Source of the DNA: Winogradskyella thalassocola
Lineage (GTDB): Bacteria > Bacteroidota > Bacteroidia > Flavobacteriales > Flavobacteriaceae
DNA length: 64,000 bases
Assembly (NCBI RefSeq): GCF_900099995.1
Contig: NZ_FNCZ01000001.1
Coordinates: 1,364,001-1,428,000, forward strand
Direction of reading: 5' to 3'
The notes beneath the pieces are model-generated. The model ran no database searches, was not told the DNA's origin, and worked only from the letters and a program-made list of their open reading frames with translations. Position numbers and translations under genes: made by a program. Below are positions 1 to 64,000 of this stretch, one piece after another (position 1 is the first letter of the stretch; the number at the start of each line of letters is the position of its first letter).

Positions 1-48
1 TTAGAAGCAGAAGAGTTCGAGTTAGCAAATCCAGAACTTAACAAATAA
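1..48 (+). CDS. 3' end of an unidentified gene (partial)
   Basis: An open frame enters the window at base 1 and ends with TAA at 46-48, giving a 15-residue acidic C-terminus (LEAEEFELANPELNK). It lies 59 bp upstream of the POT transporter on the same strand. Tandem POT-family genes are common in Flavobacteriaceae, so it could be the tail of another transporter, but 15 residues are too few to name it. The gap that follows contains two GAATTC palindromes and nothing I can assign. Confidence 0.5.
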   Translation, partial: LEAEEFELANPELNK

Positions 49-107
49 CCTAAACTCCTAAAAAAAGAATTCTCCATTAAGAATTCACTCTAACTAAATT
101 ATTTTTT

Positions 108-1892
108 ATGAATACTGACATCGAAAATCTATTTAAAGATAAAGTTATTGGCCATCCAGCGGGCTTATTTGTGATATTTTTCACTGAAATGTGGGAACGC
201 TTTTCATTCTATGGAATGAAAATATTATTGGTGCTATTTTTAACTGCACCCTTTTTAAGTGATAATCCTGGTTGGGAATGGTCTCGTGAGAATTCGTTAG
301 CCCTAATTGGAACCTATTCCTCATTACTGTATTTAACACCAATTGTTGGTGGTTGGTTGGCTGATAAGATAACTGGTTATAAATGGGCAGTTATTATTGG
401 TTGTTTTATAATGATGCTTGGTCATGCTTTTATGGTTTTTGAAACAACATGGTCTTTATACTTAGGTTTAGCTTTGTTAGTAATTGGTACGGGTTTCTTT
501 AAACCGAATATGACCTCTATGATTTCTGAAATGTATAAAGGTAAAGAGTCTAAAAAAGATGGAGCATACACTATTTATTACATGGGAGTTAATGGTGGTG
601 CCTTTTTTGGGATGATGCTATGTGGTTATCTAGCTGAGAATTTAGGTTGGAGTTATGGTTTTGGTTTAGCTGGAATTTTTATGCTTGGTGGCTTGATTCA
701 ATTTTGGTTAGCAAAAGATCTTTTTGGAATGATTGGTGAAAAACCTTCAAAAATTCATGAAGTAGAATTGCCGCAAAACATTAATGAAGAAAGTCCTAAA
801 GAGCATGATGTAGCAGATGTTCAAGAGAAATTGAATCCTTTCACTTCAATAGACAAAATCTTAATTATTTTGTCTTCAATTGGTGGTGTATTGTATTTGT
901 TTAATGATCCTTTGTCTAAAATTGGAAACATTAATCTATTAGACTTTGAATTATTAGGGTTAGATGGTTCTAATTTTATTGTCTTATTGGCATTAGCGTT
1001 ATTCTTGTTTTTAATAACTTCAAGAATATTAAGATACAATGTAATAGTAAGAGATAAGATTATTGCCGTGTCTATATTCGGTGTTTTTACTGTGTTTTTC
1101 TTTGCGGCTTTTGAGCAGTCATTAGGCTCTATGACATTATTTGCAAGAGATTATACAGATAGAGTTTTAACAGGTTCTTCGGCAACGATATTTAAAGTTA
1201 TAGATACGATTCTTACCATTGTTCCATTAGCTATTATAACTTGGGTATTGTATTTATTGTTTAAGAAAACATATTCAAAAATTGCAGCTTCGAATATTGT
1301 GTTAGGATTAACTTTTGTCTTCCTTTGGATTGTAGTTGGTTATAAAATTTATAATGAATTTAGTAAAGATGCAACTGAAGTTGGAGCATCTTGGTTTGGT
1401 ATTTTAAATTCTTTCTTTATTATTACTTTAGCTCCAGTATTTTCTAAATGGTGGGAAAGTAAATACAATCCAAGTGTAGCGATGAAATACGGTATGGGTT
1501 TAATGTTATTAGGCTTGGGATTTGGAGTCTTAGTGTTTGGAACTATGGGAATTGAACCCGGTGCTAAAACAGCTTCAGTAAGTATGATATTCTTAATTCT
1601 CGCTTATTTATTACATACTATGGGCGAATTATGTATTTCACCAGTAGGGCTCTCGTATCTAAGTAAATTGGTTCCAGGGAGAATGATTGGCTTTATGTTT
1701 GGTATTTGGTATCTAGCTATTGCTATTGGTAATAAAGCAGCTGGTTCTATGGGTGGAATGATTGATAAAATTACGGCAGAATATTCATTAAGTACATTCT
1801 TCTTAATCTTTACGTTAGTTCCTGCAGGAATTGGTGTGATTTCAATGTTACTTAACCCAGTATTGAAAAAATTGATGCACGGTGTTAAATAG
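108..1892 (+). CDS. POT/PTR2-family proton-dependent oligopeptide transporter
   Basis: This 594-residue inner-membrane protein is predicted to import di- and tripeptides with protons. The POT signature ExxER is present on the first helix (E27-M-W-E30-R31, followed by FSFYGM). The typical early segment GGWLADKITGYKWA and a late PVGLSYLSKLVPGR stretch support the PTR2 family rather than a generic MFS carrier. It has about 12-14 hydrophobic helices and a long charged cytoplasmic loop around residues 205-245. Length fits Bacteroidota members, which often run longer than the 500-residue proteobacterial ones. The ATG follows an A/T-rich stretch, and a strong hairpin terminator lies just after the stop, so it is the last gene of its unit. 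Substrate preference cannot be read from the sequence. Confidence 0.93.
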   Translation: MNTDIENLFKDKVIGHPAGLFVIFFTEMWERFSFYGMKILLVLFLTAPFLSDNPGWEWSRENSLALIGTYSSLLYLTPIVGGWLADKITGYKWAVIIGCFIMMLGHAFMVFETTWSLYLGLALLVIGTGFFKPNMTSMISEMYKGKESKKDGAYTIYYMGVNGGAFFGMMLCGYLAENLGWSYGFGLAGIFMLGGLIQFWLAKDLFGMIGEKPSKIHEVELPQNINEESPKEHDVADVQEKLNPFTSIDKILIILSSIGGVLYLFNDPLSKIGNINLLDFELLGLDGSNFIVLLALALFLFLITSRILRYNVIVRDKIIAVSIFGVFTVFFFAAFEQSLGSMTLFARDYTDRVLTGSSATIFKVIDTILTIVPLAIITWVLYLLFKKTYSKIAASNIVLGLTFVFLWIVVGYKIYNEFSKDATEVGASWFGILNSFFIITLAPVFSKWWESKYNPSVAMKYGMGLMLLGLGFGVLVFGTMGIEPGAKTASVSMIFLILAYLLHTMGELCISPVGLSYLSKLVPGRMIGFMFGIWYLAIAIGNKAAGSMGGMIDKITAEYSLSTFFLIFTLVPAGIGVISMLLNPVLKKLMHGVK

Positions 1893-1913
1893 TAAAAACC
1901 GTTAAAAATATCT

Positions 1914-1941
1914 AAAATGCTCCTGTTTAGGAGCATTTTTT
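1914..1941 (+). terminator. Rho-independent terminator after the POT transporter
   Basis: Arms AAATGCTCC (1915-1923) and GGAGCATTT (1930-1938) form a nine-pair stem with loop TGTTTA, followed by a run of T to 1941. It separates the transporter from the thioredoxin gene. Confidence 0.85.
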
Positions 1942-1975
1942 GTAAGTTCGGCTCATTATTTGCAATAAATCGAAT

Positions 1976-2530
1976 ATGATGAAAAAAATAACTTTAGGAT
2001 TAATCGCTGTTTTTGCATTTTCATTAACAGCAATAGCGCAAGAGATTAATTGGGTAACTTTAGAAGAGGCTTTGGAGCTACAGAAAAAGGAACCTAAGAA
2101 AATATTTATGGACGTTTACACCAATTGGTGTGGACCATGTAAAATGTTAGATAAAAACACTTTTGGTAATGCAGATGTAGCTGCTTATGTCAATGAACAT
2201 TATTATGCGGTTAAATTTAATGCAGAGGGAAATGAAGAAGTGACTTACAAGGATCAAACATTTAAGAATCCAAATTACGACGCTACAAAAGCAAATAGAC
2301 GCAACAGTTCGCACGAATTTTCTCGATACTTAAAAGTACAAGCCTATCCAACGATGGTCTTTTTTGATGAAGAAGGTGGATTTATTTCCCCAATCACTGG
2401 ATATTTAAAACCACAGCAATTGGAGCTGTACTTAAAACTTTTTCAAAGTGATAAACATAAAGAAATGACGTCGCAAGAACAGTTTAATGAATATTTTAAG
2501 TCATTTACGCCAACGTTTAAAGAGTCGTAA
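1976..2530 (+). CDS. exported thioredoxin-fold protein
   Basis: This 184-residue protein begins with a Sec signal peptide ending near AIAQ (residue 22). It carries the thioredoxin active site W51-C52-G-P-C55 in the context DVYTNWCGPCKM, and the cis-proline region AYPTMVFFD. It should act as a disulfide reductase or thiol carrier in the periplasm. A polar insertion of about 25 residues (containing KNPNYDATKANRRNSS) separates the active-site helix from the cis-Pro strand, as in 'thioredoxin family' proteins of Bacteroidota. Two adjacent ATGs (1976 and 1979) could each start translation. It is monocistronic and converges with comEC, with only 6 bp between the stops. The partner substrate is unknown. 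Confidence 0.88.
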   Translation: MMKKITLGLIAVFAFSLTAIAQEINWVTLEEALELQKKEPKKIFMDVYTNWCGPCKMLDKNTFGNADVAAYVNEHYYAVKFNAEGNEEVTYKDQTFKNPNYDATKANRRNSSHEFSRYLKVQAYPTMVFFDEEGGFISPITGYLKPQQLELYLKLFQSDKHKEMTSQEQFNEYFKSFTPTFKES

Positions 2531-2536
2531 ATCTCA

Positions 2537-4567
2537 TTATTTAATTATAAAAGCTCCCTTTTCATTCGTTTGATGGAAAGGGATTTTTTTATGCTCACAA
2601 GTTGCCTTCCAACGTTTTAAATAGGACTTGTAATTACTAGCATCTGCAATGATAAATTGTGGCTTTAAACTATCAATAACTCTATTAAGATTTAATCTTG
2701 GGGAATTCCGCAATAAGATATAATTAGGTTTAAACGATAATCCTTTATAAATAGATAAACTATCTATGGCTAAAATAATCTTGTCCTTGTATTGGTAAAC
2801 AGATTGTAAACTGTCCGAAATTATAATGTCTATAAATTCGCCTACTTTATAATTCTTTATGGCATAATCTGTTTTTAGTTTTACGGAATCTAAATTATGA
2901 TATACGGTCATTTTTTTACCTTCTTTTAATCCAATCATTGAATAGCGACTCTTATTAAATACCACTAAAGCATTATGTTGAGTTTGATACATATTATAAA
3001 AGTATACACCTTGAAGTCCAATTATAGCGATTAAACTAATGGCTATGCATTTAAAATTCCGGAATTTATAAACCTGAGTCAAAGCCACAATTATTATATA
3101 ACAAACAATAACCTGAAGTAGTGTAAAAGGAATATCCCTAAATAGAAAATCTTCAAACTGAGCTACCCAAGCGATAAAGCCATTCAAACTATCAATTATA
3201 TAGCTATAAGCAGTTACTATGGAGCTATGAAGCATATTCATAAGCGCTAAAGCAATAACGAGCATTCCAAAACCTAGAATTAAACCTAAAAACGGAATTA
3301 CGACTAGATTCGAGATAAAAAACAAGCCAGGAAACTGATGAAAATAAAACAAACTAATCGGGACAACTCCAACTTGTGCAGCTAAAGTCACGGTAAATAT
3401 TTGCCAAGGTTTATCTATAATCCAGTATTTGGGTTTCCAAAGTTTATAAATGATAGGTTGTACACTCACAATACCTAGCACGGCTAAATAACTCATCTGA
3501 AATCCAACAGCAAACAAAAATGTAGGCTTAAATAGTAATATAATAAATGCCGAAATCACCAAAGTATTATAAATATTAGTGCGTCGTTTAAGATGCATAG
3601 CGATACTTATAACACTAAACATAGTTACTGCTCGTGTTACAGAAGGAGATAGGCCTGCAATGACAGCAAAGCTCCATAATATGCAAACTAAAATAAAAGG
3701 TCTAATAAAATGCCCGTATTTAATATAAAGTAGAGGTCTAAATAAAAAATTAAGAATCCATAAGATAATACCAACGTGGAGACCAGAAACTGCGAGGATA
3801 TGGATGGTACCAGAGTCAACATAATTATTATAGATGGTTTTATCAATAGTTTGTCGTTGGCCAAGTAATAGCGCATTCATAATACTGAGTGCATCATCTT
3901 TAAACCCTGCTTCGATAAGCTTTACATTTATTTTAGTTCTTAAGGCATCAGCATAGCCATAAATAGTAGATTTAGAATCTGAAAGTTGTAAGATGTTATC
4001 TGTATTTAGATACATCTGATGATACACTTGATCTAATTCTAGATACTTACTATAATCAAACTGATATGGATTTAATGGTTGTTGAATTGTTTTTAATTCC
4101 GTTTTAGTATAGAATACATCATCAACATTAAGTTGAATAGGAATACTATCGCGCCTAATATTTATCAATACCCGTCCGATTGCTTCTTCGTCATTAAAAG
4201 TGATTATAGAAGCAATATATTTATCATTATAAGAATCAGGTTTAAGTCGTTCTTCAATTTTAAAAACGATAGCATTATAATTGTCAGATGAATTTTGATT
4301 TGTATAATGTTGAGGCCTTAGTGTTTCATCTTGAAGATTGTAAGAAGTCATTCCAACACCAACCATACATAGATAAGCAAGGATGCCAAAAAATGGTGAG
4401 CGATTAATTTTAGATTTTATAGCTAACCAATACGTACCTAATGAAACTAAGAAACCAATAGTCGCATATAAAATGACGTGGAAATTTTGCTTTAGGTAAT
4501 GAGCCAAAAGAATACCGACGACCAAACAAATGGTTAATTTTATAATGGTAAAATTTAGTAACTTCAT
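2537..4567 (-). CDS. comEC: ComEC/Rec2-family DNA-uptake channel
   Basis: This 676-residue polytopic membrane protein belongs to the ComEC/Rec2 family, which forms the inner-membrane channel for single-stranded DNA during natural transformation. The diagnostic competence-domain motif DSGTIHILAVSGLHVGI lies near residues 250-266. It is preceded by the soluble N-terminal DUF4131/OB-like region and followed by a run of hydrophobic helices. The C-terminal 130 residues occupy the place of the metallo-beta-lactamase-like domain. I see no HxHxDH metal motif there, and the domain is shorter than in Bacillus, so the nuclease-like part appears degenerate, as is common in this phylum. It lies just downstream of the NlpC/P60 gene on the same strand (32 bp apart). 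Confidence 0.9.
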   Translation of the reverse strand: MKLLNFTIIKLTICLVVGILLAHYLKQNFHVILYATIGFLVSLGTYWLAIKSKINRSPFFGILAYLCMVGVGMTSYNLQDETLRPQHYTNQNSSDNYNAIVFKIEERLKPDSYNDKYIASIITFNDEEAIGRVLINIRRDSIPIQLNVDDVFYTKTELKTIQQPLNPYQFDYSKYLELDQVYHQMYLNTDNILQLSDSKSTIYGYADALRTKINVKLIEAGFKDDALSIMNALLLGQRQTIDKTIYNNYVDSGTIHILAVSGLHVGIILWILNFLFRPLLYIKYGHFIRPFILVCILWSFAVIAGLSPSVTRAVTMFSVISIAMHLKRRTNIYNTLVISAFIILLFKPTFLFAVGFQMSYLAVLGIVSVQPIIYKLWKPKYWIIDKPWQIFTVTLAAQVGVVPISLFYFHQFPGLFFISNLVVIPFLGLILGFGMLVIALALMNMLHSSIVTAYSYIIDSLNGFIAWVAQFEDFLFRDIPFTLLQVIVCYIIIVALTQVYKFRNFKCIAISLIAIIGLQGVYFYNMYQTQHNALVVFNKSRYSMIGLKEGKKMTVYHNLDSVKLKTDYAIKNYKVGEFIDIIISDSLQSVYQYKDKIILAIDSLSIYKGLSFKPNYILLRNSPRLNLNRVIDSLKPQFIIADASNYKSYLKRWKATCEHKKIPFHQTNEKGAFIIK

Positions 4568-4599
4568 GATAGTGAGTTACTAAGATAGCGAAATTGTAA

Positions 4600-5109
4600 T
4601 TACAATACGCGTCGTGCCTGCACAAAAGAAAAGTACCAATACTTTTCTGCTATAGAAGAAATCATAACACCTCTGCTGGTTGAGGCATGAATAAACTCAA
4701 CATTCCCAGTTCTAACATTGGTGACAATACCAACATGATTCACTTTTCGACTGTTTTTGTTAGTTGCAAAAAACACCAAATCACCAACGTTCACTTCTTT
4801 TAAATCAACCCACTCTCCAGTACCTTTTAGTCCAGAGGTTGTTCTAGGTAAATTAACATCGTGTTTTTTATAACTCGTGTAAATCAAACCAGAACAATCC
4901 ATACCGCTTTTAGTAGTGCCACCATATTTGTAACGTGTGCCGTCAAAAGTTTTGGCGTATTTTACGATATTTTCTGCCTCTGCAGTTGGTTTTGCAGTTG
5001 TGTTTACTTTTACAGTATGCGTTTGTCTGCTTTTGTTAGACGCTGTTTTCTTTGATTTACAGCTAACAATAAATAAGGACAATAATAAGAAAGGGAGTAA
5101 ACGTTTCAT
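4600..5109 (-). CDS. NlpC/P60 cell-wall hydrolase lipoprotein
   Basis: This 169-residue predicted lipoprotein has an SPII signal with lipobox Cys17 (context FIVSCKSKK). A short Ser/Thr/Lys linker leads into a complete NlpC/P60 domain (residues about 47-165). The catalytic Cys sits in GMDCSGLIYTSY and the catalytic His in NHVGIVTN, with a further His in EFIHASTS. Family members cleave the D-Glu-mDAP bond of murein stem peptides. Length is close to that of minimal NlpC lipoproteins such as Spr/MepS, so it may be a murein endopeptidase anchored in the outer membrane. It is the first gene of a leftward pair with comEC. A -7-like TAATTTCG lies on the minus strand at 5143-5150. Confidence 0.9.
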   Translation of the reverse strand: MKRLLPFLLLSLFIVSCKSKKTASNKSRQTHTVKVNTTAKPTAEAENIVKYAKTFDGTRYKYGGTTKSGMDCSGLIYTSYKKHDVNLPRTTSGLKGTGEWVDLKEVNVGDLVFFATNKNSRKVNHVGIVTNVRTGNVEFIHASTSRGVMISSIAEKYWYFSFVQARRVL

Positions 5110-5189
5110 TTAAATTTTTAATAGAAGTAGATACTTTAAAGTCGAAATTAATAAAAAAAGATGATGAATTTTTATAAATTTATAGAATC

Positions 5190-5525
5190 ATGAAAATTAT
5201 AACACTTTATTCAGATGTAGATTTTTTTATTATTGCAGTAATTACTTTAATCACTTCAATGGTTCTTTTTAATTTGGTAATAAGAAAACTAAATTCTCAA
5301 AAGAAAGTATCTAGCCATCTAACTGAAGATGAAGTCGAAATTGAGTTAAATCACTATATGCTAAATTTTAATGTGATTCCTGTTGATCAAAAACAAATAA
5401 GTTTCACTTCTAAATGTGTTGTAACCGTAATGGCGATAGCGATAGTATTTATTCCGTTTTATGAGTTTGTTGTTAAATTGACACCGGAATTAGTGTATTA
5501 TGGAAGATCTTATATTTTATTTTAA
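5190..5525 (+). CDS. small membrane protein of unknown function
   Basis: I do not recognise this 111-residue protein. It has one hydrophobic helix near residues 12-31, a charged middle (QKKVSSHLTEDEVEIELNHY), and a second hydrophobic stretch near 76-95, so it is probably an inner-membrane protein with a cytosolic loop. It stands alone between two leftward genes and converges with lpxB (18 bp between stops). Its codon use resembles that of its neighbours, which favours a real gene, but nothing in the context points to a role. Confidence 0.6.
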   Translation: MKIITLYSDVDFFIIAVITLITSMVLFNLVIRKLNSQKKVSSHLTEDEVEIELNHYMLNFNVIPVDQKQISFTSKCVVTVMAIAIVFIPFYEFVVKLTPELVYYGRSYILF

Positions 5526-5543
5526 TAGATTATCGTTTGAAAT

Positions 5544-6671
5544 TTAGTTTGTAGTCTTGGAGTTTTTTACAGAATTATATATCAACTTAGCCGTATTTTC
5601 ACTAGCTCCACGACCACCTAATAGTTTCTCTAATTCGTAATAATCTAAAAATAGTTGTTCTCGTTTTTTGGTATCTAAAATGGCAGTTAATTCTTTTTTA
5701 AGGCGCTTTTTGTTCAGATCTCCTTGAATCAGTTCCGTAACCACTTCCCGATCCATTATTAAATTCACTAATGAAATATATTTCAAAGTTATAATACGTT
5801 TTGCTATTTGATAAGAAATAGCATTGGCTTTATAACAAACCACTTGTGGGACTTTAAATAAAGCGGTTTCTAAAGTTGCAGTGCCAGAGGTGACTAATGC
5901 AGCAGTAGAAATGCTCAACAAATCATAGGTTTTATTAGAGATGAAGTTAATATTCTTCTTTTTTATAAAACTTTGGTAAAATTCAAAATCTTGACTAGGT
6001 GCTCCTGCAATGACGAACTGGTAATCTTTGAAATCATCAACCAAACTCAGCATTACACCAAGCATCTTAGTGATTTCTTGTTTTCTACTTCCCGGTAGTA
6101 ATGCGATGATAGGTTGGTCACTAAGGTTATGTTCTTTTCTAAAAACAGTTTCTTCAACCTGCGGCCGATCCGCAATGGCATCGATTAAGGGATGGCCTAC
6201 AAAATTAACGTCGTAGTTGTATTTTTTATAAAACTCCTTTTCAAAGGGAAGAATACAATACATCGCATCAACGTCTTGCTTTATTTTTTCGACTCTACTT
6301 GCTCTAGAGGCCCAAACTTGTGGAGAAATATAGTAATGTGTTTTATAATTGAGTGCTTTTGCCCATTTGGCAATTCTAAGATTGAAACCAGAATTATCAA
6401 TAAAAATAATAACATCTGGTTGAAATTTTTCAATATCAGATTTGCAGAACTTTATTTGTCCTAAAACTTTTCTGAGGTTAAGAATAACTTCAGCAAAACC
6501 CATAAATTGACGTTCTTTGTAATGCATTACCAATTCACCGCCAACACTCTGCATAAGGTCGCCTCCCCAAAATCTAATGTCAGCCTGTTCATCTTGTTTA
6601 AACAAGGCTTTCATAAGATTAGAACCATGCAAATCGCCTGAGGCTTCACCAGCAATGATATAGTACTTCAT
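5544..6671 (-). CDS. lpxB: lipid-A-disaccharide synthase
   Basis: This 375-residue glycosyltransferase (GT19) joins UDP-2,3-diacylglucosamine to lipid X to form the lipid A disaccharide at the inner-membrane face. Family landmarks are the N-terminal MKYYIIAGEASGDLHGSNLM, the HYISPQVWASR segment, FVGHPLIDA, LLPGSRKQEI and the nucleotide-binding TSGTATLE-type motif (LVTSGTATLETALF). Length is standard. It is the last gene of a tight leftward operon surE - small membrane protein - lpxB, with 1 bp between its start and the stop of the gene before it. Confidence 0.96.
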   Translation of the reverse strand: MKYYIIAGEASGDLHGSNLMKALFKQDEQADIRFWGGDLMQSVGGELVMHYKERQFMGFAEVILNLRKVLGQIKFCKSDIEKFQPDVIIFIDNSGFNLRIAKWAKALNYKTHYYISPQVWASRASRVEKIKQDVDAMYCILPFEKEFYKKYNYDVNFVGHPLIDAIADRPQVEETVFRKEHNLSDQPIIALLPGSRKQEITKMLGVMLSLVDDFKDYQFVIAGAPSQDFEFYQSFIKKKNINFISNKTYDLLSISTAALVTSGTATLETALFKVPQVVCYKANAISYQIAKRIITLKYISLVNLIMDREVVTELIQGDLNKKRLKKELTAILDTKKREQLFLDYYELEKLLGGRGASENTAKLIYNSVKNSKTTN

Positions 6672-6672
6672 T

Positions 6673-6957
6673 TTAGTTCATAAATTTAATAACCATAGTT
6701 ATAATAAGTATTAGAATTGTAGAAATTAAAACACCTTTTGCTCTATGGTCTTTATTTTTCTTTAAGAAAAGGAAAAACGCTCCTAGATTTAAAAGTGCAC
6801 CAATACTCATAAGTTTTGTGAAAAAACCTTCAGCAATGGCTTGGTCAATTACATTTCCCCAATCATCGGAATCTCCAAAAAACTGAATTGCAAAAATAAA
6901 CCCGAAAACGGTAGCTATCACACCTACTATAAAACCTATTAAAATTTCTTTTTTCAT
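6673..6957 (-). CDS. two-/three-helix membrane protein between surE and lpxB
   Basis: This 94-residue protein has hydrophobic helices near residues 5-27, 48-64 and 74-91, separated by a short acidic loop (FGDSDDWGN). I cannot assign a function. It sits 33 bp after surE and 1 bp before lpxB on the same strand, so it is almost certainly co-transcribed and translated with them. Unnamed proteins of this size and topology recur at this position in flavobacterial genomes, so a role tied to envelope lipid synthesis is possible but unproven. Confidence 0.75.
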   Translation of the reverse strand: MKKEILIGFIVGVIATVFGFIFAIQFFGDSDDWGNVIDQAIAEGFFTKLMSIGALLNLGAFFLFLKKNKDHRAKGVLISTILILIITMVIKFMN

Positions 6958-6990
6958 ATACTGTACTGTTGATTCTGAGCTTTATAGCTT

Positions 6991-7764
6991 TTAATTGTTT
7001 AATTTCCAAGTATTCAAATTCTGTATAGCATGGTGTGCAGTTAAATCAAAATGAACAGGCACTACAGAAACATAACCGTTTTCTAAAGCCCATTCGTCAG
7101 TATCTTCCCCTTTATCCATATTTACAAATTTACCACTCAGCCAATAATAATCGCGCCCCATTGGATTGGTGCGTTTGTCAAATTCCTCTTTCCAATTGGC
7201 ACGAGCTTGTCGACAAACTTTAATGCCTTTTATCGCGTTTTTTTCAAGGTTTGGAATATTCACATTTAGCACTACACCATCGGGTAATCCATTCTCTAAC
7301 ACTTGTCTCGTAATGGTTTCTACGAAAGTTTTGCAGTGTTCAAAATTAGCATTCCAGTTGTAATCTAATAACGAAAACCCAATTGCAGGAATGCTTTCGA
7401 TGCCAGCTTCTAATGCAGCACTCATCGTACCAGAATAAATAACATTAATAGATGAGTTAGAACCATGATTAATTCCGGATACACAAATATCTGGCCGTCT
7501 ATCTAAAATTTCATTAACGGCTAGTTTTACACAATCTGCTGGAGTTCCAGAACAACTGTATTCAGGTTGTTTGCCATCAATAATTACTTTTTCCATATGT
7601 AAGGTGGAGTTGATGGTAATGGCATGTCCCATAGCGCTTTGTGGACTGTCTGGAGCAACCACAACAACATCTCCAATTAGGTTCATTACAGAGATTAAAG
7701 TTCTTAATCCGGGAGCTGTGATACCATCATCATTAGTGACTAAAATTAAAGGGCGTGCAGACAT
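6991..7764 (-). CDS. surE: 5'/3'-nucleotidase SurE
   Basis: SurE is a metal-dependent nucleoside 5'-monophosphatase of stationary-phase survival. The metal-binding motif LVTNDDG is at the N-terminus, and the family motifs SAMGHAIT, CSGTPADCVKLA and SGINHGSN are all present. The product is about 257 residues. An in-frame TTG at 7773 would add three residues (MYE), but the ATG at 7764 (MSARPLILVTNDDG) gives the usual family N-terminus, so I choose it. It heads the surE-lpxB operon and diverges from the tail-specific protease, with a 348-bp shared upstream region. Confidence 0.95.
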   Translation of the reverse strand: MSARPLILVTNDDGITAPGLRTLISVMNLIGDVVVVAPDSPQSAMGHAITINSTLHMEKVIIDGKQPEYSCSGTPADCVKLAVNEILDRRPDICVSGINHGSNSSINVIYSGTMSAALEAGIESIPAIGFSLLDYNWNANFEHCKTFVETITRQVLENGLPDGVVLNVNIPNLEKNAIKGIKVCRQARANWKEEFDKRTNPMGRDYYWLSGKFVNMDKGEDTDEWALENGYVSVVPVHFDLTAHHAIQNLNTWKLNN

Positions 7765-7861
7765 TTCGTACAAAAGTTTAATGAATTGTAAAAATACTAA
7801 AAAAGGTTTCGATTTATAAGCAAACTACGCTTTAACAAAAAAATAAGGTCTCTATTTTTTA

Positions 7862-7877
7862 TGGCACGGTTTTTTCT
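7862..7877 (+). promoter_or_regulatory. possible sigma-54-like -24/-12 element
   Basis: The stretch TGGCACGGTTTTTTCT matches TGGCACG-N4-TTGCW at every position except the G of the -12 GC, which is T here. It points toward the micro-ORFs and the tail-specific protease gene about 70-250 bp downstream. The altered -12 dinucleotide is normally critical, so this is only a near match. Confidence 0.3.
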
Positions 7878-7930
7878 TCTATTTTAGTGAAAAATTGAGA
7901 ACCTACTTAATTATAATCCTATTAAATAAA

Positions 7931-8020
7931 AAATGAACCGAGCCATAGATGAACCTTCAATTGAAGAATTAGTATGATTGGCGAACACATTTTCACCAAA
8001 TTAAAATAATAAAAAAAGAA
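7931..8020 (+). repeat. 90-bp tandem direct repeat, copy 1, with micro-ORFs
   Basis: The first of two head-to-tail 90-bp units, 89/90 identical. Each unit contains an ATG-initiated 14-codon frame, MNRAIDEPSIEELV (7933-7977). It overlaps by ATGA a second 11-codon frame, MIGEHIFTKLK (7974-8009). The only difference between units (C7994 versus T8084) is a synonymous Phe change (TTC/TTT) in the second micro-ORF. The unit ends in AATAATAAAAAAAGAA, which serves as the initiation region of the next ATG. Confidence 0.9.
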
Positions 8021-8110
8021 AAATGAACCGAGCCATAGATGAACCTTCAATTGAAGAATTAGTATGATTGGCGAACACATTTTTACCAAATTAAAATAAT
8101 AAAAAAAGAA
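8021..8110 (+). repeat. 90-bp tandem direct repeat, copy 2, abutting the protease start
   Basis: The second copy carries the same pair of micro-ORFs (8023-8067 and 8064-8099). Identity continues 6 bp past the unit, into AAATGA, which includes the ATG of the protease gene at 8113. So the protease start and the second micro-ORF start have the same upstream initiation sequence. The shared leader is consistent with duplication of a leader-peptide/ribosome-binding unit. Confidence 0.9.
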
Positions 8111-8112
8111 AA

Positions 8113-10257
8113 ATGAAAGGGAAATATAAATTTTTGCTACTCGCCTTATTGATAGCATTCGCCTCGTGCAGTTTTACAAGTAAGAAATTTGAAGATCCAG
8201 ATAAGGATAAATTGCTGATTCAGCTTATTACGTATCTTTTAGATCAAGGTCATTTTGAGCCAAAAGATATCAATGATGATTTTTCTGCACATGTATTTGA
8301 AGATTATTTGAATAATGTTGATCAGTTTAAACGCTTTTTTTACGAATCGGATATCAAAGAATTTGAGGCCTATAAATTTAAAATAGACGATGAAATAAAG
8401 GCTTACGATGTTTCATTCTTTAATCTTACGCACGAACGATTATTGCAACGTATTGCTGAAGCTAAGACAATATACACTGATATTTTAGAAAAGCCTTTCG
8501 ATTTTACAAAAAAGGAGGACTATGTTGCGGATTATGAGAATTTGACTTATGTAACTAGTAAGCGTGAAATGAAAGAGCGATGGAGACAACAACTTAAGTT
8601 TTCAACCATTGCTAATTACGATGAAATAATTTCGCAGCAAGATTCGGATACAGACGATGTTAGTAACTTAACGGCTAAAGAAAAGAAATCAATTAAAAAA
8701 ATTGAAGCTGAAGCACGATTAGCAACAAAAGAATCAATTGATGTGCTTTATGATTACATTGAAGATAGAAGGCGTAACGATTGGTTTTCTGTATATATAA
8801 ATGCTATTGTAGAAGGGTTTGATCCACATACATTCTATTTTGCTCCTGAAGATAAGGAACGCTTTGATAGAGATATTTCTGGGAAATTTGAAGGTATTGG
8901 AGCGCGTTTACAAAAGAAGGTAGATGGTATAATGGTTGACGAAGTTATTAGTGGTGGACCGGCATGGAGAGCAAATGAATTAGAAGTTGGTGACCAAATA
9001 CTAAAAGTGAAGCAACAAGATGAAAAAGAATCAATCAATGTTGTTGGTATGCGCTTAGCTGATGCTATTAAGTATATAAAAGGTCCTAAAGGAACTGTAG
9101 TTACTCTAACCTTGAAAAAAGTAGATGGCACCATTCAAGATATTTCTATTACGAGAGATATTGTTGAGTTAGAAGAAACTTATGCAAAATCTTCAATCGT
9201 TGAAAAAGACGGCAAAACATTTGGGATCATTAATTTGCCTAAATTTTATATCAGTTTTGAGGACTATAATGAACGAAATGCAGCTTCAGATATTAAACAA
9301 GAAATCTTAAGATTAAAAGAAGAAGGAGTTGAAGGTTTAGTAATGGACTTAAGAAATAATGGTGGTGGTTCTTTACAAACTGTTGTGGATATTGCAGGTT
9401 TATTTATTGAAGATGGGCCAGTAGTACAAGTAAAAACAACTGGTGAAGCTAAAGAAGTACTTGCAGATAAAGATAAGTCTATTGTGTGGGATGGACCATT
9501 AGTAATATTAGTTAATGAGTTGTCTGCTTCTGCATCTGAGATTTTAGCGGCTGCGATGCAAGATTATAAGCGAGGTATCGTCATTGGTAGTAAGCAAACT
9601 TATGGTAAGGGAACTGTACAAACGGTTATGGATTTAAACCGTATGGTTAAGAATAATACGAAAGGAGATATGGGTGCTTTAAAGTTTACCACTCAGAAAT
9701 TTTATAGAATTAATGGAGGCTCAACACAATTAGAAGGTGTAAAGAGTGATGTCGTTGTTCCGGACCGTTACAGTTATATTGATATCGGAGAAAAAGATCA
9801 GGATAATCCATTAGCATGGGATAAAATTGATGCCGCTGATTATGAAGTTTGGAGTAATTATTTCGATTTTGATGCCACCATTAGTAAAAGTAAGGCACGA
9901 ATGGCTAGTAATGAGCAATTGAAACTTATTGACGCCAATGCACAATGGGTGAAGAAAATAAGAGATCGTGAATCGTATTCATTAAACTATGACATCTATA
10001 AAAAGGAAATGCAGATTAATGAAGAAGAAGCAAAACGTTTTGCTAAGCTGTCTGAATATAAAACGGACTTAACATTTACGTCTTTACCTTATGAGGTGAA
10101 GCTGATGGATAAGGATTCTGTTTTATTAGAAAAGCGTAATCGCTGGCATGAGGCTTTAGCAAAAGATGTTTATGTTGAAGAGGCAATAAATGTACTTAAC
10201 GACTTAAAAATGACGTATGCTATAAAAAATAAAGTTGCTAATTCTGTGAAGAATTAA
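8113..10257 (+). CDS. prc: tail-specific (carboxy-terminal processing) protease, Prc/Tsp-type lipoprotein
   Basis: This 714-residue S41 peptidase is predicted to degrade or trim periplasmic proteins from unstructured C-termini. The signal is lipoprotein-like with Cys19 (AFASCSFTS). The order is an N-terminal Tsp helical region, a PDZ domain (about 255-345; GIGARLQKKVDGIMVDEVI), and the S41 core. The core has the nucleophile region S471-A-S-A-S-E and general-base K499 in TYGKGTVQ. A C-terminal DUF3340-like region follows. Length fits the long Prc type rather than short CtpA. It lies 9 bp before the permease gene on the same strand. It is preceded by duplicated micro-ORFs that may affect its translation. 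Confidence 0.94.
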   Translation: MKGKYKFLLLALLIAFASCSFTSKKFEDPDKDKLLIQLITYLLDQGHFEPKDINDDFSAHVFEDYLNNVDQFKRFFYESDIKEFEAYKFKIDDEIKAYDVSFFNLTHERLLQRIAEAKTIYTDILEKPFDFTKKEDYVADYENLTYVTSKREMKERWRQQLKFSTIANYDEIISQQDSDTDDVSNLTAKEKKSIKKIEAEARLATKESIDVLYDYIEDRRRNDWFSVYINAIVEGFDPHTFYFAPEDKERFDRDISGKFEGIGARLQKKVDGIMVDEVISGGPAWRANELEVGDQILKVKQQDEKESINVVGMRLADAIKYIKGPKGTVVTLTLKKVDGTIQDISITRDIVELEETYAKSSIVEKDGKTFGIINLPKFYISFEDYNERNAASDIKQEILRLKEEGVEGLVMDLRNNGGGSLQTVVDIAGLFIEDGPVVQVKTTGEAKEVLADKDKSIVWDGPLVILVNELSASASEILAAAMQDYKRGIVIGSKQTYGKGTVQTVMDLNRMVKNNTKGDMGALKFTTQKFYRINGGSTQLEGVKSDVVVPDRYSYIDIGEKDQDNPLAWDKIDAADYEVWSNYFDFDATISKSKARMASNEQLKLIDANAQWVKKIRDRESYSLNYDIYKKEMQINEEEAKRFAKLSEYKTDLTFTSLPYEVKLMDKDSVLLEKRNRWHEALAKDVYVEEAINVLNDLKMTYAIKNKVANSVKN

Positions 10258-10265
10258 AGTTATAA

Positions 10266-11360
10266 ATGAGCAACCAAAACAATTCATTAACAAGGCTAGC
10301 GCTCCAAAAGTTTAAAAAGAACTTTTGGGGCGTTTTTAGTTTGGGTGTCATTATATGTATTGGACTGATTTCTATATTTGCTTATGTGTTTGCTCCAGAT
10401 GCTTCTAAAAATGCTAATCAGATGCATTTGTCTATTCATTCAAAATCACCGGGTTTTGAAGTGCAAATGTTAACGATTCCATCTAGTATTGAATCGGAAC
10501 AAAACTTTTTTTCAAAATTATTCTTTGGATATAATAATACAGATACCGAGATTCCTATTCAATCATATAAAGAGAGAAATGGTATTTTAACGTATGTAGA
10601 ATATGCTTCAGACGGATTGCAAGGTGAAGAAAGACAAATTGCGGTGTCACGTTTTCCAAGTTCGAATTATGAATCTTATATCGCTACTAAAAGTTTTGTT
10701 TTTGGTACTGATAAATATGGACGCGATTATTTGAGTCGTATCTTAATTGGCTCAAGAATTTCGTTCTTCATTGGCTTTGTCGCGGTCTTTATCTCATTAA
10801 TTGTAGGACTCTTAATGGGGAGTTTAGCAGGTTACTACGGCGGAAAGGTAGATGCCTTTATTATGTGGGTTATTAATGTAACGTGGTCTATCCCAACCTT
10901 GTTATTAGTGATTGCCATTACTTTGGCTTTAGGAAAAGGCTTTTGGCAGGTATTTATAGCTGTAGGTTTAACCATGTGGGTAGAAGTGGCAAGAGTGGTG
11001 CGAGGGCAAATTATCAGTGCCAAAGAAATGCAATACGTCACAGCAGCTAGAGCTTTAGGTTATAATGATTATAGAATTATCACCAAACACATCTTACCCA
11101 ATATTTTTGGGCCATTAATAGTGATTTCTGCGGCAAATTTTGCAGCGGCAATTTTAATAGAAAGTGGACTTAGTTTCTTAGGTATTGGTGCACAACCGCC
11201 AATGGCAAGTTGGGGAGCGATGATAAAAGACCACTACAACTATATTATTTTAGGAAAACCGTATTTAGCCTTAATTCCAGGACTTTGTATTATGGTATTG
11301 GTGATGGCTTTTATGTTGGTTGGTAATGCTCTGCGAGATGCTTTGGATGTGAAAACTTAA
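10266..11360 (+). CDS. ABC transporter permease, DppC/OppC type
   Basis: This 364-residue inner-membrane permease of the peptide/nickel ABC family has an OppC-like N-terminal helix. A long extracytoplasmic segment (about 45-135) precedes the five-helix BPD_transp_1 core. The coupling-loop EAA-type motif RALGYNDYRIITKHILPNI and the conserved ESGLSFLGIGAQPP segment are clear. KYGRDYLSRIL before the core is typical of DppC/OppC. No ATPase, partner permease or binding protein lies nearby, so it must work with genes elsewhere. It follows prc by 9 bp and converges with engB, the last codons overlapping by 4 bp. Confidence 0.9.
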   Translation: MSNQNNSLTRLALQKFKKNFWGVFSLGVIICIGLISIFAYVFAPDASKNANQMHLSIHSKSPGFEVQMLTIPSSIESEQNFFSKLFFGYNNTDTEIPIQSYKERNGILTYVEYASDGLQGEERQIAVSRFPSSNYESYIATKSFVFGTDKYGRDYLSRILIGSRISFFIGFVAVFISLIVGLLMGSLAGYYGGKVDAFIMWVINVTWSIPTLLLVIAITLALGKGFWQVFIAVGLTMWVEVARVVRGQIISAKEMQYVTAARALGYNDYRIITKHILPNIFGPLIVISAANFAAAILIESGLSFLGIGAQPPMASWGAMIKDHYNYIILGKPYLALIPGLCIMVLVMAFMLVGNALRDALDVKT

Positions 11361-11974
11361 TTGCTAGATCTCAGTTGTTCAATTTCTTCGTTGGTCTTTT
11401 CAATGAAATTTAGCACATCATCCTTACCTGTATAATTAGAAGCAGACGTTACAAAATAAGGTGGTAACTCTTCCCAAAATTTAAGTAGTTCTTGGCAGTA
11501 TTCATCTACATGACGTTCAATAGCTTTTGGTTTTAACTTATCCGCTTTGGTAAAAATAATGCCAAAAGGAATCTCGCTTTCACCCATGTATTTCATAAAT
11601 TCTAAATCTATGGGTTGCGGTTTGTGTCTAATATCCACTAGTACAAATGCAGAAACCAATTGTTGACGTTTTTCAAAATAATCGGTAATAAACTTTTGGA
11701 ATTTCTTCTTAGAGGACTTTGAAACACGCGCATAACCATAACCTGGTAAATCTACCAAGTACCAATTTTCATTAATAAGGAAGTGGTTAATTAATTGTGT
11801 TTTTCCAGGTCGTCCAGAAGTTTTTGCTAAACTTTTTCTATCAGTTAGCATATTGATTAGTGACGACTTTCCTACATTACTTCGCCCAATAAAGGCATAT
11901 TCGGGTAGGGCATTCTTTGGGCATTTTGCCACTTCAGAATTACTAACTACAAATTCAGCTGATTTTATTTTCAT
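11357..11974 (-). CDS. engB: ribosome-biogenesis GTPase EngB/YihA (YsxC)
   Basis: This 205-residue TrmE-Era-EngA-EngB-Septin GTPase is needed for assembly of the large ribosomal subunit. G1 is GRSNVGKSSLIN, G3 is DLPGYGYA and G4 is FTKADK; the GRPGKTQLINHF switch segment is also typical. Length matches the family. It is transcribed leftward, converging with the permease. A short perfect hairpin of the TTCCTGC/GCAGGAA type lies just upstream of its start. Confidence 0.95.
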   Translation of the reverse strand: MKIKSAEFVVSNSEVAKCPKNALPEYAFIGRSNVGKSSLINMLTDRKSLAKTSGRPGKTQLINHFLINENWYLVDLPGYGYARVSKSSKKKFQKFITDYFEKRQQLVSAFVLVDIRHKPQPIDLEFMKYMGESEIPFGIIFTKADKLKPKAIERHVDEYCQELLKFWEELPPYFVTSASNYTGKDDVLNFIEKTNEEIEQLRSSN

Positions 11975-11980
11975 CTTCAG

Positions 11981-11998
11981 TTCCTGCGAAAGCAGGAA
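11981..11998. repeat. palindromic TTCCTGC-GAAA-GCAGGAA element
   Basis: A perfect 7-bp inverted repeat with a GAAA tetraloop sits 6 bp upstream of the engB start. Variants of the same palindrome occur at 29454-29473 (ATTCCTG...TAGGAAT) and 61950-61963 (CCTGCTTGCAGG core). This looks like a short dispersed repeat rather than a gene-specific site. Confidence 0.6.
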
Positions 11999-12162
11999 TC
12001 TTATTTAATTAAACTTAGTTTTTTGTGAAGTAAAAAAGGAAATGTTTTTAAAGGACAGAGACGAGTTGCATTTTTAGAGTATATACCTAGCGTGTCTGCA
12101 CCTTTGTGTGATATTTTTACTTCCTGCTTTCAACTTTTCAGTCTTCAAGCTTTTTTTATTAC

Positions 12163-12927
12163 CTAAAACCCACGCTTCTCAAGCCAACCCATCAGAATTG
12201 TATTAAATTCATCAGGATGCTCCATCATAGCAGCGTGCCCACATTTATCAATCCAATATAACTCAGAATCAGGTAATAGTTCGTGAAACTCCTCGGCAAC
12301 TTCTGGTGGAGTAACATTATCGTTTTTTCCCCAAATGATACAAATAGGTGTAGTCATTTTTGGTAAATCTTTAGCCATGTTGTGTCTTATAGCACTTTTT
12401 GCAATCGCTAAGGTTTTTATAAGCTTATTACGATCATTTACGGTTTCATAGACCTCGTCTACAATTTCTTTAGTCGCAACTGCCGGATCGTAAAACACTT
12501 CTTGTGCTTTCTTTTTCATCACTTCGTAATCGCTCCGTTTGGTGTAGCCACCTCCCATTGCGCTTTCGTAAAGTCCTGAGCTTCCTGTAATGATAAGCGC
12601 TTTTACTTTTTTAGGGTATAATTTTGTATGGTACAAGCCAATATGGCCACCAAGAGAATTACCTAGTAAAATAACGTTGTCTAAACCTTTATACTCAATA
12701 AAATCTTTGAGATAATTAGCAAAGCTTTTAACGTTGGTTTTTAATAACGACATACCGTAAATAGGAAGTTCTGGAATAATGACTTTGTAGCCTTTAGCGC
12801 TAAAGTATTTGGTGACTCCATCAAAATTACTGAGTCCACCCATTAAACCATGCAACACAATAATTGGTGTGCCTTCGCCTACTTCAATATATCTAAAATC
12901 CTTTTCTTTCTTTAAAAGGTGTGCCAT
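12163..12927 (-). CDS. alpha/beta-hydrolase
   Basis: This 254-residue single-domain hydrolase has the oxyanion HG motif (VLHGLMGG), the nucleophile elbow G-N-S-L-G-G in LLGNSLGGHIGLYH, the acidic residue in IWGKNDNVTPPEVA and the catalytic His in CGHAAMMEHP. There is no signal peptide, so it is cytosolic. The fold resembles MhpC/BioH-type C-C hydrolases or esterases, but the substrate cannot be deduced. It is monocistronic and leftward, divergent from mraZ. The 188-bp gap to engB shows no other feature. Confidence 0.85.
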   Translation of the reverse strand: MAHLLKKEKDFRYIEVGEGTPIIVLHGLMGGLSNFDGVTKYFSAKGYKVIIPELPIYGMSLLKTNVKSFANYLKDFIEYKGLDNVILLGNSLGGHIGLYHTKLYPKKVKALIITGSSGLYESAMGGGYTKRSDYEVMKKKAQEVFYDPAVATKEIVDEVYETVNDRNKLIKTLAIAKSAIRHNMAKDLPKMTTPICIIWGKNDNVTPPEVAEEFHELLPDSELYWIDKCGHAAMMEHPDEFNTILMGWLEKRGF

Positions 12928-13135
12928 GTGCGAGTTCGTGCTTATGTGTTAGAAACAAATATAACCAAATCCTTTAGAATATAAATAATATGGAAAAAAT
13001 ATCAACTTTTTTTATCAGAAGGGTGTTGCGTGGGTCGATGTTAATAATTCCCACTTGAAAATATTTGCTTAAAACTTGAATTCATTGACGTGATAATATA
13101 TTAAGGTTATTTCAAACTAAAACTTATCAACAAAT

Positions 13136-13200
13136 GTGGTAGAATGTGGTAAAAAGTGGTGATTTTTTCAATATCTTTGACTCTTAACCGTTAAAGTGGT
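13136..13200 (+). promoter_or_regulatory. MraZ operator: 10-bp-phased GTGGT boxes
   Basis: GTGGT occurs at 13136-13140, 13146-13150 and 13156-13160 with exact 10-bp spacing. A fourth copy at 13196-13200 is exactly four further 10-bp turns away and ends 12 bp before the mraZ start. MraZ proteins are known to autorepress by binding tandem short G-rich boxes spaced by one helical turn upstream of mraZ. The first three boxes cover the expected -33 region of the promoter below. Confidence 0.8.
13172..13179 (+). promoter_or_regulatory. -7 element of the dcw promoter (TATCTTTG)
   Basis: The octamer TATCTTTG matches the Bacteroidota -7 consensus TAnnTTTG completely and lies between the third and fourth MraZ boxes. 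This predicts transcription starting near 13185 with a 5' leader of about 28 nt. No clear -33 TTTG is present 19-21 bp upstream, where the GTGGT boxes sit. Confidence 0.6.
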
Positions 13201-13212
13201 AAACAAAACCTT

Positions 13213-13683
13213 TTGAATTCATTTATAGGAACATACGAATGTAAAGCTGATGCCAAAGGAAGGCTAATGATACCTGCTGTGCTCAAAAAGCAGTTGTCGG
13301 CGGCTTTGCAAGATGGTTTTGTTTTAAAGCGTGCTGTATTTCAGCCGTGTTTAGAACTCTATCCTATGTCCGAATGGAACAAAATGATGGAGAAAATTAA
13401 TAAACTCAATCGCTTTAAGAAAAAGAATAATGATTTTATCAGACGTTTTACGGCTGGTGTTAAAATTGTGGAAGTAGATAGCGCTGGTCGCTTATTAATT
13501 CCAAAAGATTTAATTGGATTTTCTGGTATTACTAAAGAAGTTGTTTTGGCGTCTGCAGTAAATATTCTTGAAATCTGGGATAAAGATAAATACGAACAAG
13601 CTATTGATGATGCGGCTGAAGATTTTGCAGATTTGGCCGAGGAAGTAATGGGACAAGAGGATGACGACAATGGATTATCATAA
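13213..13683 (+). CDS. mraZ: division/cell-wall cluster regulator MraZ (TTG start)
   Basis: This 156-residue protein has two SpoVT-AbrB-like halves, each with the DxxGR signature: KADAKGRLMIPAVL and VDSAGRLLIPKDLI. MraZ forms a ring and binds the boxes found upstream, normally repressing its own cluster. The natural N-terminus (NSFIGTYECKADAKGR) requires a TTG start at 13213, as there is no ATG or GTG at the right place. The frame overlaps rsmH by 14-23 bp, indicating translational coupling. Confidence 0.95.
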   Translation: MNSFIGTYECKADAKGRLMIPAVLKKQLSAALQDGFVLKRAVFQPCLELYPMSEWNKMMEKINKLNRFKKKNNDFIRRFTAGVKIVEVDSAGRLLIPKDLIGFSGITKEVVLASAVNILEIWDKDKYEQAIDDAAEDFADLAEEVMGQEDDDNGLS

Positions 13684-14566
13684 TGCAGTATTACTTAAAG
13701 AAACTGTTGATGGTTTAGCAATTAAGCCCGATGGTGTGTATGTGGATGTCACTTTTGGTGGTGGAGGTCATAGTAAGGAGATTTTATCACGATTAGGTCC
13801 AAACGGAAAGTTGTATGCTTTTGATCAAGATAAAGATGCGTTAGCAAATACCATTGATGATGATCGCTTTGTGTTGATTAACGAGAACTTCAGGTTTGTA
13901 AAACGATTTTTGAGATTCTATGGAGCTAAAGAAGTTGATGGTGTTTTGGCAGACTTCGGAGTGTCATCACATCAATTTGATGTTGCTGAGCGTGGATTTT
14001 CAACACGTTTTGAAGCGGATTTAGATATGCGAATGAATCAAGACAGTAAGCTGTCTGCTTTTGAAGTCATTAATAATTATGACGAAGAGCAACTAAGAGC
14101 TGTTTTGTTTCAATATGGTGAATTGCGAAATGCGCCGGCAATGGCAAGAGTAATTGTTGATGAGCGAAAGAATGCTGAAATTAAAACGAGCGAGCAGTTA
14201 AAAGCGGTTTTAAAACAATTTTTAAATCATCAAAAAGAGAATAAGGTTTTAGCTCAAATTTATCAAGCCATTCGAATTGAGGTAAATCAAGAAATTGAAG
14301 TGTTAAAAGAATTATTGCTTCAAACACCTGAGATCTTAAAAAAAGATGGTCGCTTAAGTTTTATCTCATACCATTCTTTAGAAGATCGATTGGTAAAGCG
14401 TTTTATACGGAATGGATTATTTGAAGGGGAACCAGAGAGAGATATGTTTGGAAACTTTGAAGTGCCATTAAAAAAAGTTGGAGGTTTAATTGTGCCTTCA
14501 AAAGAAGAAATAAAACAAAACAATAGAGCGCGAAGTGCGAAACTGAGGATTGCCAAAAAAATATGA
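13670..14566 (+). CDS. rsmH: 16S rRNA (cytosine-1402 N4) methyltransferase RsmH/MraW
   Basis: An SAM-dependent methyltransferase of about 298 residues that modifies C1402 in the ribosomal decoding centre. The SAM site VDVTFGGGGHSKEIL and the C-terminal ISYHSLEDRLVKRF are diagnostic. Two in-frame ATGs are available (13661, giving MTTMDYHN; 13670, giving MDYHNAVLL). The second matches the usual family start. Both overlap the end of mraZ. Its stop overlaps the next start (14563). Confidence 0.95.
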   Translation: MDYHNAVLLKETVDGLAIKPDGVYVDVTFGGGGHSKEILSRLGPNGKLYAFDQDKDALANTIDDDRFVLINENFRFVKRFLRFYGAKEVDGVLADFGVSSHQFDVAERGFSTRFEADLDMRMNQDSKLSAFEVINNYDEEQLRAVLFQYGELRNAPAMARVIVDERKNAEIKTSEQLKAVLKQFLNHQKENKVLAQIYQAIRIEVNQEIEVLKELLLQTPEILKKDGRLSFISYHSLEDRLVKRFIRNGLFEGEPERDMFGNFEVPLKKVGGLIVPSKEEIKQNNRARSAKLRIAKKI

Positions 14567-14889
14567 AAAAAAACATATACAGCATATTAAGGGGTAAGTT
14601 TCTAATCAGTGATGATTCGTTTAAAAATTGGCGTATCATCATTTTTATTTCGTTTCTGGCTATCATAATGATTGCAAGTTCGCATAGTGCGGATCAAAAA
14701 GTATATGAGATTGCAAATTTAACTAATGAGGTTAAAGAATTACGCTCGGCATTTGTAGATAAAAGAGGAAAGCTGATGCAACTTAAAAAAGAATCTTTTG
14801 TAGAGGCAGAGATGAAAGAAAAGGGTATTGGGATTTCCTTAAATCCACCAACAAAAATAATAGTAAAATCATCTAAATCGGTTAAGTAA
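14563..14889 (+). CDS. ftsL: FtsL-like divisome protein
   Basis: This 108-residue bitopic protein has a basic N-terminus, one transmembrane helix near residues 27-43 (IIIFISFLAIIMIASS), and a periplasmic coiled-coil stretch with heptad-like spacing (VYEIANLTNEVKELRSAF). Sequence conservation of FtsL is weak, but size, topology and position between rsmH and ftsI are characteristic. It should help assemble FtsQ/FtsL/FtsB and activate FtsWI. The start overlaps the rsmH stop by 4 bp. Confidence 0.85.
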   Translation: MKKNIYSILRGKFLISDDSFKNWRIIIFISFLAIIMIASSHSADQKVYEIANLTNEVKELRSAFVDKRGKLMQLKKESFVEAEMKEKGIGISLNPPTKIIVKSSKSVK

Positions 14890-14974
14890 ACGGGTTTGGA
14901 ATTTGAAATAGAGTACAGAACAGTCTTAAATATAATTAAATCTCGATTATCGAGTAAAAACACAACAGTAAACT

Positions 14975-16987
14975 TTGGCAATAACAGAAAAAAACATATT
15001 AAACAGATTGTACTTCGTGTCAGGCTGCATGTTTGTATTCGCTTTGGCTGTGGTGTTCAAGTTGGTGAGTATTCAGTTTATTCAAGGTGATGAATATAGA
15101 GCGCTAGCAGAAAAGAGTACAACTAGAGATTTTCCCATTCCTGCAAATCGTGGTAATGTGTATTCTGCTGATGGAAGTTTGTTGGCGACTTCGATTCCAA
15201 AATATGATATTAGAATTGATGCCATTCAGGCAAAAGACGCAACATTTGAAAAGTACATCGGAGCTTTAGCAGATTCGCTTCATGTGTATAAAGGTAAGCC
15301 GGTGTCTTACTACAAGAATATCATTCGTAAAGCCCGAAAAAATAAAAATAGATATTTTTTGTTAGCTCGAAATATTAGCTATTCCGATTATATCAGAATG
15401 CGCAATTTTCCTTTACTAAATCTAGGCGCCATTAAAGGAGGTTTAATTGTAGAACAAACGACAAGACGTGAGCATCCGATGGGAGGCATTGCAGAGCGTT
15501 TTATTGGTTATGAGCGTCAGGATAAAGACAGTAATTATACTAGAGCAGGTATTGATGGAGCCTTTGGTGTAAAATATCTACAAGGTAAAAACGGGAAACG
15601 TTTAAAGCAGAAAATAGGAAATGGGCAATGGAAGCCTATCGCTGATTTCGACCAAGTTGAACCTCAGGATGGTTACGATGTTTATACGACTATTGATGTC
15701 AATATTCAAGATATAGCGCATCATTCCTTACTTAAGCAGTTAGAGATTTACGATGCAGATCATGGTTGTGTGGTGGTGATGGATGTGAAAACAGGTGAGA
15801 TAAAAGCAATTTCTAACCTTGGAAAAAACAGAAATGGGAAGTATTATGAGCGCTTAAATTATGCGGTTGGAGAAAGTCATGAGCCGGGTTCTACATTTAA
15901 AGTGATGGCTTTGATGGCGGCATTAGAAGATAAGGTTGTGGATACGTCAACAGTTGTTGATACTAAAAAAGGAAGAAAGTCTTTTTATGGTCGTGTTATT
16001 ACGGATTCTGGTCCTGGTTATGGTGAAATTTCTGCGGCAAGAGCATTAGAGGTATCTTCTAATATAGGCATGGCTACTATTATTGATGAACATTACTCAA
16101 AACAGCCAGAGAAATTTTTAAATAGATTGAGTTCTTGGGGGCTCGATAAGCCTCTCGGTTTCAATATTAAAGGAGAAGGGGTGCCAGATATTCCAAAGCC
16201 TGGAGCATCTAACTGGAGTAGAAATGCGTTGCCTTCTATGGCTTATGGCTATAATCTTGAAATGACTCCATTGCAAACACTAGCGTTTTATAATGCTATT
16301 GCCAATGATGGTGAATTAATTAAGCCGCGCTTTTTGAAATCGGTTAAGTCGTTCGATAAGAATATTGAAGTGTTTAAAAAAGAAGTGCTTGTTGAGAAAA
16401 TATGTTCTAACCAGACTTTGAATGAGATGCGAGATATTTTAAAGAACGTTGTTATTCGTGGTACGGGCGCGCGTATGTATTCGGAGACGTTTTCTATGGC
16501 TGGTAAAACAGGTACGGCTAGAACGGATTATGCAAATACTGAAGAATGGAATAAGAATCGGAAATATATTTCTTCGTTTGCAGGTTATTTTCCTGCGGAT
16601 AATCCAAAATACTCATGTATTGTGGTGATTCATAAGCCAAGTACAAAAGTAGGTATCTACGGCTCTGATGTAGCTGGTCCGGTTTTTAAAAGAATTGCTC
16701 AAAAAATTTATACAGACACTCCAATTATAGATGAGGTTCAAACTTTAAACTTCAAAGACAATCTAGTTAACGAAGATTTTGAAAGTTACTTTGAAAACGC
16801 TCGTAAGTATAAAGAGTTAATGCCAAGTGTTGTTGGTATGCCAGCTATGGATGCGATCGCATTGTTAGAGAATTTGCAGATTGATGTAAGAGTGAAATTA
16901 AATGGAAATGGAGTGATTAAAAAACAGTCTGTAGAAAAACATCAAAAATTACAAACCAATCAAACCATTGTATTAGAAGCATCATGA
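14975..16987 (+). CDS. ftsI: division transpeptidase FtsI (PBP3-type), TTG start
   Basis: This 670-residue class B penicillin-binding protein cross-links septal peptidoglycan. It has an N-terminal membrane anchor (about 13-33) and a dimerisation domain. The transpeptidase domain has the SxxK motif S306-T-F-K309, S361-S-N363 and K511-T-G513. A C-terminal PASTA-like domain starts with LMPSVVGMPAMDAIALLE. A TTG at 14975 gives the expected N-terminus AITEKNILNRLYF; no ATG lies in frame nearby. The gap of 85 bp after ftsL is the largest in the early dcw cluster. The stop overlaps the murE start (ATGA). Confidence 0.95.
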   Translation: MAITEKNILNRLYFVSGCMFVFALAVVFKLVSIQFIQGDEYRALAEKSTTRDFPIPANRGNVYSADGSLLATSIPKYDIRIDAIQAKDATFEKYIGALADSLHVYKGKPVSYYKNIIRKARKNKNRYFLLARNISYSDYIRMRNFPLLNLGAIKGGLIVEQTTRREHPMGGIAERFIGYERQDKDSNYTRAGIDGAFGVKYLQGKNGKRLKQKIGNGQWKPIADFDQVEPQDGYDVYTTIDVNIQDIAHHSLLKQLEIYDADHGCVVVMDVKTGEIKAISNLGKNRNGKYYERLNYAVGESHEPGSTFKVMALMAALEDKVVDTSTVVDTKKGRKSFYGRVITDSGPGYGEISAARALEVSSNIGMATIIDEHYSKQPEKFLNRLSSWGLDKPLGFNIKGEGVPDIPKPGASNWSRNALPSMAYGYNLEMTPLQTLAFYNAIANDGELIKPRFLKSVKSFDKNIEVFKKEVLVEKICSNQTLNEMRDILKNVVIRGTGARMYSETFSMAGKTGTARTDYANTEEWNKNRKYISSFAGYFPADNPKYSCIVVIHKPSTKVGIYGSDVAGPVFKRIAQKIYTDTPIIDEVQTLNFKDNLVNEDFESYFENARKYKELMPSVVGMPAMDAIALLENLQIDVRVKLNGNGVIKKQSVEKHQKLQTNQTIVLEAS

Positions 16988-18447
16988 TGGTATTAAAAGA
17001 CATATTATATAAGGTTACAATTAATGCAGTCGTTGGCAGCACAAGTATTACTGTGGGTAAAATTGAATTTGATTCACGTCAAATAGAAGTCAATGATATT
17101 TTTGTAGCAATATCGGGTACTATCACAGATGGTCATAATTTTATTGAAAAAGCAATAAAGGATGGAGCTACAGCAATAATTTGTGAGGTTCTTCCTGAGA
17201 ATTTAGAAGATGGTATCACGTATATTGAAGTCGCTAATTCTAACCAAGCTATGGCTTATATGGCGGCTAATTTCTATGGTCATCCGTCTGAGAATTTAAA
17301 ATTGGTTGGTGTAACAGGAACAAATGGAAAAACAACAGTATCAAGTTTATTGTATCAGTTGTTTAAAAAGGCAGGTTATAAAGTGGGGTTGTTATCTACC
17401 GTAAAAATCATGGTTGATAATACAACGTATAAGGCCACACATACCACACCAGATTCTTTAACGATTAATAGATATTTAAAGATGATGAATGATGAAGGTG
17501 TAGAATTTTGCTTCATGGAAGTGAGTTCTCATGGTATTCATCAAAGTAGAACAGAGGGCTTAAAATTTGAAGGTGGCATTTTTACAAATCTATCGCACGA
17601 TCATTTAGATTATCACGATACGTTTGCGGAATATAGAGATGTGAAAAAACAGTTTTTTGATCAATTACCGAAAGATGCCTTTGCGTTAACCAATATTGAT
17701 GACAAAAATGGTTTGGTGATGTTTCAGAATACGGTAGCCAAAAAATATACTTATGCTTTAAAGAATTATGCGGATTATAGAGCGCAAATTTTAGAAAATG
17801 AATTTAGCGGATTGCTGTTAAAGTTGAATGAAAGCGAATTATGGACGCGTTTAATAGGAAGTTTTAATGCCTATAATATTCTAGCAATATATGGTACGGC
17901 TGAACTATTAGGTTTAGATAAAGTTGAAATTTTAAAACTCATTAGTGAGCTCGAAAATGTAGCGGGACGGTTTCAATATTTTATTTCAGAAGGGAAAATT
18001 ACGGCCATTGTAGATTATGCACATACACCAGATGCCTTAAAGAATGTTTTGCAAACCATAAACGATATCAGAACTAAAAATGAAGAGTTGATTACGGTTG
18101 TTGGTTGTGGAGGAAATAGAGATAAAACCAAGCGACCAAAAATGGCGCATATCGCTTCGGCTTTAAGTACTAAAGTGATTTTAACAAGCGACAATCCAAG
18201 AAATGAAGTGCCTGAGACCATAATTGAAGAGATGGAAAAGGGGGTGGAGCCTCAGAATTTCAAAAAAACCTTATCTATAACTGACAGGAAACAAGCGATT
18301 AAAACGGCGTGCCAAATGGCAGGTGAGAACGATATTATTCTTATTGCAGGAAAAGGACACGAAACATACCAAGAAATTAAAGGTGAGCGCTTTGATTTTG
18401 ATGATTATAAAATCGTTCAAGACTATTTAAAACAATTACAGAAATAA
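16984..18447 (+). CDS. murE: UDP-MurNAc-tripeptide synthetase MurE (mDAP-type)
   Basis: This 487-residue Mur ligase adds the third residue of the murein stem peptide. The ATP site is GVTGTNGKTTVSSL. The SDNPRNEVP segment contains the DNPR motif that marks meso-diaminopimelate specificity, agreeing with Gram-negative Bacteroidota walls. Translation may start at either ATG of ATGATG (16984 or 16987); the first overlaps the ftsI stop. Confidence 0.96.
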   Translation: MMVLKDILYKVTINAVVGSTSITVGKIEFDSRQIEVNDIFVAISGTITDGHNFIEKAIKDGATAIICEVLPENLEDGITYIEVANSNQAMAYMAANFYGHPSENLKLVGVTGTNGKTTVSSLLYQLFKKAGYKVGLLSTVKIMVDNTTYKATHTTPDSLTINRYLKMMNDEGVEFCFMEVSSHGIHQSRTEGLKFEGGIFTNLSHDHLDYHDTFAEYRDVKKQFFDQLPKDAFALTNIDDKNGLVMFQNTVAKKYTYALKNYADYRAQILENEFSGLLLKLNESELWTRLIGSFNAYNILAIYGTAELLGLDKVEILKLISELENVAGRFQYFISEGKITAIVDYAHTPDALKNVLQTINDIRTKNEELITVVGCGGNRDKTKRPKMAHIASALSTKVILTSDNPRNEVPETIIEEMEKGVEPQNFKKTLSITDRKQAIKTACQMAGENDIILIAGKGHETYQEIKGERFDFDDYKIVQDYLKQLQK

Positions 18448-18460
18448 ATAATAACTAAGA

Positions 18461-19702
18461 ATGCTGTATTACTTATTCGAATATCTAGAGCAACAGTTCC
18501 AATTTCCAGGCGCATCACTTTTTGGGTTTATAACCTTTAGAGCTGCTGTGGCAATCATATTGTCATTGTTGATTTCTACAATTTTTGGTAAACGCATTAT
18601 TCGGTTTTTGCAAAAACAACAGGTTGGAGAAACTATTCGTGATTTAGGGTTAGAAGGACAAGTTGAAAAAGCAGGGACACCAACAATGGGTGGAATCATT
18701 ATTATTCTAGCTACGCTTATTCCTGTATTGTTATTAGCAAAACTCGAAAATATTTACATCATACTTCTTATTATTACGACCCTGTGGATGGGGACCATTG
18801 GTTTTATTGATGATTATATCAAAAAATTCAAAAATGATAAAGACGGTTTAAAAGGGAGGTTTAAAGTTCTTGGTCAAGTCGGATTAGGAATTATTGTTGG
18901 AGCGACTTTGTTTTTTCATCAAGATGTTACCATCAAAGAGAAGTTGCCAATTGCACAGCAAAATGAATTACGTATTGAAAATCCAGATCTTCAAGCAGCA
19001 AAATTGTTTAAAGCAGAAGAGAAGTCAACAAAAACAACAATTCCCTTTTTAAAAGATAACGAGTTTGATTATTCCGATTTAATCACATGGATTAGTCCAG
19101 GGTTAGAGAAATACACTTGGCTCGTATTTATACTAGTCAGCATTATTATAATTACAGCCGTATCAAATGGTGCAAATCTCACAGATGGCATCGATGGTCT
19201 TGCGGCAGGAACATCTGCTATAATTGTATTGACGCTGGGGATTTTTGCATGGGTGTCTAGTAATATTGTGTTTTCAGGGTACTTAGATATTATGTACATC
19301 CCAAGAGCGGAAGAAATTACAATTTACATTGCGGCATTTGTTGGAGCATTAATTGGATTTTTATGGTATAACACCTTTCCTGCTCAGGTATTTATGGGAG
19401 ACACAGGAAGTCTAACCATTGGAGGAATCATAGCTGTGATTGCTATAGCAGTTAGAAAAGAATGGTTAATTCCTATACTATGCGGTATATTCTTAGCAGA
19501 GAATTTATCAGTCATTTTACAAGTGAGCTATTTCAAATACACAAGAAAAAAGTTCGGAGAAGGACGACGCATTTTTAAAATGTCTCCTCTACACCATCAC
19601 TATCAGAAATCGGGCTATCATGAAAGTAAGATTGTTACGCGTTTTTGGATTATTGGAATTCTGCTTGCTATTATAACAATAGTAACCTTGAAAATTAGAT
19701 AA
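18461..19702 (+). CDS. mraY: phospho-MurNAc-pentapeptide translocase MraY
   Basis: This 413-residue polytopic inner-membrane enzyme makes lipid I from undecaprenyl phosphate and UDP-MurNAc-pentapeptide. Motifs include [11 protein letters not shown], the aspartate-rich [30 protein letters not shown] and the histidine-rich SPLHHHYQ. An extended loop (about 150-205) containing charged residues is longer than in E. coli, as usual in Bacteroidota. It overlaps the murD start by 1 bp. Confidence 0.97.
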
Positions 19703-21036
19703 TGAAAAGGCTAGTAATTCTTGGTGGAGGTGAAAGTGGAGTAGGAACAGCGCTTTTAGGAAAAGCAAAAGGATACGAGGTATTTGTATCAGACAAAGGA
19801 AAGATTAAAGAAAAGTATAAAGACGTTCTTTTAAATAATGAGATTGAATTTGAAGATGAGCAGCATACGGAATCAAAAATTCTGAATGCAAACATCGTTA
19901 TGAAAAGTCCTGGGATTCCAGATAAAGTGGCTTTGGTAAAACAAATTCGTGAGGCAGGAATTACCGTGGTTTCTGAAATTGAATTTGCTTCAAAATTTAC
20001 AGAAGCAACTTTGGTAGCTATTACCGGTAGTAATGGTAAAACCACAACAGCAACGTTGACGCATCACTTGTTAAAACAAGAGCTAGATGTTGGTTTGGCT
20101 GGTAACATAGGAGATAGTTTCGCGAAGCAAATTTTAGATAAAAATCATGATAACTATGTATTGGAGATTAGTAGTTTTCAATTAGATGATATCATTGATT
20201 TTAAACCGAAAATTGCGGTGCTAACTAATATTACGCCAGACCATTTAGATCGCTATGATTATAAGTTTGAAAACTATGTGGCTTCAAAATTTAGAGTTGT
20301 AGAGAATCAAACAGAGGATGATTATTTTATATATGATGGTGATGACGAAGTCATTTTAGAGTATATGAAATCACATCAAATTAAATCCAAAAAATTACCT
20401 TTTTCATTAACAAAAGTTATTGAGCAAGGCGCATACTTAGACAACAACAACAATATAATAATAACAATAGATAACAATAAAATCATTATGCCAACAAATA
20501 ATTTAGCATTAGAAGGGAAACACAACGTGAAAAACGCAATGGCGGCTTCTACTGTTGCGCATTTATTAAAAATTAGAAAGCAAACAATACGCGAAAGTCT
20601 TGAGAATTTTCAAGGTGTTGAGCACCGTTTAGAGCACGTCTTAAAGATTAATAAAGTGCAATATATCAACGACTCAAAAGCAACCAATGTTAATGCAACC
20701 TATTTCGCTTTAGAAAGTATGGATGCACCTACAGTTTGGATTGTAGGAGGCGTAGATAAAGGCAATGAATACAGAGAGTTGTTTCCTTTTGTTAATGAAA
20801 AAGTAAAAGCAATTATTTGTTTAGGGGTAGATAACGCAAAGCTAATGGAGTCTTTTGGTAACATGGTAGATGTTATAATTGAAACACAATACATGAGTGA
20901 GGCTGTAAAGATTGCTTATAAGCTTGCAAGTGCTGGAGATAATGTGTTGTTGTCGCCTGCTTGTGCTAGTTTTGATTTATTCGAAAACTATGAAGATAGA
21001 GGAAGACAATTTAAAAATGCAGTTAGAAATTTATAA
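19702..21036 (+). CDS. murD: UDP-MurNAc-L-alanine:D-glutamate ligase MurD
   Basis: This 444-residue Mur ligase adds D-Glu to UDP-MurNAc-L-Ala. The N-terminal nucleotide-binding segment LVILGGGESGVGTA and the ATP site AITGSNGKTTTATL are intact. The central segment contains ITPDHLDRYDY and the C-terminal domain starts with NDSKATNVNAT. Length is normal. It is followed by 45 bp before ftsW. Confidence 0.97.
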   Translation: MKRLVILGGGESGVGTALLGKAKGYEVFVSDKGKIKEKYKDVLLNNEIEFEDEQHTESKILNANIVMKSPGIPDKVALVKQIREAGITVVSEIEFASKFTEATLVAITGSNGKTTTATLTHHLLKQELDVGLAGNIGDSFAKQILDKNHDNYVLEISSFQLDDIIDFKPKIAVLTNITPDHLDRYDYKFENYVASKFRVVENQTEDDYFIYDGDDEVILEYMKSHQIKSKKLPFSLTKVIEQGAYLDNNNNIIITIDNNKIIMPTNNLALEGKHNVKNAMAASTVAHLLKIRKQTIRESLENFQGVEHRLEHVLKINKVQYINDSKATNVNATYFALESMDAPTVWIVGGVDKGNEYRELFPFVNEKVKAIICLGVDNAKLMESFGNMVDVIIETQYMSEAVKIAYKLASAGDNVLLSPACASFDLFENYEDRGRQFKNAVRNL

Positions 21037-21081
21037 AAGAAGTTAAGATGAATTAGGGACTCATCTATAAAAGGGTTAAGC

Positions 21082-22275
21082 ATGCAGAACATATTTAAAC
21101 AAATAAAGGGAGATAAAGCCATTTGGGCTATAGTCACATTGTTGGCTATATTTTCTTTTTTGCCTGTGTATAGTTCAGCGAGTAATTTGGCTTATCATGG
21201 TGGGAATACGAGTACATTCTCCTTCTTCATAAAGCATTTTATGCATTTGTTTTTGGGTTTTGCGATTATGTTTGGTGTACATAAAGTGCCTTATAAGTAT
21301 TTCCGTGGATTATCTATGGTTATGGTGCCTATTGTGTTTGTGTTGTTGTTGGTTACGATGCTTCAGGGGACTACGATTGAAGGTGCAAATGCGAGTCGTT
21401 GGATTCAAATTCCTATAGTTAATATGTCTTTTCAAACATCAACTTTGGCAGCTGTTGTATTGATGGTGTATGTTGCACGATATTTATCTAAAATTAAGGA
21501 TAAAGAAGTGAGTTTTAAGGAGTCATTGTTGCCACTTTGGGGCCCCGTGTTTTTAATTCTAATTCTAATTTTACCTGCTAATTTTTCTACAACAGCGATC
21601 ATGTTTACAATGATTATGATGTTAGCATTTATTGGTGGTTATCCCATTAAGTATCTTTTAGTTATAGTGGGAACAGGTTTGTTAGCGCTCACAATGTTTG
21701 TGTTAGTTGCGAAAGCCTTTCCGGATGCGATGCCAAACCGAGTAGATACGTGGATAAATCGAATTGAAAATTTTTCAAATGGAGAAGATACAGAAGCCGA
21801 TTATCAAATTGAAAAAGCTAAAATAGCGATTGCTACTGGTGAAATTAAGGGATTAGGACCAGGGAAAAGTATTCAGAAGAATTTCTTACCTCAGTCGTCT
21901 TCAGATTTTATTTTTGCAATTATTATAGAGGAATATGGACTGATTGGCGGTGTGTTTATATTGGTTTTATATTTATGGTTCTTGTTTAGAATAGTTGTTG
22001 TAAGTCATAAGTCAGATACCATCTTTGGAAGGTTGTTAGTTCTAGGAGTTGGATTGCCAATCGTATTTCAGGCCTTAATAAATATGGCTGTTGCAGTTGA
22101 GTTATTTCCAGTTACTGGCCAAACATTGCCATTAATAAGTAGTGGAGGAACCTCTATTTGGATGACTTGTTTAGCAATAGGAATCATATTGAGTGTAAGT
22201 GCAAAGCGTGAAGAGTTGAAGGAACAAGAAGATGCAGAAGATAACCCATTAGCCATTTTAAGTGAAGCTATTTAA
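21082..22275 (+). CDS. ftsW: septal peptidoglycan polymerase FtsW (SEDS)
   Basis: This 397-residue SEDS-family membrane glycosyltransferase polymerises septal glycan from lipid II with FtsI. About ten hydrophobic helices are evident, and the family motif [16 protein letters not shown] lies near residues 345-360. The stop shares a base with the murG start. A short cytosolic acidic tail ([10 protein letters not shown]) ends the protein. Confidence 0.95.
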
Positions 22276-23372
22276 TGAGTAACTATAAATTTATATTATC
22301 AGGAGGAGGAACAGGAGGGCATATTTATCCTGCGGTTGCGATTGCGGACGAGTTAAAGTCGCGCTATCCTGATGCGGAATTCTTGTTTGTTGGTGCTTCT
22401 GATCGAATGGAAATGGATAAAGTGCCACAAGCGGGGTATAAAATTGAAGGGTTATGGATTTCTGGAATTCAAAGAAAGTTGACTTTGAGAAACTTAGCTT
22501 TTCCATTAAAGCTAATAAGTAGCTTATTGCGTTCTCGAAAAATTGTAAATTCATTTAAGCCAGACGTTGTGATCGGAACAGGTGGTTTTGCGAGTGGACC
22601 TTTATTGCACGTGGCTTCCTCAAAAGGAGTTCCAAGTTTAATTCAGGAGCAAAATTCGTTTCCTGGTATTACTAATAAATTGCTTTCAAAAAAAGTAAAC
22701 ACGATTTGTGTGGCCTATGAAGGCTTAGATAAGTTTTTTCCGAAAGCTAAAATCAAATTAACAGGAAATCCAATTCGTAAGGATTTGTTGCAAGTAAAAG
22801 ATAAACATATTGAAGGTAAAGATGCCTTTACGTTGAAGCATAATAAACAAACACTTTTAGTTTTAGGTGGAAGTTTAGGAGCAAGACGAGTTAATCAATT
22901 AATAGAAGATAATATAGCGTTTTTTGAAGCGCAAGACATTCAGGTGATTTGGCAATGCGGAAAATTGTATTACGATCAGTACAAGCAATATAATGATTTT
23001 CAGAATGTGCAAGTCCATGCGTTTTTAAATCAAATGGATTTGGCTTATGCGGCCGCAGATGTCATAATTTCTAGAGCGGGCGCGATATCAGTTTCAGAAT
23101 TATGTATTGTGGGTAAGCCAGTGATTTTTGTGCCGTCGCCAAATGTAGCAGAAGATCATCAAACTAAAAACGCACAATCAGTTGCAGATAAAAATGCCGC
23201 TGTTTTAATACGAGAAAAAGATTTAGATGCTGATTTTCAAAGCGAATTTTCAGAACTAATGTCAAACGAAGAAAAACGAAAAGAGTTAAGTAAACATATT
23301 GAAGCCTTGGCATTAGTAAATGCAACTAACGCTATTGTTGATGAAGTTGAAAAATTATTGAAAAGCAAATGA
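22275..23372 (+). CDS. murG: lipid II synthase MurG
   Basis: This 365-residue GT28 transferase moves GlcNAc from UDP-GlcNAc to lipid I. The N-terminal glycine loop [17 protein letters not shown], the second loop [13 protein letters not shown] and the C-terminal [11 protein letters not shown] motif are all present. The overlap with ftsW (1 bp) and murC (4 bp) indicates coupled translation. Confidence 0.97.
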
Positions 23373-24721
23373 AATTCGAGAGTGTAAATAGTGTCTATTT
23401 TATTGGTATCGGAGGTATCGGAATGAGTGCGATTGCGCGATATTTTGTAGCCAATGGTAAGCAAGTCGCTGGTTATGATAAAACACCAACTGACATCACT
23501 ACGTCGCTTGAGGATTTAGGGGTTGAAATTCATTATGAAGATGATATTAATAAAGTTTCAAGTACGTTTTTAAATCCAGAAAATACACTTGTGGTGTATA
23601 CACCTGCGATTCCGGGAGGTCATACCGAATTCAATTATTTTAAAGCTCATAACTTCAACGTGTTAAAGCGTTCAGTGGTTTTAGGAGAAATCACAAAACA
23701 AACCGTTTGTTTGGCGGTTGCAGGTACACATGGTAAAACGACAACAACGAGCATTTTAGGGCATTTATTAAATGTGTGTAATGTGCCTGTTACAGCCTTT
23801 TTAGGTGGGATTAGTGAGAATTATAATTCTAATTTAATTATAAACGGAACCGATGTAACTGTTGTAGAGGCAGATGAATTTGATCGTTCGTTTTTAACCT
23901 TGTCACCAGATTTAGCCTGCATCACGTCAATGGATGCTGACCATTTAGATATATATGGAAATGCTGAAGAGTTAGTGAAAACGTTTAAGGATTTTTCGGA
24001 ATGTATAAAGCCAAATGGAAAATTATTCGTTAAAAATGGTTTGCCTTTAAAAGGTATAACTTACGGTATAGAAGACGATTCGGATTATTGTGCGCAAAAT
24101 ATTTCCATAGAAAATGGTAGTTATATTTTTGATGTAAAAACACCAAGCGGTATACAGAAAGGTTTTAAATTTAGTTTACCAGGAAGACATAACCTCTCTA
24201 ACGCAATCATTGCGCTTGCCATGGCTGTAGAATATGGTTGTTCTTATGCTGAGCTAGCAAAAGGTTTGGAGTCTTACAAAGGAGTGAAGCGTCGATTTAC
24301 ATATCAAATTAAAACGGATGATTTTGTGTTTATAGATGATTACGCACATCATCCCGAAGAAATTAATGCAGTGCATCAGGCTGTTAGGGAAATGTATCCG
24401 AATAAAAGAGTGTTGGCGATTTTTCAACCGCATTTATTTAGTAGAACACGAGATTTTGTTGATGGATTTGCAGAAAGTCTTTCTAATTTCGATGAAGTAT
24501 TGCTTTTAGATATATATCCAGCAAGAGAAATGCCAATTGAAGGAGTGACCTCAAATTGGCTTTTAAATAAGATTAAAAATTCGAATAAAAAATTAATCCA
24601 AAAATCACAATTAATTGATGAAATAGAAAAGTCTAATGCTCAAATTGTATTGACTATTGGAGCAGGAGATATTGGAGCTGAAGTTAAACATATAAAAGAA
24701 GCGTTTTATGTCAAAAATTAA
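23369..24721 (+). CDS. murC: UDP-MurNAc:L-alanine ligase MurC
   Basis: This 450-residue Mur ligase catalyses the first step of stem-peptide addition. The N-terminal Rossmann motif [16 protein letters not shown] and the ATP site [13 protein letters not shown] are diagnostic, and DDYAHHPEE is the family's C-terminal signature. It overlaps ftsQ by 14 bp. Confidence 0.97.
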
Positions 24722-25430
24722 TTTCAACTATATAAAAAACATGGGATTAGTTATTTTGGTGGGCTTTTTGTTTGCGTTTTCAAATCAAAGAAATAAAACG
24801 AGGAAAGTAAGTGCTCCTAAGATCTCATTTTTAGGCGAAAACAAATTATTTATTACAGAAGCGAATGTTAGTAAATTGTTAATAGTAAATCAAGAACCTG
24901 TTTCGGAGCAACCTAAAGAAATTATAGATTTGAACAAATTAGAATCTGCCTTGAAATCTAATCCAATGATCAAGCAAGCGGAAGTGTTTATGTCAGTAAA
25001 CGGGGCACTTTCGGCTGAAATTGAACAAAAAAAACCTATTGCAAGAGTGAACACAAAAGTGTCGTATTATATCGATGATGAAGGTGGTATTATGCCTTTG
25101 TCTCATAATTATGCTGCGAGAGTGCCACTTGTTACTGGAAATATTGAGAAAAATAAGCTTGAAACTGTCTATCAATTTGCGAAATTTGCAGACGAGGACG
25201 ATTTTTTGAAGAAACATGTCATTGAAATTCGTCAGAACGACGATAATACCATTGATTTTAAAATAAGAAAAAGTGATTTTACGGTTCATTTAGGAACTTT
25301 AAAACAACTTAAAAAAAAGATAAACAATTTTAAAGCGTTTTATCAAAAGGCTTTAAAAGATCAAATTTTAGATACCTATAGCTTAGTGAATCTAAAATTT
25401 GATAAACAAGTTATTTGCACCAAAAAGTAA
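24708..25430 (+). CDS. ftsQ: divisome protein FtsQ
   Basis: This 240-residue bitopic protein has a short cytosolic N-terminus, one membrane helix (about residues 10-24) and a periplasmic POTRA-like plus beta region. FtsQ sequences diverge strongly, so the call rests on topology, size and position between murC and ftsA. It should recruit FtsL/FtsB and the synthase pair. It ends 3 bp before ftsA. Confidence 0.88.
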   Translation: MSKINFNYIKNMGLVILVGFLFAFSNQRNKTRKVSAPKISFLGENKLFITEANVSKLLIVNQEPVSEQPKEIIDLNKLESALKSNPMIKQAEVFMSVNGALSAEIEQKKPIARVNTKVSYYIDDEGGIMPLSHNYAARVPLVTGNIEKNKLETVYQFAKFADEDDFLKKHVIEIRQNDDNTIDFKIRKSDFTVHLGTLKQLKKKINNFKAFYQKALKDQILDTYSLVNLKFDKQVICTKK

Positions 25431-25433
25431 ACT

Positions 25434-26765
25434 ATGGACAAACAAAGCATTTCGGTAGGTCTAGATATAGGTACCACAAAAATTGTGGCCATGATTGGTC
25501 GCAAAAACGAGTATGATAAAGTTGAGATTTTAGGTTTAGGAAAAGCTAAAAGTATGGGTGTGCATCGTGGTGTGGTTAATAATATCACCCAAACGATTCA
25601 GTCCATTCAACAAGCGGTTCAAGAAGCTGAAGCAGCATCTGGAGAAAAAATTGTAGATGTTACCGTAGGGATTGCGGGTCAGCATATACGTAGTTTACAA
25701 CATAGTGATTATATCACACGTCCAAATTCGGATATGGTGATCGATGAAGAGGATATTGACCGTTTAATTAATCAGGTTCACAAACTAGTAATGCTTCCTG
25801 GTGAAGAAATTATTCATGTGTTACCACAAGAATTTAAAATTGATGGTCAGGCTGAAATCACAGAGCCGATAGGAATGTATGGCGGACGTTTGGAAGCTAA
25901 TTTTCATGTTGTAGTGGGGCAGGTATCATCGATTAGAAATGTTGGGCGTTGTATCAAAAGTGCAGGTTTAAATTTAGAAGGTATCACTTTAGAACCGTTA
26001 GCTTCAGCCAATGCTGTTTTGAGTAGAGAAGAGAAAGAAGCTGGTGTTGCGTTGATTGATATAGGTGGTGGAACAACAGATTTAGCCGTTTTTAAAGATG
26101 GTATTATTCGTCATACCGCTGTCATCCCTTTTGGTGGAGGTGTCATTACCGAAGATATAAAAGAAGGCTGTTCAATTATTGAAAAGCAAGCTGAACTTCT
26201 AAAAGTGAAGTTTGGATCTGCTTGGCCAGGTGAAAATAAAGATAACGAGATTGTATCTATTCCAGGATTAAGAGGAAGAGAGCCAAAAGAAATCACGTTA
26301 AAGAATTTGTCTAAAATCATTCACGCAAGAGTTGTGGAAATTATAGAACAAGTTTATGTTGAAATAAAAAATTACGGTCACGAGGAGCAAAAGAAAAAAT
26401 TAATTGGGGGTATTGTTTTAACAGGAGGTGGAGCGCAATTAAAACACTTAAAGCAATTAGTTGAATATATCACAGGAATGGATACTAGAATTGGTTATCC
26501 AAACGAGCATTTAGCAGGTGATAGCGATGAGGATATTGCAAGTCCATTGTATGCTACAGCAGTCGGATTGGTAATGGACGGTTTAAAACGACAGGAGCGT
26601 AAAAAAGTAGAGGCTATTGAAGAAGACATTGTAATTGAAAATGAAGCGGAACAATTAGAAGAGCCAGAAGTGGAACCGGTAGCACCAGAGCCTATAAAGG
26701 AGCGTCGTTCGTTTTTAGATAAATTAACGGAGCGTGTAAAGGATTTTTTGGATAAAGCAGAATAA
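25434..26765 (+). CDS. ftsA: actin-like division protein FtsA
   Basis: This 443-residue actin-fold ATPase tethers FtsZ to the membrane. The N-terminal phosphate loop is VGLDIGTTKIVAMIG, phosphate 2 is LIDIGGGTTDLAVF and the adenosine motif is GIVLTGGGAQLKHL. The C-terminus has a Glu/Pro-rich linker and an amphipathic basic tail (RRSFLDKLTERVKDFLDKAE), the expected membrane-targeting helix. It is followed by 117 bp before ftsZ. Confidence 0.96.
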   Translation: MDKQSISVGLDIGTTKIVAMIGRKNEYDKVEILGLGKAKSMGVHRGVVNNITQTIQSIQQAVQEAEAASGEKIVDVTVGIAGQHIRSLQHSDYITRPNSDMVIDEEDIDRLINQVHKLVMLPGEEIIHVLPQEFKIDGQAEITEPIGMYGGRLEANFHVVVGQVSSIRNVGRCIKSAGLNLEGITLEPLASANAVLSREEKEAGVALIDIGGGTTDLAVFKDGIIRHTAVIPFGGGVITEDIKEGCSIIEKQAELLKVKFGSAWPGENKDNEIVSIPGLRGREPKEITLKNLSKIIHARVVEIIEQVYVEIKNYGHEEQKKKLIGGIVLTGGGAQLKHLKQLVEYITGMDTRIGYPNEHLAGDSDEDIASPLYATAVGLVMDGLKRQERKKVEAIEEDIVIENEAEQLEEPEVEPVAPEPIKERRSFLDKLTERVKDFLDKAE

Positions 26766-26823
26766 AAGAAGAATTTTGCAATTATGTAAAATTCATATAA
26801 AAATAGAATAAATATAACGATAA

Positions 26824-26843
26824 GGGCAAGTCATGGCTTGTCC
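26824..26843 (+). promoter_or_regulatory. hairpin in the ftsA-ftsZ gap
   Basis: GGGCAAG (26824-26830) pairs with CTTGTCC (26837-26843) through one G-T pair, around a 6-nt loop. It is the only structured element in the 117-bp gap and lacks a T tract. It may be an RNA-processing or attenuation site, or part of a separate ftsZ leader. Confidence 0.4.
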
Positions 26844-26882
26844 GTATTTACAAGAAATAGAATAATAGTTAATCCATAATAT

Positions 26883-28826
26883 ATGAGTAATAGCAACGAA
26901 TTTGGTAACATTTCATTTGATTTGCCAAAGCATCAATCAAACGTCATCAAAGTAATTGGTGTTGGTGGTGGTGGAAGTAACGCCATCAACCACATGTTTC
27001 AACAAGGCATTAAGGGAGTCGATTTTGTAATCTGTAATACAGATTCTCAAGCACTTCATAGTAGTGGTGTTCCAAACAAAATACAATTAGGAGTTAATTT
27101 AACTGAAGGGTTAGGAGCAGGAGCCAATCCAGATGTAGGAGAAGAAGCTGCAATAGAAAGTTTAGAAGACATTCGCAGAATGTTAGATACCAATACAAAA
27201 ATGGTATTTATCACTGCCGGAATGGGTGGTGGTACCGGTACAGGTGCTGCGCCAGTCATTGCTAAAATGGCTAAAGAACTCGATATTCTTACGGTTGGAA
27301 TTGTAACGATGCCATTTCAGTTTGAAGGTAAAATGCGAAACGCCCAAGCACAACGTGGTATTGAGAAACTACGTTCTCATGTCGATTCGTTAGTTGTAAT
27401 TAATAACAACAAACTTCGTGAAGTTTATGGAAACCTTGGGTTTAAAGCAGGTTTCTCTAAAGCGGATGAAGTATTATCAACAGCATCTCGAGGTATCGCA
27501 GAAGTGATAACACATCACTACACTCAGAATATTGATTTACGTGATGCTAAAACGGTATTAAGTAATAGTGGAACCGCTATTATGGGATCTGCTACAGCTT
27601 CTGGTCAAACTAGAGCACAAGAAGCTATTATGAGTGCCTTAGATTCACCATTACTTAACGATAATAAAATCACAGGAGCTAAAAACGTATTGTTGCTAAT
27701 CGTTTCGGGTTCTCAAGAAATTACTATTGATGAAATTGGTGAAATCAATGATCACATTCAAACTGAAGCAGGATTTGGAGCTAACATTATTATGGGTGTT
27801 GGTGAAGATGAAGAGTTACAAGAATCTATTTCTGTAACAATTATAGCTACAGGATTTGACTTAGATCAACAAAATGAAATTTCTAATACTGAAACTAAAA
27901 AAGTAATTCATGCTTTAGGCGATACTAATGAATCTAGTACTCAAGAAAAAGAGCCAGCTATTATTACGCCAGATATCGTTTTAGAGACGGAAAAAGAAGC
28001 TCCAATTGTTCGTCATACATTATTTGTTGAAGAAGAAGAAAAAACTGAGCCAAAAGCTGAGTCAAAAGCTGAAGATAATAATGGAACGAACTTAATTGCA
28101 ACTACAGACTTCTTAAAAAATATGAATGTAGTTTATGATGAAGTTTTAGATTCTAAGCCACAAGCTACAATAGAACCTGAAGAATTTGTTATTACACCAA
28201 TAGTAAATAAAGCAGAGACAATTGAAGAGGTTCATGAAGAGCAAATAACATTTTCTTTCGATTTACCATTAACGAACAAAGAACCGGAACAAGTAGAAGA
28301 GCCAAAAGCTGAAGAAGAAAAAATGTTCTTTAGTTTAGACGAAGATGTAAAAGGTATTGATGTTAATGAGCCAGTAGAAATTATTGCTGTAACTGAAGTT
28401 AATGAGAAAGGTGAAAAACGTTATGCTTTAGATGATTTTGAAACATTTCAATCCTCTATAAATACAAAAAAGGAAAAAGTAGAAGTAAAAGAAGAAATTG
28501 TTTTTGAAAAGAAAACACTTCCTATGGATGACACTAAAGTGGCATCTGAAGACGAGATAGACCCAATGAATAGTCCTATCTCAGAAATGCTTATAGCTCG
28601 TGCAGATGAGCGTAGAAGAAAGATGAAAGATTTCAATTATAAGTTTAATGACGCTAAAATAAACGAAATCGAAAAAGTACCTGCTTACAAAAGACAAGGT
28701 GTGAATTTAGAAGATGCTCAACATTCATCTGAAACAAAAGCTTCTAGAATGTCTGTCGGAACGGATGAGAACGACGATATTCAATTAAGAAGTAATAATT
28801 CATTTTTACACGATAATGTAGATTAA
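26883..28826 (+). CDS. ftsZ: tubulin-like division protein FtsZ with long C-terminal linker
   Basis: This 647-residue GTPase forms the division ring. The tubulin signature GGGTGTGAAPVIAKMA and the VGGGGSNAINHM nucleotide loop lie in the N-terminal 320 residues. Beyond this is an acidic linker of roughly 300 residues rich in E, K, P and T, far longer than the 50-70 residues of E. coli FtsZ. A conserved-looking tail (IQLRSNNSFLHDNVD) closes the protein and is the likely FtsA-binding peptide. It is the last gene of the dcw cluster and is followed by a strong terminator. Confidence 0.97.
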   Translation: MSNSNEFGNISFDLPKHQSNVIKVIGVGGGGSNAINHMFQQGIKGVDFVICNTDSQALHSSGVPNKIQLGVNLTEGLGAGANPDVGEEAAIESLEDIRRMLDTNTKMVFITAGMGGGTGTGAAPVIAKMAKELDILTVGIVTMPFQFEGKMRNAQAQRGIEKLRSHVDSLVVINNNKLREVYGNLGFKAGFSKADEVLSTASRGIAEVITHHYTQNIDLRDAKTVLSNSGTAIMGSATASGQTRAQEAIMSALDSPLLNDNKITGAKNVLLLIVSGSQEITIDEIGEINDHIQTEAGFGANIIMGVGEDEELQESISVTIIATGFDLDQQNEISNTETKKVIHALGDTNESSTQEKEPAIITPDIVLETEKEAPIVRHTLFVEEEEKTEPKAESKAEDNNGTNLIATTDFLKNMNVVYDEVLDSKPQATIEPEEFVITPIVNKAETIEEVHEEQITFSFDLPLTNKEPEQVEEPKAEEEKMFFSLDEDVKGIDVNEPVEIIAVTEVNEKGEKRYALDDFETFQSSINTKKEKVEVKEEIVFEKKTLPMDDTKVASEDEIDPMNSPISEMLIARADERRRKMKDFNYKFNDAKINEIEKVPAYKRQGVNLEDAQHSSETKASRMSVGTDENDDIQLRSNNSFLHDNVD

Positions 28827-28864
28827 TAGCAAGTTTAGTTTTTTGTGTAAAAACACTTAAGTCT

Positions 28865-28899
28865 AGCCCAAAAAGTATCTCCAACTTTTTGGGCTTTTT
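28865..28899 (+). terminator. Rho-independent terminator of the dcw cluster
   Basis: AGCCCAAAAAG (28865-28875) and CTTTTTGGGCT (28885-28895) form a perfect 11-bp stem with a 9-nt loop and a T tail. It ends transcription after ftsZ. Confidence 0.9.
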
Positions 28900-28959
28900 G
28901 TTTGGTAAAAATTTTAAAGGTATCTGGTATTCTTCTGTAAGCAAAGAGGAACTTTTTAC

Positions 28960-28967
28960 TATCTTCG
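28960..28967 (+). promoter_or_regulatory. probable -7 element for yqeY (TATCTTCG)
   Basis: TATCTTCG matches TAnnTTTG at seven of eight positions and lies 26 bp upstream of the yqeY ATG, directly after the dcw terminator. This supports independent transcription of yqeY. No clear -33 TTTG is seen. Confidence 0.4.
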
Positions 28968-28992
28968 CAGTCTTATTTAAAGGAACAAGATT

Positions 28993-29442
28993 ATGAGTTT
29001 ACAAGTAGACATAATGACTGCTATGAAAGCAGCCATGAAAGAAAAGAATCAAATGGCTTTAGCTGCTTTAAGAGCTGTAAAATCAGAAATATTATTAGCA
29101 CAAACCGCTACAGGGTCTAAAGAAGAGATTTCAGAAGATGAAGAAATAAAGATCTTATCAAAAATGGTAAAACAGCGTAAAGACAGTGCTGCCATTTTTT
29201 TAGAGCAAAACCGTAATGATTTAGCTGAACCAGAATTAGCGCAAGCTGAAATAATCAGTCAGTTTTTGCCAGCTCAGTTATCTGAGGAAGAAATTGCAGT
29301 TGAAGTCATGAAGGCAATTGCGGCAACAGGTGCAGCAGGTATGAAAGATATGGGAAGAGTTATGGGTATTGTAAGTGATAAATTAGCTGGGAAAGCTGAT
29401 GGTAAAACGATTTCGAATATCGTAAAATCGAAGCTTACCTAA
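28993..29442 (+). CDS. GatB/YqeY-domain protein
   Basis: This 149-residue protein consists of a single YqeY domain, related to the C-terminal domain of the amidotransferase subunit GatB that contacts tRNA. Recognisable segments are AMKEKNQMALAALRAVKSEI, ISQFLPAQLSEEEI and the C-terminal GMKDMGRVMGIVSDKLAGKADGK region. The stand-alone role is uncertain; binding tRNA or RNA is the usual suggestion. It has its own candidate promoter. A weak hairpin (29454-29473) follows, then the tRNA gene. Confidence 0.92.
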   Translation: MSLQVDIMTAMKAAMKEKNQMALAALRAVKSEILLAQTATGSKEEISEDEEIKILSKMVKQRKDSAAIFLEQNRNDLAEPELAQAEIISQFLPAQLSEEEIAVEVMKAIAATGAAGMKDMGRVMGIVSDKLAGKADGKTISNIVKSKLT

Positions 29443-29453
29443 ATCTAAATAAG

Positions 29454-29473
29454 ATTCCTGCTTTGGTAGGAAT
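29454..29473 (+). repeat. imperfect ATTCCTG/TAGGAAT hairpin between yqeY and tRNA-Arg
   Basis: Seven-base arms (29454-29460, 29467-29473) pair with one G-T pair around CTTTGG. It resembles the perfect palindrome upstream of engB. There is no T tract, so it is not a canonical terminator. Confidence 0.45.
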
Positions 29474-29477
29474 TTAT

Positions 29478-29551
29478 GGCTGCGTAGTTCAACTGGATAG
29501 AATATCAGATTTCGGCTCTGAGGGTTGGGGGTTCGAATCCCTTCGCGGTCA
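29478..29551 (+). tRNA. tRNA-Arg(TCG)
   Basis: A complete 74-nt cloverleaf. The acceptor stem is GGCTGCG/CGCGGTC (with G-T pairs) and the D stem is GTTC/GAAT. The anticodon stem is TCAGA/TCTGA with loop TTTCGGC, giving anticodon TCG. The T arm is GGGGG-TTCGAAT-CCCTT with two G-T pairs, and the discriminator is A. CCA is not encoded. It reads CGA codons. A large hairpin and a repeat array follow directly. Confidence 0.92.
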
Positions 29552-29560
29552 CGAATAAAT

Positions 29561-29612
29561 AGTTTCAAAAGAAAAAACGCCAAGCTTGCTTGAGCGTTTT
29601 TTTGTTGAAACT
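29561..29612 (+). terminator. long hairpin terminator after tRNA-Arg
   Basis: Nested arms pair outward from a TT loop: CAAGC/GCTTG, then AAAAAACGC/GCGTTTTTT, then AGTTTCAA (29561-29568)/TTGAAACT (29605-29612), with small bulges. The T run inside the right arm at 29597-29603 can act as the release tract. It begins 10 nt after the tRNA end. Confidence 0.75.
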
Positions 29613-29665
29613 ATTTTCAAAGCGGAGCTTTAAGGGATGCGTAGCAATCCTTTAAAGCTTCGTTT
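29582..29665 (+). repeat. tRNA-trailer hairpin repeat, copy 1
   Basis: This copy runs from GCTTGCTTGAGCGTTTTTTTG through a stem formed by 29625-29638 and 29647-29660, with loop GCGTAGCA. All 14 stem positions pair if G-T is allowed. The unit recurs 106 bp later with a different but still complementary outer stem. Confidence 0.8.
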
Positions 29666-29687
29666 TGTTTTGAATAATAGATATTAT

Positions 29688-29772
29688 AAGCTTGCTTGAG
29701 CGTTTTTTTGTTGAAACTATTTTCAAAGCGGATATTAAGGGATGCGCAGCAATCCTTTAATATCCGTTTTTG
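29688..29772 (+). repeat. tRNA-trailer hairpin repeat, copy 2
   Basis: Near-identical to copy 1 over the first 45 bp (GCTTGCTTGAGCGTTTTTTTG onward). The stem is 29730-29743 with 29752-29765 (GGATATTAAGGGAT / ATCCTTTAATATCC), 14 pairs around GCGCAGCA. Relative to copy 1 the outer stem has changed on both sides while keeping complementarity. Confidence 0.8.
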
Positions 29773-29797
29773 TACTAATAGAATTGATAGTGATATG

Positions 29798-29880
29798 ACT
29801 TGAGTGTTTTTTTGTTAAAACTATTATTAGAACGGATCTTAAGGGATGCGCAGCAATCCATTAGGTTATATTTTGAAGAT
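29798..29880 (+). repeat. tRNA-trailer hairpin repeat, copy 3 (degenerate)
   Basis: A weaker copy keeps ACTTGAGTGTTTTTTTGTT and the GGGATGCGCAGCAATCC core. The outer right arm (CCATTAGGTT) no longer pairs fully with the left. The remaining bases to 30000 are AT-rich upstream sequence of the lipoprotein gene. Confidence 0.7.
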
Positions 29881-30000
29881 TAAAATGAGTTTTTAAGTTG
29901 CTACCAATAAACAGTTTTTTTTGTTAATGGACTAAACGTTAAATATTTATTACTTTACTAAAAGATAAATTAATAACTTATGAGTCCTAAACGTATTCAA

Positions 30001-30903
30001 ATGAAAAAAATAACTTCAATTATACTACTCATAGTATTGTGTAGCTCTTGTACTGTACATAAACGGTCTAATATTCAATCTAACGAAGAATTTGTGGTAG
30101 AGATGAAAAAGGCTCAAACCAGAGGTGGTTTAGTAGAAACAGTTTTGCAAGGTGTCTTCTTTGGAGCATCTTATTTGGCTGAGAAATCATCTAAGTCTTT
30201 AGTGAGTACGTATTCTCAGTCCTTGTCATTAAATGATTATTATAATACCGACTTAGGAGATGTAGAAAAAACATATAAAGAGATTCATATAAAAAAATAC
30301 TCTAAACCTTCGGTTAAAATCGAACAAGAAGAAATTACAAGCATAGTTAAAGATGAGTTTTCTAAAATGCCAAAATCGAGAAGTGCAACACAATCTTTAA
30401 ATATTACTGATGTTGTGAGATTAGAAGAAGACGACTTATTAAATTTTTATGCTGTTGTAGAGCTTATAAGCGATCCTGAAAATCCTGGAATCACTAGATT
30501 AAGCTTTAATGAATTGCGTATTTTCTTCTCAAAAACGAAAGTTTATAGTGATGAGGATTTAAATGCTAAAATTTCAATTTCTATACAAGGGCAGTGGAGA
30601 AGTGATGATGGAACTCCTTTAAATGCGACATTAATAGAACAAGAATACGATTTTAAGAACTTAAAGTACGGTGCGGAAAATCTCATTGAAAAACCAATAT
30701 TATCACCATGGTATTACGATATTCCTATAACCACGGCTTTAGATAACAATGATCATTTTGGAGTTGTTAAGATTAATGTAAGATTAGAAGAATACGAAGG
30801 CAATAAAAGCAAGTATATTAATAAACTGCCTAGTATGTTGAGCGATAATAAAGATGCCATAATAACTGATGGTGCTTCTGCTATAGAGAAAATCACAAAT
30901 TAA
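30001..30903 (+). CDS. predicted lipoprotein heading the CHASE2-caspase string
   Basis: I do not recognise a named family. Starting at the ATG at 30001 gives a 300-residue protein with an SPII signal and lipobox Cys17 (VLCSSCTVHK); an upstream ATG at 29980 would add MSPKRIQ before the signal. A glycine-rich segment follows an R-G site (AQTR41-GG), then mostly beta-strand-like polar sequence containing VVRLEEDDLLNFYAVVELIS. It is 3 bp from the CHASE2 gene. Its place at the head of an operon of exported signalling proteins suggests an outer-membrane sensor or tether, which is inference only. Confidence 0.75.
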   Translation: MKKITSIILLIVLCSSCTVHKRSNIQSNEEFVVEMKKAQTRGGLVETVLQGVFFGASYLAEKSSKSLVSTYSQSLSLNDYYNTDLGDVEKTYKEIHIKKYSKPSVKIEQEEITSIVKDEFSKMPKSRSATQSLNITDVVRLEEDDLLNFYAVVELISDPENPGITRLSFNELRIFFSKTKVYSDEDLNAKISISIQGQWRSDDGTPLNATLIEQEYDFKNLKYGAENLIEKPILSPWYYDIPITTALDNNDHFGVVKINVRLEEYEGNKSKYINKLPSMLSDNKDAIITDGASAIEKITN

Positions 30904-30906
30904 TTA

Positions 30907-32076
30907 ATGAAAGGTTCTATAAATAAACTTTTATACAGAGACGCATTGCTATGTACTCTCATGACGTTTATCGTTGCAGGTTTACTATACTTTGCTTTCG
31001 TTAATTTATCTATTTTAGATCCGTTTGAAAAAGCCTTTAAAGATTTTAAATTTACTGATATGTATTACTCTGAGCGGTTTAATGAGACGCAAAGAAATAA
31101 TAAAATCGTTCTTGTAAATATTAAACATGCTGATCGTTTTCAGCTTGCGCAAGCCATTGAGAAAATAGTAGAACAAAAGCCTAAGGTTATTGGGTTAGAT
31201 ATAATTTTTAAGGAACGAAAATTAGAATTTACTGATTCAATTTTAAAAAATGTATTACTATCTAATAATGATAACATTGTTTCAGCCTATTTTCATGATG
31301 AAGATTCAATAGTTAATAGTGATGATTATTTTAAAACCGAAAATCAAATAAAAGGTTATATTAATTTAAACTTAAATGGGCAAAACACTGTAATTAGAGA
31401 TTTTATTGGTGTTAAAGGAGATAACGTTAAAGAGTTCGCTTTTGCAACGCGTCTCGCATTAGCGTCGGGTTATATTGACGAAGCTTATGCTTTAAAGGAA
31501 TTAAGAAATTCAATACCTATTAATTATATCGGTAATAAGGATGTATTTTTAAATTTTGATATAGATGAAATTTCAAATTTAAATGAAATTCCCGCTTTAA
31601 AAGATGCTGTCGTTATTCTAGGATATTTAGGAGATGGAAATGAGCAGTTTGATATTGAAGACAAGCATTTTACACCATTAAATAAAGATTGGGTTGGTAG
31701 AGCAGTGCCTGATACTTATGGTGTTACAATACATGCAAATATTTTAAACATGCTTTCAAAGCAAAATTTAATTTATAGAGTTTCTACTGTAGGAACTTAC
31801 TTAATAGCATTTGTATTTTGCTTTTTTATCATAGTTATGGGATTAAAACTTTATAAGCGGAGTAACTTCATGTTTGATTTTACCGAAAAAATTATTCAAC
31901 TTTTACTTTCAGTATTACTATTATATTTAGCGTTATTATTGTTACAGTCTAATATATTTATCAATATTGTACCGGTAATTCTATTATCTCTTTTAAGTAT
32001 AGAAATGGTATGTTATTACGAGTATCTGGTGAAATATCTTAATAAAAAATTTAAATGGAAAAGTCACTTATTATAA
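30907..32076 (+). CDS. CHASE2-domain membrane sensor protein
   Basis: This 389-residue protein has one N-terminal transmembrane helix (about 14-32), an extracytoplasmic CHASE2 domain (about 35-265) and three C-terminal hydrophobic helices (about 295-385). CHASE2 features include a FKDFKF segment, NNKIVLVNIKHADRFQLAQA, PKVIGLDIIFKER, and the later DAVVILGYLGD and TYGVTIHANILNML. No kinase, cyclase or other output domain follows the helices, unlike most CHASE2 proteins. Signalling output must therefore lie in a partner, plausibly the co-transcribed FecR-like protein and caspase. It overlaps the next gene by 22 bp. Confidence 0.85.
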   Translation: MKGSINKLLYRDALLCTLMTFIVAGLLYFAFVNLSILDPFEKAFKDFKFTDMYYSERFNETQRNNKIVLVNIKHADRFQLAQAIEKIVEQKPKVIGLDIIFKERKLEFTDSILKNVLLSNNDNIVSAYFHDEDSIVNSDDYFKTENQIKGYINLNLNGQNTVIRDFIGVKGDNVKEFAFATRLALASGYIDEAYALKELRNSIPINYIGNKDVFLNFDIDEISNLNEIPALKDAVVILGYLGDGNEQFDIEDKHFTPLNKDWVGRAVPDTYGVTIHANILNMLSKQNLIYRVSTVGTYLIAFVFCFFIIVMGLKLYKRSNFMFDFTEKIIQLLLSVLLLYLALLLLQSNIFINIVPVILLSLLSIEMVCYYEYLVKYLNKKFKWKSHLL

Positions 32077-32831
32077 TCCTGGCATGTTGTTTTTCTTGGT
32101 CACTAAATGCACAAGATAGTCTCTGTGTCTTTAAGATAAAGGGTAGTGCATACAGTAAAATGATGAGTTCCATTACGCCTATTTCTAAAGGCATGTTTAT
32201 TACGGATAAATCTAAATTATTAGTAAATGAATCTAGTGAGATAACTGCTATTAACGCTAATGGAGAAGCATTTCAAATTAATAAAGTAGGTGAGTATAAT
32301 TTCAATACAATTATAGAACAACATTCAGCTGAAAATTCAAAAAGCCTAACCTCAAAATACTTTAAGCTCATGTGGAATGAATTGCTTAAAAATGAATCTG
32401 GCAAAACAATTATTGGAGGAGTATTTAGAGGAGATGTTTTAATGGAATTTCCTAAAGATAGCACCAAATTAGCAAGTTCTAAACTCACTTTTAAATGGAA
32501 AATAGAAGAAGAAAATAAAACCTATTATCTCTTCGTGAAAAATTTAAGCACAGATGAAATTTTTAAAACAGCAACCAACGGAAGTGAACTCACACTTTAT
32601 AAAGATCAAACTATTTTTTCTGAAGGGACTGATTTTGAATGGATGGTTTCGACTTCAGAATTCCCTAACCTAAAGAATAAAATGTTCTATTTTATTAATC
32701 TTGTGAGTAAAGCCGAATACAAATTACAAATAGCCACTTATCATACCTTAATTAAAGACTTAAAGAATTTAGGATTGTCTGAAACAGAAATAGAAACTTC
32801 AATTTGTGAAACGTATGGAATTTGTAAATAA
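32055..32831 (+). CDS. exported FecR-like protein
   Basis: This 258-residue protein has a Sec signal peptide (to about SLNAQ, residue 20). The segment VFKIKGSAYSKMMSSITPISKGMFITDKSKLLVNESSEITAI is arranged like the small beta domain of FecR/periplasmic ligand-binding proteins: a first strand, a 'launch' loop, then the raised-threshold segment and the attribute strand. The middle region (about 110-200) is beta-rich, and a short C-terminal helical part ends in SICETYGICK. The FecR assignment is from pattern only. Overlaps with the genes on both sides (22 and 17 bp) imply strict co-translation of CHASE2, FecR-like protein and caspase. Confidence 0.6.
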   Translation: MEKSLIIILACCFSWSLNAQDSLCVFKIKGSAYSKMMSSITPISKGMFITDKSKLLVNESSEITAINANGEAFQINKVGEYNFNTIIEQHSAENSKSLTSKYFKLMWNELLKNESGKTIIGGVFRGDVLMEFPKDSTKLASSKLTFKWKIEEENKTYYLFVKNLSTDEIFKTATNGSELTLYKDQTIFSEGTDFEWMVSTSEFPNLKNKMFYFINLVSKAEYKLQIATYHTLIKDLKNLGLSETEIETSICETYGICK

Positions 32832-35800
32832 AAAAAAACTAATTTTTCTTATCGTTTTATTAATTAGTTTTATAGGCTTCACTCAAAATCAGACAATTAA
32901 TTATTCTTCAAATGAGAATCTGAATATTACGTCTTTTGATGTATCGGGAACTAATAATAAGATTGCGATTAATGTTTTTCCATTAACAGAAACCATTATT
33001 TATGATGGTTACACAGGTAACGAACTTAATCGATTAAAGGGTTTTGAGACCACACCAAGATCTGTGCAATTTGATGACAATAGAAATCTTATTATTGTTG
33101 AATATTCAAATAAAATTAATGTTTATAACAGTATAGATTATACGTTAATTATAACCCACGATAAGCCTGACTTTTCAGCTGCAATGGCTTATTCATCGGA
33201 ACTTGGAAAACTTATTTTTTCGGCATCAGGAGATATTGTAAATATTAATGTTACCAAAGGTGATAAAGAAATTTACCCAGATTTAATAAAAAAAAACAGT
33301 TATGACCAAAGCCTAAAAATATCAAAAAAAGGTGATGTTATTGCGCATTTAGATAATGGTAAATTAAGCCTATTTAAAGATTATGTAAAACTCAGTGAAT
33401 TAAAAACAAACCCTATTTTAGACTTTACCATTGGTGAAAATACTATCGTAGTTTTGTCAGAGTATGAACCTTTAAAACTCATGACCCAATTTTATGATTT
33501 TAATGGTAACCCCTTAACTGAAGAGAATCGTTATCAAAACTTATATAAGCCATATTCTTATAAAAACACATTGACATATGTAAATGAGGAGTTCGTGTTT
33601 TATGGAGCTTTTAAGGCCATTTCTTTATTAACAAAAGACCGAAAGCCTTACAAATATCAATTTCAAGAAAATTTTAGTGAGTACCAATTTATAAGAGCAC
33701 TAGGGTTTGTAATAAATTATGGAAACCGTTTAGATATTGTTGATGTTGAAGGGAGATTGAAATCGCAAATTAATGTGGGATCTATCTATAATCAAAGTGG
33801 AATTTTTGATGATGATAAAGAGGTTTTTAGCGAAAATAATTTTGTACTACTAAGCGAGGATAAATTGTTTTTTTCAAATGATTCTGAGGGTAAACCAGAA
33901 TCTATGCAATTACAAAGCCCCTATGTTAATGGTTATTCTAATGATAAAAATCTTTTAGCTTTTGTTACAAGAGATAATATGTTACGGGTTTGGGATATTG
34001 ATAAAAAGCAGGAAGTAGCATCAATAGCTTATGAAGGTGCCTATCTTCAATTTATACAGCTCTCTAAAGCAAACAATATTGTGGTGGTAAAATCACAGAC
34101 AACTAATACAGTTAAGGTATATGATTTAAAATCTCTTGAGGTTTTAGATATCTTAAATTTTGATGATGAGCTAATTACATCGCTAGACTTAAATGAGAAA
34201 TGGTTAGCTGTTGGGACATCTAAAGGTGATTATTACACTTGGCAAGTAGACGGATCTAGCATAAATCCTGTACTAAAAAAAGCTAAAGGTTTAGGGAATG
34301 CAATTACTAGTATTAAAATTTTTGGTGACGATGTGTTTCTAGCAAGTATGGGTAGAATAGTAAAGTTTTCTTTAGTTGATGATAAAAAAATATATAGCAC
34401 TACTTTGAAAGGTCATGAAAGTTATATTCAATCCATGGCTCTTAACGATTCTAATCAGTTTTTGGTTAGTAGTTCTATTGATGGTAGTATAAACCTTTGG
34501 GACTTAAAATCAGAACATCTTCTAGAAACTTATAGCTTAGATGCTACTTGGGTTAATCAAATAAAAATAAACAAAGATCTTACCATTACTTCAAATGGTC
34601 CCGGAAATTATGGCAATATTATTAGCGCCTCGGAACTGAGTGAGCGTTTTATAAATTCTAAACCAGAATTGATTATACAATCATCAAATGCTACAGGCTC
34701 TAGACAATTACGGTTTAGTCCAGATGGAAAACTTATAGCTAGTATCGATGGAAATAAAATAAAGGTAAGGGAGGTGTTAACTGGTTTTTTGGTAAGTGAA
34801 TTCATTACAAAAAATGCCGTTGTAAATGATTTCGTTTTCGATAAGGATGGGCAATCCTTAATTGTTGCGACTGGTTCAGGTATTCAGTTTTTCGATCACT
34901 TAACAGGAAAGTCGAAGAAGTACCTAGATTTAAGTGTTCAAAATAGGAGCATACATCATATTGAGACATTTAATAATCATAACGTTTTTATAGCAAATAA
35001 TATCCATGGTTGGCATCAACCATTGTTTATGCATTCTAATTCTGGGGTTTACCTTAGTGAGCTTAACGTTAATCCAGGTAATGAAATTGATACGTCTGTC
35101 ATAAATATTAAAATAAGTGATAATGATAAAATGATAGCAACTTACGGTAGTCATTACATTAAAATTTTCACAGTAAATGATCAACTACAAACAGAACAAA
35201 TTGTTGCAATACCAAGAAAAAAAGTAAAAGTTAGTAGCACGGAATGGAATAACCTTATGGATTTTAGCCCTAGCGGTAGTTATTTATCTTATCTGGAGTT
35301 TGAAGGCATGAAAACCGTAGTCTATGACATAGAGAAACAACAAGTTATATACGATGAGGTTGGCACGCCAAGTAAATTTGGTCAGGAAAATGAATTACTA
35401 GTTACTCAAGATATTACAGGCATAGCTTTAAAAAATCTTAATAAACCTAGTGAAAGGAATTTCATTTCAAATAAAGAACATATCTCGTTAATTTTAGCAA
35501 TGGATTACGATCCTAACGAAAAATTATTCGCAACAGCTGATTCATGGGGGAATATAAAAATATGGAATAGTATTACTGGTAAAACTATAACTGAAATAGA
35601 CCGATTTAGCAATGATATTTATACAAGTGAGTTAAGTCCTAGTGGCAATTTTATAGCATACAGTAATAAGCAAGGGCTGTTTTTATTTAATTTAAAGGAA
35701 TTTAAAACTATAAAATTGGAAGGCAATAATTATCCTTATTTTGGCGCATTTTCAAAAGATAATAATCTTTATTATTTCAGAGATAAAACCAAATACAAAG

Positions 35801-37953
35801 CCTTTAATTTAAATTCCTTGGCCACAAAAACACTTTTTGATTCTAAGATTGAAAATGATAGGGTTAGCGGAACCACCTTATCTAAAGATGGTACACTTTT
35901 AATATTTGAAGATAAACCGACCAATGTGATACATTTTTATAATCTGAAGACTAATACAGAGGTTGCTCAACTTAATAAAACGTCCATATCAAACTATACA
36001 ACAGTAGCGTCTATAAAATTATTAGATTCTGAGAAGTTAATAATAGAAGGTGTAGGGCTTACCAACGAAGATGGTGAAAAACTGTCTATAGAATTAATTA
36101 ATTATAATATAAAGACAAAAGTTTTAACTAGACTTTCAAATAAGCGCTATATAGATATTAAGTCCGATTTTAAAGATGTAATTATCAAAGGAAATACGGC
36201 GGTAAATGTAGTGTCTTCAGATAAGGCGTATTATACCTATCAAGAAGATTTTCACTTAAAGGTTGAAGATTTACAGACAAATAAAATACTATATGATAAA
36301 TATATTAAAGGTTTTGATATTAGGTTTGGCTATTTTACCGAAGATAATAAGGAGCTTGTAATAGGTTTTGACAACGGTACTATTCAAGTTTTGGATACTT
36401 CAAATTTTAAATTATTAAAGAGTTTTGAAGGTGTTGTAGGAGATATATCCAAGATAGATATTAAAGGGCGTTTTTTAATGGTACTGGGTGAAAATGATAA
36501 GATTAATGTTTTTGATATTAAACAAGGCTATAAAAAAATATATTCTACTGCATTTATTGGTAATGGGGAATTTTTAATTGCAAATGATGAAGGTTATTAT
36601 TATGCCTCAAAAGGTGCTACTGAAAATGTTGCATTTAAAAAAAACTTAGATGTTTTTCCTTTTGAGCAATTTGATCTTTATTACAATCGACCAGATAAGG
36701 CTTCTAAGAATTTAGTGGACTTAGGCATAAAAGACAAGGCATTATCAGAGGCTTATTATAAAGCTTATTTAAAAAGGTTGAAGAATATAGGTTTTTCTGA
36801 AGCCCAAATTTCAGGAGATCTACATTTGCCAACATTAAGTATTGTTAATGATTTGCCGGTAACGATTGATAAAGATAGCATTGATATATCTGTTCTTGGA
36901 ATTGACCATTTATATCAGCTCGATAGAATCAATATTTGGGTAAATGATGTTCCAATATTTGGATCGAAAGGAAAAAATTTAAAAGACAAAAATCTAAAAC
37001 GCATTAAGGAGTCTTATAAAATAGCATTGACATCAGGTTCTAATAAAATTGAAGTTTCTGTTACTAATATTAAAGGTTCCGAAAGTTTAAGGAGCATAGC
37101 TCGCGTAAATTGTGAAATTAAAAGAGAAAAACCAGCTTTGTATTTAGTGAGTATCGGAGTTTCTAATTATGCAGATACAGATTTTAATTTAAAATATGCG
37201 GCAAAGGATGCTTTAGATATTAGTGCCTATACAGAAGCACTAACAGATAAATACAGTAGCATTAATACAATTAAATTATTAAATGAAGAGGTTACAATAG
37301 GTAATGTAATGGCTATTAAGAAAACTCTGAATAAAACAGAAGTGTCGGATGTTGTTGTGGTGTTTTTTGCAGGTCATGGTCTTTTAGATGATAATTTTGA
37401 TTATTACCTAGCGACACATAATATTGATTTTAATAACCCGTCCGAAAATGGACTTTCTTATGAGAACCTAGAAGGTCTATTAGACGGCATACCAGCTCGC
37501 AAGAAGCTATTATTAATAGATGCTTGCCATTCTGGTGAAATAGATAAGGATGATACAGAGTTTACTTCAACAGACAGTCCTGAAAACGTTAAAGTAACCA
37601 ATAGAGGCTCTGTTGGTGCAAAGTCGAAATCATCCAAAGTAGGGCTTAAAAATTCGTTTGAGTTAATGCAAATGTTATTTGCAGATTTAAGACGTGGCAC
37701 AGGTGCTATGGTCATTAGCTCGGCGAGTGGAGTGGAATTTGCCTATGAAGGAGAACAATGGGAAAACGGTGTATTTACCTATGCGTTGTTAGAGGGATTA
37801 AAGTCTGGCAACTGCGATGTTAATAAGGATAATGAAATTTCGGTGTCTGAACTACGTAATTATGTTATAGAACGTGTTGACGTTTTAACTAATGGAAGGC
37901 AAAACCCAACGGCTCGAAAAGAAAACTTAGAATTCGATTTTAAAGTTTGGTAA
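32815..37953 (+). CDS. giant exported WD40-repeat caspase-family (C14) protease
   Basis: With the ATG at 32815 (a GTG at 32806 would add MKR) this is a 1712-residue protein. It has a Sec signal ending near SFIGFTQ. About 1250 residues of WD40-like repeats follow (for example VVSSSIDGSINLWDLKSE and LFATADSWGNIKIWN), enough for several propellers. An Ig-like linker (about 1340-1430) leads to a C-terminal caspase fold. The catalytic dyad is complete: H1521 in VFFAGHGLLD and C1571 in LLIDACHSGE. The inter-subunit loop 26 residues after the Cys contains TNR1597-GS followed by a Ser/Lys-rich stretch. WD40 domains normally act as platforms for partners. I infer an extracytoplasmic scaffold-protease, the effector of the rightward operon. 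Confidence 0.9.
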   Translation: MEFVNKKKLIFLIVLLISFIGFTQNQTINYSSNENLNITSFDVSGTNNKIAINVFPLTETIIYDGYTGNELNRLKGFETTPRSVQFDDNRNLIIVEYSNKINVYNSIDYTLIITHDKPDFSAAMAYSSELGKLIFSASGDIVNINVTKGDKEIYPDLIKKNSYDQSLKISKKGDVIAHLDNGKLSLFKDYVKLSELKTNPILDFTIGENTIVVLSEYEPLKLMTQFYDFNGNPLTEENRYQNLYKPYSYKNTLTYVNEEFVFYGAFKAISLLTKDRKPYKYQFQENFSEYQFIRALGFVINYGNRLDIVDVEGRLKSQINVGSIYNQSGIFDDDKEVFSENNFVLLSEDKLFFSNDSEGKPESMQLQSPYVNGYSNDKNLLAFVTRDNMLRVWDIDKKQEVASIAYEGAYLQFIQLSKANNIVVVKSQTTNTVKVYDLKSLEVLDILNFDDELITSLDLNEKWLAVGTSKGDYYTWQVDGSSINPVLKKAKGLGNAITSIKIFGDDVFLASMGRIVKFSLVDDKKIYSTTLKGHESYIQSMALNDSNQFLVSSSIDGSINLWDLKSEHLLETYSLDATWVNQIKINKDLTITSNGPGNYGNIISASELSERFINSKPELIIQSSNATGSRQLRFSPDGKLIASIDGNKIKVREVLTGFLVSEFITKNAVVNDFVFDKDGQSLIVATGSGIQFFDHLTGKSKKYLDLSVQNRSIHHIETFNNHNVFIANNIHGWHQPLFMHSNSGVYLSELNVNPGNEIDTSVINIKISDNDKMIATYGSHYIKIFTVNDQLQTEQIVAIPRKKVKVSSTEWNNLMDFSPSGSYLSYLEFEGMKTVVYDIEKQQVIYDEVGTPSKFGQENELLVTQDITGIALKNLNKPSERNFISNKEHISLILAMDYDPNEKLFATADSWGNIKIWNSITGKTITEIDRFSNDIYTSELSPSGNFIAYSNKQGLFLFNLKEFKTIKLEGNNYPYFGAFSKDNNLYYFRDKTKYKAFNLNSLATKTLFDSKIENDRVSGTTLSKDGTLLIFEDKPTNVIHFYNLKTNTEVAQLNKTSISNYTTVASIKLLDSEKLIIEGVGLTNEDGEKLSIELINYNIKTKVLTRLSNKRYIDIKSDFKDVIIKGNTAVNVVSSDKAYYTYQEDFHLKVEDLQTNKILYDKYIKGFDIRFGYFTEDNKELVIGFDNGTIQVLDTSNFKLLKSFEGVVGDISKIDIKGRFLMVLGENDKINVFDIKQGYKKIYSTAFIGNGEFLIANDEGYYYASKGATENVAFKKNLDVFPFEQFDLYYNRPDKASKNLVDLGIKDKALSEAYYKAYLKRLKNIGFSEAQISGDLHLPTLSIVNDLPVTIDKDSIDISVLGIDHLYQLDRINIWVNDVPIFGSKGKNLKDKNLKRIKESYKIALTSGSNKIEVSVTNIKGSESLRSIARVNCEIKREKPALYLVSIGVSNYADTDFNLKYAAKDALDISAYTEALTDKYSSINTIKLLNEEVTIGNVMAIKKTLNKTEVSDVVVVFFAGHGLLDDNFDYYLATHNIDFNNPSENGLSYENLEGLLDGIPARKKLLLIDACHSGEIDKDDTEFTSTDSPENVKVTNRGSVGAKSKSSKVGLKNSFELMQMLFADLRRGTGAMVISSASGVEFAYEGEQWENGVFTYALLEGLKSGNCDVNKDNEISVSELRNYVIERVDVLTNGRQNPTARKENLEFDFKVW

Positions 37954-38074
37954 ATTTTTAGAGCTAATATCTCTACTTTAATATAAGTTATCAAATGTAT
38001 TTGGACTAAAAAAATTTTTAAAGCTATTACCTATAATTTACTCTATGATCAAAGACGTGACGCCATAATCTTAG

Positions 38075-38240
38075 CTATTCAAACAACATAAAAGCAGCCC
38101 ATTTTTCAGGCGGTTTTTATATGTTTTAGAAATTGATTTTTCATTTTTTTTTTTTTTTTTTTTAAGGCTTTTCGAACTTCCGTGCTACTTAACTAAGTGG
38201 TGTAAGAAATGGTCATTAACTCGGCACTTTCAGAAATAGC
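38075..38240 (-). pseudogene. decayed 3' end of a second CHAT-protease gene
   Basis: Read leftward, this segment reproduces the last 60 or so residues of the CHAT protein encoded at 41529-45404. ESAELMTISYT matches ETSEFMTTFYT; an in-frame TAG replaces the Trp of TNW; LSSTEVRKAL matches LSGQKIRTAF. After a 20-base T run (38144-38163, A on the coding strand), KTYKN and EKWAAFMLFE-stop match KTYKD and EKWAAFVLFE-stop, with a 1-base shift between them. The bases around the stop codons also align. It has an internal stop, homopolymer expansion and a frameshift, so it cannot be functional. Confidence 0.85.
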
Positions 38241-38437
38241 CGACATTACATTGATGTATTAAAGACTGAATTAGAAAATGATGGATTTGTTTTAGCGGAA
38301 GAAGACCTTCAAAACCTATTGAATTAACTGAAAGAATAATATCAGAACTATTGAAACAAGTTATGTTGCTAACGGATGGTTAGCAAACACCAGATTTACG
38401 AGAGCTAAATAAGGAGACGACGATTAAATAGTGGTCA
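38241..38437. other. degenerate sequence between the convergent strings
   Basis: No intact gene is present. A + strand frame around 38225-38325 ends in IDVLKTELENDGFVLAEEDL followed soon by TAA and further stops. It looks like another gene remnant that I cannot identify. Together with the CHAT fragment it fills the 485-bp gap between the two convergent operons. Confidence 0.4.
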
Positions 38438-41428
38438 TCAGTTCGATAAAATATACTTATCTATTGTGTTTTGGCTATATAAACTCTTCAATTTGTTAGA
38501 ACGTAATAAATTAGGGTCTGTTCTAAGTCTGTACTTTTCGCTGCTATTAAGGTCACCAATAAATCTGGAATACACTGAAGCCAATAATAAATCAGGATTT
38601 TGATCTAATTTAATTAAGTTAGAATAATAGTAGTTAGCATTATCAAAGGCATTAGCGTCAATTGCAGCTTTGACCATAACTTCTAAAAGCTGAATGTTTT
38701 GAGCCTTCGTATTGTTTTGCCCTAATGCAGGTAACGCAATTTCAATCGCTTTTATAGGTTCGGATTGTAAGTATAAAAATTCTGAATATACATAAGCATT
38801 TTCAGAAGAGTTAGAAATTTCAAAGGCTAATTTATATAAAGCATTAGTATCTTCTGGTTTTCCAAATTTTAATCTATCCTTAGCCATGGTTAAAATAAAT
38901 TCTGAAATTTCTTTTTGCTTTTCTCCATAAGGATCACTTTCTGCAGCTGTACTTAATTGTGATTTTGCAGCTTCAAATAAATTGTTTTCTAATTGACTAT
39001 AACCAAGGTTTTGAGAACTCTTTACGTAACTAGAATCTATGTGAGTAGCTTTTTGGTAAGCTAGTATAGCATCGTTATAATTGCTTTGTGAAAAAAAAGT
39101 TTGACCTAACAGGTGGTGTAAGTCTGGTGTATTAGGATGTTTTTTAATTGCACTATTTAATAATGCGATTGATTTGTCTTGAAGATTTTGGCTATTGTAA
39201 AGCGTAATTATCGCATTATATGCAGGTATAAAGTAACCGTTTTTTTCAATGGCTGTTAGATAGAGTTTCTCAGCTTCATCATTCTTGTTTAACTCATTTT
39301 TTAGATAATTAGCATAGTGAAAATATGATTCAGGTTTCGTTTTATTATTCGTTATACCAGTCTCAAAAGATTCTTTAGCTTTTAGTGGTTTTCTCATTTT
39401 ATGCTGTAAAACACCACGGCCAGCATACGCCCATGTATTAAATGGATCATTCTCTATGGCTTTTCTATACAATGAATCTGCCAAACGTAAACGAGACAAT
39501 CTCGTTTTTTTGAGACTTAAAAAATTGGCATATTCAGAATATACCATCGATGATTCTGGCGCGTAATCAATAGCATTAAGTAATAGTTTCTCTGCTGCTT
39601 CGTCTTCGATTTTATGATCTTGAATATAATTAACTAATCCATAACCAAAAATTGAATTTATAGAATCCGTTTTTACAGATTTCTTATACCAGTCAATTGA
39701 AGCTTTAGTATTCCCTTTTAACTTTTGAAGATGACTCATTTTCTGAAGCGCAAAGGTGTTTTCTGGTTCAGTTTTTAATACTGTAGCATAATATGTTTCT
39801 GCGATATTATATTTACCTTCTTTTTCATTTATCTCACCAAGTTTCAGGTTCGTATTTGCGCCTTTCGTTCCTAATGATGTATTTAAATAGGTTTTGGCAT
39901 CATCAAATTTATATTGATCCATTAAATTATCACCAATATTGGTGAAAGGTTGCGACCAAGAAACTATTAGTTTTTTTGCTTCGTTATAATGATAATGGGC
40001 ACTATCGTAGAGTTCTTCTTGATTGTAAACTTCTCCTAAAGCATTATGAATATAGGCCGCTCTAGGCTCTAAATTTAGGGCATTATTAAGCTTATGTTTT
40101 GCGGCTTCATACTTTGCGAAATTTCTAGTTCTAATTATAGCATAGGACTCTAATAGTAATTTGCTCGCTTCAATCCGATCTCTTAAAAAACCATCTTCAC
40201 CCATAAGCTCCAAACAAATTTCTAAATGCTTTGCTTGAATATTAAAAGCTCTACTTGGTGGTAAAGCTTTATCTCCATCGATGTAAGTGTTAATCAGTTG
40301 TTGTGCGCTATTTGATAATATTTTTAATAGCATGCTTTGCATTTTTTCTTTTAAACCATCAGAAATGGAAGCATTATTTATGGACGATTTATAAATTTCA
40401 TAAGCACTAGACGATTTTCCATAATAGGAATTTCGTTCTATAGCTTCATTAAATTTTGTAATGACCATGCCGCCACTTTTATCGCTCAATTTAGTTTCAT
40501 TAATGCCTCTTGAAGCGATAGCTTTATCACTTTCAAAATTGACATTGATAGCTTCGAAAGCGATAGTATTTGTTTCAGGTTTTATGGATTTTAAAACGGC
40601 TCTATCATTTTGTGTTCGTACAATTGGAGTCTGATTTTTATTATATTTTTTAGACACAATGTTAAATACATTTTCATATAAATAATCATCAATCTCACGA
40701 TATTGAATACTATTATCAGTATTGCTGTCTGCTTTTCCTGTAAGTCCTTTTACAAGGAAATATGTAAAATAACCATGGTTTAAGTCGCCACTCTCATAAG
40801 AAAGTTCATTAGAGCCACAACTTAATATTTTGGTTGAGTTTTCGAACATCGCCTGAATGGTTCCCATGTTTTTTTGAGTGCCTTCTTCAAAAACAAATCC
40901 CGATTTACAAGCATCTAAAATTAAAACGACTTTTGAGCCTTTGGTGGTTAGTGCATTTATAATTTTATTGAGTAATGCTAAAGGTATGACTCCACCTGAA
41001 TAATATTCTTGTTTGGCATTAGCATCTGCTGCTAATAAAAACCCTTCTTTTTCACCAAAATCATCGACGACATCTCCATGACCTGCAAAGTAGATATAGT
41101 TAATATCTCCAGATTCAGACTTTTTAATGAGTTTCTTAAATTCCTGAACAATATTTAGCGCAACCGCATCCGTATTAATTAATAGGCTAATATTTTCGTT
41201 TGAAAGTTCTTCTATTTGACTGAGGTAGTTTTTAAAAAGAATAGCATCATTATCTGCATATTTTAGTCGTAAACCTTCTTCGTTGTAATCTGAAACACCT
41301 ATCACTATAGCACGTTTAGTACCTTCTTCGATCGCTTCAGTTGATTGTGCTTTTGAGCCTCTCGAATCTTCTTGTGCAAAGCACAAATAGGATAGGAGTG
41401 AAAAGAAATATAATAGTAATTGTTTCAT
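38438..41428 (-). CDS. exported caspase-family (C14) protease with TPR repeats
   Basis: This 996-residue protein has a Sec signal (to about CFAQ, residue 19) and a 20-residue propeptide-like stretch with SR23-GSKAQST. The caspase domain (about 38-275) has H117 in YIYFAGHGD and C174 in LILDACKSGF. A long helical region with many TPR repeats follows (about 370-950; for example NALGEVYNQEELYDSAHYHYNEA). TPRs suggest docking to other proteins of the locus. Unlike the other two caspases, it has no R-G site in the loop after the catalytic Cys; the site lies before the first strand. It is the last gene of the leftward string, 100 bp after the CHAT gene. Confidence 0.9.
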   Translation of the reverse strand: MKQLLLYFFSLLSYLCFAQEDSRGSKAQSTEAIEEGTKRAIVIGVSDYNEEGLRLKYADNDAILFKNYLSQIEELSNENISLLINTDAVALNIVQEFKKLIKKSESGDINYIYFAGHGDVVDDFGEKEGFLLAADANAKQEYYSGGVIPLALLNKIINALTTKGSKVVLILDACKSGFVFEEGTQKNMGTIQAMFENSTKILSCGSNELSYESGDLNHGYFTYFLVKGLTGKADSNTDNSIQYREIDDYLYENVFNIVSKKYNKNQTPIVRTQNDRAVLKSIKPETNTIAFEAINVNFESDKAIASRGINETKLSDKSGGMVITKFNEAIERNSYYGKSSSAYEIYKSSINNASISDGLKEKMQSMLLKILSNSAQQLINTYIDGDKALPPSRAFNIQAKHLEICLELMGEDGFLRDRIEASKLLLESYAIIRTRNFAKYEAAKHKLNNALNLEPRAAYIHNALGEVYNQEELYDSAHYHYNEAKKLIVSWSQPFTNIGDNLMDQYKFDDAKTYLNTSLGTKGANTNLKLGEINEKEGKYNIAETYYATVLKTEPENTFALQKMSHLQKLKGNTKASIDWYKKSVKTDSINSIFGYGLVNYIQDHKIEDEAAEKLLLNAIDYAPESSMVYSEYANFLSLKKTRLSRLRLADSLYRKAIENDPFNTWAYAGRGVLQHKMRKPLKAKESFETGITNNKTKPESYFHYANYLKNELNKNDEAEKLYLTAIEKNGYFIPAYNAIITLYNSQNLQDKSIALLNSAIKKHPNTPDLHHLLGQTFFSQSNYNDAILAYQKATHIDSSYVKSSQNLGYSQLENNLFEAAKSQLSTAAESDPYGEKQKEISEFILTMAKDRLKFGKPEDTNALYKLAFEISNSSENAYVYSEFLYLQSEPIKAIEIALPALGQNNTKAQNIQLLEVMVKAAIDANAFDNANYYYSNLIKLDQNPDLLLASVYSRFIGDLNSSEKYRLRTDPNLLRSNKLKSLYSQNTIDKYILSN

Positions 41429-41528
41429 TTTAAGATTTGGTATGTGTTTTCAATATTAGGATTGATAGCTACAAATTACAAATTTTATCTGTGTGTGTCT
41501 TTTTTTAGCTATGTATGACCAGTTTAGC

Positions 41529-44500
41529 TTATTCAAATAATACAAAAGCAGCCCATTTTTCTGGATGATCTTTATACGTTTTTGCCATTGTTAATTGTGT
41601 ATTCCTAAATGCCGTTCTGATTTTTTGTCCGCTTAGCCAATTGGTGTAAAAGGTAGTCATGAACTCTGAGGTTTCTGCATCTGGGACTTCCCATAAACTC
41701 ATAACAATAATATCTACACCAGCCATTTTAAAAGCACGTTGTAAGCCATATACACCTTCAGAGCCGTCAATGTCACCAAGACCAGTTTCACAGGCGCTTA
41801 ACACAACTAAATCTGTGTTTGATAAATCTAGGTTTGAGATTTCTAAGGCTGTTAAAATTCCATCATCTTCTATGTGTGGATTACTACCATTTTGCCAAGC
41901 GTAGTTGGAGCCAGAAAATAATAATCCAGAACGGAGTAATGGGTCCGCGTTAATGGTGTAACTATTTTTCTGCGCAGTATTTAAAGCGCTTTGAGTTCTG
42001 GTTTTGGGGTTTTCAAAAAAGAAACCATGTGTGGCGATATGAATTATATTTGGAGCGTTACCACTTAAGTTTTTAAAACGTGTTTCCGAAGCATTAGCAC
42101 CAGTAAATGAGGAGTAGTCTTTATCTTTTTTTGAAAATAAAGATGCAATACTATTGACTTCCTCTAAAGTTCCTGCTAAATAATTCCATTGTGCTCCCAA
42201 GCTTCGTGTGTCAGAAACTGATTTTAATATTGAAAGTTGAGAAATAGTATCTTTAGATTCGGCTTTAGTTTTAGAAGGTATAAAGTCATAAGTAATACCT
42301 CCAATAAAAAGCGTAGTATTGGATTTTGGACCCGTATTAATTTCAGTTATTTTATATGTGCTGCTTAATTGTACCATTTGATATTGACTTGCTAAAATGG
42401 GCTTACCTTCTGTGTCTAAAGCCGCAAATGGAATCTGATTTAATAAACCGCTAGGCGAGAAGTAAACCGTTTCAATACCTTTTAAAGACGCTTCGATTGG
42501 TGACCAAATAAGCTCATATAGCCCTTTGGTATTCGTTGTGCTTTTTGATTTTGAACCTCTAGTTTGGTATAAGGTATTTGGGTTCTGACTCTTTAAAATA
42601 GCTTTTAAATCTTCTTCCTTAAATAATTCAATTATTTTGGGTTGGTCCCAATCTTTATAAATTAGGTAAACTCCATACACTTTAGTATTCGTAATAGTAT
42701 TATCTACACGCTCCGTGTAATTCGTGAATTCTAAAGCAATTTCGTTAGATTTTAAGTTCGATTTTATTTGCGTCCAATCCTTGTTGAAATTATCTGTATT
42801 CAATTTTAGGTTAGTACTATGCAACTTAACCAATTCTATTTCTAAATTATTGAGTTGTGTTTTAATACTGTCTAAAATTGATTCTTTGTATTTTGAAATA
42901 CTGTTCAAATATTTTTCTCTTTGCTGCCGAAGTTGTCTATAGTTTTCAATTTTCAACTTTACGTTTTCATCACCATTATTAGAAAGTTCTGCTAGTAAAT
43001 CTTTAGTCGTATTTAAAAGCAGTCCTTTTAGTAATAATTGATTATTTAAACCTGTTGTTAATAATGCTTCGTTTTGAAAGTGCGAATTAAATACAGAGTT
43101 GCTCAACCATGAAAGTGTGGTTTCAAAACGACGTAAAAAATCTTTCTTTTCATTTTCGCTTCTATAAGTAAAAACATCCTTTAGTTCCTTTTTAAAACCC
43201 TTGTAGTTTTTTAAGTATAATTCAGTTGCTTTGTCATTATTTCCTAAAGCTTCATAATTTACAGCCAAATGAAAAAGAAGCTGATTAAAAAGGTCACTTT
43301 CTTCACCTGTGTATTTAGCAATAATTGGCTGGGCTTGTTCTAAAATAGATATGGATTCCTTATATTTTTTTGCTTTAAACAATGCGACACCTTTCTGTGC
43401 TAATGCTGTTCCGTAATAATAACTGTCGATGCCATAGTTATTAGAAAAATTATTTAAAGCTTTGTCTAAGTTTTCTATTGCTGCAGGAATTTGATTCGAA
43501 TTAATTAAGGCTTCAGCAATATTGGTAAGCAAGGTGCCATAAAGATAATGACCTTCATTTAGAGATGTCTTATAACTTTCAAGAGCTTTTTTGTAGTACG
43601 AAAGAGCTTCAGTATAGTTTCCTTTTATATAGTAACACGCTCCAATATTCACGGCTATTTTACCATAATCTATATGACTTTGATTCGCATTATTTTTTAG
43701 AATTTCGAAACCTTTAAGTTGAAATTCGAGTGCATTATCGGTTTCTCCTAAAAATTGAATGTTAAGTCCCTTGCCTGCTAATGCTAATGCCATACCATAA
43801 GACTCTTGGCTCTGGTTTGCTGTGTAAATTTTAATTGCTTCGTTAAATGCCTCTAAGCTATTTTTAGTTTGTCGGGTTGTATAATAAAACTGTCCAAGGT
43901 TTAGTAATTGCTTAGCATACATTAAACTGTTAGACCCAATCGTAGTTTTAAAAATGGACAGGGCCTTATTAAATTGTTGTTCTGCTTTAAGATAGTCTCC
44001 TGTTTCTATTAAGAAATTCCCATAGTTCATCAAAGAAATTCCATAATCCGAATGTATGTCACCTAAGATTTCTTTTTTATTTTGAAGAACCTTTAAATGT
44101 AGCTTTTGAGCTTTATCATAGTCATCAACTCCCGTGTTTTGGTAAACTAAAGCTAAGTTGCTTTCTACATTTAGTTTATTCATTACTACCTTATCATCTA
44201 ATTTGTCATAGAGGTTTAAAGCGTTTAAATAGTAACCTTCAGCGACTTTGTAATTACCTTTAAAGTAATTGAGTTGTCCTAAGTAGTTGAGTAAAATGAA
44301 ATAATCATTAGTCGTGCTTACACCCAGTTTTTCATAAATTGTTTTGGCAAGGTGTAGGTGTTTTTCTGCATTGGTAATGTCTTCTGAGTTTAAATAGAAT
44401 TCACCTAAGTTGATATTCTGCATGGCATAAATTTCAGTATTCTCTGCATTGTTATCCAATAAGAAAGCAAGGCTGTTAAAGTGTACCGTTTCTGCTTTTT

Positions 44501-45404
44501 TTGTTTGTCCTAATTTTTGTAAAACGTTAGCATAATAATCAACAAGTTGAATGTATAAAGTTATGTTTTCGGGTTGTTTATAATAAGGAGCATCTAGTAT
44601 CGATTCAAATTTTAATGCCGCCATTTCAAAATCATCTTGTCTAAGTAATGCCACACCGTTTAAAAAGGTAATGTCTATGATGTTAATACTTTCATCTGTT
44701 TTTAAAAATTCAACTAAATTTTCAGCTTTAGAAAAGTAGAAACTTGAAGCTTTATAATCATCAATGGAGAAGTAATAATTACCTAAATAATAAGACGTGT
44801 AAGCGTAGAAATCATTATTTGTAGCGTTGTTTAATCTCAGGATAGAGTCAACTTCAATCAATGTTGTGTTGAACTGTAATTCGTCATTTACGTTCTTATA
44901 GTTAAAAGCTAAACTAAAGAGTTGCTGTGCATAGTTGAGATCTTTTGTTTTTAATCGTTTTAGTAATGTTTTACGAGTATCAATGGTTTTTTGTAAATCG
45001 AAATTGGTATAGCTGTTTATTAGGTTCTCTAATACTTGATTATAGTAGGAATCGTTTTCGGTCTTTAATATATCAATTTGCTTTAAGGTGCCTTCGAAAT
45101 GTGTCGCAGCATTTTCGTATTGTTCTAGTCTGAAATAACAAACGCCTAAATAATTTTGGTTATTTATTGGATAATATTCAGTTTCGTTATTAGTGCTAAA
45201 ATCTATTTGATCACTAACATTAAGCGCATTCGTAAAATGAGGAATGGCATTGGTAAAATCCCCTTTTTCATAGCGTTCATAGCCAACGGTGTATTCGTTT
45301 AGCCAATAGTCGAAAATATTCTCAGTGTCTTGGCCATAGCTTTTTACACTCGTTAAAAAAGTGATGCATACTAAAATTGATATGTTGAAGTATCTAATTC
45401 TCAA
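41529..45404 (-). CDS. exported TPR-CHAT protease
   Basis: This 1291-residue protein has a signal peptide (to about SYGQ), about 18 TPR-like repeats over residues 30-760, a helical linker (about 780-870) and a C-terminal CHAT domain (about 890-1291). The dyad is H1126 (IATHGFFF) and C1205 (LSACETGLG). At the edge of the CHAT core, just before LYELIWSPIEASLKG, is an inserted polar loop TR949-GSKSKSTTNTKG. CHAT proteases (separase-like, as in Craspase or gasdermin-linked systems) cleave partner proteins, and those known to me are mostly cytosolic; here a signal peptide points outside the inner membrane. The gene is 24 bp after the metacaspase gene. A decayed paralogue lies at 38075-38240. Confidence 0.93.
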   Translation of the reverse strand: MRIRYFNISILVCITFLTSVKSYGQDTENIFDYWLNEYTVGYERYEKGDFTNAIPHFTNALNVSDQIDFSTNNETEYYPINNQNYLGVCYFRLEQYENAATHFEGTLKQIDILKTENDSYYNQVLENLINSYTNFDLQKTIDTRKTLLKRLKTKDLNYAQQLFSLAFNYKNVNDELQFNTTLIEVDSILRLNNATNNDFYAYTSYYLGNYYFSIDDYKASSFYFSKAENLVEFLKTDESINIIDITFLNGVALLRQDDFEMAALKFESILDAPYYKQPENITLYIQLVDYYANVLQKLGQTKKAETVHFNSLAFLLDNNAENTEIYAMQNINLGEFYLNSEDITNAEKHLHLAKTIYEKLGVSTTNDYFILLNYLGQLNYFKGNYKVAEGYYLNALNLYDKLDDKVVMNKLNVESNLALVYQNTGVDDYDKAQKLHLKVLQNKKEILGDIHSDYGISLMNYGNFLIETGDYLKAEQQFNKALSIFKTTIGSNSLMYAKQLLNLGQFYYTTRQTKNSLEAFNEAIKIYTANQSQESYGMALALAGKGLNIQFLGETDNALEFQLKGFEILKNNANQSHIDYGKIAVNIGACYYIKGNYTEALSYYKKALESYKTSLNEGHYLYGTLLTNIAEALINSNQIPAAIENLDKALNNFSNNYGIDSYYYGTALAQKGVALFKAKKYKESISILEQAQPIIAKYTGEESDLFNQLLFHLAVNYEALGNNDKATELYLKNYKGFKKELKDVFTYRSENEKKDFLRRFETTLSWLSNSVFNSHFQNEALLTTGLNNQLLLKGLLLNTTKDLLAELSNNGDENVKLKIENYRQLRQQREKYLNSISKYKESILDSIKTQLNNLEIELVKLHSTNLKLNTDNFNKDWTQIKSNLKSNEIALEFTNYTERVDNTITNTKVYGVYLIYKDWDQPKIIELFKEEDLKAILKSQNPNTLYQTRGSKSKSTTNTKGLYELIWSPIEASLKGIETVYFSPSGLLNQIPFAALDTEGKPILASQYQMVQLSSTYKITEINTGPKSNTTLFIGGITYDFIPSKTKAESKDTISQLSILKSVSDTRSLGAQWNYLAGTLEEVNSIASLFSKKDKDYSSFTGANASETRFKNLSGNAPNIIHIATHGFFFENPKTRTQSALNTAQKNSYTINADPLLRSGLLFSGSNYAWQNGSNPHIEDDGILTALEISNLDLSNTDLVVLSACETGLGDIDGSEGVYGLQRAFKMAGVDIIVMSLWEVPDAETSEFMTTFYTNWLSGQKIRTAFRNTQLTMAKTYKDHPEKWAAFVLFE

Positions 45405-45428
45405 GTTTAAAGGTATTTAAACTTCTAA

Positions 45429-47408
45429 TTAGTTTTTACTTCTCACAATCTCATAAACAAACTCAGTACTATAACCATCAATAGGGCCAGTCGTTGTTGA
45501 GCCACTACTTCCTCTGGTTTGTGTGTACGTTTGTCCAATAAATCCTACAAGAGGGTCAGTGGTGCCCCGTGTGCCAGCTTTAGCTCCTCTCGACTTTACC
45601 GTTGGTCTAAAATTAATAGGTGACGTGGTTGCAAAACCTTTTAAAACTAAGGTTTCGTAAGGGTCTCCAAATGAATAAATACAATCTTTAAAGGTCATGG
45701 TTTTTCCGGGTTGAATAAGACGTTCATTGTCATTGCGTTCACATTGGTCATTCGGCATAAATGGTGCTATTTCCCCCTTTGAATTAATTTCTATAATACT
45801 GAAGTATAGTGGTTTGTTGCTCTTGTTTGTGACTTGTAAATAGACAGCGTCAGAGGTTGTGTTTACCTGAAATTTACCAGACGCATTATTAAAGTCACCT
45901 TCCTCTAATAACGTCACTTCATCTGTATATTCATCTTTTTTGGCTGGCAATAATTTAAATTCAAATTCATAATCTAAATTATCTAATTTCAATTTTTTTA
46001 AATAACTCCCTTGTGCATAGTTGAAAAGTGTTTCGGTAACAGGCTTGTAATTGTAATCACCATCAATTCGTGTTTGTGTATACACACTGTTTCCTCCATT
46101 TCTGGTAATTATTGAAAATTGGGTGTTTTTCTTTAATTCTTCTAGAATAAGATCTGCTTTGGTAGAATCTTGAACAATGTCACCTAATTTATGTTCTTTT
46201 AAGTATTTGCTCACATTCTTCTTAATTGCTTCAGACTTTAATGATGTATCAAAGTAAATATTCATTGCCAAATCACCATAAGAAGGTTGATCTACAAAAA
46301 CCCAATAGTCTTTTTCGTTTTCAGAACTTAATTTAGTGTCTAATTTTATTATTGATTCATTAAATGTTGCTTTCGTAATTGTGCCTGTTGTAATAATGTT
46401 ACTTTCTTCAACCTTTGACGTGCCTGCTGGCAGAATATTAACAGTAGTGCCATCAAATAAACGTTGTAGTTTACCTGCGTTTATTTTTATAATATCTGGG
46501 CGTGGTACTTTTGAAACTTCAAAATAAGGTTGTTGCTTTACGTAGTCTCCTTTAAATAATTTATAATCAGAATCTCCTTCAATTGTTGGTGTTTGCTTTG
46601 GTGAAATAACATTTATGTTTGCAGAAATGGAAGAGAATAGTTTTCTATAGGTGAAATCTGTTCCCAATTCAGCCATAGCTTTAGAAAATGCAAAACTAAG
46701 TGAACCATAACCTTCGTATTCATAATTTAACTCATCTGCTGAAGCTCCTGATAACATTACAAAAGGTGCGGCATTTGGTTTTACCTTGGTAACTTCTAAT
46801 AAACCACTTCCTGCTGCATTTTTATTAGTGGACGCTTCCCAACCTTTTGGTGCAAAAGTAGATTCTCCACCACGCGCTTTACCTCCTCTCGTGGCAGAGC
46901 CAGAATGACAACTATCTAATAGAATTAGGAGCTGACCGTCTTCACCAAGTGTATTTCTAAAATTAGCAATAATATTACCCAACTCATCATCTCTTATATG
47001 ATTTTCTCCTTTATAATTTGAGGTGTATCTGACTAAGGCATCATAAGGCACCAAAGCTTCATCTTTATCATCAATTTCATCTCCATTATCATCAAAAATT
47101 TGCTGACCATGACCAGAATAATGAATCACAACAACATCCCCAGGTTTAATCCGTGACTGAAGCTCATCTATGGCTTTTAAAATACCAGCTCTTGTTGCAG
47201 CAGCATTAGTAAGTATGGTGATGTTTTCTTCTTTAAAATTTTGATTAAGTAAAGTATTTTTAATCAAAGGCACATCATTAACTGAGCTAATAGAGGACCA
47301 ACCTGTTTTTGTAGGGTAATCACCAATTGCAACGATAAGTCCGTATTTTTCGGCCATAACATTTAAACTAAACATTAAGGCGATAAGAAAGAGTGCTTGT
47401 TTTTTCAT
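45429..47408 (-). CDS. exported metacaspase-type C14 protease with DUF4384 domain
   Basis: This 659-residue protein has a Sec signal (to about VMAE, residue 20), a metacaspase core (about 21-275) and a DUF4384-like beta domain (about 520-600). The dyad is H100 (VIHYSGHGQQ) and C167 (LLDSCHSGS). The DDNGDEIDDKDEALVPYD acidic segment and IRDDEL are hallmarks of metacaspases/orthocaspases, which prefer Arg or Lys at P1. Directly after the Cys, in the loop where metacaspases self-cleave, are TR174-GGKAR179-GGES. Three more sites (SR607-GA, TR614-GT, TR632-GS) sit in a low-complexity C-terminal tail. This is the best candidate for the Arg-specific processing enzyme of the locus. Confidence 0.92.
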   Translation of the reverse strand: MKKQALFLIALMFSLNVMAEKYGLIVAIGDYPTKTGWSSISSVNDVPLIKNTLLNQNFKEENITILTNAAATRAGILKAIDELQSRIKPGDVVVIHYSGHGQQIFDDNGDEIDDKDEALVPYDALVRYTSNYKGENHIRDDELGNIIANFRNTLGEDGQLLILLDSCHSGSATRGGKARGGESTFAPKGWEASTNKNAAGSGLLEVTKVKPNAAPFVMLSGASADELNYEYEGYGSLSFAFSKAMAELGTDFTYRKLFSSISANINVISPKQTPTIEGDSDYKLFKGDYVKQQPYFEVSKVPRPDIIKINAGKLQRLFDGTTVNILPAGTSKVEESNIITTGTITKATFNESIIKLDTKLSSENEKDYWVFVDQPSYGDLAMNIYFDTSLKSEAIKKNVSKYLKEHKLGDIVQDSTKADLILEELKKNTQFSIITRNGGNSVYTQTRIDGDYNYKPVTETLFNYAQGSYLKKLKLDNLDYEFEFKLLPAKKDEYTDEVTLLEEGDFNNASGKFQVNTTSDAVYLQVTNKSNKPLYFSIIEINSKGEIAPFMPNDQCERNDNERLIQPGKTMTFKDCIYSFGDPYETLVLKGFATTSPINFRPTVKSRGAKAGTRGTTDPLVGFIGQTYTQTRGSSGSTTTGPIDGYSTEFVYEIVRSKN

Positions 47409-47427
47409 AATTGTTTTAATTAATATG

Positions 47428-48858
47428 TTAGTTTAAATCAAAGAGGCTGAATGAAACGCCGAAATAGTATCCAAAATCATAGACGTTTTTTGTGAAGCTA
47501 TCTGTACTATTAAATGGGGTAATATCTCCAACTTCCATACCATTGGTTAGCTTTTTTATCGGGCCATAAGCGACTCCCCCCGAAAGCGATAGGCGACTAT
47601 CACTTCCAAAGAAAAGAGATGGTCCAAAAAGGAAATTAATACCATTAACATTATTGTCTCCAGAAATAGGAATAGATAACCCAAAACTTCCTCCTACGTT
47701 AAAATTCTCACCTAAATAGGGATAGAAGTTAATCATGGTGCTTAAGTTAGGAGTGTAAAAGTCATTTTTGTCTGCGCCAATGACTCCGCTATCATCTATA
47801 AAGTAGTCATTAGATTTAGATCCAAAATTATTTAAGGTCATCGCGACACTCGTATTAATTTTAAAACCTCCTTTAGAAAATAGCTTAATATTTCTCGTTT
47901 TTAATGTTGTTGAAGTGCCATCATTTTCAATATCATTTGAAAAATCACTTTGTATAAATTTAAGTTCAATATTTACTTTGTCTGCAGATATTTCGTAATC
48001 GTAAGTTTGTTCAAAATTTGAAGCTTCTAGAACAGTATATAGCGAACGTAATTCTTCTAAGCTTTGCAAACTTTGATTTGTGGACTGATTAAGGTTAGTC
48101 ATTAGGCGCTGTAAATCTCCTAATGCAATGTTGCGAGAGGTTAATTCACCCCTAGTAAGATCTGTGTCGTTAGCAATTTCAGTTTCAACAGCACCAGACA
48201 TGGTTTTAACATTGCTTTCTAATTGAGATCGACTTTCTTTGATAGATTTTTCAACTTTTGCTAAATAGACATAAAAGTTATCTTTTGCACTTGGCAATCG
48301 TACATCTGGTTCGGCATCTGCGGTTTCTATTAAATTTTTAAGAATTGTTTCTTTATCTAAATTAGGATTTAAAAGATTAGATAGTAATGTTGTTTTTAAT
48401 GCCGAAACGTTAGTAATCGTATTGTTTAAATCTTCAAAATTACTAGTTGCAGAAGCACTCCCTCGTGATCCGGCTTCAGATCTAAACATTTGAGAATCTG
48501 GAAGGTTAGAGGTGTTTAAATCTATATTGTCTCCTGTAAATGAGTTAATGCCTCCTAATAAAGAGCTGAAATTAAAACCTTGTCCACTAGATAGTAAGTC
48601 TTCTTCTTTGACGTCTGTTTGTACTTGTACAGCAAAAGGGTTTATATTTTTTAATTTAAGTTCTACTAAGCTATTTCGTTTCAACTTCGGATTTTCGAGC
48701 GTGTCTATAACTACATTATTCTTATCGATTTTAAGATAACTCACTTTCTCGGTGGCATAATCGTAGGTGATTCTGTAGCGCTCTTGAGCTGTTAATGCGC
48801 TGAAAAACAGAAATGCAAATACAATTAAAATACTTTTGTTAGGGATGTTTTTTTTCAT
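47428..48858 (-). CDS. exported protein with coiled coil and probable outer-membrane barrel end
   Basis: I do not recognise the family. The 476-residue protein has a Sec signal (to about ALTAQ, residue 25), a polar region with GSR132-GSASATSNF, then helical sequence (about 140-290, coiled-coil-like). The C-terminal third consists of short alternating strands (FNVGGSFGLSIPISG, DSRLSLSGGVAYGPI) ending in an aromatic-rich SFSLFDLN. The tail resembles an outer-membrane beta-barrel. It lies between the metacaspase (19 bp) and the hydrolase (27 bp). It is the only protein in the leftward string with no enzymatic or repeat domain, so it could be the membrane target of the proteases; this is speculative. 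Confidence 0.7.
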   Translation of the reverse strand: MKKNIPNKSILIVFAFLFFSALTAQERYRITYDYATEKVSYLKIDKNNVVIDTLENPKLKRNSLVELKLKNINPFAVQVQTDVKEEDLLSSGQGFNFSSLLGGINSFTGDNIDLNTSNLPDSQMFRSEAGSRGSASATSNFEDLNNTITNVSALKTTLLSNLLNPNLDKETILKNLIETADAEPDVRLPSAKDNFYVYLAKVEKSIKESRSQLESNVKTMSGAVETEIANDTDLTRGELTSRNIALGDLQRLMTNLNQSTNQSLQSLEELRSLYTVLEASNFEQTYDYEISADKVNIELKFIQSDFSNDIENDGTSTTLKTRNIKLFSKGGFKINTSVAMTLNNFGSKSNDYFIDDSGVIGADKNDFYTPNLSTMINFYPYLGENFNVGGSFGLSIPISGDNNVNGINFLFGPSLFFGSDSRLSLSGGVAYGPIKKLTNGMEVGDITPFNSTDSFTKNVYDFGYYFGVSFSLFDLN

Positions 48859-48885
48859 GATGATAAATTTAAATTTATACCTGAT

Positions 48886-50325
48886 TTACTGTTTTACTTT
48901 CCAGTAGGTGTCATTATTTAGTTTAACAATAGACAAACGTTTTCGTTTTAAAGCGCGTTGTCCTGATTTTATAATATCAAAAATATCTGATATGATAGAG
49001 TTGGTGTCTGCAAAATAAGAATGACTTAAAAAACTAGTATCAATACCAGTGGCGTCTATTGTTTCAATACCTTTTAATAGCACCATTTTTTCGCCAGCAT
49101 CGCCAGCTCTTGGGTTTCCATGTAATAATTTTGAAGCTTTTAAAGCTAAGTCATCTGCCGAAACATACAGTGTAATTGGCTTTTTAGCTGTAGAAATCAT
49201 CTGAGGAGCTATTTCATTTTTAAAAACATCGGCATCAATATCGGGAGCCGCCAAAATAATTTCTTTTATTTTAGAATTTAATTCTGGGTGATCCTTTAGA
49301 ACTTCTACAATGGCTTTAGTTAAACCGCGGTTACCCATACTATGGGCAACCAAATAGATGTCTTCTGCTTCAGATTTAGATAAATAATCTTCTAGAAATA
49401 ATCTTAAGTTTTTTCTAGACCATTCAATGTTTTCTTCATCTTTCCCATACTTATAGGTAGAGGCTTGTGATGGCCAACTGTAAAATACCGCTTTACCATC
49501 AAATTTTAAATCGTAAGATATTTGAGCCGTTCGCTTTGCTGCATCACTAAACGAAGTGTTATAACCATGTACAAATAAAAATGTACTTTTTTTATCCGAT
49601 TTTTTAATGTCGGATGCTAATTTATTGAAGAATTTTTGCCTATCCAATAGGGCAACATCATGTATCATAATATGTTTTGCTGGATCTTCAGAAAATTCAA
49701 ACTTCCAAATCGAAGGACTTTCTAACTCACCAACTCTATGATCGTGTGGAATGCTAACGTTTACAATACCATATTTTAAATGAGAACGTTCTGTACCAAA
49801 AGCATCATTGATATCAGCTGCTTTGTCGTAGTCTCTGTCAGTACCAAAGTATATGGGTAGTTTTACAAAATCTGGATTGTTTCCACGACTGCCTCTGTCT
49901 TTTTGATTTGGATCTACGTAATCTAAACAGATGCTATAATTTTGCGATACTGCAATACCATTTACAAAATAGGTTAATCGCAATTTGAAATTTCCTTGGT
50001 TTTTAAAACTATCATTAGAGAGTAACCAAAATTTAAAATCGAATTGATTAAACGTTTCTAAAGATTTAAATTCTTCGTTCTTATAATTGGCTTCAACTTG
50101 AATGTTTAAACTATCTAAAATAGCATTGTTTGGTGCCTTAGCTAATTTAAAAGTGCTGTAATCAAATCTATTTGTTAAACAAGAATCGTGCTGAATTATA
50201 GAATTGCTTTGCAGCAGCACATAATCATTATTTTGACTATGCAAGTCTGTATTTATCGCTAAAACACATAGCATAATAAATGCTAAAGTATGATTTATGC
50301 TAATTTTTTTAAGCCAGTTTTTCAT
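48886..50325 (-). CDS. exported DUF900-type alpha/beta-hydrolase
   Basis: This 479-residue protein has a signal peptide (to about LHSQ) and an N-terminal beta domain (about 32-138). A linker with KDR144-GSR147-GNNPDF leads to an alpha/beta-hydrolase of the DUF900 group. The hydrolase starts with LPIYFGTDR and has the oxyanion motif FVHGYNTSF (253-256) and nucleophile S329 in YLVAHSMGNRG. Likely acid and base lie in ISADD-like and LSHSYF segments near the C-terminus. DUF900 hydrolases are predicted esterases/lipases. The double R-G site sits precisely between the accessory domain and the enzyme, where cleavage would release the hydrolase. Confidence 0.88.
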   Translation of the reverse strand: MKNWLKKISINHTLAFIMLCVLAINTDLHSQNNDYVLLQSNSIIQHDSCLTNRFDYSTFKLAKAPNNAILDSLNIQVEANYKNEEFKSLETFNQFDFKFWLLSNDSFKNQGNFKLRLTYFVNGIAVSQNYSICLDYVDPNQKDRGSRGNNPDFVKLPIYFGTDRDYDKAADINDAFGTERSHLKYGIVNVSIPHDHRVGELESPSIWKFEFSEDPAKHIMIHDVALLDRQKFFNKLASDIKKSDKKSTFLFVHGYNTSFSDAAKRTAQISYDLKFDGKAVFYSWPSQASTYKYGKDEENIEWSRKNLRLFLEDYLSKSEAEDIYLVAHSMGNRGLTKAIVEVLKDHPELNSKIKEIILAAPDIDADVFKNEIAPQMISTAKKPITLYVSADDLALKASKLLHGNPRAGDAGEKMVLLKGIETIDATGIDTSFLSHSYFADTNSIISDIFDIIKSGQRALKRKRLSIVKLNNDTYWKVKQ

Positions 50326-50375
50326 GCAAAATATTGATAGTTAATTTTTTATGTTAAGTGCAAAGCTGTAGAAAT

Positions 50376-51920
50376 TTATAGTTTTCCTTTTCTAGCTTTT
50401 TTCAAAAACTTTGCCAAAGTTTTATGTTTTGCTTTTGCTGCAAGTTTCTCCGGATACTTTTTGTCATTATTTTTAGCTCCTGCATCAATCCCTTTATCTA
50501 TTAAAATTTCAGCTAAATCTTTGCTGCCAGTTTTAGCCACTAAGTGCAATAGATTATCTCCATTGTTCGTTTTTACGTTGGTATCCGCTCCATAATATAT
50601 TAAGGTTTCGGCAGCCTCCGTTTTATTAGTTATTATAGCATTTTGCAGTGCTGTATATTTAGAGTTCATTCCTGCATCGGCTAAAAGCCCTTTCTCTAAA
50701 ATAATATTAAGAGCTTCAATACTATTTTTAGAAACAGCAAGATCAATTAACGCTCTCGCATAATCATCAGATATGTTTTCTGAAGTATTATCTAAAACAA
50801 GTTCTAATGCGTCGTTGTTATTGTGATTAATAGCAAGTGTTTCAAAACGACCATTTTCATTGGTGTAATCGTGATTAAAAATCCAACTATAGATACTCCA
50901 AGCATTAAATCGATTCATTACATTATGCTGTACCGCATATTCTATATTCTTATATATAGACATAATTAGTGCTTCTGTTGGTACAGCTGTGATTTTATGT
51001 GATTGGCAACCGGCAGTATAATCCACAGAATCCCATTGCACTGTTTTTATACATTCGCAATCTTCGTCATATTTATAATCGCCTGTATATTTATCATCAG
51101 CTTTATTAAATTCTACAGCACCTCTAACTAAGATGCCTTCAATAAATCCGTTTTGATCAAAAACGGGTCCACCAGAATTTCCAGGAAATGAATCAATATT
51201 ACTTTTAAACCAATTACTTGGCGAATTATCAACAACCACCGCATCCGTAGAGAATTTTAAAGGTAGACCTGTTGGACAACCAATAGTATTAATAGCTCCA
51301 TTTTCTAAAACAGTTCCGCTCGTTCTAAAACGGTACGGTGCTCTATCAGACTGTCTTTTTAGTTTTAAAATAGCATAGTCATTGTTTGTGTCATCATCAA
51401 ACGTAGAAGCGATGATGCTTTCAACTTCAAAAATATTTTCAGATTTAAAATTAAGGCGATTACCATCTATAAAGTCAGACTCGTTTGTATAATCAAATAC
51501 CCAAACAGATCTGTTTGCGTCTTCCATAGAATTTATACAATGCCCAGCCGTAACCATAATGTCGGGTGCAATTAGAAACCCTGTGCAAGAACCTACAGTT
51601 GGTTGATCCAAGAATTTTACATTTGGGTGAAACTTATCTGTTTCAAATTTTTGTGTTAATAAATCGCGTAAGGACCATGCATAAAATTCATTATCATAGA
51701 TGTTTTGTTTTGAAATCATAACAGCTGTAGCTCTTACAAAGTCTGTATAACCTTCAGCATCTTTAACTTCCTTTCGTCCATCTTCACCAAAAACACCTCT
51801 AGTTACTTTAGAGCCTGGTTCAGCAAATGGGTATTCAATTTCTTTGTTTTGTGATTTTTCTTGCGCAAATAGCGACAAACTAAAAGCAACTATTAGACTG
51901 AATAGATAGTGTTTTCTCAT
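50376..51920 (-). CDS. exported trypsin-like serine protease with ankyrin repeats
   Basis: This 514-residue protein has a Sec signal (to about SLFAQ, residue 20), a propeptide-like segment (about 21-60) with VTR41-GVFGEDGRKEV, and a chymotrypsin-fold domain with triad H127 (VTAGHCIN), D181 (NNDYAILKL) and S249 (FPGNSGGPVF). Ankyrin repeats occupy about 360-505 (TALQNAIITNKTEAAETLIYYGADTN). The R-G site before the protease domain recalls zymogen activation by a basic-specific protease, though the new N-terminus GVFG is not the classical IVGG. It is the first gene of the leftward string, 50 bp before the hydrolase. Trypsin-ankyrin fusions are uncommon. Confidence 0.9.
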   Translation of the reverse strand: MRKHYLFSLIVAFSLSLFAQEKSQNKEIEYPFAEPGSKVTRGVFGEDGRKEVKDAEGYTDFVRATAVMISKQNIYDNEFYAWSLRDLLTQKFETDKFHPNVKFLDQPTVGSCTGFLIAPDIMVTAGHCINSMEDANRSVWVFDYTNESDFIDGNRLNFKSENIFEVESIIASTFDDDTNNDYAILKLKRQSDRAPYRFRTSGTVLENGAINTIGCPTGLPLKFSTDAVVVDNSPSNWFKSNIDSFPGNSGGPVFDQNGFIEGILVRGAVEFNKADDKYTGDYKYDEDCECIKTVQWDSVDYTAGCQSHKITAVPTEALIMSIYKNIEYAVQHNVMNRFNAWSIYSWIFNHDYTNENGRFETLAINHNNNDALELVLDNTSENISDDYARALIDLAVSKNSIEALNIILEKGLLADAGMNSKYTALQNAIITNKTEAAETLIYYGADTNVKTNNGDNLLHLVAKTGSKDLAEILIDKGIDAGAKNNDKKYPEKLAAKAKHKTLAKFLKKARKGKL

Positions 51921-51945
51921 AAGAATTGTTAATTAATAGCGCTTT

Positions 51946-51974
51946 AAAGTTATTGTTTTTTATGATTTTAACAA
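51946..51974 (-). promoter_or_regulatory. candidate promoter of the leftward protease string
   Basis: On the minus strand, TAACTTTA (complement of 51946-51953) matches TAnnTTTG at seven of eight positions. A TTG (complement of 51972-51974) lies 18 bp farther upstream. Spacing is 1 bp shorter than the usual 19-21. It is about 25 bp upstream of the trypsin-ankyrin start. Confidence 0.35.
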
Positions 51975-52036
51975 TAAAATAATGAATAATGATGTTGAAA
52001 TGCTCTTAGATTCAATGAATTAAGCTGTGATTAGTG

Positions 52037-52255
52037 ATGAAACGACAAGAAGACGTTAAAACTATTGACGTGAATATTTCAAGATTTTCAATTGAATTTC
52101 AGGAAATTTTAAAAAACTGTAAGCAAGCGATATCAAAGGAAGGTCCCATTGCTATAGAGATTATAAAGTACGGCCTTCCAATATTTGTGTTAAATAAGAA
52201 TTTGATTCAATTTGAAGGTTTTAGTAAGTATGTAGGATTTTATAGATCAACTTAA
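52037..52255 (+). CDS. truncated DUF1801/YdhG-like protein
   Basis: This 72-residue product resembles the first two-thirds of DUF1801 (YdhG-type, sometimes called iron chaperone-like) proteins. The helical segment FQEILKNCKQAISKEGPIA is followed by IEIIKYGLPIFVLNKNLIQF and ending KYVGFYRST. Full-length members are about 110-150 residues and continue after the GFY motif. Here a TAA follows four residues later, and the downstream bases show no continuation in another frame that I recognise. It may be a remnant, or a short functional form. GTG at 52034 is an alternative start. Confidence 0.5.
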   Translation: MKRQEDVKTIDVNISRFSIEFQEILKNCKQAISKEGPIAIEIIKYGLPIFVLNKNLIQFEGFSKYVGFYRST

Positions 52256-52375
52256 GGTATAGGGATTTGCACTCATAAGTTGATTGCGAAAATTAGAAAT
52301 CAAAGAAATTTAACAGTCATTTAATAAGTGATTCCTAAATTATAGATTTAATTTGTACTCTATTTTAGAATAAAA

Positions 52376-52744
52376 ATGTTTAAGACGCTTTTTAATATAA
52401 TTATAATTGTTGTTGGCTTTGTAACTTCTGTGCACGCCAATGACTTGCAATTATTTAGTAGCGATATTGAACAGTCTGCTTCAGAATCTTCAGACGAAGT
52501 TTACGCGTTTTCGCCAACGCATCATCAATTTATTGATGTACAGAAAGAACAATTTAGTGTTGTTTCTAATGTAAAGGTAGAACCGTCACCATCAGAAGAA
52601 ATCTCGGTAAATAATGATGGTCTTTTTTATCGCAGTAATCAACTTTTTACATTACAGTATGCTCAATTTGTAAGAGCAGAACGCGATAGTATAATTCACA
52701 TTCATTTAAGGGCTATCCTTTTTCCTTTTCACTCTTTTTGGTAA
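52376..52744 (+). CDS. small exported protein of unknown function
   Basis: This 122-residue protein has a plausible signal peptide (to about SVHAN, residue 22), an acidic and Ser-rich middle (DIEQSASESSDEVYAFSP), and a basic-aromatic C-terminus ending ILFPFHSFW. No family recognised. It is monocistronic with AT-rich flanks. The following gap contains a perfect 10-bp palindrome. Confidence 0.6.
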   Translation: MFKTLFNIIIIVVGFVTSVHANDLQLFSSDIEQSASESSDEVYAFSPTHHQFIDVQKEQFSVVSNVKVEPSPSEEISVNNDGLFYRSNQLFTLQYAQFVRAERDSIIHIHLRAILFPFHSFW

Positions 52745-52819
52745 AATAGGTGTAAAACCATTTTTCGTTTAAATAATTTCTAACTAGAAATGGTCTAAAG
52801 CATCCTTAAAACTGATGCC

Positions 52820-52844
52820 TAATATGGCACCATATGCCATATTA
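52820..52844. promoter_or_regulatory. perfect inverted repeat TAATATGGCA-CCATA-TGCCATATTA
   Basis: Ten-base arms with a 5-base spacer lie 41 bp upstream of the gene at 52886 and 75 bp after the previous stop. It is followed by ATTTTTTAC, so it may terminate the upstream transcript. Its symmetry and position also fit a dimeric regulator's operator. I cannot choose between these. Confidence 0.5.
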
Positions 52845-52885
52845 ATTTTTTACACTTTTAATTATTATCAAAGAAATCAAATATC

Positions 52886-53416
52886 ATGGGAACAGGATTA
52901 TTTATTATCGATGCGATTATTATCGCTATCGTTATTTTACCATTTGCACTATTTATAAACGGAAGCAAAAAAAGACAGCGAAAATTACGTAATGCACTTC
53001 AGTCTGAAGCGACGCAAAACAATTGTAAATTGAGTAAAACTGAAGTACATAGTAACTTTGCAATAGGGCTGGATGAGGTTGAAAAAAAGGTGTTTTTTTA
53101 TAAAGAAACAGAAGACTCAGCTTATGCACAGGTTATAGATTTAAAATTTATAGTCTCTTGCAAATTTATAAAAGACAGTAAACGCATTAAGGATAAAACG
53201 AAGCATTACGATGTAATAGATAAAATACAATTGTCTTTTGAGCATCAAAATTTAAAGGAAGTTACCAACTTTGTGCTTTTTAATAATGATGATGAAATGG
53301 CTTTAAATAATGAAATTGTCATTGCGCAAAAATGGCAAGACATTATAAATGACCTTCTAGAAGAAAAGGTGAAGGCTGTGCCGTCAGAAAATGAGAAACA
53401 AGTCGTATTAGCTTAA
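52886..53416 (+). CDS. membrane-anchored protein of unknown function
   Basis: This 176-residue protein has one N-terminal transmembrane helix (about 4-26) followed by a basic stretch (NGSKKRQRKLRNAL) and a cytosolic domain. The domain starts with a Cys-containing segment and has beta-rich sequence (FAIGLDEVEKKVFFY, QVIDLKFIVSCKFIKD). I do not recognise the family, although unnamed flavobacterial proteins of this layout exist. A bidirectional terminator follows. Confidence 0.7.
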   Translation: MGTGLFIIDAIIIAIVILPFALFINGSKKRQRKLRNALQSEATQNNCKLSKTEVHSNFAIGLDEVEKKVFFYKETEDSAYAQVIDLKFIVSCKFIKDSKRIKDKTKHYDVIDKIQLSFEHQNLKEVTNFVLFNNDDEMALNNEIVIAQKWQDIINDLLEEKVKAVPSENEKQVVLA

Positions 53417-53434
53417 ACGAATTGCTTTAGAATA

Positions 53435-53477
53435 AAAAAACCGTCTTTCGAATTTTAATTTTGTAAGACGGTTTTTT
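53435..53477. terminator. bidirectional terminator
   Basis: AAAAAACCGTCTT (53435-53447) pairs perfectly with AAGACGGTTTTTT (53465-53477). A and T tracts on both sides allow it to serve both the rightward gene ending at 53416 and the leftward FUSC gene ending at 53512. Confidence 0.88.
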
Positions 53478-53511
53478 AATGTAAAAATCTGACTAGCAGC
53501 TAATAGAAACA

Positions 53512-55488
53512 TTAATCTACTTTAAATTTAGCTGTCAATTTTAACATCTTCTCACTTAGGCTAAACAACCAATACAGTTGTTCCCAAATTAAATGTGCTT
53601 CTTTATGTGTACGTTCACTATCAGTCTGTGAAATAACGTCAGTAGTGATGCTATTAATAGGAAAGTTGAATGGTTCTGGTTTAAAAATGGAAACGTTTGT
53701 ATATGGATTTTCAAAATTTATAGCCTTTAACTGAGAACAAACCTTATCGAGGTTATCATTAATCTTTTCTGAAATTAATATAAAATTTTCAGAAGCTTCA
53801 GTTGTTACATGGCTTTGAATATAAGTACTCAAAGATGCCAACGACGATAAAAAACTATGGTTAATAACCACAAGTTCATAAATGTCATCTATGTGGTTTT
53901 GTTTAGATTCTGGTTCTTGAGCCATGCGCTGAAATGCAGAACTTAAATTAGAGGTTTGTAAAAAGGCTTCTTTTCGATTTACCTTAAGACTTGTTGGTAC
54001 AATACCTTTTTTCTGATAGTAGGTGCTAATGGATTTAAAAAATGCGGTGTTCGCTTTTAAGCTATCTTTAATGCTATCTCCAATTTCCATAAATGACCAT
54101 GCAGGCCAAAGCCATCGCATTGCCATATAAGAGAGTGCAGCACCAATTAGTGTGTCTATAACTCTAAACTGAATCACCTTTAAAATATCGGGTTGTAAGA
54201 TGGCATAAATAAAGATGACACTCAGTGTAATAAAGGTTGCCGAGGCTTTATAATTTTTCTGAACCATAGAAAACGCAACTACTAAGGATAGTACGCCTAG
54301 CGCACCATAAATGTAGGGATTGTTAATGGTGAAAACTAAGCCACTTGCTATAGCTGCTCCAATGAGCGTACCAATAATTCGGTCTTTAGAACGTGTTTTT
54401 GTAAGGCCGTAACTCGGTCTCATAATTACAATTACAGTAAGTATAATCCAATAAGGATTCTGAAAATCGAAAAATAAACCAATTCCATAACCCAACATTA
54501 CCGCAACAGCTAATCGTAACGAGTGTCTAAAAATGGTTGACCTAAAGCTAAGGTTTCTAAGAATTAATTTAGGGTTGTAATCTTGTGAATCTATAAAACG
54601 TTTTAGTTTGTCATTTTTAATAAAATCATCTGACGTTAATTCAGGATTACCCAACAGCCATTTTATTTTCTTTAATTTTTCAAATTGTTTTTTTTGATAG
54701 TCTAATAGGTTTTGAAGCATTAAATAGCGTTCATAATCTTCAATGTGATTCTCGTTTTTGAATTTTAAAATGTCATGCTCTAACATTTTAAAAGCATCAT
54801 AAAGGACTTTGTTCGACGGAAATAGTTTCGATTTATTGATGTTCTCAGCAATAGAACGCAATTGATGAGAGAATTCTGAAATCAACTTCTGAAAATCAGT
54901 TTTAAATTCAGGATGTTCTTTAAAAAGCAAATCCATTTTATCATAATTCACTGGGTTTGCAACCGCAGTTTCTAACATTTCTACCAGTTGGACAAATACT
55001 AATAAGCGTCTGCTTTGATAGTTAGATTTCCCCGAACTTTTTCGAGATAAGATTAATATTTCACGTAAAGTTTGATGATGCTCGGTTAACGCACTTTGTA
55101 AGGTCATAAGTTGAGTTTGCAAACTGTCTCGATCTGGTTGCTCACCTATGAGTTGTCTTCTAGTATCTAAAAAATCGGCTGTAAGTATAAAGGTTTCATT
55201 TAGTGCTTCTTCGGTTTGAGCTTTTGGGTTGAGTTGAAACCATAATGTGGAAAGCAATAAATACCAAATACCTCCAATACCAATAAACAATGCATATTGA
55301 TAGACCTCTAAGTTTTCTGAAGTATGCGCAAAACTTAAAACCAAAGCCAATAATCCTGAAAAGCTAATTAACGATGCTCTAAAACCATAGATGGAAATAA
55401 AGGCAATACTGAATGTTAAAAATCCTAGAATTGGAAAAAGTAAGTAATTTGAAATATTAAGATAACCACCAATAAAACTAATGACCAC
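53512..55488 (-). CDS. FUSC-family (YccS/AaeB-like) membrane transporter
   Basis: The listed 658 residues start at an internal GTG. They comprise several helices near the start, a long soluble helical domain (about 90-310), then a second helix cluster (about 320-445; LRLAVAVMLGYGIGLFFDFQNPYWIILTVIVIMRPSYG) and a C-terminal cytosolic tail. This is the FUSC architecture of aromatic-acid or small-molecule efflux proteins. RSKDRIIGTLIGA is the typical family segment. The frame stays open and clearly coding upstream to about 55743 (see next entry), so the true protein is longer. Substrate unknown. Confidence 0.85.
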   Translation of the reverse strand: MVISFIGGYLNISNYLLFPILGFLTFSIAFISIYGFRASLISFSGLLALVLSFAHTSENLEVYQYALFIGIGGIWYLLLSTLWFQLNPKAQTEEALNETFILTADFLDTRRQLIGEQPDRDSLQTQLMTLQSALTEHHQTLREILILSRKSSGKSNYQSRRLLVFVQLVEMLETAVANPVNYDKMDLLFKEHPEFKTDFQKLISEFSHQLRSIAENINKSKLFPSNKVLYDAFKMLEHDILKFKNENHIEDYERYLMLQNLLDYQKKQFEKLKKIKWLLGNPELTSDDFIKNDKLKRFIDSQDYNPKLILRNLSFRSTIFRHSLRLAVAVMLGYGIGLFFDFQNPYWIILTVIVIMRPSYGLTKTRSKDRIIGTLIGAAIASGLVFTINNPYIYGALGVLSLVVAFSMVQKNYKASATFITLSVIFIYAILQPDILKVIQFRVIDTLIGAALSYMAMRWLWPAWSFMEIGDSIKDSLKANTAFFKSISTYYQKKGIVPTSLKVNRKEAFLQTSNLSSAFQRMAQEPESKQNHIDDIYELVVINHSFLSSLASLSTYIQSHVTTEASENFILISEKINDNLDKVCSQLKAINFENPYTNVSIFKPEPFNFPINSITTDVISQTDSERTHKEAHLIWEQLYWLFSLSEKMLKLTAKFKVD

Positions 55489-55743
55489 AACTAAAACCGA
55501 AGAAAATAAAATTCCAATTTGCTTATGTTTTAAGCGACCACTAACATCACTTGGAGAACACCAAAATGCACCAAAGCAAAGAGCAAGACCAACTTCAAAT
55601 TGATTAGTTGCGATACCTAAAACTATGGGTATAGTGACAGCAACACCAATTAAAACGGCTTTAGAAAAGCTAGTGCTTTTAAAGAATTCTAATAATTCTT
55701 TAGCGTGTTTTGAAATGAGCGTTAAAATGAGATTAATGATTTT
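55489..55743 (-). other. in-frame N-terminus of the FUSC gene lacking ATG/GTG/TTG
   Basis: The 85 codons upstream of the GTG at 55488 remain in the same frame and encode KIINLILTLISKHAKELL, then LIGVAVTIPIVLGIA, then GLALCFGAFWCSPSDVSGR. This is typical FUSC first-helix and GAFWCSPSD sequence. The frame is open back to a TGA near 55850, yet holds no ATG, GTG or TTG before 55488. An ATT or ATC start (for example 55740 or 55737), a start-codon mutation or a sequence error would explain it. The rest of the 400-bp gap to 55888 shows nothing else. Confidence 0.75.
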
Positions 55744-55888
55744 ATAATTTGGAACAAAGATACGACTTGAATAGGAAGGATATTTTTTTTTATGTTTAAC
55801 TATTATAGAACATTGAAGAAAAATAAAAGCTGTTAACTTTCAATGAAATGAAAATTAACAGCTTTAAAAATTATGGAAAATATTAATG

Positions 55889-57478
55889 TTACTTCATAAT
55901 CCGTGTCAATTGAAAAAACTTCTCGTATTCTTTAGGAATGGTGTCAATGTTTAACAAAGAACCTTCTTCAATAGGTGGGTAGATATCATGATAAGTTTTC
56001 ACGACGTAAAGTCCAACCCTTTTGCTAATGTGATCGCGTGTTAATTCAGCCGGACTATTAAGTCCTGCAGCAGCCACAAGCTCTAAGAAACTGTGAATTG
56101 TTGCTTCATGATAGCGTTGTGCTCGTGGTGCTTTGTCTTCCACAACCAATCCTTTTACTAAAGATGGGTTTTGAGTTGCCACACCAACAGGGCAGGTGTT
56201 AGTGTTACATTGTAACGCTTGTATACAACCAATAGAAAGCATCATAGCACGTGCACTGTTACAACCGTCTGCACCTAAAGCTAAAGCTCTTGCCATGTGA
56301 AAACCTGTGATGATTTTTCCGGCAACAATGACTTTGATATCTTTTCTTAAATTGAAACCCACTAAAGTATCATGTACAAAAATTAACCCTTCACGTAAAG
56401 GCATTCCCATAGAGTTAGAAAATTCTACAGGAGCAGCACCAGTTCCACCTTCACCACCGTCTACGGTTATAAAGTCTGGTAGAATTCCTGTGTAAATCAT
56501 AGCTTCACAAAAATCCATAAATTCTTGTTTCCTACCTAAACAAAGCTTAAAACCAACTGGTTTTCCTTCTGAAAGTTCTCTAAGTTTTTTTATAAAATGC
56601 ATAAACTGAATAGGGTCAGAAAATGCAGAGTGCGAAGGAGGAGAGTGTACTGCAATACCAGGTTTTACGTGTCTGATTTTTGCAATTTCTTCCGTGTTTT
56701 TTGAAGCAGGTAAAATACCACCATGACCAGGTTTAGCACCTTGAGATAATTTAATCTCAATCATCTTAACTTCTTTTCGTAGCGCATTTTCTTTAAAGGT
56801 TACTTCGTTAAAGGTACCATCATCGTGTCGGCAACCAAAATACCCAGTTCCAATTTGCCAAATTAAATCACCGCCATGCTCTAGGTGATAATCACTAATA
56901 GCACCTTCACCAGTATTGTGAGCAAAATTCCCCATTTTAGCTCCTTTATTTAAAGCCAATACAGCATTTTTACTTAAGGATCCAAAACTCATTGCAGAAA
57001 TATTTAGCAAACTTGAAGAATAAGGTTGTTTACAGTCTTTTCCTCCAATGATTAAACGTGGAAATTCACCAATATTTTTTGGGTTTGTTTTGGCGTACAT
57101 AGAATGCTCCAGCCATTCGTAACCAGAATGATAAAGATCCATTTGGGTTCCAAACGGTTCGGTATCGTTTAAGCCTTTTGCTCTTCTGTATATTAAAGAT
57201 CTTAAAATTCGGTTAAGAGGTCTTCCTTCAGTGTCAGTCTCAACAAAATATTGCATTATTTCTGGTCTGATCGACTCTAAAACATATCTAAAACGACCTA
57301 ATAATGGAAAGTTACGTCGTATAGTATGCGAGATTTGAAAAATATCAAAAACCCCTAACAGCACAAGTGGTCCTACAAGCAAAAATAGCCATAAAATAGG
57401 TTGCCAAAAAAATGCTATTCCAACGATAGCTAAAACTACGACTGTAGAAATTATAATAAAATATTCACGAACTTTCAT
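55889..57478 (-). CDS. membrane-anchored FMN-binding glutamate-synthase-family protein
   Basis: This 529-residue protein has two hydrophobic helices at its N-terminus (about 7-45). A GltB-like FMN domain follows, with SLLNISAMSFGSLS, GGDLIWQIGTGYFGC, LSQGAKPGHGG, the FMN-binding GGEGGTGAAP and a [3Fe-4S]-type cysteine cluster (CNSARAMMLSIGCIQ and QCNTNTCPVGVATQ). It lacks the glutamine amidotransferase and C-terminal GXGXG domains of full glutamate synthase. It may oxidise or reduce a different substrate. Such stand-alone proteins are widespread in Bacteroidota, and their reaction is not established. Confidence 0.9.
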   Translation of the reverse strand: MKVREYFIIISTVVVLAIVGIAFFWQPILWLFLLVGPLVLLGVFDIFQISHTIRRNFPLLGRFRYVLESIRPEIMQYFVETDTEGRPLNRILRSLIYRRAKGLNDTEPFGTQMDLYHSGYEWLEHSMYAKTNPKNIGEFPRLIIGGKDCKQPYSSSLLNISAMSFGSLSKNAVLALNKGAKMGNFAHNTGEGAISDYHLEHGGDLIWQIGTGYFGCRHDDGTFNEVTFKENALRKEVKMIEIKLSQGAKPGHGGILPASKNTEEIAKIRHVKPGIAVHSPPSHSAFSDPIQFMHFIKKLRELSEGKPVGFKLCLGRKQEFMDFCEAMIYTGILPDFITVDGGEGGTGAAPVEFSNSMGMPLREGLIFVHDTLVGFNLRKDIKVIVAGKIITGFHMARALALGADGCNSARAMMLSIGCIQALQCNTNTCPVGVATQNPSLVKGLVVEDKAPRAQRYHEATIHSFLELVAAAGLNSPAELTRDHISKRVGLYVVKTYHDIYPPIEEGSLLNIDTIPKEYEKFFQLTRIMK

Positions 57479-57704
57479 GGTGATAATTTTAAATTAATTG
57501 GCAAAGATAAGATTACCCAATCAAATAATAAATTAAAATTATAGAGTTTGTCTTTTTTTACTTAATAATTTTTGAAATTGATAATTATCTCTTTTTATTT
57601 TGTAAATCTCGTAAAAAATATAAAATTAAGAATCGATGTTTCTTCTTCTAGAATTTACTTTTTTAAAGAACTTATAGACGCACAAAATTTAGAAAGAAAT
57701 CTGA

Positions 57705-57926
57705 TTGATAAATGAAGTTAAATTTTTCAGAACGATTAAAACTATTGAAGATGCTAAGTTTTATATTTATATAGTGTATTGTATTTACGAGAACGAAATT
57801 ACCAGAGATGGAGTTACAAAACCCTTAATTACAAAAGTAAAAGAAGATGTTGAGGTTCATTTTGTGAACGACGATTTTGGAAATCATCACTTAAGAATTA
57901 GAGTCCTTTATTTTAATTTAATGTGA
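57705..57926 (+). CDS. possible small protein or remnant (TTG start)
   Basis: A 73-residue frame would need a TTG start at 57705. It has plausible protein-like composition (ITRDGVTKPLITKVKEDVEV, FGNHHLRIRVLYFN) but matches no family I know. It is the only content of the 485-bp gap between the glutamate-synthase-like gene and doxX; the first 220 bp of that gap are AT-rich with no feature. It could be the tail of a decayed gene. Confidence 0.3.
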   Translation: MINEVKFFRTIKTIEDAKFYIYIVYCIYENEITRDGVTKPLITKVKEDVEVHFVNDDFGNHHLRIRVLYFNLM

Positions 57927-57963
57927 AATCTGTTTCTTTGTAAATATCAAAAACATTTCAAAT

Positions 57964-58380
57964 ATGAGAACAAGTAATAATTCTATCAGTACTATTAATG
58001 ATTTAGGTCTTTTGTTATTAAGACTATTTCTAGGCTTAGGTATGTGTTTTGGGCATGGTCTAGGTAAATGGAATATGCTTTTTAGTGGAGGAGATATTCA
58101 ATTTGCTGATCCTTTTGGACTTGGAGCATTCACATCGCTAGTGATGGCTGTGTTTGCAGAGGTTGTTTGTAGTGTTCTTATAGCATTAGGCATATTAACG
58201 CGTTGGGCATTGGTGCCATTAATAATCACTATGTTGGTGGCTGTATTTATAGTTCATATTTCGGATGGCTTTAGTGGTATGGAAAAAGCAATGCTTTATG
58301 GTATGGGTTACATTACCTTGTTATTTACGGGGCCAGGTAAATTTTCTATTGATGCTTTTTTAAAAAGTAAAAACAAATAA
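57964..58380 (+). CDS. DoxX-family membrane protein
   Basis: This 138-residue four-helix membrane protein has the DoxX start DLGLLLLRLFLGLGMCFGHGLGKW, the FGLGAFTSLVMAVFAEVVCSVLIALGILTRWA core and the GYITLLFTGPGKFSIDA end. DoxX proteins are associated with quinone or thiosulfate redox systems and with oxidative stress in other bacteria, but the function of small DoxX proteins in Flavobacteriia is unclear. It is monocistronic. Confidence 0.88.
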   Translation: MRTSNNSISTINDLGLLLLRLFLGLGMCFGHGLGKWNMLFSGGDIQFADPFGLGAFTSLVMAVFAEVVCSVLIALGILTRWALVPLIITMLVAVFIVHISDGFSGMEKAMLYGMGYITLLFTGPGKFSIDAFLKSKNK

Positions 58381-58582
58381 TTTAAAGTAATGGGACTTTA
58401 AGTTTGATTTTCAATACGTGCAAGGTGATATAGGGGACTATGTTTTTTTTGATTTGTGAATTTGTAAAAAATAGTAAAACAAAAGGCAGTTAATAATATA
58501 TGGTGTTAGAATTATAATGACTTTTTACGTTAAATATTATTTAAATTGAAAATGTATTTAAAGCTATCTTATATTGAAACCT

Positions 58583-58590
58583 TATATTTG
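58583..58590 (+). promoter_or_regulatory. -7 element upstream of nhaA (TATATTTG)
   Basis: A full match to TAnnTTTG, 32 bp before the nhaA ATG. No -33 element at the usual distance is evident in the AT-rich 242-bp gap after doxX. Confidence 0.45.
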
Positions 58591-58622
58591 AAATTAATCT
58601 TTTTCGCAACAAAACTATTTAT

Positions 58623-59927
58623 ATGATCAAAGAAGTATTTCTCACACCATTCCAAAAATTCGTAAAAATTGAAAGCTTCAGTGGTATTTTACTATTGCTT
58701 GCTACAATATTAGCTTTAATTTGGGCAAATTCACCTTATGGTGATATTTATAGAGAAATATGGCAATATGATATAGGAGTTGTAACTGAAAGTTTTGAGT
58801 TTAAAAAGCCTTTAATTCTTTGGATTAACGATGGGCTAATGGCGATATTCTTTTTTCTGATTGGATTAGAGATAAAGCGTGAACTCTTGATTGGAGAACT
58901 CAACTCTCCAAAAAAAATCGCATTTCCATTAATTGGTGCCTTAGGAGGTATGTTGGTTCCTGTTGTTTTCTTTTTAGTACTTAATCAAAATCCGGAAACA
59001 ACTAAAGGTTGGGGAATACCGATGGCTACTGATATTGCATTTTCATTAGCTATTTTAAATGCGCTAGGGAAGCGTGTCCCCTTGAGTCTTAAAGTGTTTT
59101 TAACTGCTTTTGCGATTGTAGATGATATTGGTGCAGTGTTGGTTATTGCATTGTTTTATAGTGGAAGTATTAATATAACGTTGTTGTTGATTGCCTTAGC
59201 GATGTTAGTGGTTTTATACATTCTATCATATAAAGGTGTCTATTCTAGATTTCTTATGTTTTTCTTTGGTATAATCATTTGGTTCTTGTTCTTAAAATCT
59301 GGAATTCATCCAACTGTCGCGGGTATATTATTAGCCTTTTCTGTGCCTATAAGACAAAAGATAGATACATCAACGTTTTTAGAGCAATTAGAAAACGTTT
59401 ATAATGATATTAAGACTGCAAGCGTATTAAAAAAGCCAATCCTTTCTACAGAACAAATTCAACATATAGATGATTTAGAGGACTGGTCCTCTAAATTTCA
59501 ATCTCCATTGCAACATTTGGAACATAATTTACATGGTTGGGTGGCCTATTTTATTATTCCAATTTTTGCACTTGCCAATGCAGGGGTTTTAATTTCGGGT
59601 TCAGAAAATCTCGAAATAGCATTGGTTACAAATATTATTATTTGTTTAGTTTTAGGTAAAGGTATTGGTATTAGCTTAATAGTGTTTTTAGCCAAAAAAA
59701 TTAAATTGATAGAAGTGCCAAGTGAGATTAGTTTTAGACACATTTTAGGAGTGTCATTTATCGCAGGTATTGGGTTTACTATGGCTATTTTTATTGCGAG
59801 TTTAGCATTTGCTTCAACTCCAGAATTTATAGATTCTGCTAAAATAGGAATTTTAATAGGGTCATTAATCTCCGCAATTATCGGTTATTTTATTTTGCGT
59901 TCAGCATCATCAAAAACACAATCGTAA
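58623..59927 (+). CDS. nhaA: Na+/H+ antiporter NhaA
   Basis: This 434-residue, 12-helix inner-membrane antiporter exports Na+ (or Li+) in exchange for protons, supporting pH and salt homeostasis. The ion-site aspartates lie in AIVDDIGAVLVIA, the unwound-helix segment in MATDIAFSLAIL, and FFLIGLEIKREL is the family's early motif. A soluble loop (about 255-305) is longer than in E. coli NhaA, as is usual for Bacteroidota. Its presence fits a marine lifestyle. Confidence 0.95.
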   Translation: MIKEVFLTPFQKFVKIESFSGILLLLATILALIWANSPYGDIYREIWQYDIGVVTESFEFKKPLILWINDGLMAIFFFLIGLEIKRELLIGELNSPKKIAFPLIGALGGMLVPVVFFLVLNQNPETTKGWGIPMATDIAFSLAILNALGKRVPLSLKVFLTAFAIVDDIGAVLVIALFYSGSINITLLLIALAMLVVLYILSYKGVYSRFLMFFFGIIIWFLFLKSGIHPTVAGILLAFSVPIRQKIDTSTFLEQLENVYNDIKTASVLKKPILSTEQIQHIDDLEDWSSKFQSPLQHLEHNLHGWVAYFIIPIFALANAGVLISGSENLEIALVTNIIICLVLGKGIGISLIVFLAKKIKLIEVPSEISFRHILGVSFIAGIGFTMAIFIASLAFASTPEFIDSAKIGILIGSLISAIIGYFILRSASSKTQS

Positions 59928-60174
59928 CTCATACAGAATGGATTTGTTATTTTTCTACAAGGAATTGGTTTTTCAATTTTTGTTCCATTATAAATAAATT
60001 AAGAAAAATCTCTTTGTATTAAAATGATGTGTTTTTTTAGCAAATGTGCTTTATTGGCTTACTGACAAGGAGTATATAAATGGTGGACGATATTGATTTT
60101 AAAAAAATGTAATATTTACTTAGAATCTAGTTTAGTTATTTAATAATAAAACCTCTTTTTATTATGGAAAGTGT

Positions 60175-60182
60175 TATTTTTG
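60175..60182 (+). promoter_or_regulatory. -7 element upstream of glutamate dehydrogenase (TATTTTTG)
   Basis: A complete TAnnTTTG match, 40 bp before the ATG. The rest of the 295-bp gap after nhaA is AT-rich with no other feature recognised. Confidence 0.4.
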
Positions 60183-60222
60183 CTGCGTAAAAATATATAA
60201 TTCCAAAAATACGAGCACATAA

Positions 60223-61527
60223 ATGGGAAATTCAAAAAAAGATTCAAAAACAAAGAATAAAAAAGTGCCTTTAAAAGGTATGATGGATAATGTAATGGAG
60301 CAGTTTAATAGTGCTGCCAATCATATTAATCTTCATCCTAATATTAGGAAAATATTAAGCATCACTAACAACGAGATTTTGGTAAATTTTCCAGTGAAAA
60401 TGGATAATGGAGAAGTTGAAGTTTTTACAGGTTATCGCGTACAGCATAACGGTGCGTTAGGTCCTTATAAAGGTGGTTTACGTTACCATGCTACAGTAGA
60501 TTTAGATGCAGCAAGGGCATTAGCCATGTGGATGACATGGAAAACGTCTTTAGCTGGTTTACCATATGGTGGAGCAAAAGGAGGTATCAAAATTGATCCA
60601 GCATTATATTCAGAAAACGAACTAGAGCGTATAACAAGACGTTTTACCTATGCTTTAGCTGATAATATCGGTCCAGAGCATGATATTCCTGCTCCAGATG
60701 TTAATACTAACAGTCAAACTATGGCTTGGATTGCTGACACCTATATGAGTACAAGGCCTCCTGCGCAACGTTCAGCTAATCAGCATGTCGTTACAGGAAA
60801 GCCTGATGGAAGTGGAGGGCTAGAAGGTAGAGATAGAGCCACAGGATTTGGTGTTTATTTAACAATTAAATTTTGGGCAGACAAAAATGATATGGAATTA
60901 AACGGTAAAAAGTTTATCGTTCAAGGTTTTGGTAATGTTGGGTATTGGGCGTCGCATTTCTTAGAAAAAGATGGTGCGAAACTAGTAGGTGTTCAAGATG
61001 CTCAGGGAAGTATTCAAAATCAAGATGGTCTAGATGTTGAAGCACTATTTAAATATAATTTAGCAAACAAAGGAACTATTGTAAATTATCCAGATTCTAC
61101 TCCAGTTGAGAAGGGAGAATTCTTTTCATTAGACTGTGATATCTGTATTCCTGCAGCATTAGGAAATCAAATTACTAAAAAAAATGCGCCTAATATAAAA
61201 GCAAAGCTAATTGCTGAAGGTGCTAATGGTCCAACAAACGTTGAAGGTGAAAAAATATTGATGGAAAGAGGCATCGTTATTATTCCAGATATTTTATGTA
61301 ATTCGGGTGGTGTAATTGGAAGTTATTACGAATGGTTACAAAACAGAAGTGGTGAGATTTGGCATTTAGAAGAAGTTATGGAGAAGTTGCGTAATAAGCT
61401 TAAAGTATCTTTTGATAAAGTTTATAACTATTCAGAGAGTGAAGGTATAGATATGAGAACGGCTGCTTTTTGCATTGCTATAGAACGCATTGAAAAAGCT
61501 TATGTACAAAGAGGTATTTTTCCATAG
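60223..61527 (+). CDS. gdhA: Glu/Leu/Phe/Val-type dehydrogenase (glutamate dehydrogenase)
   Basis: This 434-residue NAD(P)-dependent enzyme interconverts glutamate and 2-oxoglutarate plus ammonia. Substrate-site motifs include GPYKGGLRYH, GLPYGGAKGGIKIDP with the catalytic Lys, and DIPAPDVNTN. The dinucleotide fold has VQGFGNVG. The hexameric family-II-like length (about 420-435) favours a catabolic or dual-cofactor enzyme rather than the 450-residue NADP form. A strong terminator follows. Confidence 0.93.
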   Translation: MGNSKKDSKTKNKKVPLKGMMDNVMEQFNSAANHINLHPNIRKILSITNNEILVNFPVKMDNGEVEVFTGYRVQHNGALGPYKGGLRYHATVDLDAARALAMWMTWKTSLAGLPYGGAKGGIKIDPALYSENELERITRRFTYALADNIGPEHDIPAPDVNTNSQTMAWIADTYMSTRPPAQRSANQHVVTGKPDGSGGLEGRDRATGFGVYLTIKFWADKNDMELNGKKFIVQGFGNVGYWASHFLEKDGAKLVGVQDAQGSIQNQDGLDVEALFKYNLANKGTIVNYPDSTPVEKGEFFSLDCDICIPAALGNQITKKNAPNIKAKLIAEGANGPTNVEGEKILMERGIVIIPDILCNSGGVIGSYYEWLQNRSGEIWHLEEVMEKLRNKLKVSFDKVYNYSESEGIDMRTAAFCIAIERIEKAYVQRGIFP

Positions 61528-61558
61528 ACTATAAAATCATAGGAGAATTTAATTTTAG

Positions 61559-61599
61559 AAAAGTAAGTATGCGTTTATATGACCATACTTACTTTTCTT
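61559..61599 (+). terminator. Rho-independent terminator of the glutamate dehydrogenase gene
   Basis: AAAAGTAAGTATG (61559-61571) and CATACTTACTTTT (61584-61596) form a perfect 13-bp stem with a 12-nt loop and a short T-rich tail. Confidence 0.85.
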
Positions 61600-61762
61600 G
61601 TTATATAGAAGTTTTAAAAAGTGTTTATACTAGAAAAGTAGAACTCTAAATGTTGTAAAAATTGTATTAAAATAAAGAATACTTAGAGACAGGGCTAATG
61701 TAATTTTCTATTGATATAGCTGTCTTAATGATTGCAAAATTAGATTAATTAATAATTAACAG

Positions 61763-62145
61763 TTCTATAATCCCCAGTTAAAGACTATTGTTTTTTCATG
61801 GGAAGATTTTCTATATGGATATGAAATTGCCGATAATCTTAATTCAGATATTCATGAATTTGGGCATGCTATTCACTTAAATGTTTCTCGTAAAAATGAT
61901 ATACGTAGTTTGATTTTTAATAAAGGGTTTAAAAAATTAACGACCTGCTTGCAGGAAAACGAATGGGTAAGACAAGATTTAATTGCTTCAAAATATTTTA
62001 GGGCATAGACTTATACCAATCAATATGAGTTTTTTGCTGTCCTACTAGAAAATTTTTTAGAAACTCCATTAGAATTTAATCCCAATTCCCAGAACTTTAT
62101 AGGTGTCTAAAACAGATGCTTAATTTTAAGTTTACTGAGTATTAG
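61763..62145 (+). pseudogene. decayed MtfA-type zinc peptidase (M90-like)
   Basis: One frame reads YNPQLKTIVFSWEDF, then NLNSDIHEFGHAIHLN, containing the HExxH zinc motif (HEFGH, 61853-61867), then ENEWVRQDLIASKYFRA followed by an in-frame TAG at 62006-62008. The same frame resumes with TNQYEFFAVLLENFLETPLEF, the 'NEAEFFAV' block of MtfA proteins. It then shifts by one base to continue FPELYRCLKQMLNFKF before TAG at 62143-62145. The 5' part is missing: a stop lies directly upstream. MtfA links to glucose uptake control in enterobacteria. The 672-bp gap between gdhA and the decarboxylase holds only this remnant and the terminator. Confidence 0.8.
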
Positions 62146-62198
62146 ATGCTGTTAAATGAAAATATATCTTATTTTTGACTAATGGAAATAACTAATTT

Positions 62199-63143
62199 AT
62201 GAAAAGAATTTTGGTAACTGGTGGGGCTGGATTTGTCGGTTCTCACTTATGTGAACGTCTATTAAATGAAGGTAATGAAATTATTTGTTTAGATAATTAT
62301 TTTACGGGTTCTAAGCGAAACATTGAACATTTAATGGATCACCATTATTTTGAATTAGTGCGACATGATATTACTAATCCTTATATGGCGGAAGTAGATG
62401 AAATATATAATCTAGCGTGTCCTGCTTCACCTGTGCATTACCAGCATAACCCTATAAAAACCGTAAAAACGTCTGTTATGGGAGCAATTAATATGTTGGG
62501 ACTAGCAAAACGTGTAGGAGCAAAAATATTACAGGCCTCTACTAGTGAGGTATATGGTGATCCAGCGGTACATCCACAACCTGAGAGTTATTGGGGGAAT
62601 GTAAATCCTATTGGATTGCGGTCTTGTTACGATGAGGGTAAGCGTTGTGCAGAAACTCTATTCATGGATTATCATAATCAAAATGATGTAGATGTTAAAA
62701 TCATTCGTATTTTTAATACATATGGTCCAAAAATGCATCCTCAAGATGGTCGTGTGGTTTCAAATTTTATTGTACAAGCTTTAAATGGTGATGATATTAC
62801 TATTTTTGGTAATGGAACGCAAACTAGAAGTTTTCAGTATGTAGATGATTTAGTTGAAGGTATGCATAGAATGATGAATAGTAGAGATGGTTTTGTTGGC
62901 CCGGTAAATATTGGAAACCCAATAGAATTTACTATGTTGGAATTGGCAAAAGAAGTAATCGATTTAACAAATTCTAATTCTAAAATCACTTTTCTTCCGT
63001 TACCACAAGATGATCCTTTACAACGTCAGCCAAATATTAGTTTAGCAAAGAAAGAATTAGATGGTTGGGAACCTAAAGTGCATTTGAAAGAAGGATTAGG
63101 GCATACAATTAAATATTTTGATAAATTATTAAAAGGGATATAA
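62199..63143 (+). CDS. UDP-glucuronate decarboxylase (UXS-type SDR)
   Basis: This 314-residue extended short-chain dehydrogenase is predicted to convert UDP-glucuronate to UDP-xylose for surface polysaccharide synthesis. The NAD loop is [12 protein letters not shown]. The catalytic Y-x3-K occurs in RSCYDEGKR, which together with [10 protein letters not shown] and [13 protein letters not shown] is typical of UXS rather than GalE or RmlB. Length fits the bacterial, cytosolic form. A bidirectional terminator follows. Confidence 0.92.
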
Positions 63144-63157
63144 CCGTATTCCTCTAT

Positions 63158-63203
63158 AAAAAAAGCCGTCTTAAAAAACTAATAGTTTTAAGACGGCTTT
63201 TTT
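63158..63203. terminator. bidirectional terminator
   Basis: AAAAAAGCCGTCTTAAAA and TTTTAAGACGGCTTTTTT (right arm 63186-63203) form an 18-bp perfect stem with a short loop, flanked by A and T tracts. It serves the UXS gene and the leftward outer-membrane gene. Confidence 0.92.
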
Positions 63204-63219
63204 ATAATTAATAAGCGTA

Positions 63220-63792
63220 TTACAACTTAAACACAGCTTGTAAGTGATATTGATAATGATTATTGTCATAACCACTATCTGAATGGTTAAAAGCAAATTT
63301 AGCAATAGTTTGAGCTCTTAAGCCAAAAGTTCTATTTCTGTTTAACCAAAATAAAACGCCACCACCAATGTTTGCAGAGATGTTAGTCTCATCTATATGA
63401 AAGAAACCTACACCAGCATTAGCATATAAGTTAAACCAATCATTTCTAGCACGACCAAAAAGAAGTTCTCCAAAATAATATTTTACATGTGTATCTAAAG
63501 ATAAATAGTTATAATCCTCATTTGTATAACGGTAATCAATACTCGAATCATCGGTAAAACCGTTAAAAGTAATTGATTGTTCTATTGCAAATTGGTCTGT
63601 CCAGTTAAATTCAACTGCAGCAGAAATAGGAGTATTAAAGCTCCAATCCTCAGGACTATTAATTGGAGACTTAGTTCCCAAACTATTGATAGCATTGACA
63701 CCAATGCTCAGAAACCAATCTTTATCGTTTCTTTGTGCAAAAGAAGAGATGCTAAATGTTATTAATAAAGCTAGTAAAAGTATTTTTTTCAT
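63220..63792 (-). CDS. outer-membrane beta-barrel protein
   Basis: This 190-residue protein has a Sec signal (to about ISSFAQ, residue 20). Alternating amphipathic strands follow, with aromatic girdles (FNWTDQFAIEQSITFNGF, LSLDTHVKYYFGELLFG, NLYANAGVGFFHIDE), and it ends in a Phe-containing strand (YHLQAVFKL). This is the 8-strand OmpA/OmpW-like porin-fold layout common in Bacteroidota. No ligand can be inferred. It is transcribed leftward. The 208 bases upstream to the window edge are AT-rich with no feature recognised. Confidence 0.85.
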   Translation of the reverse strand: MKKILLLALLITFSISSFAQRNDKDWFLSIGVNAINSLGTKSPINSPEDWSFNTPISAAVEFNWTDQFAIEQSITFNGFTDDSSIDYRYTNEDYNYLSLDTHVKYYFGELLFGRARNDWFNLYANAGVGFFHIDETNISANIGGGVLFWLNRNRTFGLRAQTIAKFAFNHSDSGYDNNHYQYHLQAVFKL

Positions 63793-64000
63793 ACTAAAAT
63801 AATTTTTTCAAAGGTAAACTTTAATGATTATAAAACAAATATAGAGGTAAAGTTATTATAATAATAATCAAAAAAAATTAAAATTGATTTAAAATGGACA
63901 TAAAACCGATTTATTAGGGGGATTTTCGTCATTTTTTGCATTTAAATAATAATAATTTTTAAAAAGTTCAATTCATATGGCTTAAGGCTAGCCTAAAATA

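Follow-up and report, generated by a model that had tools for sequence, protein, structure and literature searches.

Why do neighbouring, non-homologous proteins of a bacterial gene cluster carry the same short Arg-Gly site? The question is raised by a locus of Winogradskyella thalassocola (NZ_FNCZ01000001.1, positions 1,364,001 to 1,428,000; this stretch of 64,000 nucleotides is hereafter called the window, and all coordinates count within it). A sequence-only reading had proposed that eight of its proteins share [STN]-R-G-[SGAT], here referred to as the strict motif, as a processing site of one cascade. We give a probability of roughly 0.7 to the reading that the Arg/Lys-Gly pairs are cut sites, mainly of the metacaspase MCA, in an extracytoplasmic set of proteases and substrates located on a genomic island. 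To our knowledge, little is known about the targets of bacterial caspase homologues, and among the titles and abstract openings listed by full-text searches of open-licence papers, none describes such a locus or such a shared site.

Proteins of the locus and position of the sites

Open reading frames (ORFs) were called mechanically. Of 214 confirmed stretches, the best 80 were kept for the comparisons, and homologues were taken from 79 related loci; the conservation and flank alignments comprised ORFs within set length limits and free of unread bases. Judging from their signal-peptide-like starts, the locus proteins are probably exported, and Pfam borders together with alignment gaps suggest that the Arg-Gly pairs lie mostly in variable linkers.

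Four genes lie on the forward strand. The putative lipoprotein LPP (29980..30903; no Pfam family) carries TRGG at R48 (nt 30118-30129; counted from the first ATG of the ORF), previously numbered R41 from the in-frame Met 8, and Arg-Gly is found there in 12/12 homologues. A second site of this family, near residue 134, is Arg-Gly in 10/12 and has been lost in the window protein. It is followed by a CHASE2-domain membrane protein (30907..32076; Pfam CHASE2, E 9.5e-20), a candidate sensor, with no Arg-Gly anywhere in its sequence. Between this protein and the WD40-caspase, a small protein with a signal-peptide-like start and no Pfam family (32055..32831) has a single Arg-Gly, the off-motif FRGD at R125. 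The WD40-caspase itself (32806..37953; C14 domain 1450-1711; DACHSG at 1572) has NRGS at R1600 (nt 37600-37611; formerly numbered R1597), in the loop that follows the catalytic Cys. By eye, and with four rows without DxCHSG set aside, this loop contains [RK]G in all 24 distinct DxCHSG homologues, the window protein included (16 with RG, 8 with KG only), and the strict motif in just 5/24, i.e., it is a loose site.

The remaining genes lie on the reverse strand. Caspase-TPR (38438..41428; C14 38-272) shows SRGS at R23 (nt 41354-41365), directly after the signal peptide and before C14, and SRGI at R307 (nt 40502-40513), after C14; among 14 homologues, the former is RG in 10 and KG in 2, and the latter RG in 8 and KG in 1. 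The TPR-CHAT protein (41529..45404; CHAT domain 961-1289) has TRGS at R949 (nt 42552-42563), just ahead of the CHAT domain, with RG in 18/19 homologues.

The metacaspase MCA (45429..47408) combines a signal-peptide-like start with a C14 domain (23-278; Pfam E 2.6e-18), GHG at 99 and DSCHSG at 165, and gives a profile match to PDB metacaspase-1 (E 7.3e-24). By these sequence features, it is a protein with a C14 p20 domain and the predicted catalytic His and Cys, as in metacaspases/orthocaspases (C14B). Its sites R174 (TRGG) and R179 (ARGG) follow Cys167 at distances of 7 and 12 residues, respectively (nt 46866-46892), and R607, R614 and R632 occupy the C-terminal part (nt 45507-45593). Across 79 homologous sequences from the related loci, RG is present at R174 in 71, at R179 in 74, at R607 in 40, at R614 in 52 and at R632 in 68. 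The window's genome has three C14 matches, each of them inside the locus.

The putative barrel protein (47428..48858), with a conserved C-terminal half, carries SRGS at R132 (nt 48457-48468) and TRGE at R236 (nt 48145-48156), which are RG in 30/31 and 23/31 homologues, respectively. In the DUF900 alpha/beta hydrolase (48886..50325; hydrolase domain 234-445), DRGS at R144 (nt 49888-49899) precedes the domain and is RG in 10/10 homologues; R147 (SRGN), earlier listed with it, occurs in the window protein alone and was discarded as a shared site. Finally, the trypsin-like protease with ankyrin repeats (50376..51920; Pfam Trypsin and Trypsin_2) has TRGV at R41 (nt 51792-51803), ahead of the protease domain, where R41-G42 is found in 22/22 homologues; the solved-structure searches gave no alignment of R41 to the start of a mature chain. 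H127, D181, S249 and D243 are invariant in 21 aligned rows. D243, six residues before Ser249, lies by spacing at what we take to be the Asp189 position of trypsin, and the catalytic residues together with this Asp189-type S1 site are those of a predicted trypsin-like S1 protease; consequently, Arg/Lys would be expected at P1.

The sites at caspase-TPR R307 and barrel R236 and the second one of the LPP family were not listed in the sequence-only reading. Other Arg-Gly pairs were not accepted as linker sites because of their place in domains or repeats: hydrolase R333 (in the nucleophile elbow), trypsin R266, WD40-caspase R1630 and caspase-TPR R671.

Enrichment of the motif

The strict motif has nine matches in six of the ten locus ORFs (LPP, WD40-caspase, caspase-TPR, CHAT, MCA and barrel) and is absent from the window's remaining 34 ORFs of 100 aa or more. 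Therefore, six of the eight proteins originally named do share it, at the positions given (in MCA, at R174, R607, R614 and R632), while R179 of MCA, the trypsin (R41) and the hydrolase (R144, R147) depart from it, even though Arg-Gly is strongly conserved at all of these but R147. Nine matches in 7,084 aa compare with 17 in 198,748 aa of a same-genome sample of 550 ORFs (1.27 vs 0.086 per 1000 aa; Poisson P 1.8e-8), and 6/10 proteins with the motif compare with 17/550 (Fisher P 4.6e-7); these P values are optimistic, since the motif was defined on the same locus. When the locus proteins were shuffled in blocks of 20, 0/2000 shuffles reached nine matches (mean 0.64, maximum 4). Chance or composition as the source of the motif is ruled out by the genome sample and the shuffling, and a general trait of exported-looking proteins by the 202 signal-peptide-like ORFs of the sample (8 matches, 0.098 per 1000 aa). 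Two of seven control motifs are mildly enriched at the locus relative to the genome sample, [STN]KG[SGAT] (P 0.0085) and G[STN]R[SGAT] (P 0.0051); the other five are not.

Conservation and the surroundings of MCA

The expectation that Arg-Gly keeps its place in orthologues was borne out by the counts given above; that its flanks vary meanwhile holds for MCA overall, barrel and LPP, in which, of all conserved dipeptides, Arg-Gly has the least conserved surroundings (it ranks second in CHAT and third in MINI, a family described below), but not for MCA R174 (flank conservation 0.43 vs a family median of 0.43) or trypsin R41 (0.66 vs 0.59), where flanks are not less conserved.

Over the 79 related loci, strict matches per 1000 aa amount to 3.31 in MCA and 1.21 in its direct neighbours and, further outwards, to 0.33, 0.40, 0.23 (distance 4-5) and 0.12 (six or more genes), although counts across relatives are not independent, because orthologues inherit sites. 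With cluster weighting, the densities from MCA outwards are 1.95, 0.56, 0.34, 0.21, 0.20 and 0.08. Two of five density controls also rise nearby: G[STN]R[SGAT], which can overlap the strict motif, reaches 0.86 in MCA, 0.32 in adjoining and 0.07 in far genes, and [STN]KG[SGAT] is up about twofold. Among protein clusters that are not homologous to the window locus, the strict motif is present in 4/42 adjoining MCA vs 8/314 at a distance of at least 4 (P 0.041), and [STN]RG in 10/42 vs 29/314 (P 0.0086); the control [DEVIL]RG[SGAT] gives P 0.07. There is, hence, a modest excess near MCA in unrelated families.

MINI, a small exported-looking family absent from the window's genome, has at least one such Arg-Gly in 17/17 matches, 5 of which sit on a different contig from MCA. 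The threshold for calling MCA was 1e-20 in the family set (6/199 genomes positive) and 1e-40 in the order (2/395) and class (23/395) sets, so that diverged copies were counted as absent. MCA is present in 13/15 MINI genomes vs 23/395 genomes of the class set (Fisher 1.5e-16, kinship of genomes ignored); a further genome (G603) has a diverged MCA copy beside MINI. In two related loci (L041 and L055), MCA and MINI both carry sites and no other locus-protease homologue was assigned within the fetched DNA. As for CHAT, Arg-Gly in the linker before the domain occurs in 6/6 readable proteins of MCA-positive genomes vs 2/7 of MCA-negative ones (the CHAT fragments of G062, which do not cover the linker, were excluded), a weak comparison in which the former are closer kin of the query; one MCA-negative protein (the second copy of G129) has Lys-Gly in the linker region.

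Proposed mechanism and alternative explanations

The processing site would be [R/K]-G, cut between both residues, most often preceded by Ser/Thr and followed by a small residue. MCA would do most of the cutting; the trypsin-like protease and the remaining caspase-type proteins would be additional cutting enzymes or targets. Proteases would be matured or set free by cleavage in the loop that follows the catalytic Cys (MCA, WD40-caspase), ahead of the catalytic domain (trypsin, CHAT, caspase-TPR) or beyond it (caspase-TPR R307), and cleavage of LPP, barrel, hydrolase and, in other genomes, MINI would release or switch substrates. The trigger is probably an envelope signal, perceived through CHASE2, WD40, TPR and ankyrin parts. 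Computation shows the enrichment, the fixed positions, the conservation (at most sites amid variable flanks), the co-occurrence and the island; export, a cut between Arg and Gly, its assignment to MCA, any activation and a single cascade are inferred. More tentatively, at somewhat less than even odds, MCA may be a hub that matures itself, the other caspases, TPR-CHAT and the trypsin, and cuts the envelope non-enzymes and MINI at a single Arg/Lys-Gly code.

Enrichment, orthologues, domain borders, exported families elsewhere and co-occurrence with MCA favour the shared processing site put forward in the sequence-only reading, and unrelated families do so only modestly. Part of this evidence would also fit a situation in which each protease processes only itself, the sites being ordinary C14, CHAT and S1 autoprocessing loops of like P1 preference, with no network: those of MCA, WD40-caspase, caspase-TPR, CHAT and trypsin sit where maturation cuts are expected; C14 proteases except metazoan caspases prefer Arg/Lys at P1, as a passage of PMC5756287 states; and two CHATs of MCA-negative genomes (the first copy of G129 and that of G039) carry a strict match inside the CHAT domain itself, a region in which Arg-Gly is found in several further CHATs. 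Such an account is nevertheless unlikely in view of the conserved sites of non-proteases (LPP, 12/12; barrel, 30/31; MINI, 17/17), and a Gly after the basic residue in all families would go beyond P1 preference alone.

A housekeeping envelope protease encoded outside the locus, e.g., of C11 or C25 type, could cut the sites instead, as might be expected from the unlinked CHAT paralogue of the window's genome (contig C20), which carries ARGA, from the G015 genome (84% complete), which keeps the CHAT linker site twice with no MCA found at 1e-8, and from a MINI genome (G886) with no MCA match at 1e-8. We consider this quite improbable: exported-looking proteins of the window's genome seldom contain the motif, and MINI tracks MCA across genomes. 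Even less can be said for Arg-Gly as a docking, sorting or anchoring signal, since, although several sites (in LPP, caspase-TPR and MINI) closely follow the signal peptide, others lie in linkers in the middle of proteins and in loops that follow the catalytic Cys, and the number of sites per window protein ranges from 1 to 5.

Comparison with known systems

With animal zymogen cascades such as complement and coagulation, in which pro-proteases and substrates have a common basic cut site, the locus shares several apparent pro-proteases plus substrates, but it is bacterial and involves mostly other protease families. Gingipains, clan CD proteases of the C25 family and T9SS cargo, cut exported proteins after Arg/Lys; this kind of processing in Bacteroidota resembles the proposed one in its clan CD protease, exported targets and Arg/Lys, while the locus has C14 and a local gene cluster.

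The GHG and DSCHSG motifs and the C14 domain liken MCA to metacaspases/orthocaspases (C14B; Microcystis MaOC1, yeast metacaspase), relatives that, in the passages available, cut after Arg/Lys and process themselves. Self-processing is reported for the sole orthocaspase characterised by 2017 (PMC5756287). Against the proposed reading, basic residues at the cut sites are said not to be mandatory in fungal metacaspase maturation (passage of PMC9622860). MCA differs from these enzymes in its signal-peptide-like start, its long C-terminal part and a site that is spread over neighbouring non-homologous proteins. Likewise, Craspase and Csx30 (type III-E CRISPR) resemble the locus in that a TPR-CHAT is encoded with candidate substrates and would act by limited cleavage; the cut site is non-conserved in Craspase orthologues, however, according to a passage of PMC11106740, in contrast to the conserved site of the exported-looking proteins studied here. 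Neither Pfam (10 locus proteins) nor PADLOC (9) gave a gRAMP/CRISPR match. For the nine proteins scanned with PADLOC (WD40-caspase left out), there are matches to single-protein models (caspase, PrimPol, TPR, PDC-M72A, RT-Protease_XI, LmuA, ankyrin, PDC-M35A, Avs1b) and no defined anti-phage gene set was recognised; NCBIfam, run on nine of the ten locus proteins, returned only partial or general matches.

Implications

If Arg-Gly is a cut site, the substrates of a bacterial caspase could be read from sequence, and, taken together, the locus and its relatives would provide cut predictions at residue level for about ten protein families. A bacterial caspase network would then operate outside the cytoplasm. 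Were MCA its hub, this would be an accessory system spread over Bacteroidota, complement-like in its logic, and the small prepro-proteins of the MINI family would be bacterial effectors or signals released by a caspase.

Gene content of the caspase island

In the 4.57 Mb genome of Winogradskyella thalassocola, the ten-ORF caspase locus (29980-51920) is flanked by ftsZ-yqeY on one side and by a FUSC-type membrane protein on the other. It is formed by two convergent gene sets: (i) on the + strand, a lipoprotein, a CHASE2 protein, a small protein and a WD40-caspase; and (ii) on the - strand, a trypsin-ankyrin protein, a DUF900 hydrolase, a barrel-like protein, a metacaspase (MCA), a TPR-CHAT protein and a caspase-TPR protein. 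The three C14 matches of the genome all lie inside the locus, the N-termini of all ten proteins satisfy a crude rule for signal peptides or membrane segments, and PADLOC single-protein models gave partial matches only. Since just two unrelated ORFs separate yqeY from the FUSC protein in a same-genus genome (G157; L207 2423-7309), the locus is, judging from gene order, an accessory island. In a second such genome (G527) the neighbours of yqeY differ, and neither genome gave an MCA match. The + strand set (29980-37953) is found together again in stretches L022, L023 (no assigned WD40-caspase) and L035 (no assigned lipoprotein).

A recurrent Arg-Gly site

The strict motif [STN]RG[SGAT] is matched nine times in the locus, against no match in the remaining 34 window ORFs of at least 100 aa. 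The count against the genome that the sequence-only reading had suggested shows enrichment: from 550 ORFs in 40 stretches of the same genome (17 matches in 198,748 aa), 0.61 matches are expected in the locus (P 1.8e-8). Shuffling the locus proteins in 20-residue blocks gave a mean of 0.64 matches, nine being reached in 0 of 2000 trials. Because the motif was picked on this very locus, both P values are optimistic. That reading had also named eight carriers; six of the ten locus proteins do have the strict motif, while the trypsin and the hydrolase miss it.

Relatives were obtained by using an alignment of metacaspases to scan 84,980 species genomes, the best matches of MCA coming from Winogradskyella and other Flavobacteriaceae. 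The best 79 of 214 confirmed stretches were taken with up to 10 kb on either side, and their ORFs, called mechanically, were assigned to window proteins by BLAST. The site persists in orthologues, with Arg-Gly at a fixed place in each family. Among distinct sequences, including those of the window, it is present in MCA at R179 (74/79), R174 (71/79, plus one Lys-Gly), R632 (68/79), R614 (52/79) and R607 (40/79); in the barrel-like protein at R132 (30/31) and R236 (23/31); in the trypsin at R41 (22/22); in the lipoprotein at R48 (12/12) and a second site (10/12); in the CHAT protein at R949 (18/19); in the hydrolase at R144 (10/10); and in the caspase-TPR protein at R23 (10/14, plus two Lys-Gly) and R307 (8/14, plus one Lys-Gly). 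By eye, the WD40-caspase loop after DxCHSG has Arg-Gly in 16 and only Lys-Gly in 8 of 24 distinct homologues, four rows lacking DxCHSG having been put aside; only 5 of the 24 loops fit the strict motif. Given these Lys-Gly sites and the few fitting loops, the consensus of the aligned sites is best written [R/K]-G, most often preceded by Ser/Thr and followed by a small residue.

Around most sites, flank conservation (measured as the average frequency of the most common residue) is low compared with the family median: 0.24 vs 0.58 at barrel R132, 0.24 vs 0.32 at CHAT R949, 0.16 and 0.27 vs 0.43 at MCA R632 and R179, 0.52 vs 0.90 at hydrolase R144 and, slightly, 0.67 vs 0.75 at the first lipoprotein site. 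Flanks are not below the median at trypsin R41 (0.66 vs 0.59) or at MCA R174 (0.43 vs 0.43), which is close to the catalytic Cys. When the dipeptides that at least 80% of a family retain are ordered from the least conserved flanks upwards, Arg-Gly ranks first in MCA, the barrel-like protein and the lipoprotein, and takes second place for CHAT and third place for MINI (a small exported-looking family absent from this genome); other dipeptides rank first in the trypsin, caspase-TPR, hydrolase and WD40-caspase families.

Motif density around the metacaspase

The strict motif occurs 3.31 times per 1000 aa in MCA and 1.21 times in genes at distance 1; further out the density is 0.33, 0.40, 0.23 (distances 4-5) and 0.12 (6 or more) (cluster-weighted, in the same order: 1.95, 0.56, 0.34, 0.21, 0.20 and 0.08). 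Three of five control motifs show no increase near MCA. [STN]KG[SGAT] roughly doubles there (0.31 in MCA and 0.35 adjoining, vs 0.09-0.17), and G[STN]R[SGAT], which can overlap the strict motif (GTRG), rises more (0.86 and 0.32, vs 0.07 far away). Once every cluster homologous to the window locus was removed, the remaining signal adjoining MCA was modestly positive: 4/42 clusters at distance 1 vs 8/314 at 4 or more for the strict motif (P 0.041), and 10/42 vs 29/314 for [STN]RG (P 0.0086), with P 0.07 for the control [DEVIL]RG[SGAT].

The families behind this signal include MINI and a C14 protein of 552-579 aa, for which Pfam finds one C14 stretch in L012 and two in L015 and L037, the site preceding the C-terminal C14 domain. 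These proteins (L012:14126-15850, L015:13046-14782, L037:8884-10539 and, judged without Pfam, L097:1586-3292) have an N-terminal half that by eye resembles a degenerate caspase, and the site is in the linker between halves. Two further site-bearing proteins adjoining a metacaspase, L072:6595-8124 (with a sub-threshold peptidase M48 match) and a 507-aa ORF of L087, have a signal-peptide-like start.

In MINI proteins (about 140 aa; e.g., L041:9515-9931) the signal peptide is followed by two sites with a variable stretch between them, and then by a small Cys-containing domain; three members scanned have no Pfam family. There are 15 distinct relatives, ten of them aligned; in many Bacteroidales MINI adjoins the metacaspase, its two Arg-Gly sites framing the variable stretch. 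At least one Arg-Gly precedes the domain in 17/17 matches, and two do in 15. MINI occurs in 15 of 395 genomes of the class, 13 of them among the 23 with MCA (Fisher 1.5e-16, too small because the genomes are related); of the other two, G603 has a diverged metacaspase beside MINI and G886 none at 1e-8. Five of the 17 matches are on a contig other than that of MCA, in draft genomes.

The candidate cutting enzyme

The co-occurrence of MINI and MCA, the CHAT linkers, the Arg/Lys preference of C14 proteases other than metazoan caspases (PMC5756287) and the stretches L041 and L055 point to MCA as the enzyme that would cut these sites. In L041 and L055 the site is present in MCA and MINI, and no other homologue of a locus protease was assigned in the fetched DNA.

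As for the linkers, all six readable CHATs of MCA-positive genomes (two of this genome, G049, G070, G107 and G204) have Arg-Gly before the CHAT domain, vs 2/7 in MCA-negative genomes: 0/5 in G129 (two copies), G039, G552 and G415, and 2/2 in the incomplete G015. This comparison is weak evidence: the query is more closely related to the CHATs of MCA-positive genomes, a Lys-Gly is present in the linker region of the second G129 copy, and the first copy and G039 bear a strict-motif site inside the domain itself, where several other CHATs likewise show Arg-Gly. The second TPR-CHAT of this genome (L150:9930-13112, on contig C20, not that of the locus) has ARGAKAK in the same linker. Another Arg-Gly recurs inside the CHAT domain (L023, L026, L031, L053, L139, L144, L145 and L147), mostly just before a W-x-x-L-x-G stretch, where the window protein has TRSL; it is present also in two genomes with no detected metacaspase.

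In MCA, R174 and R179 are at +7 and +12 from the catalytic Cys (C167), close to the position of the inter-subunit cut in metazoan caspases. The CHAT site is 12 residues before its domain, sites flank the caspase domain of caspase-TPR on both sides, and the trypsin site, 71 residues upstream of Cys112, falls close to where the matched trypsin domain begins; the closest solved relative of this trypsin is a glutamyl endopeptidase. Processing would probably free or mature each protease and release parts of the non-enzymes, with a trigger that, at a guess, might act via the CHASE2, WD40, TPR or ankyrin parts.

Relation to known systems

Metacaspase genes in Bacteroidetes and the WD40 and TPR parts of prokaryotic metacaspases were already known (PMC3501461; PMC4933709). 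So was Craspase, a TPR-CHAT protease with a neighbouring substrate, whose orthologues do not share a conserved cut site (PMC11106740), whereas the site of the window locus is conserved. Searches of an open-access library turned up no paper whose title or first abstract lines dealt with a cut site shared across a caspase locus. The protease families are known; what is likely new is their arrangement, together with a sequence code that would mark their likely substrates.
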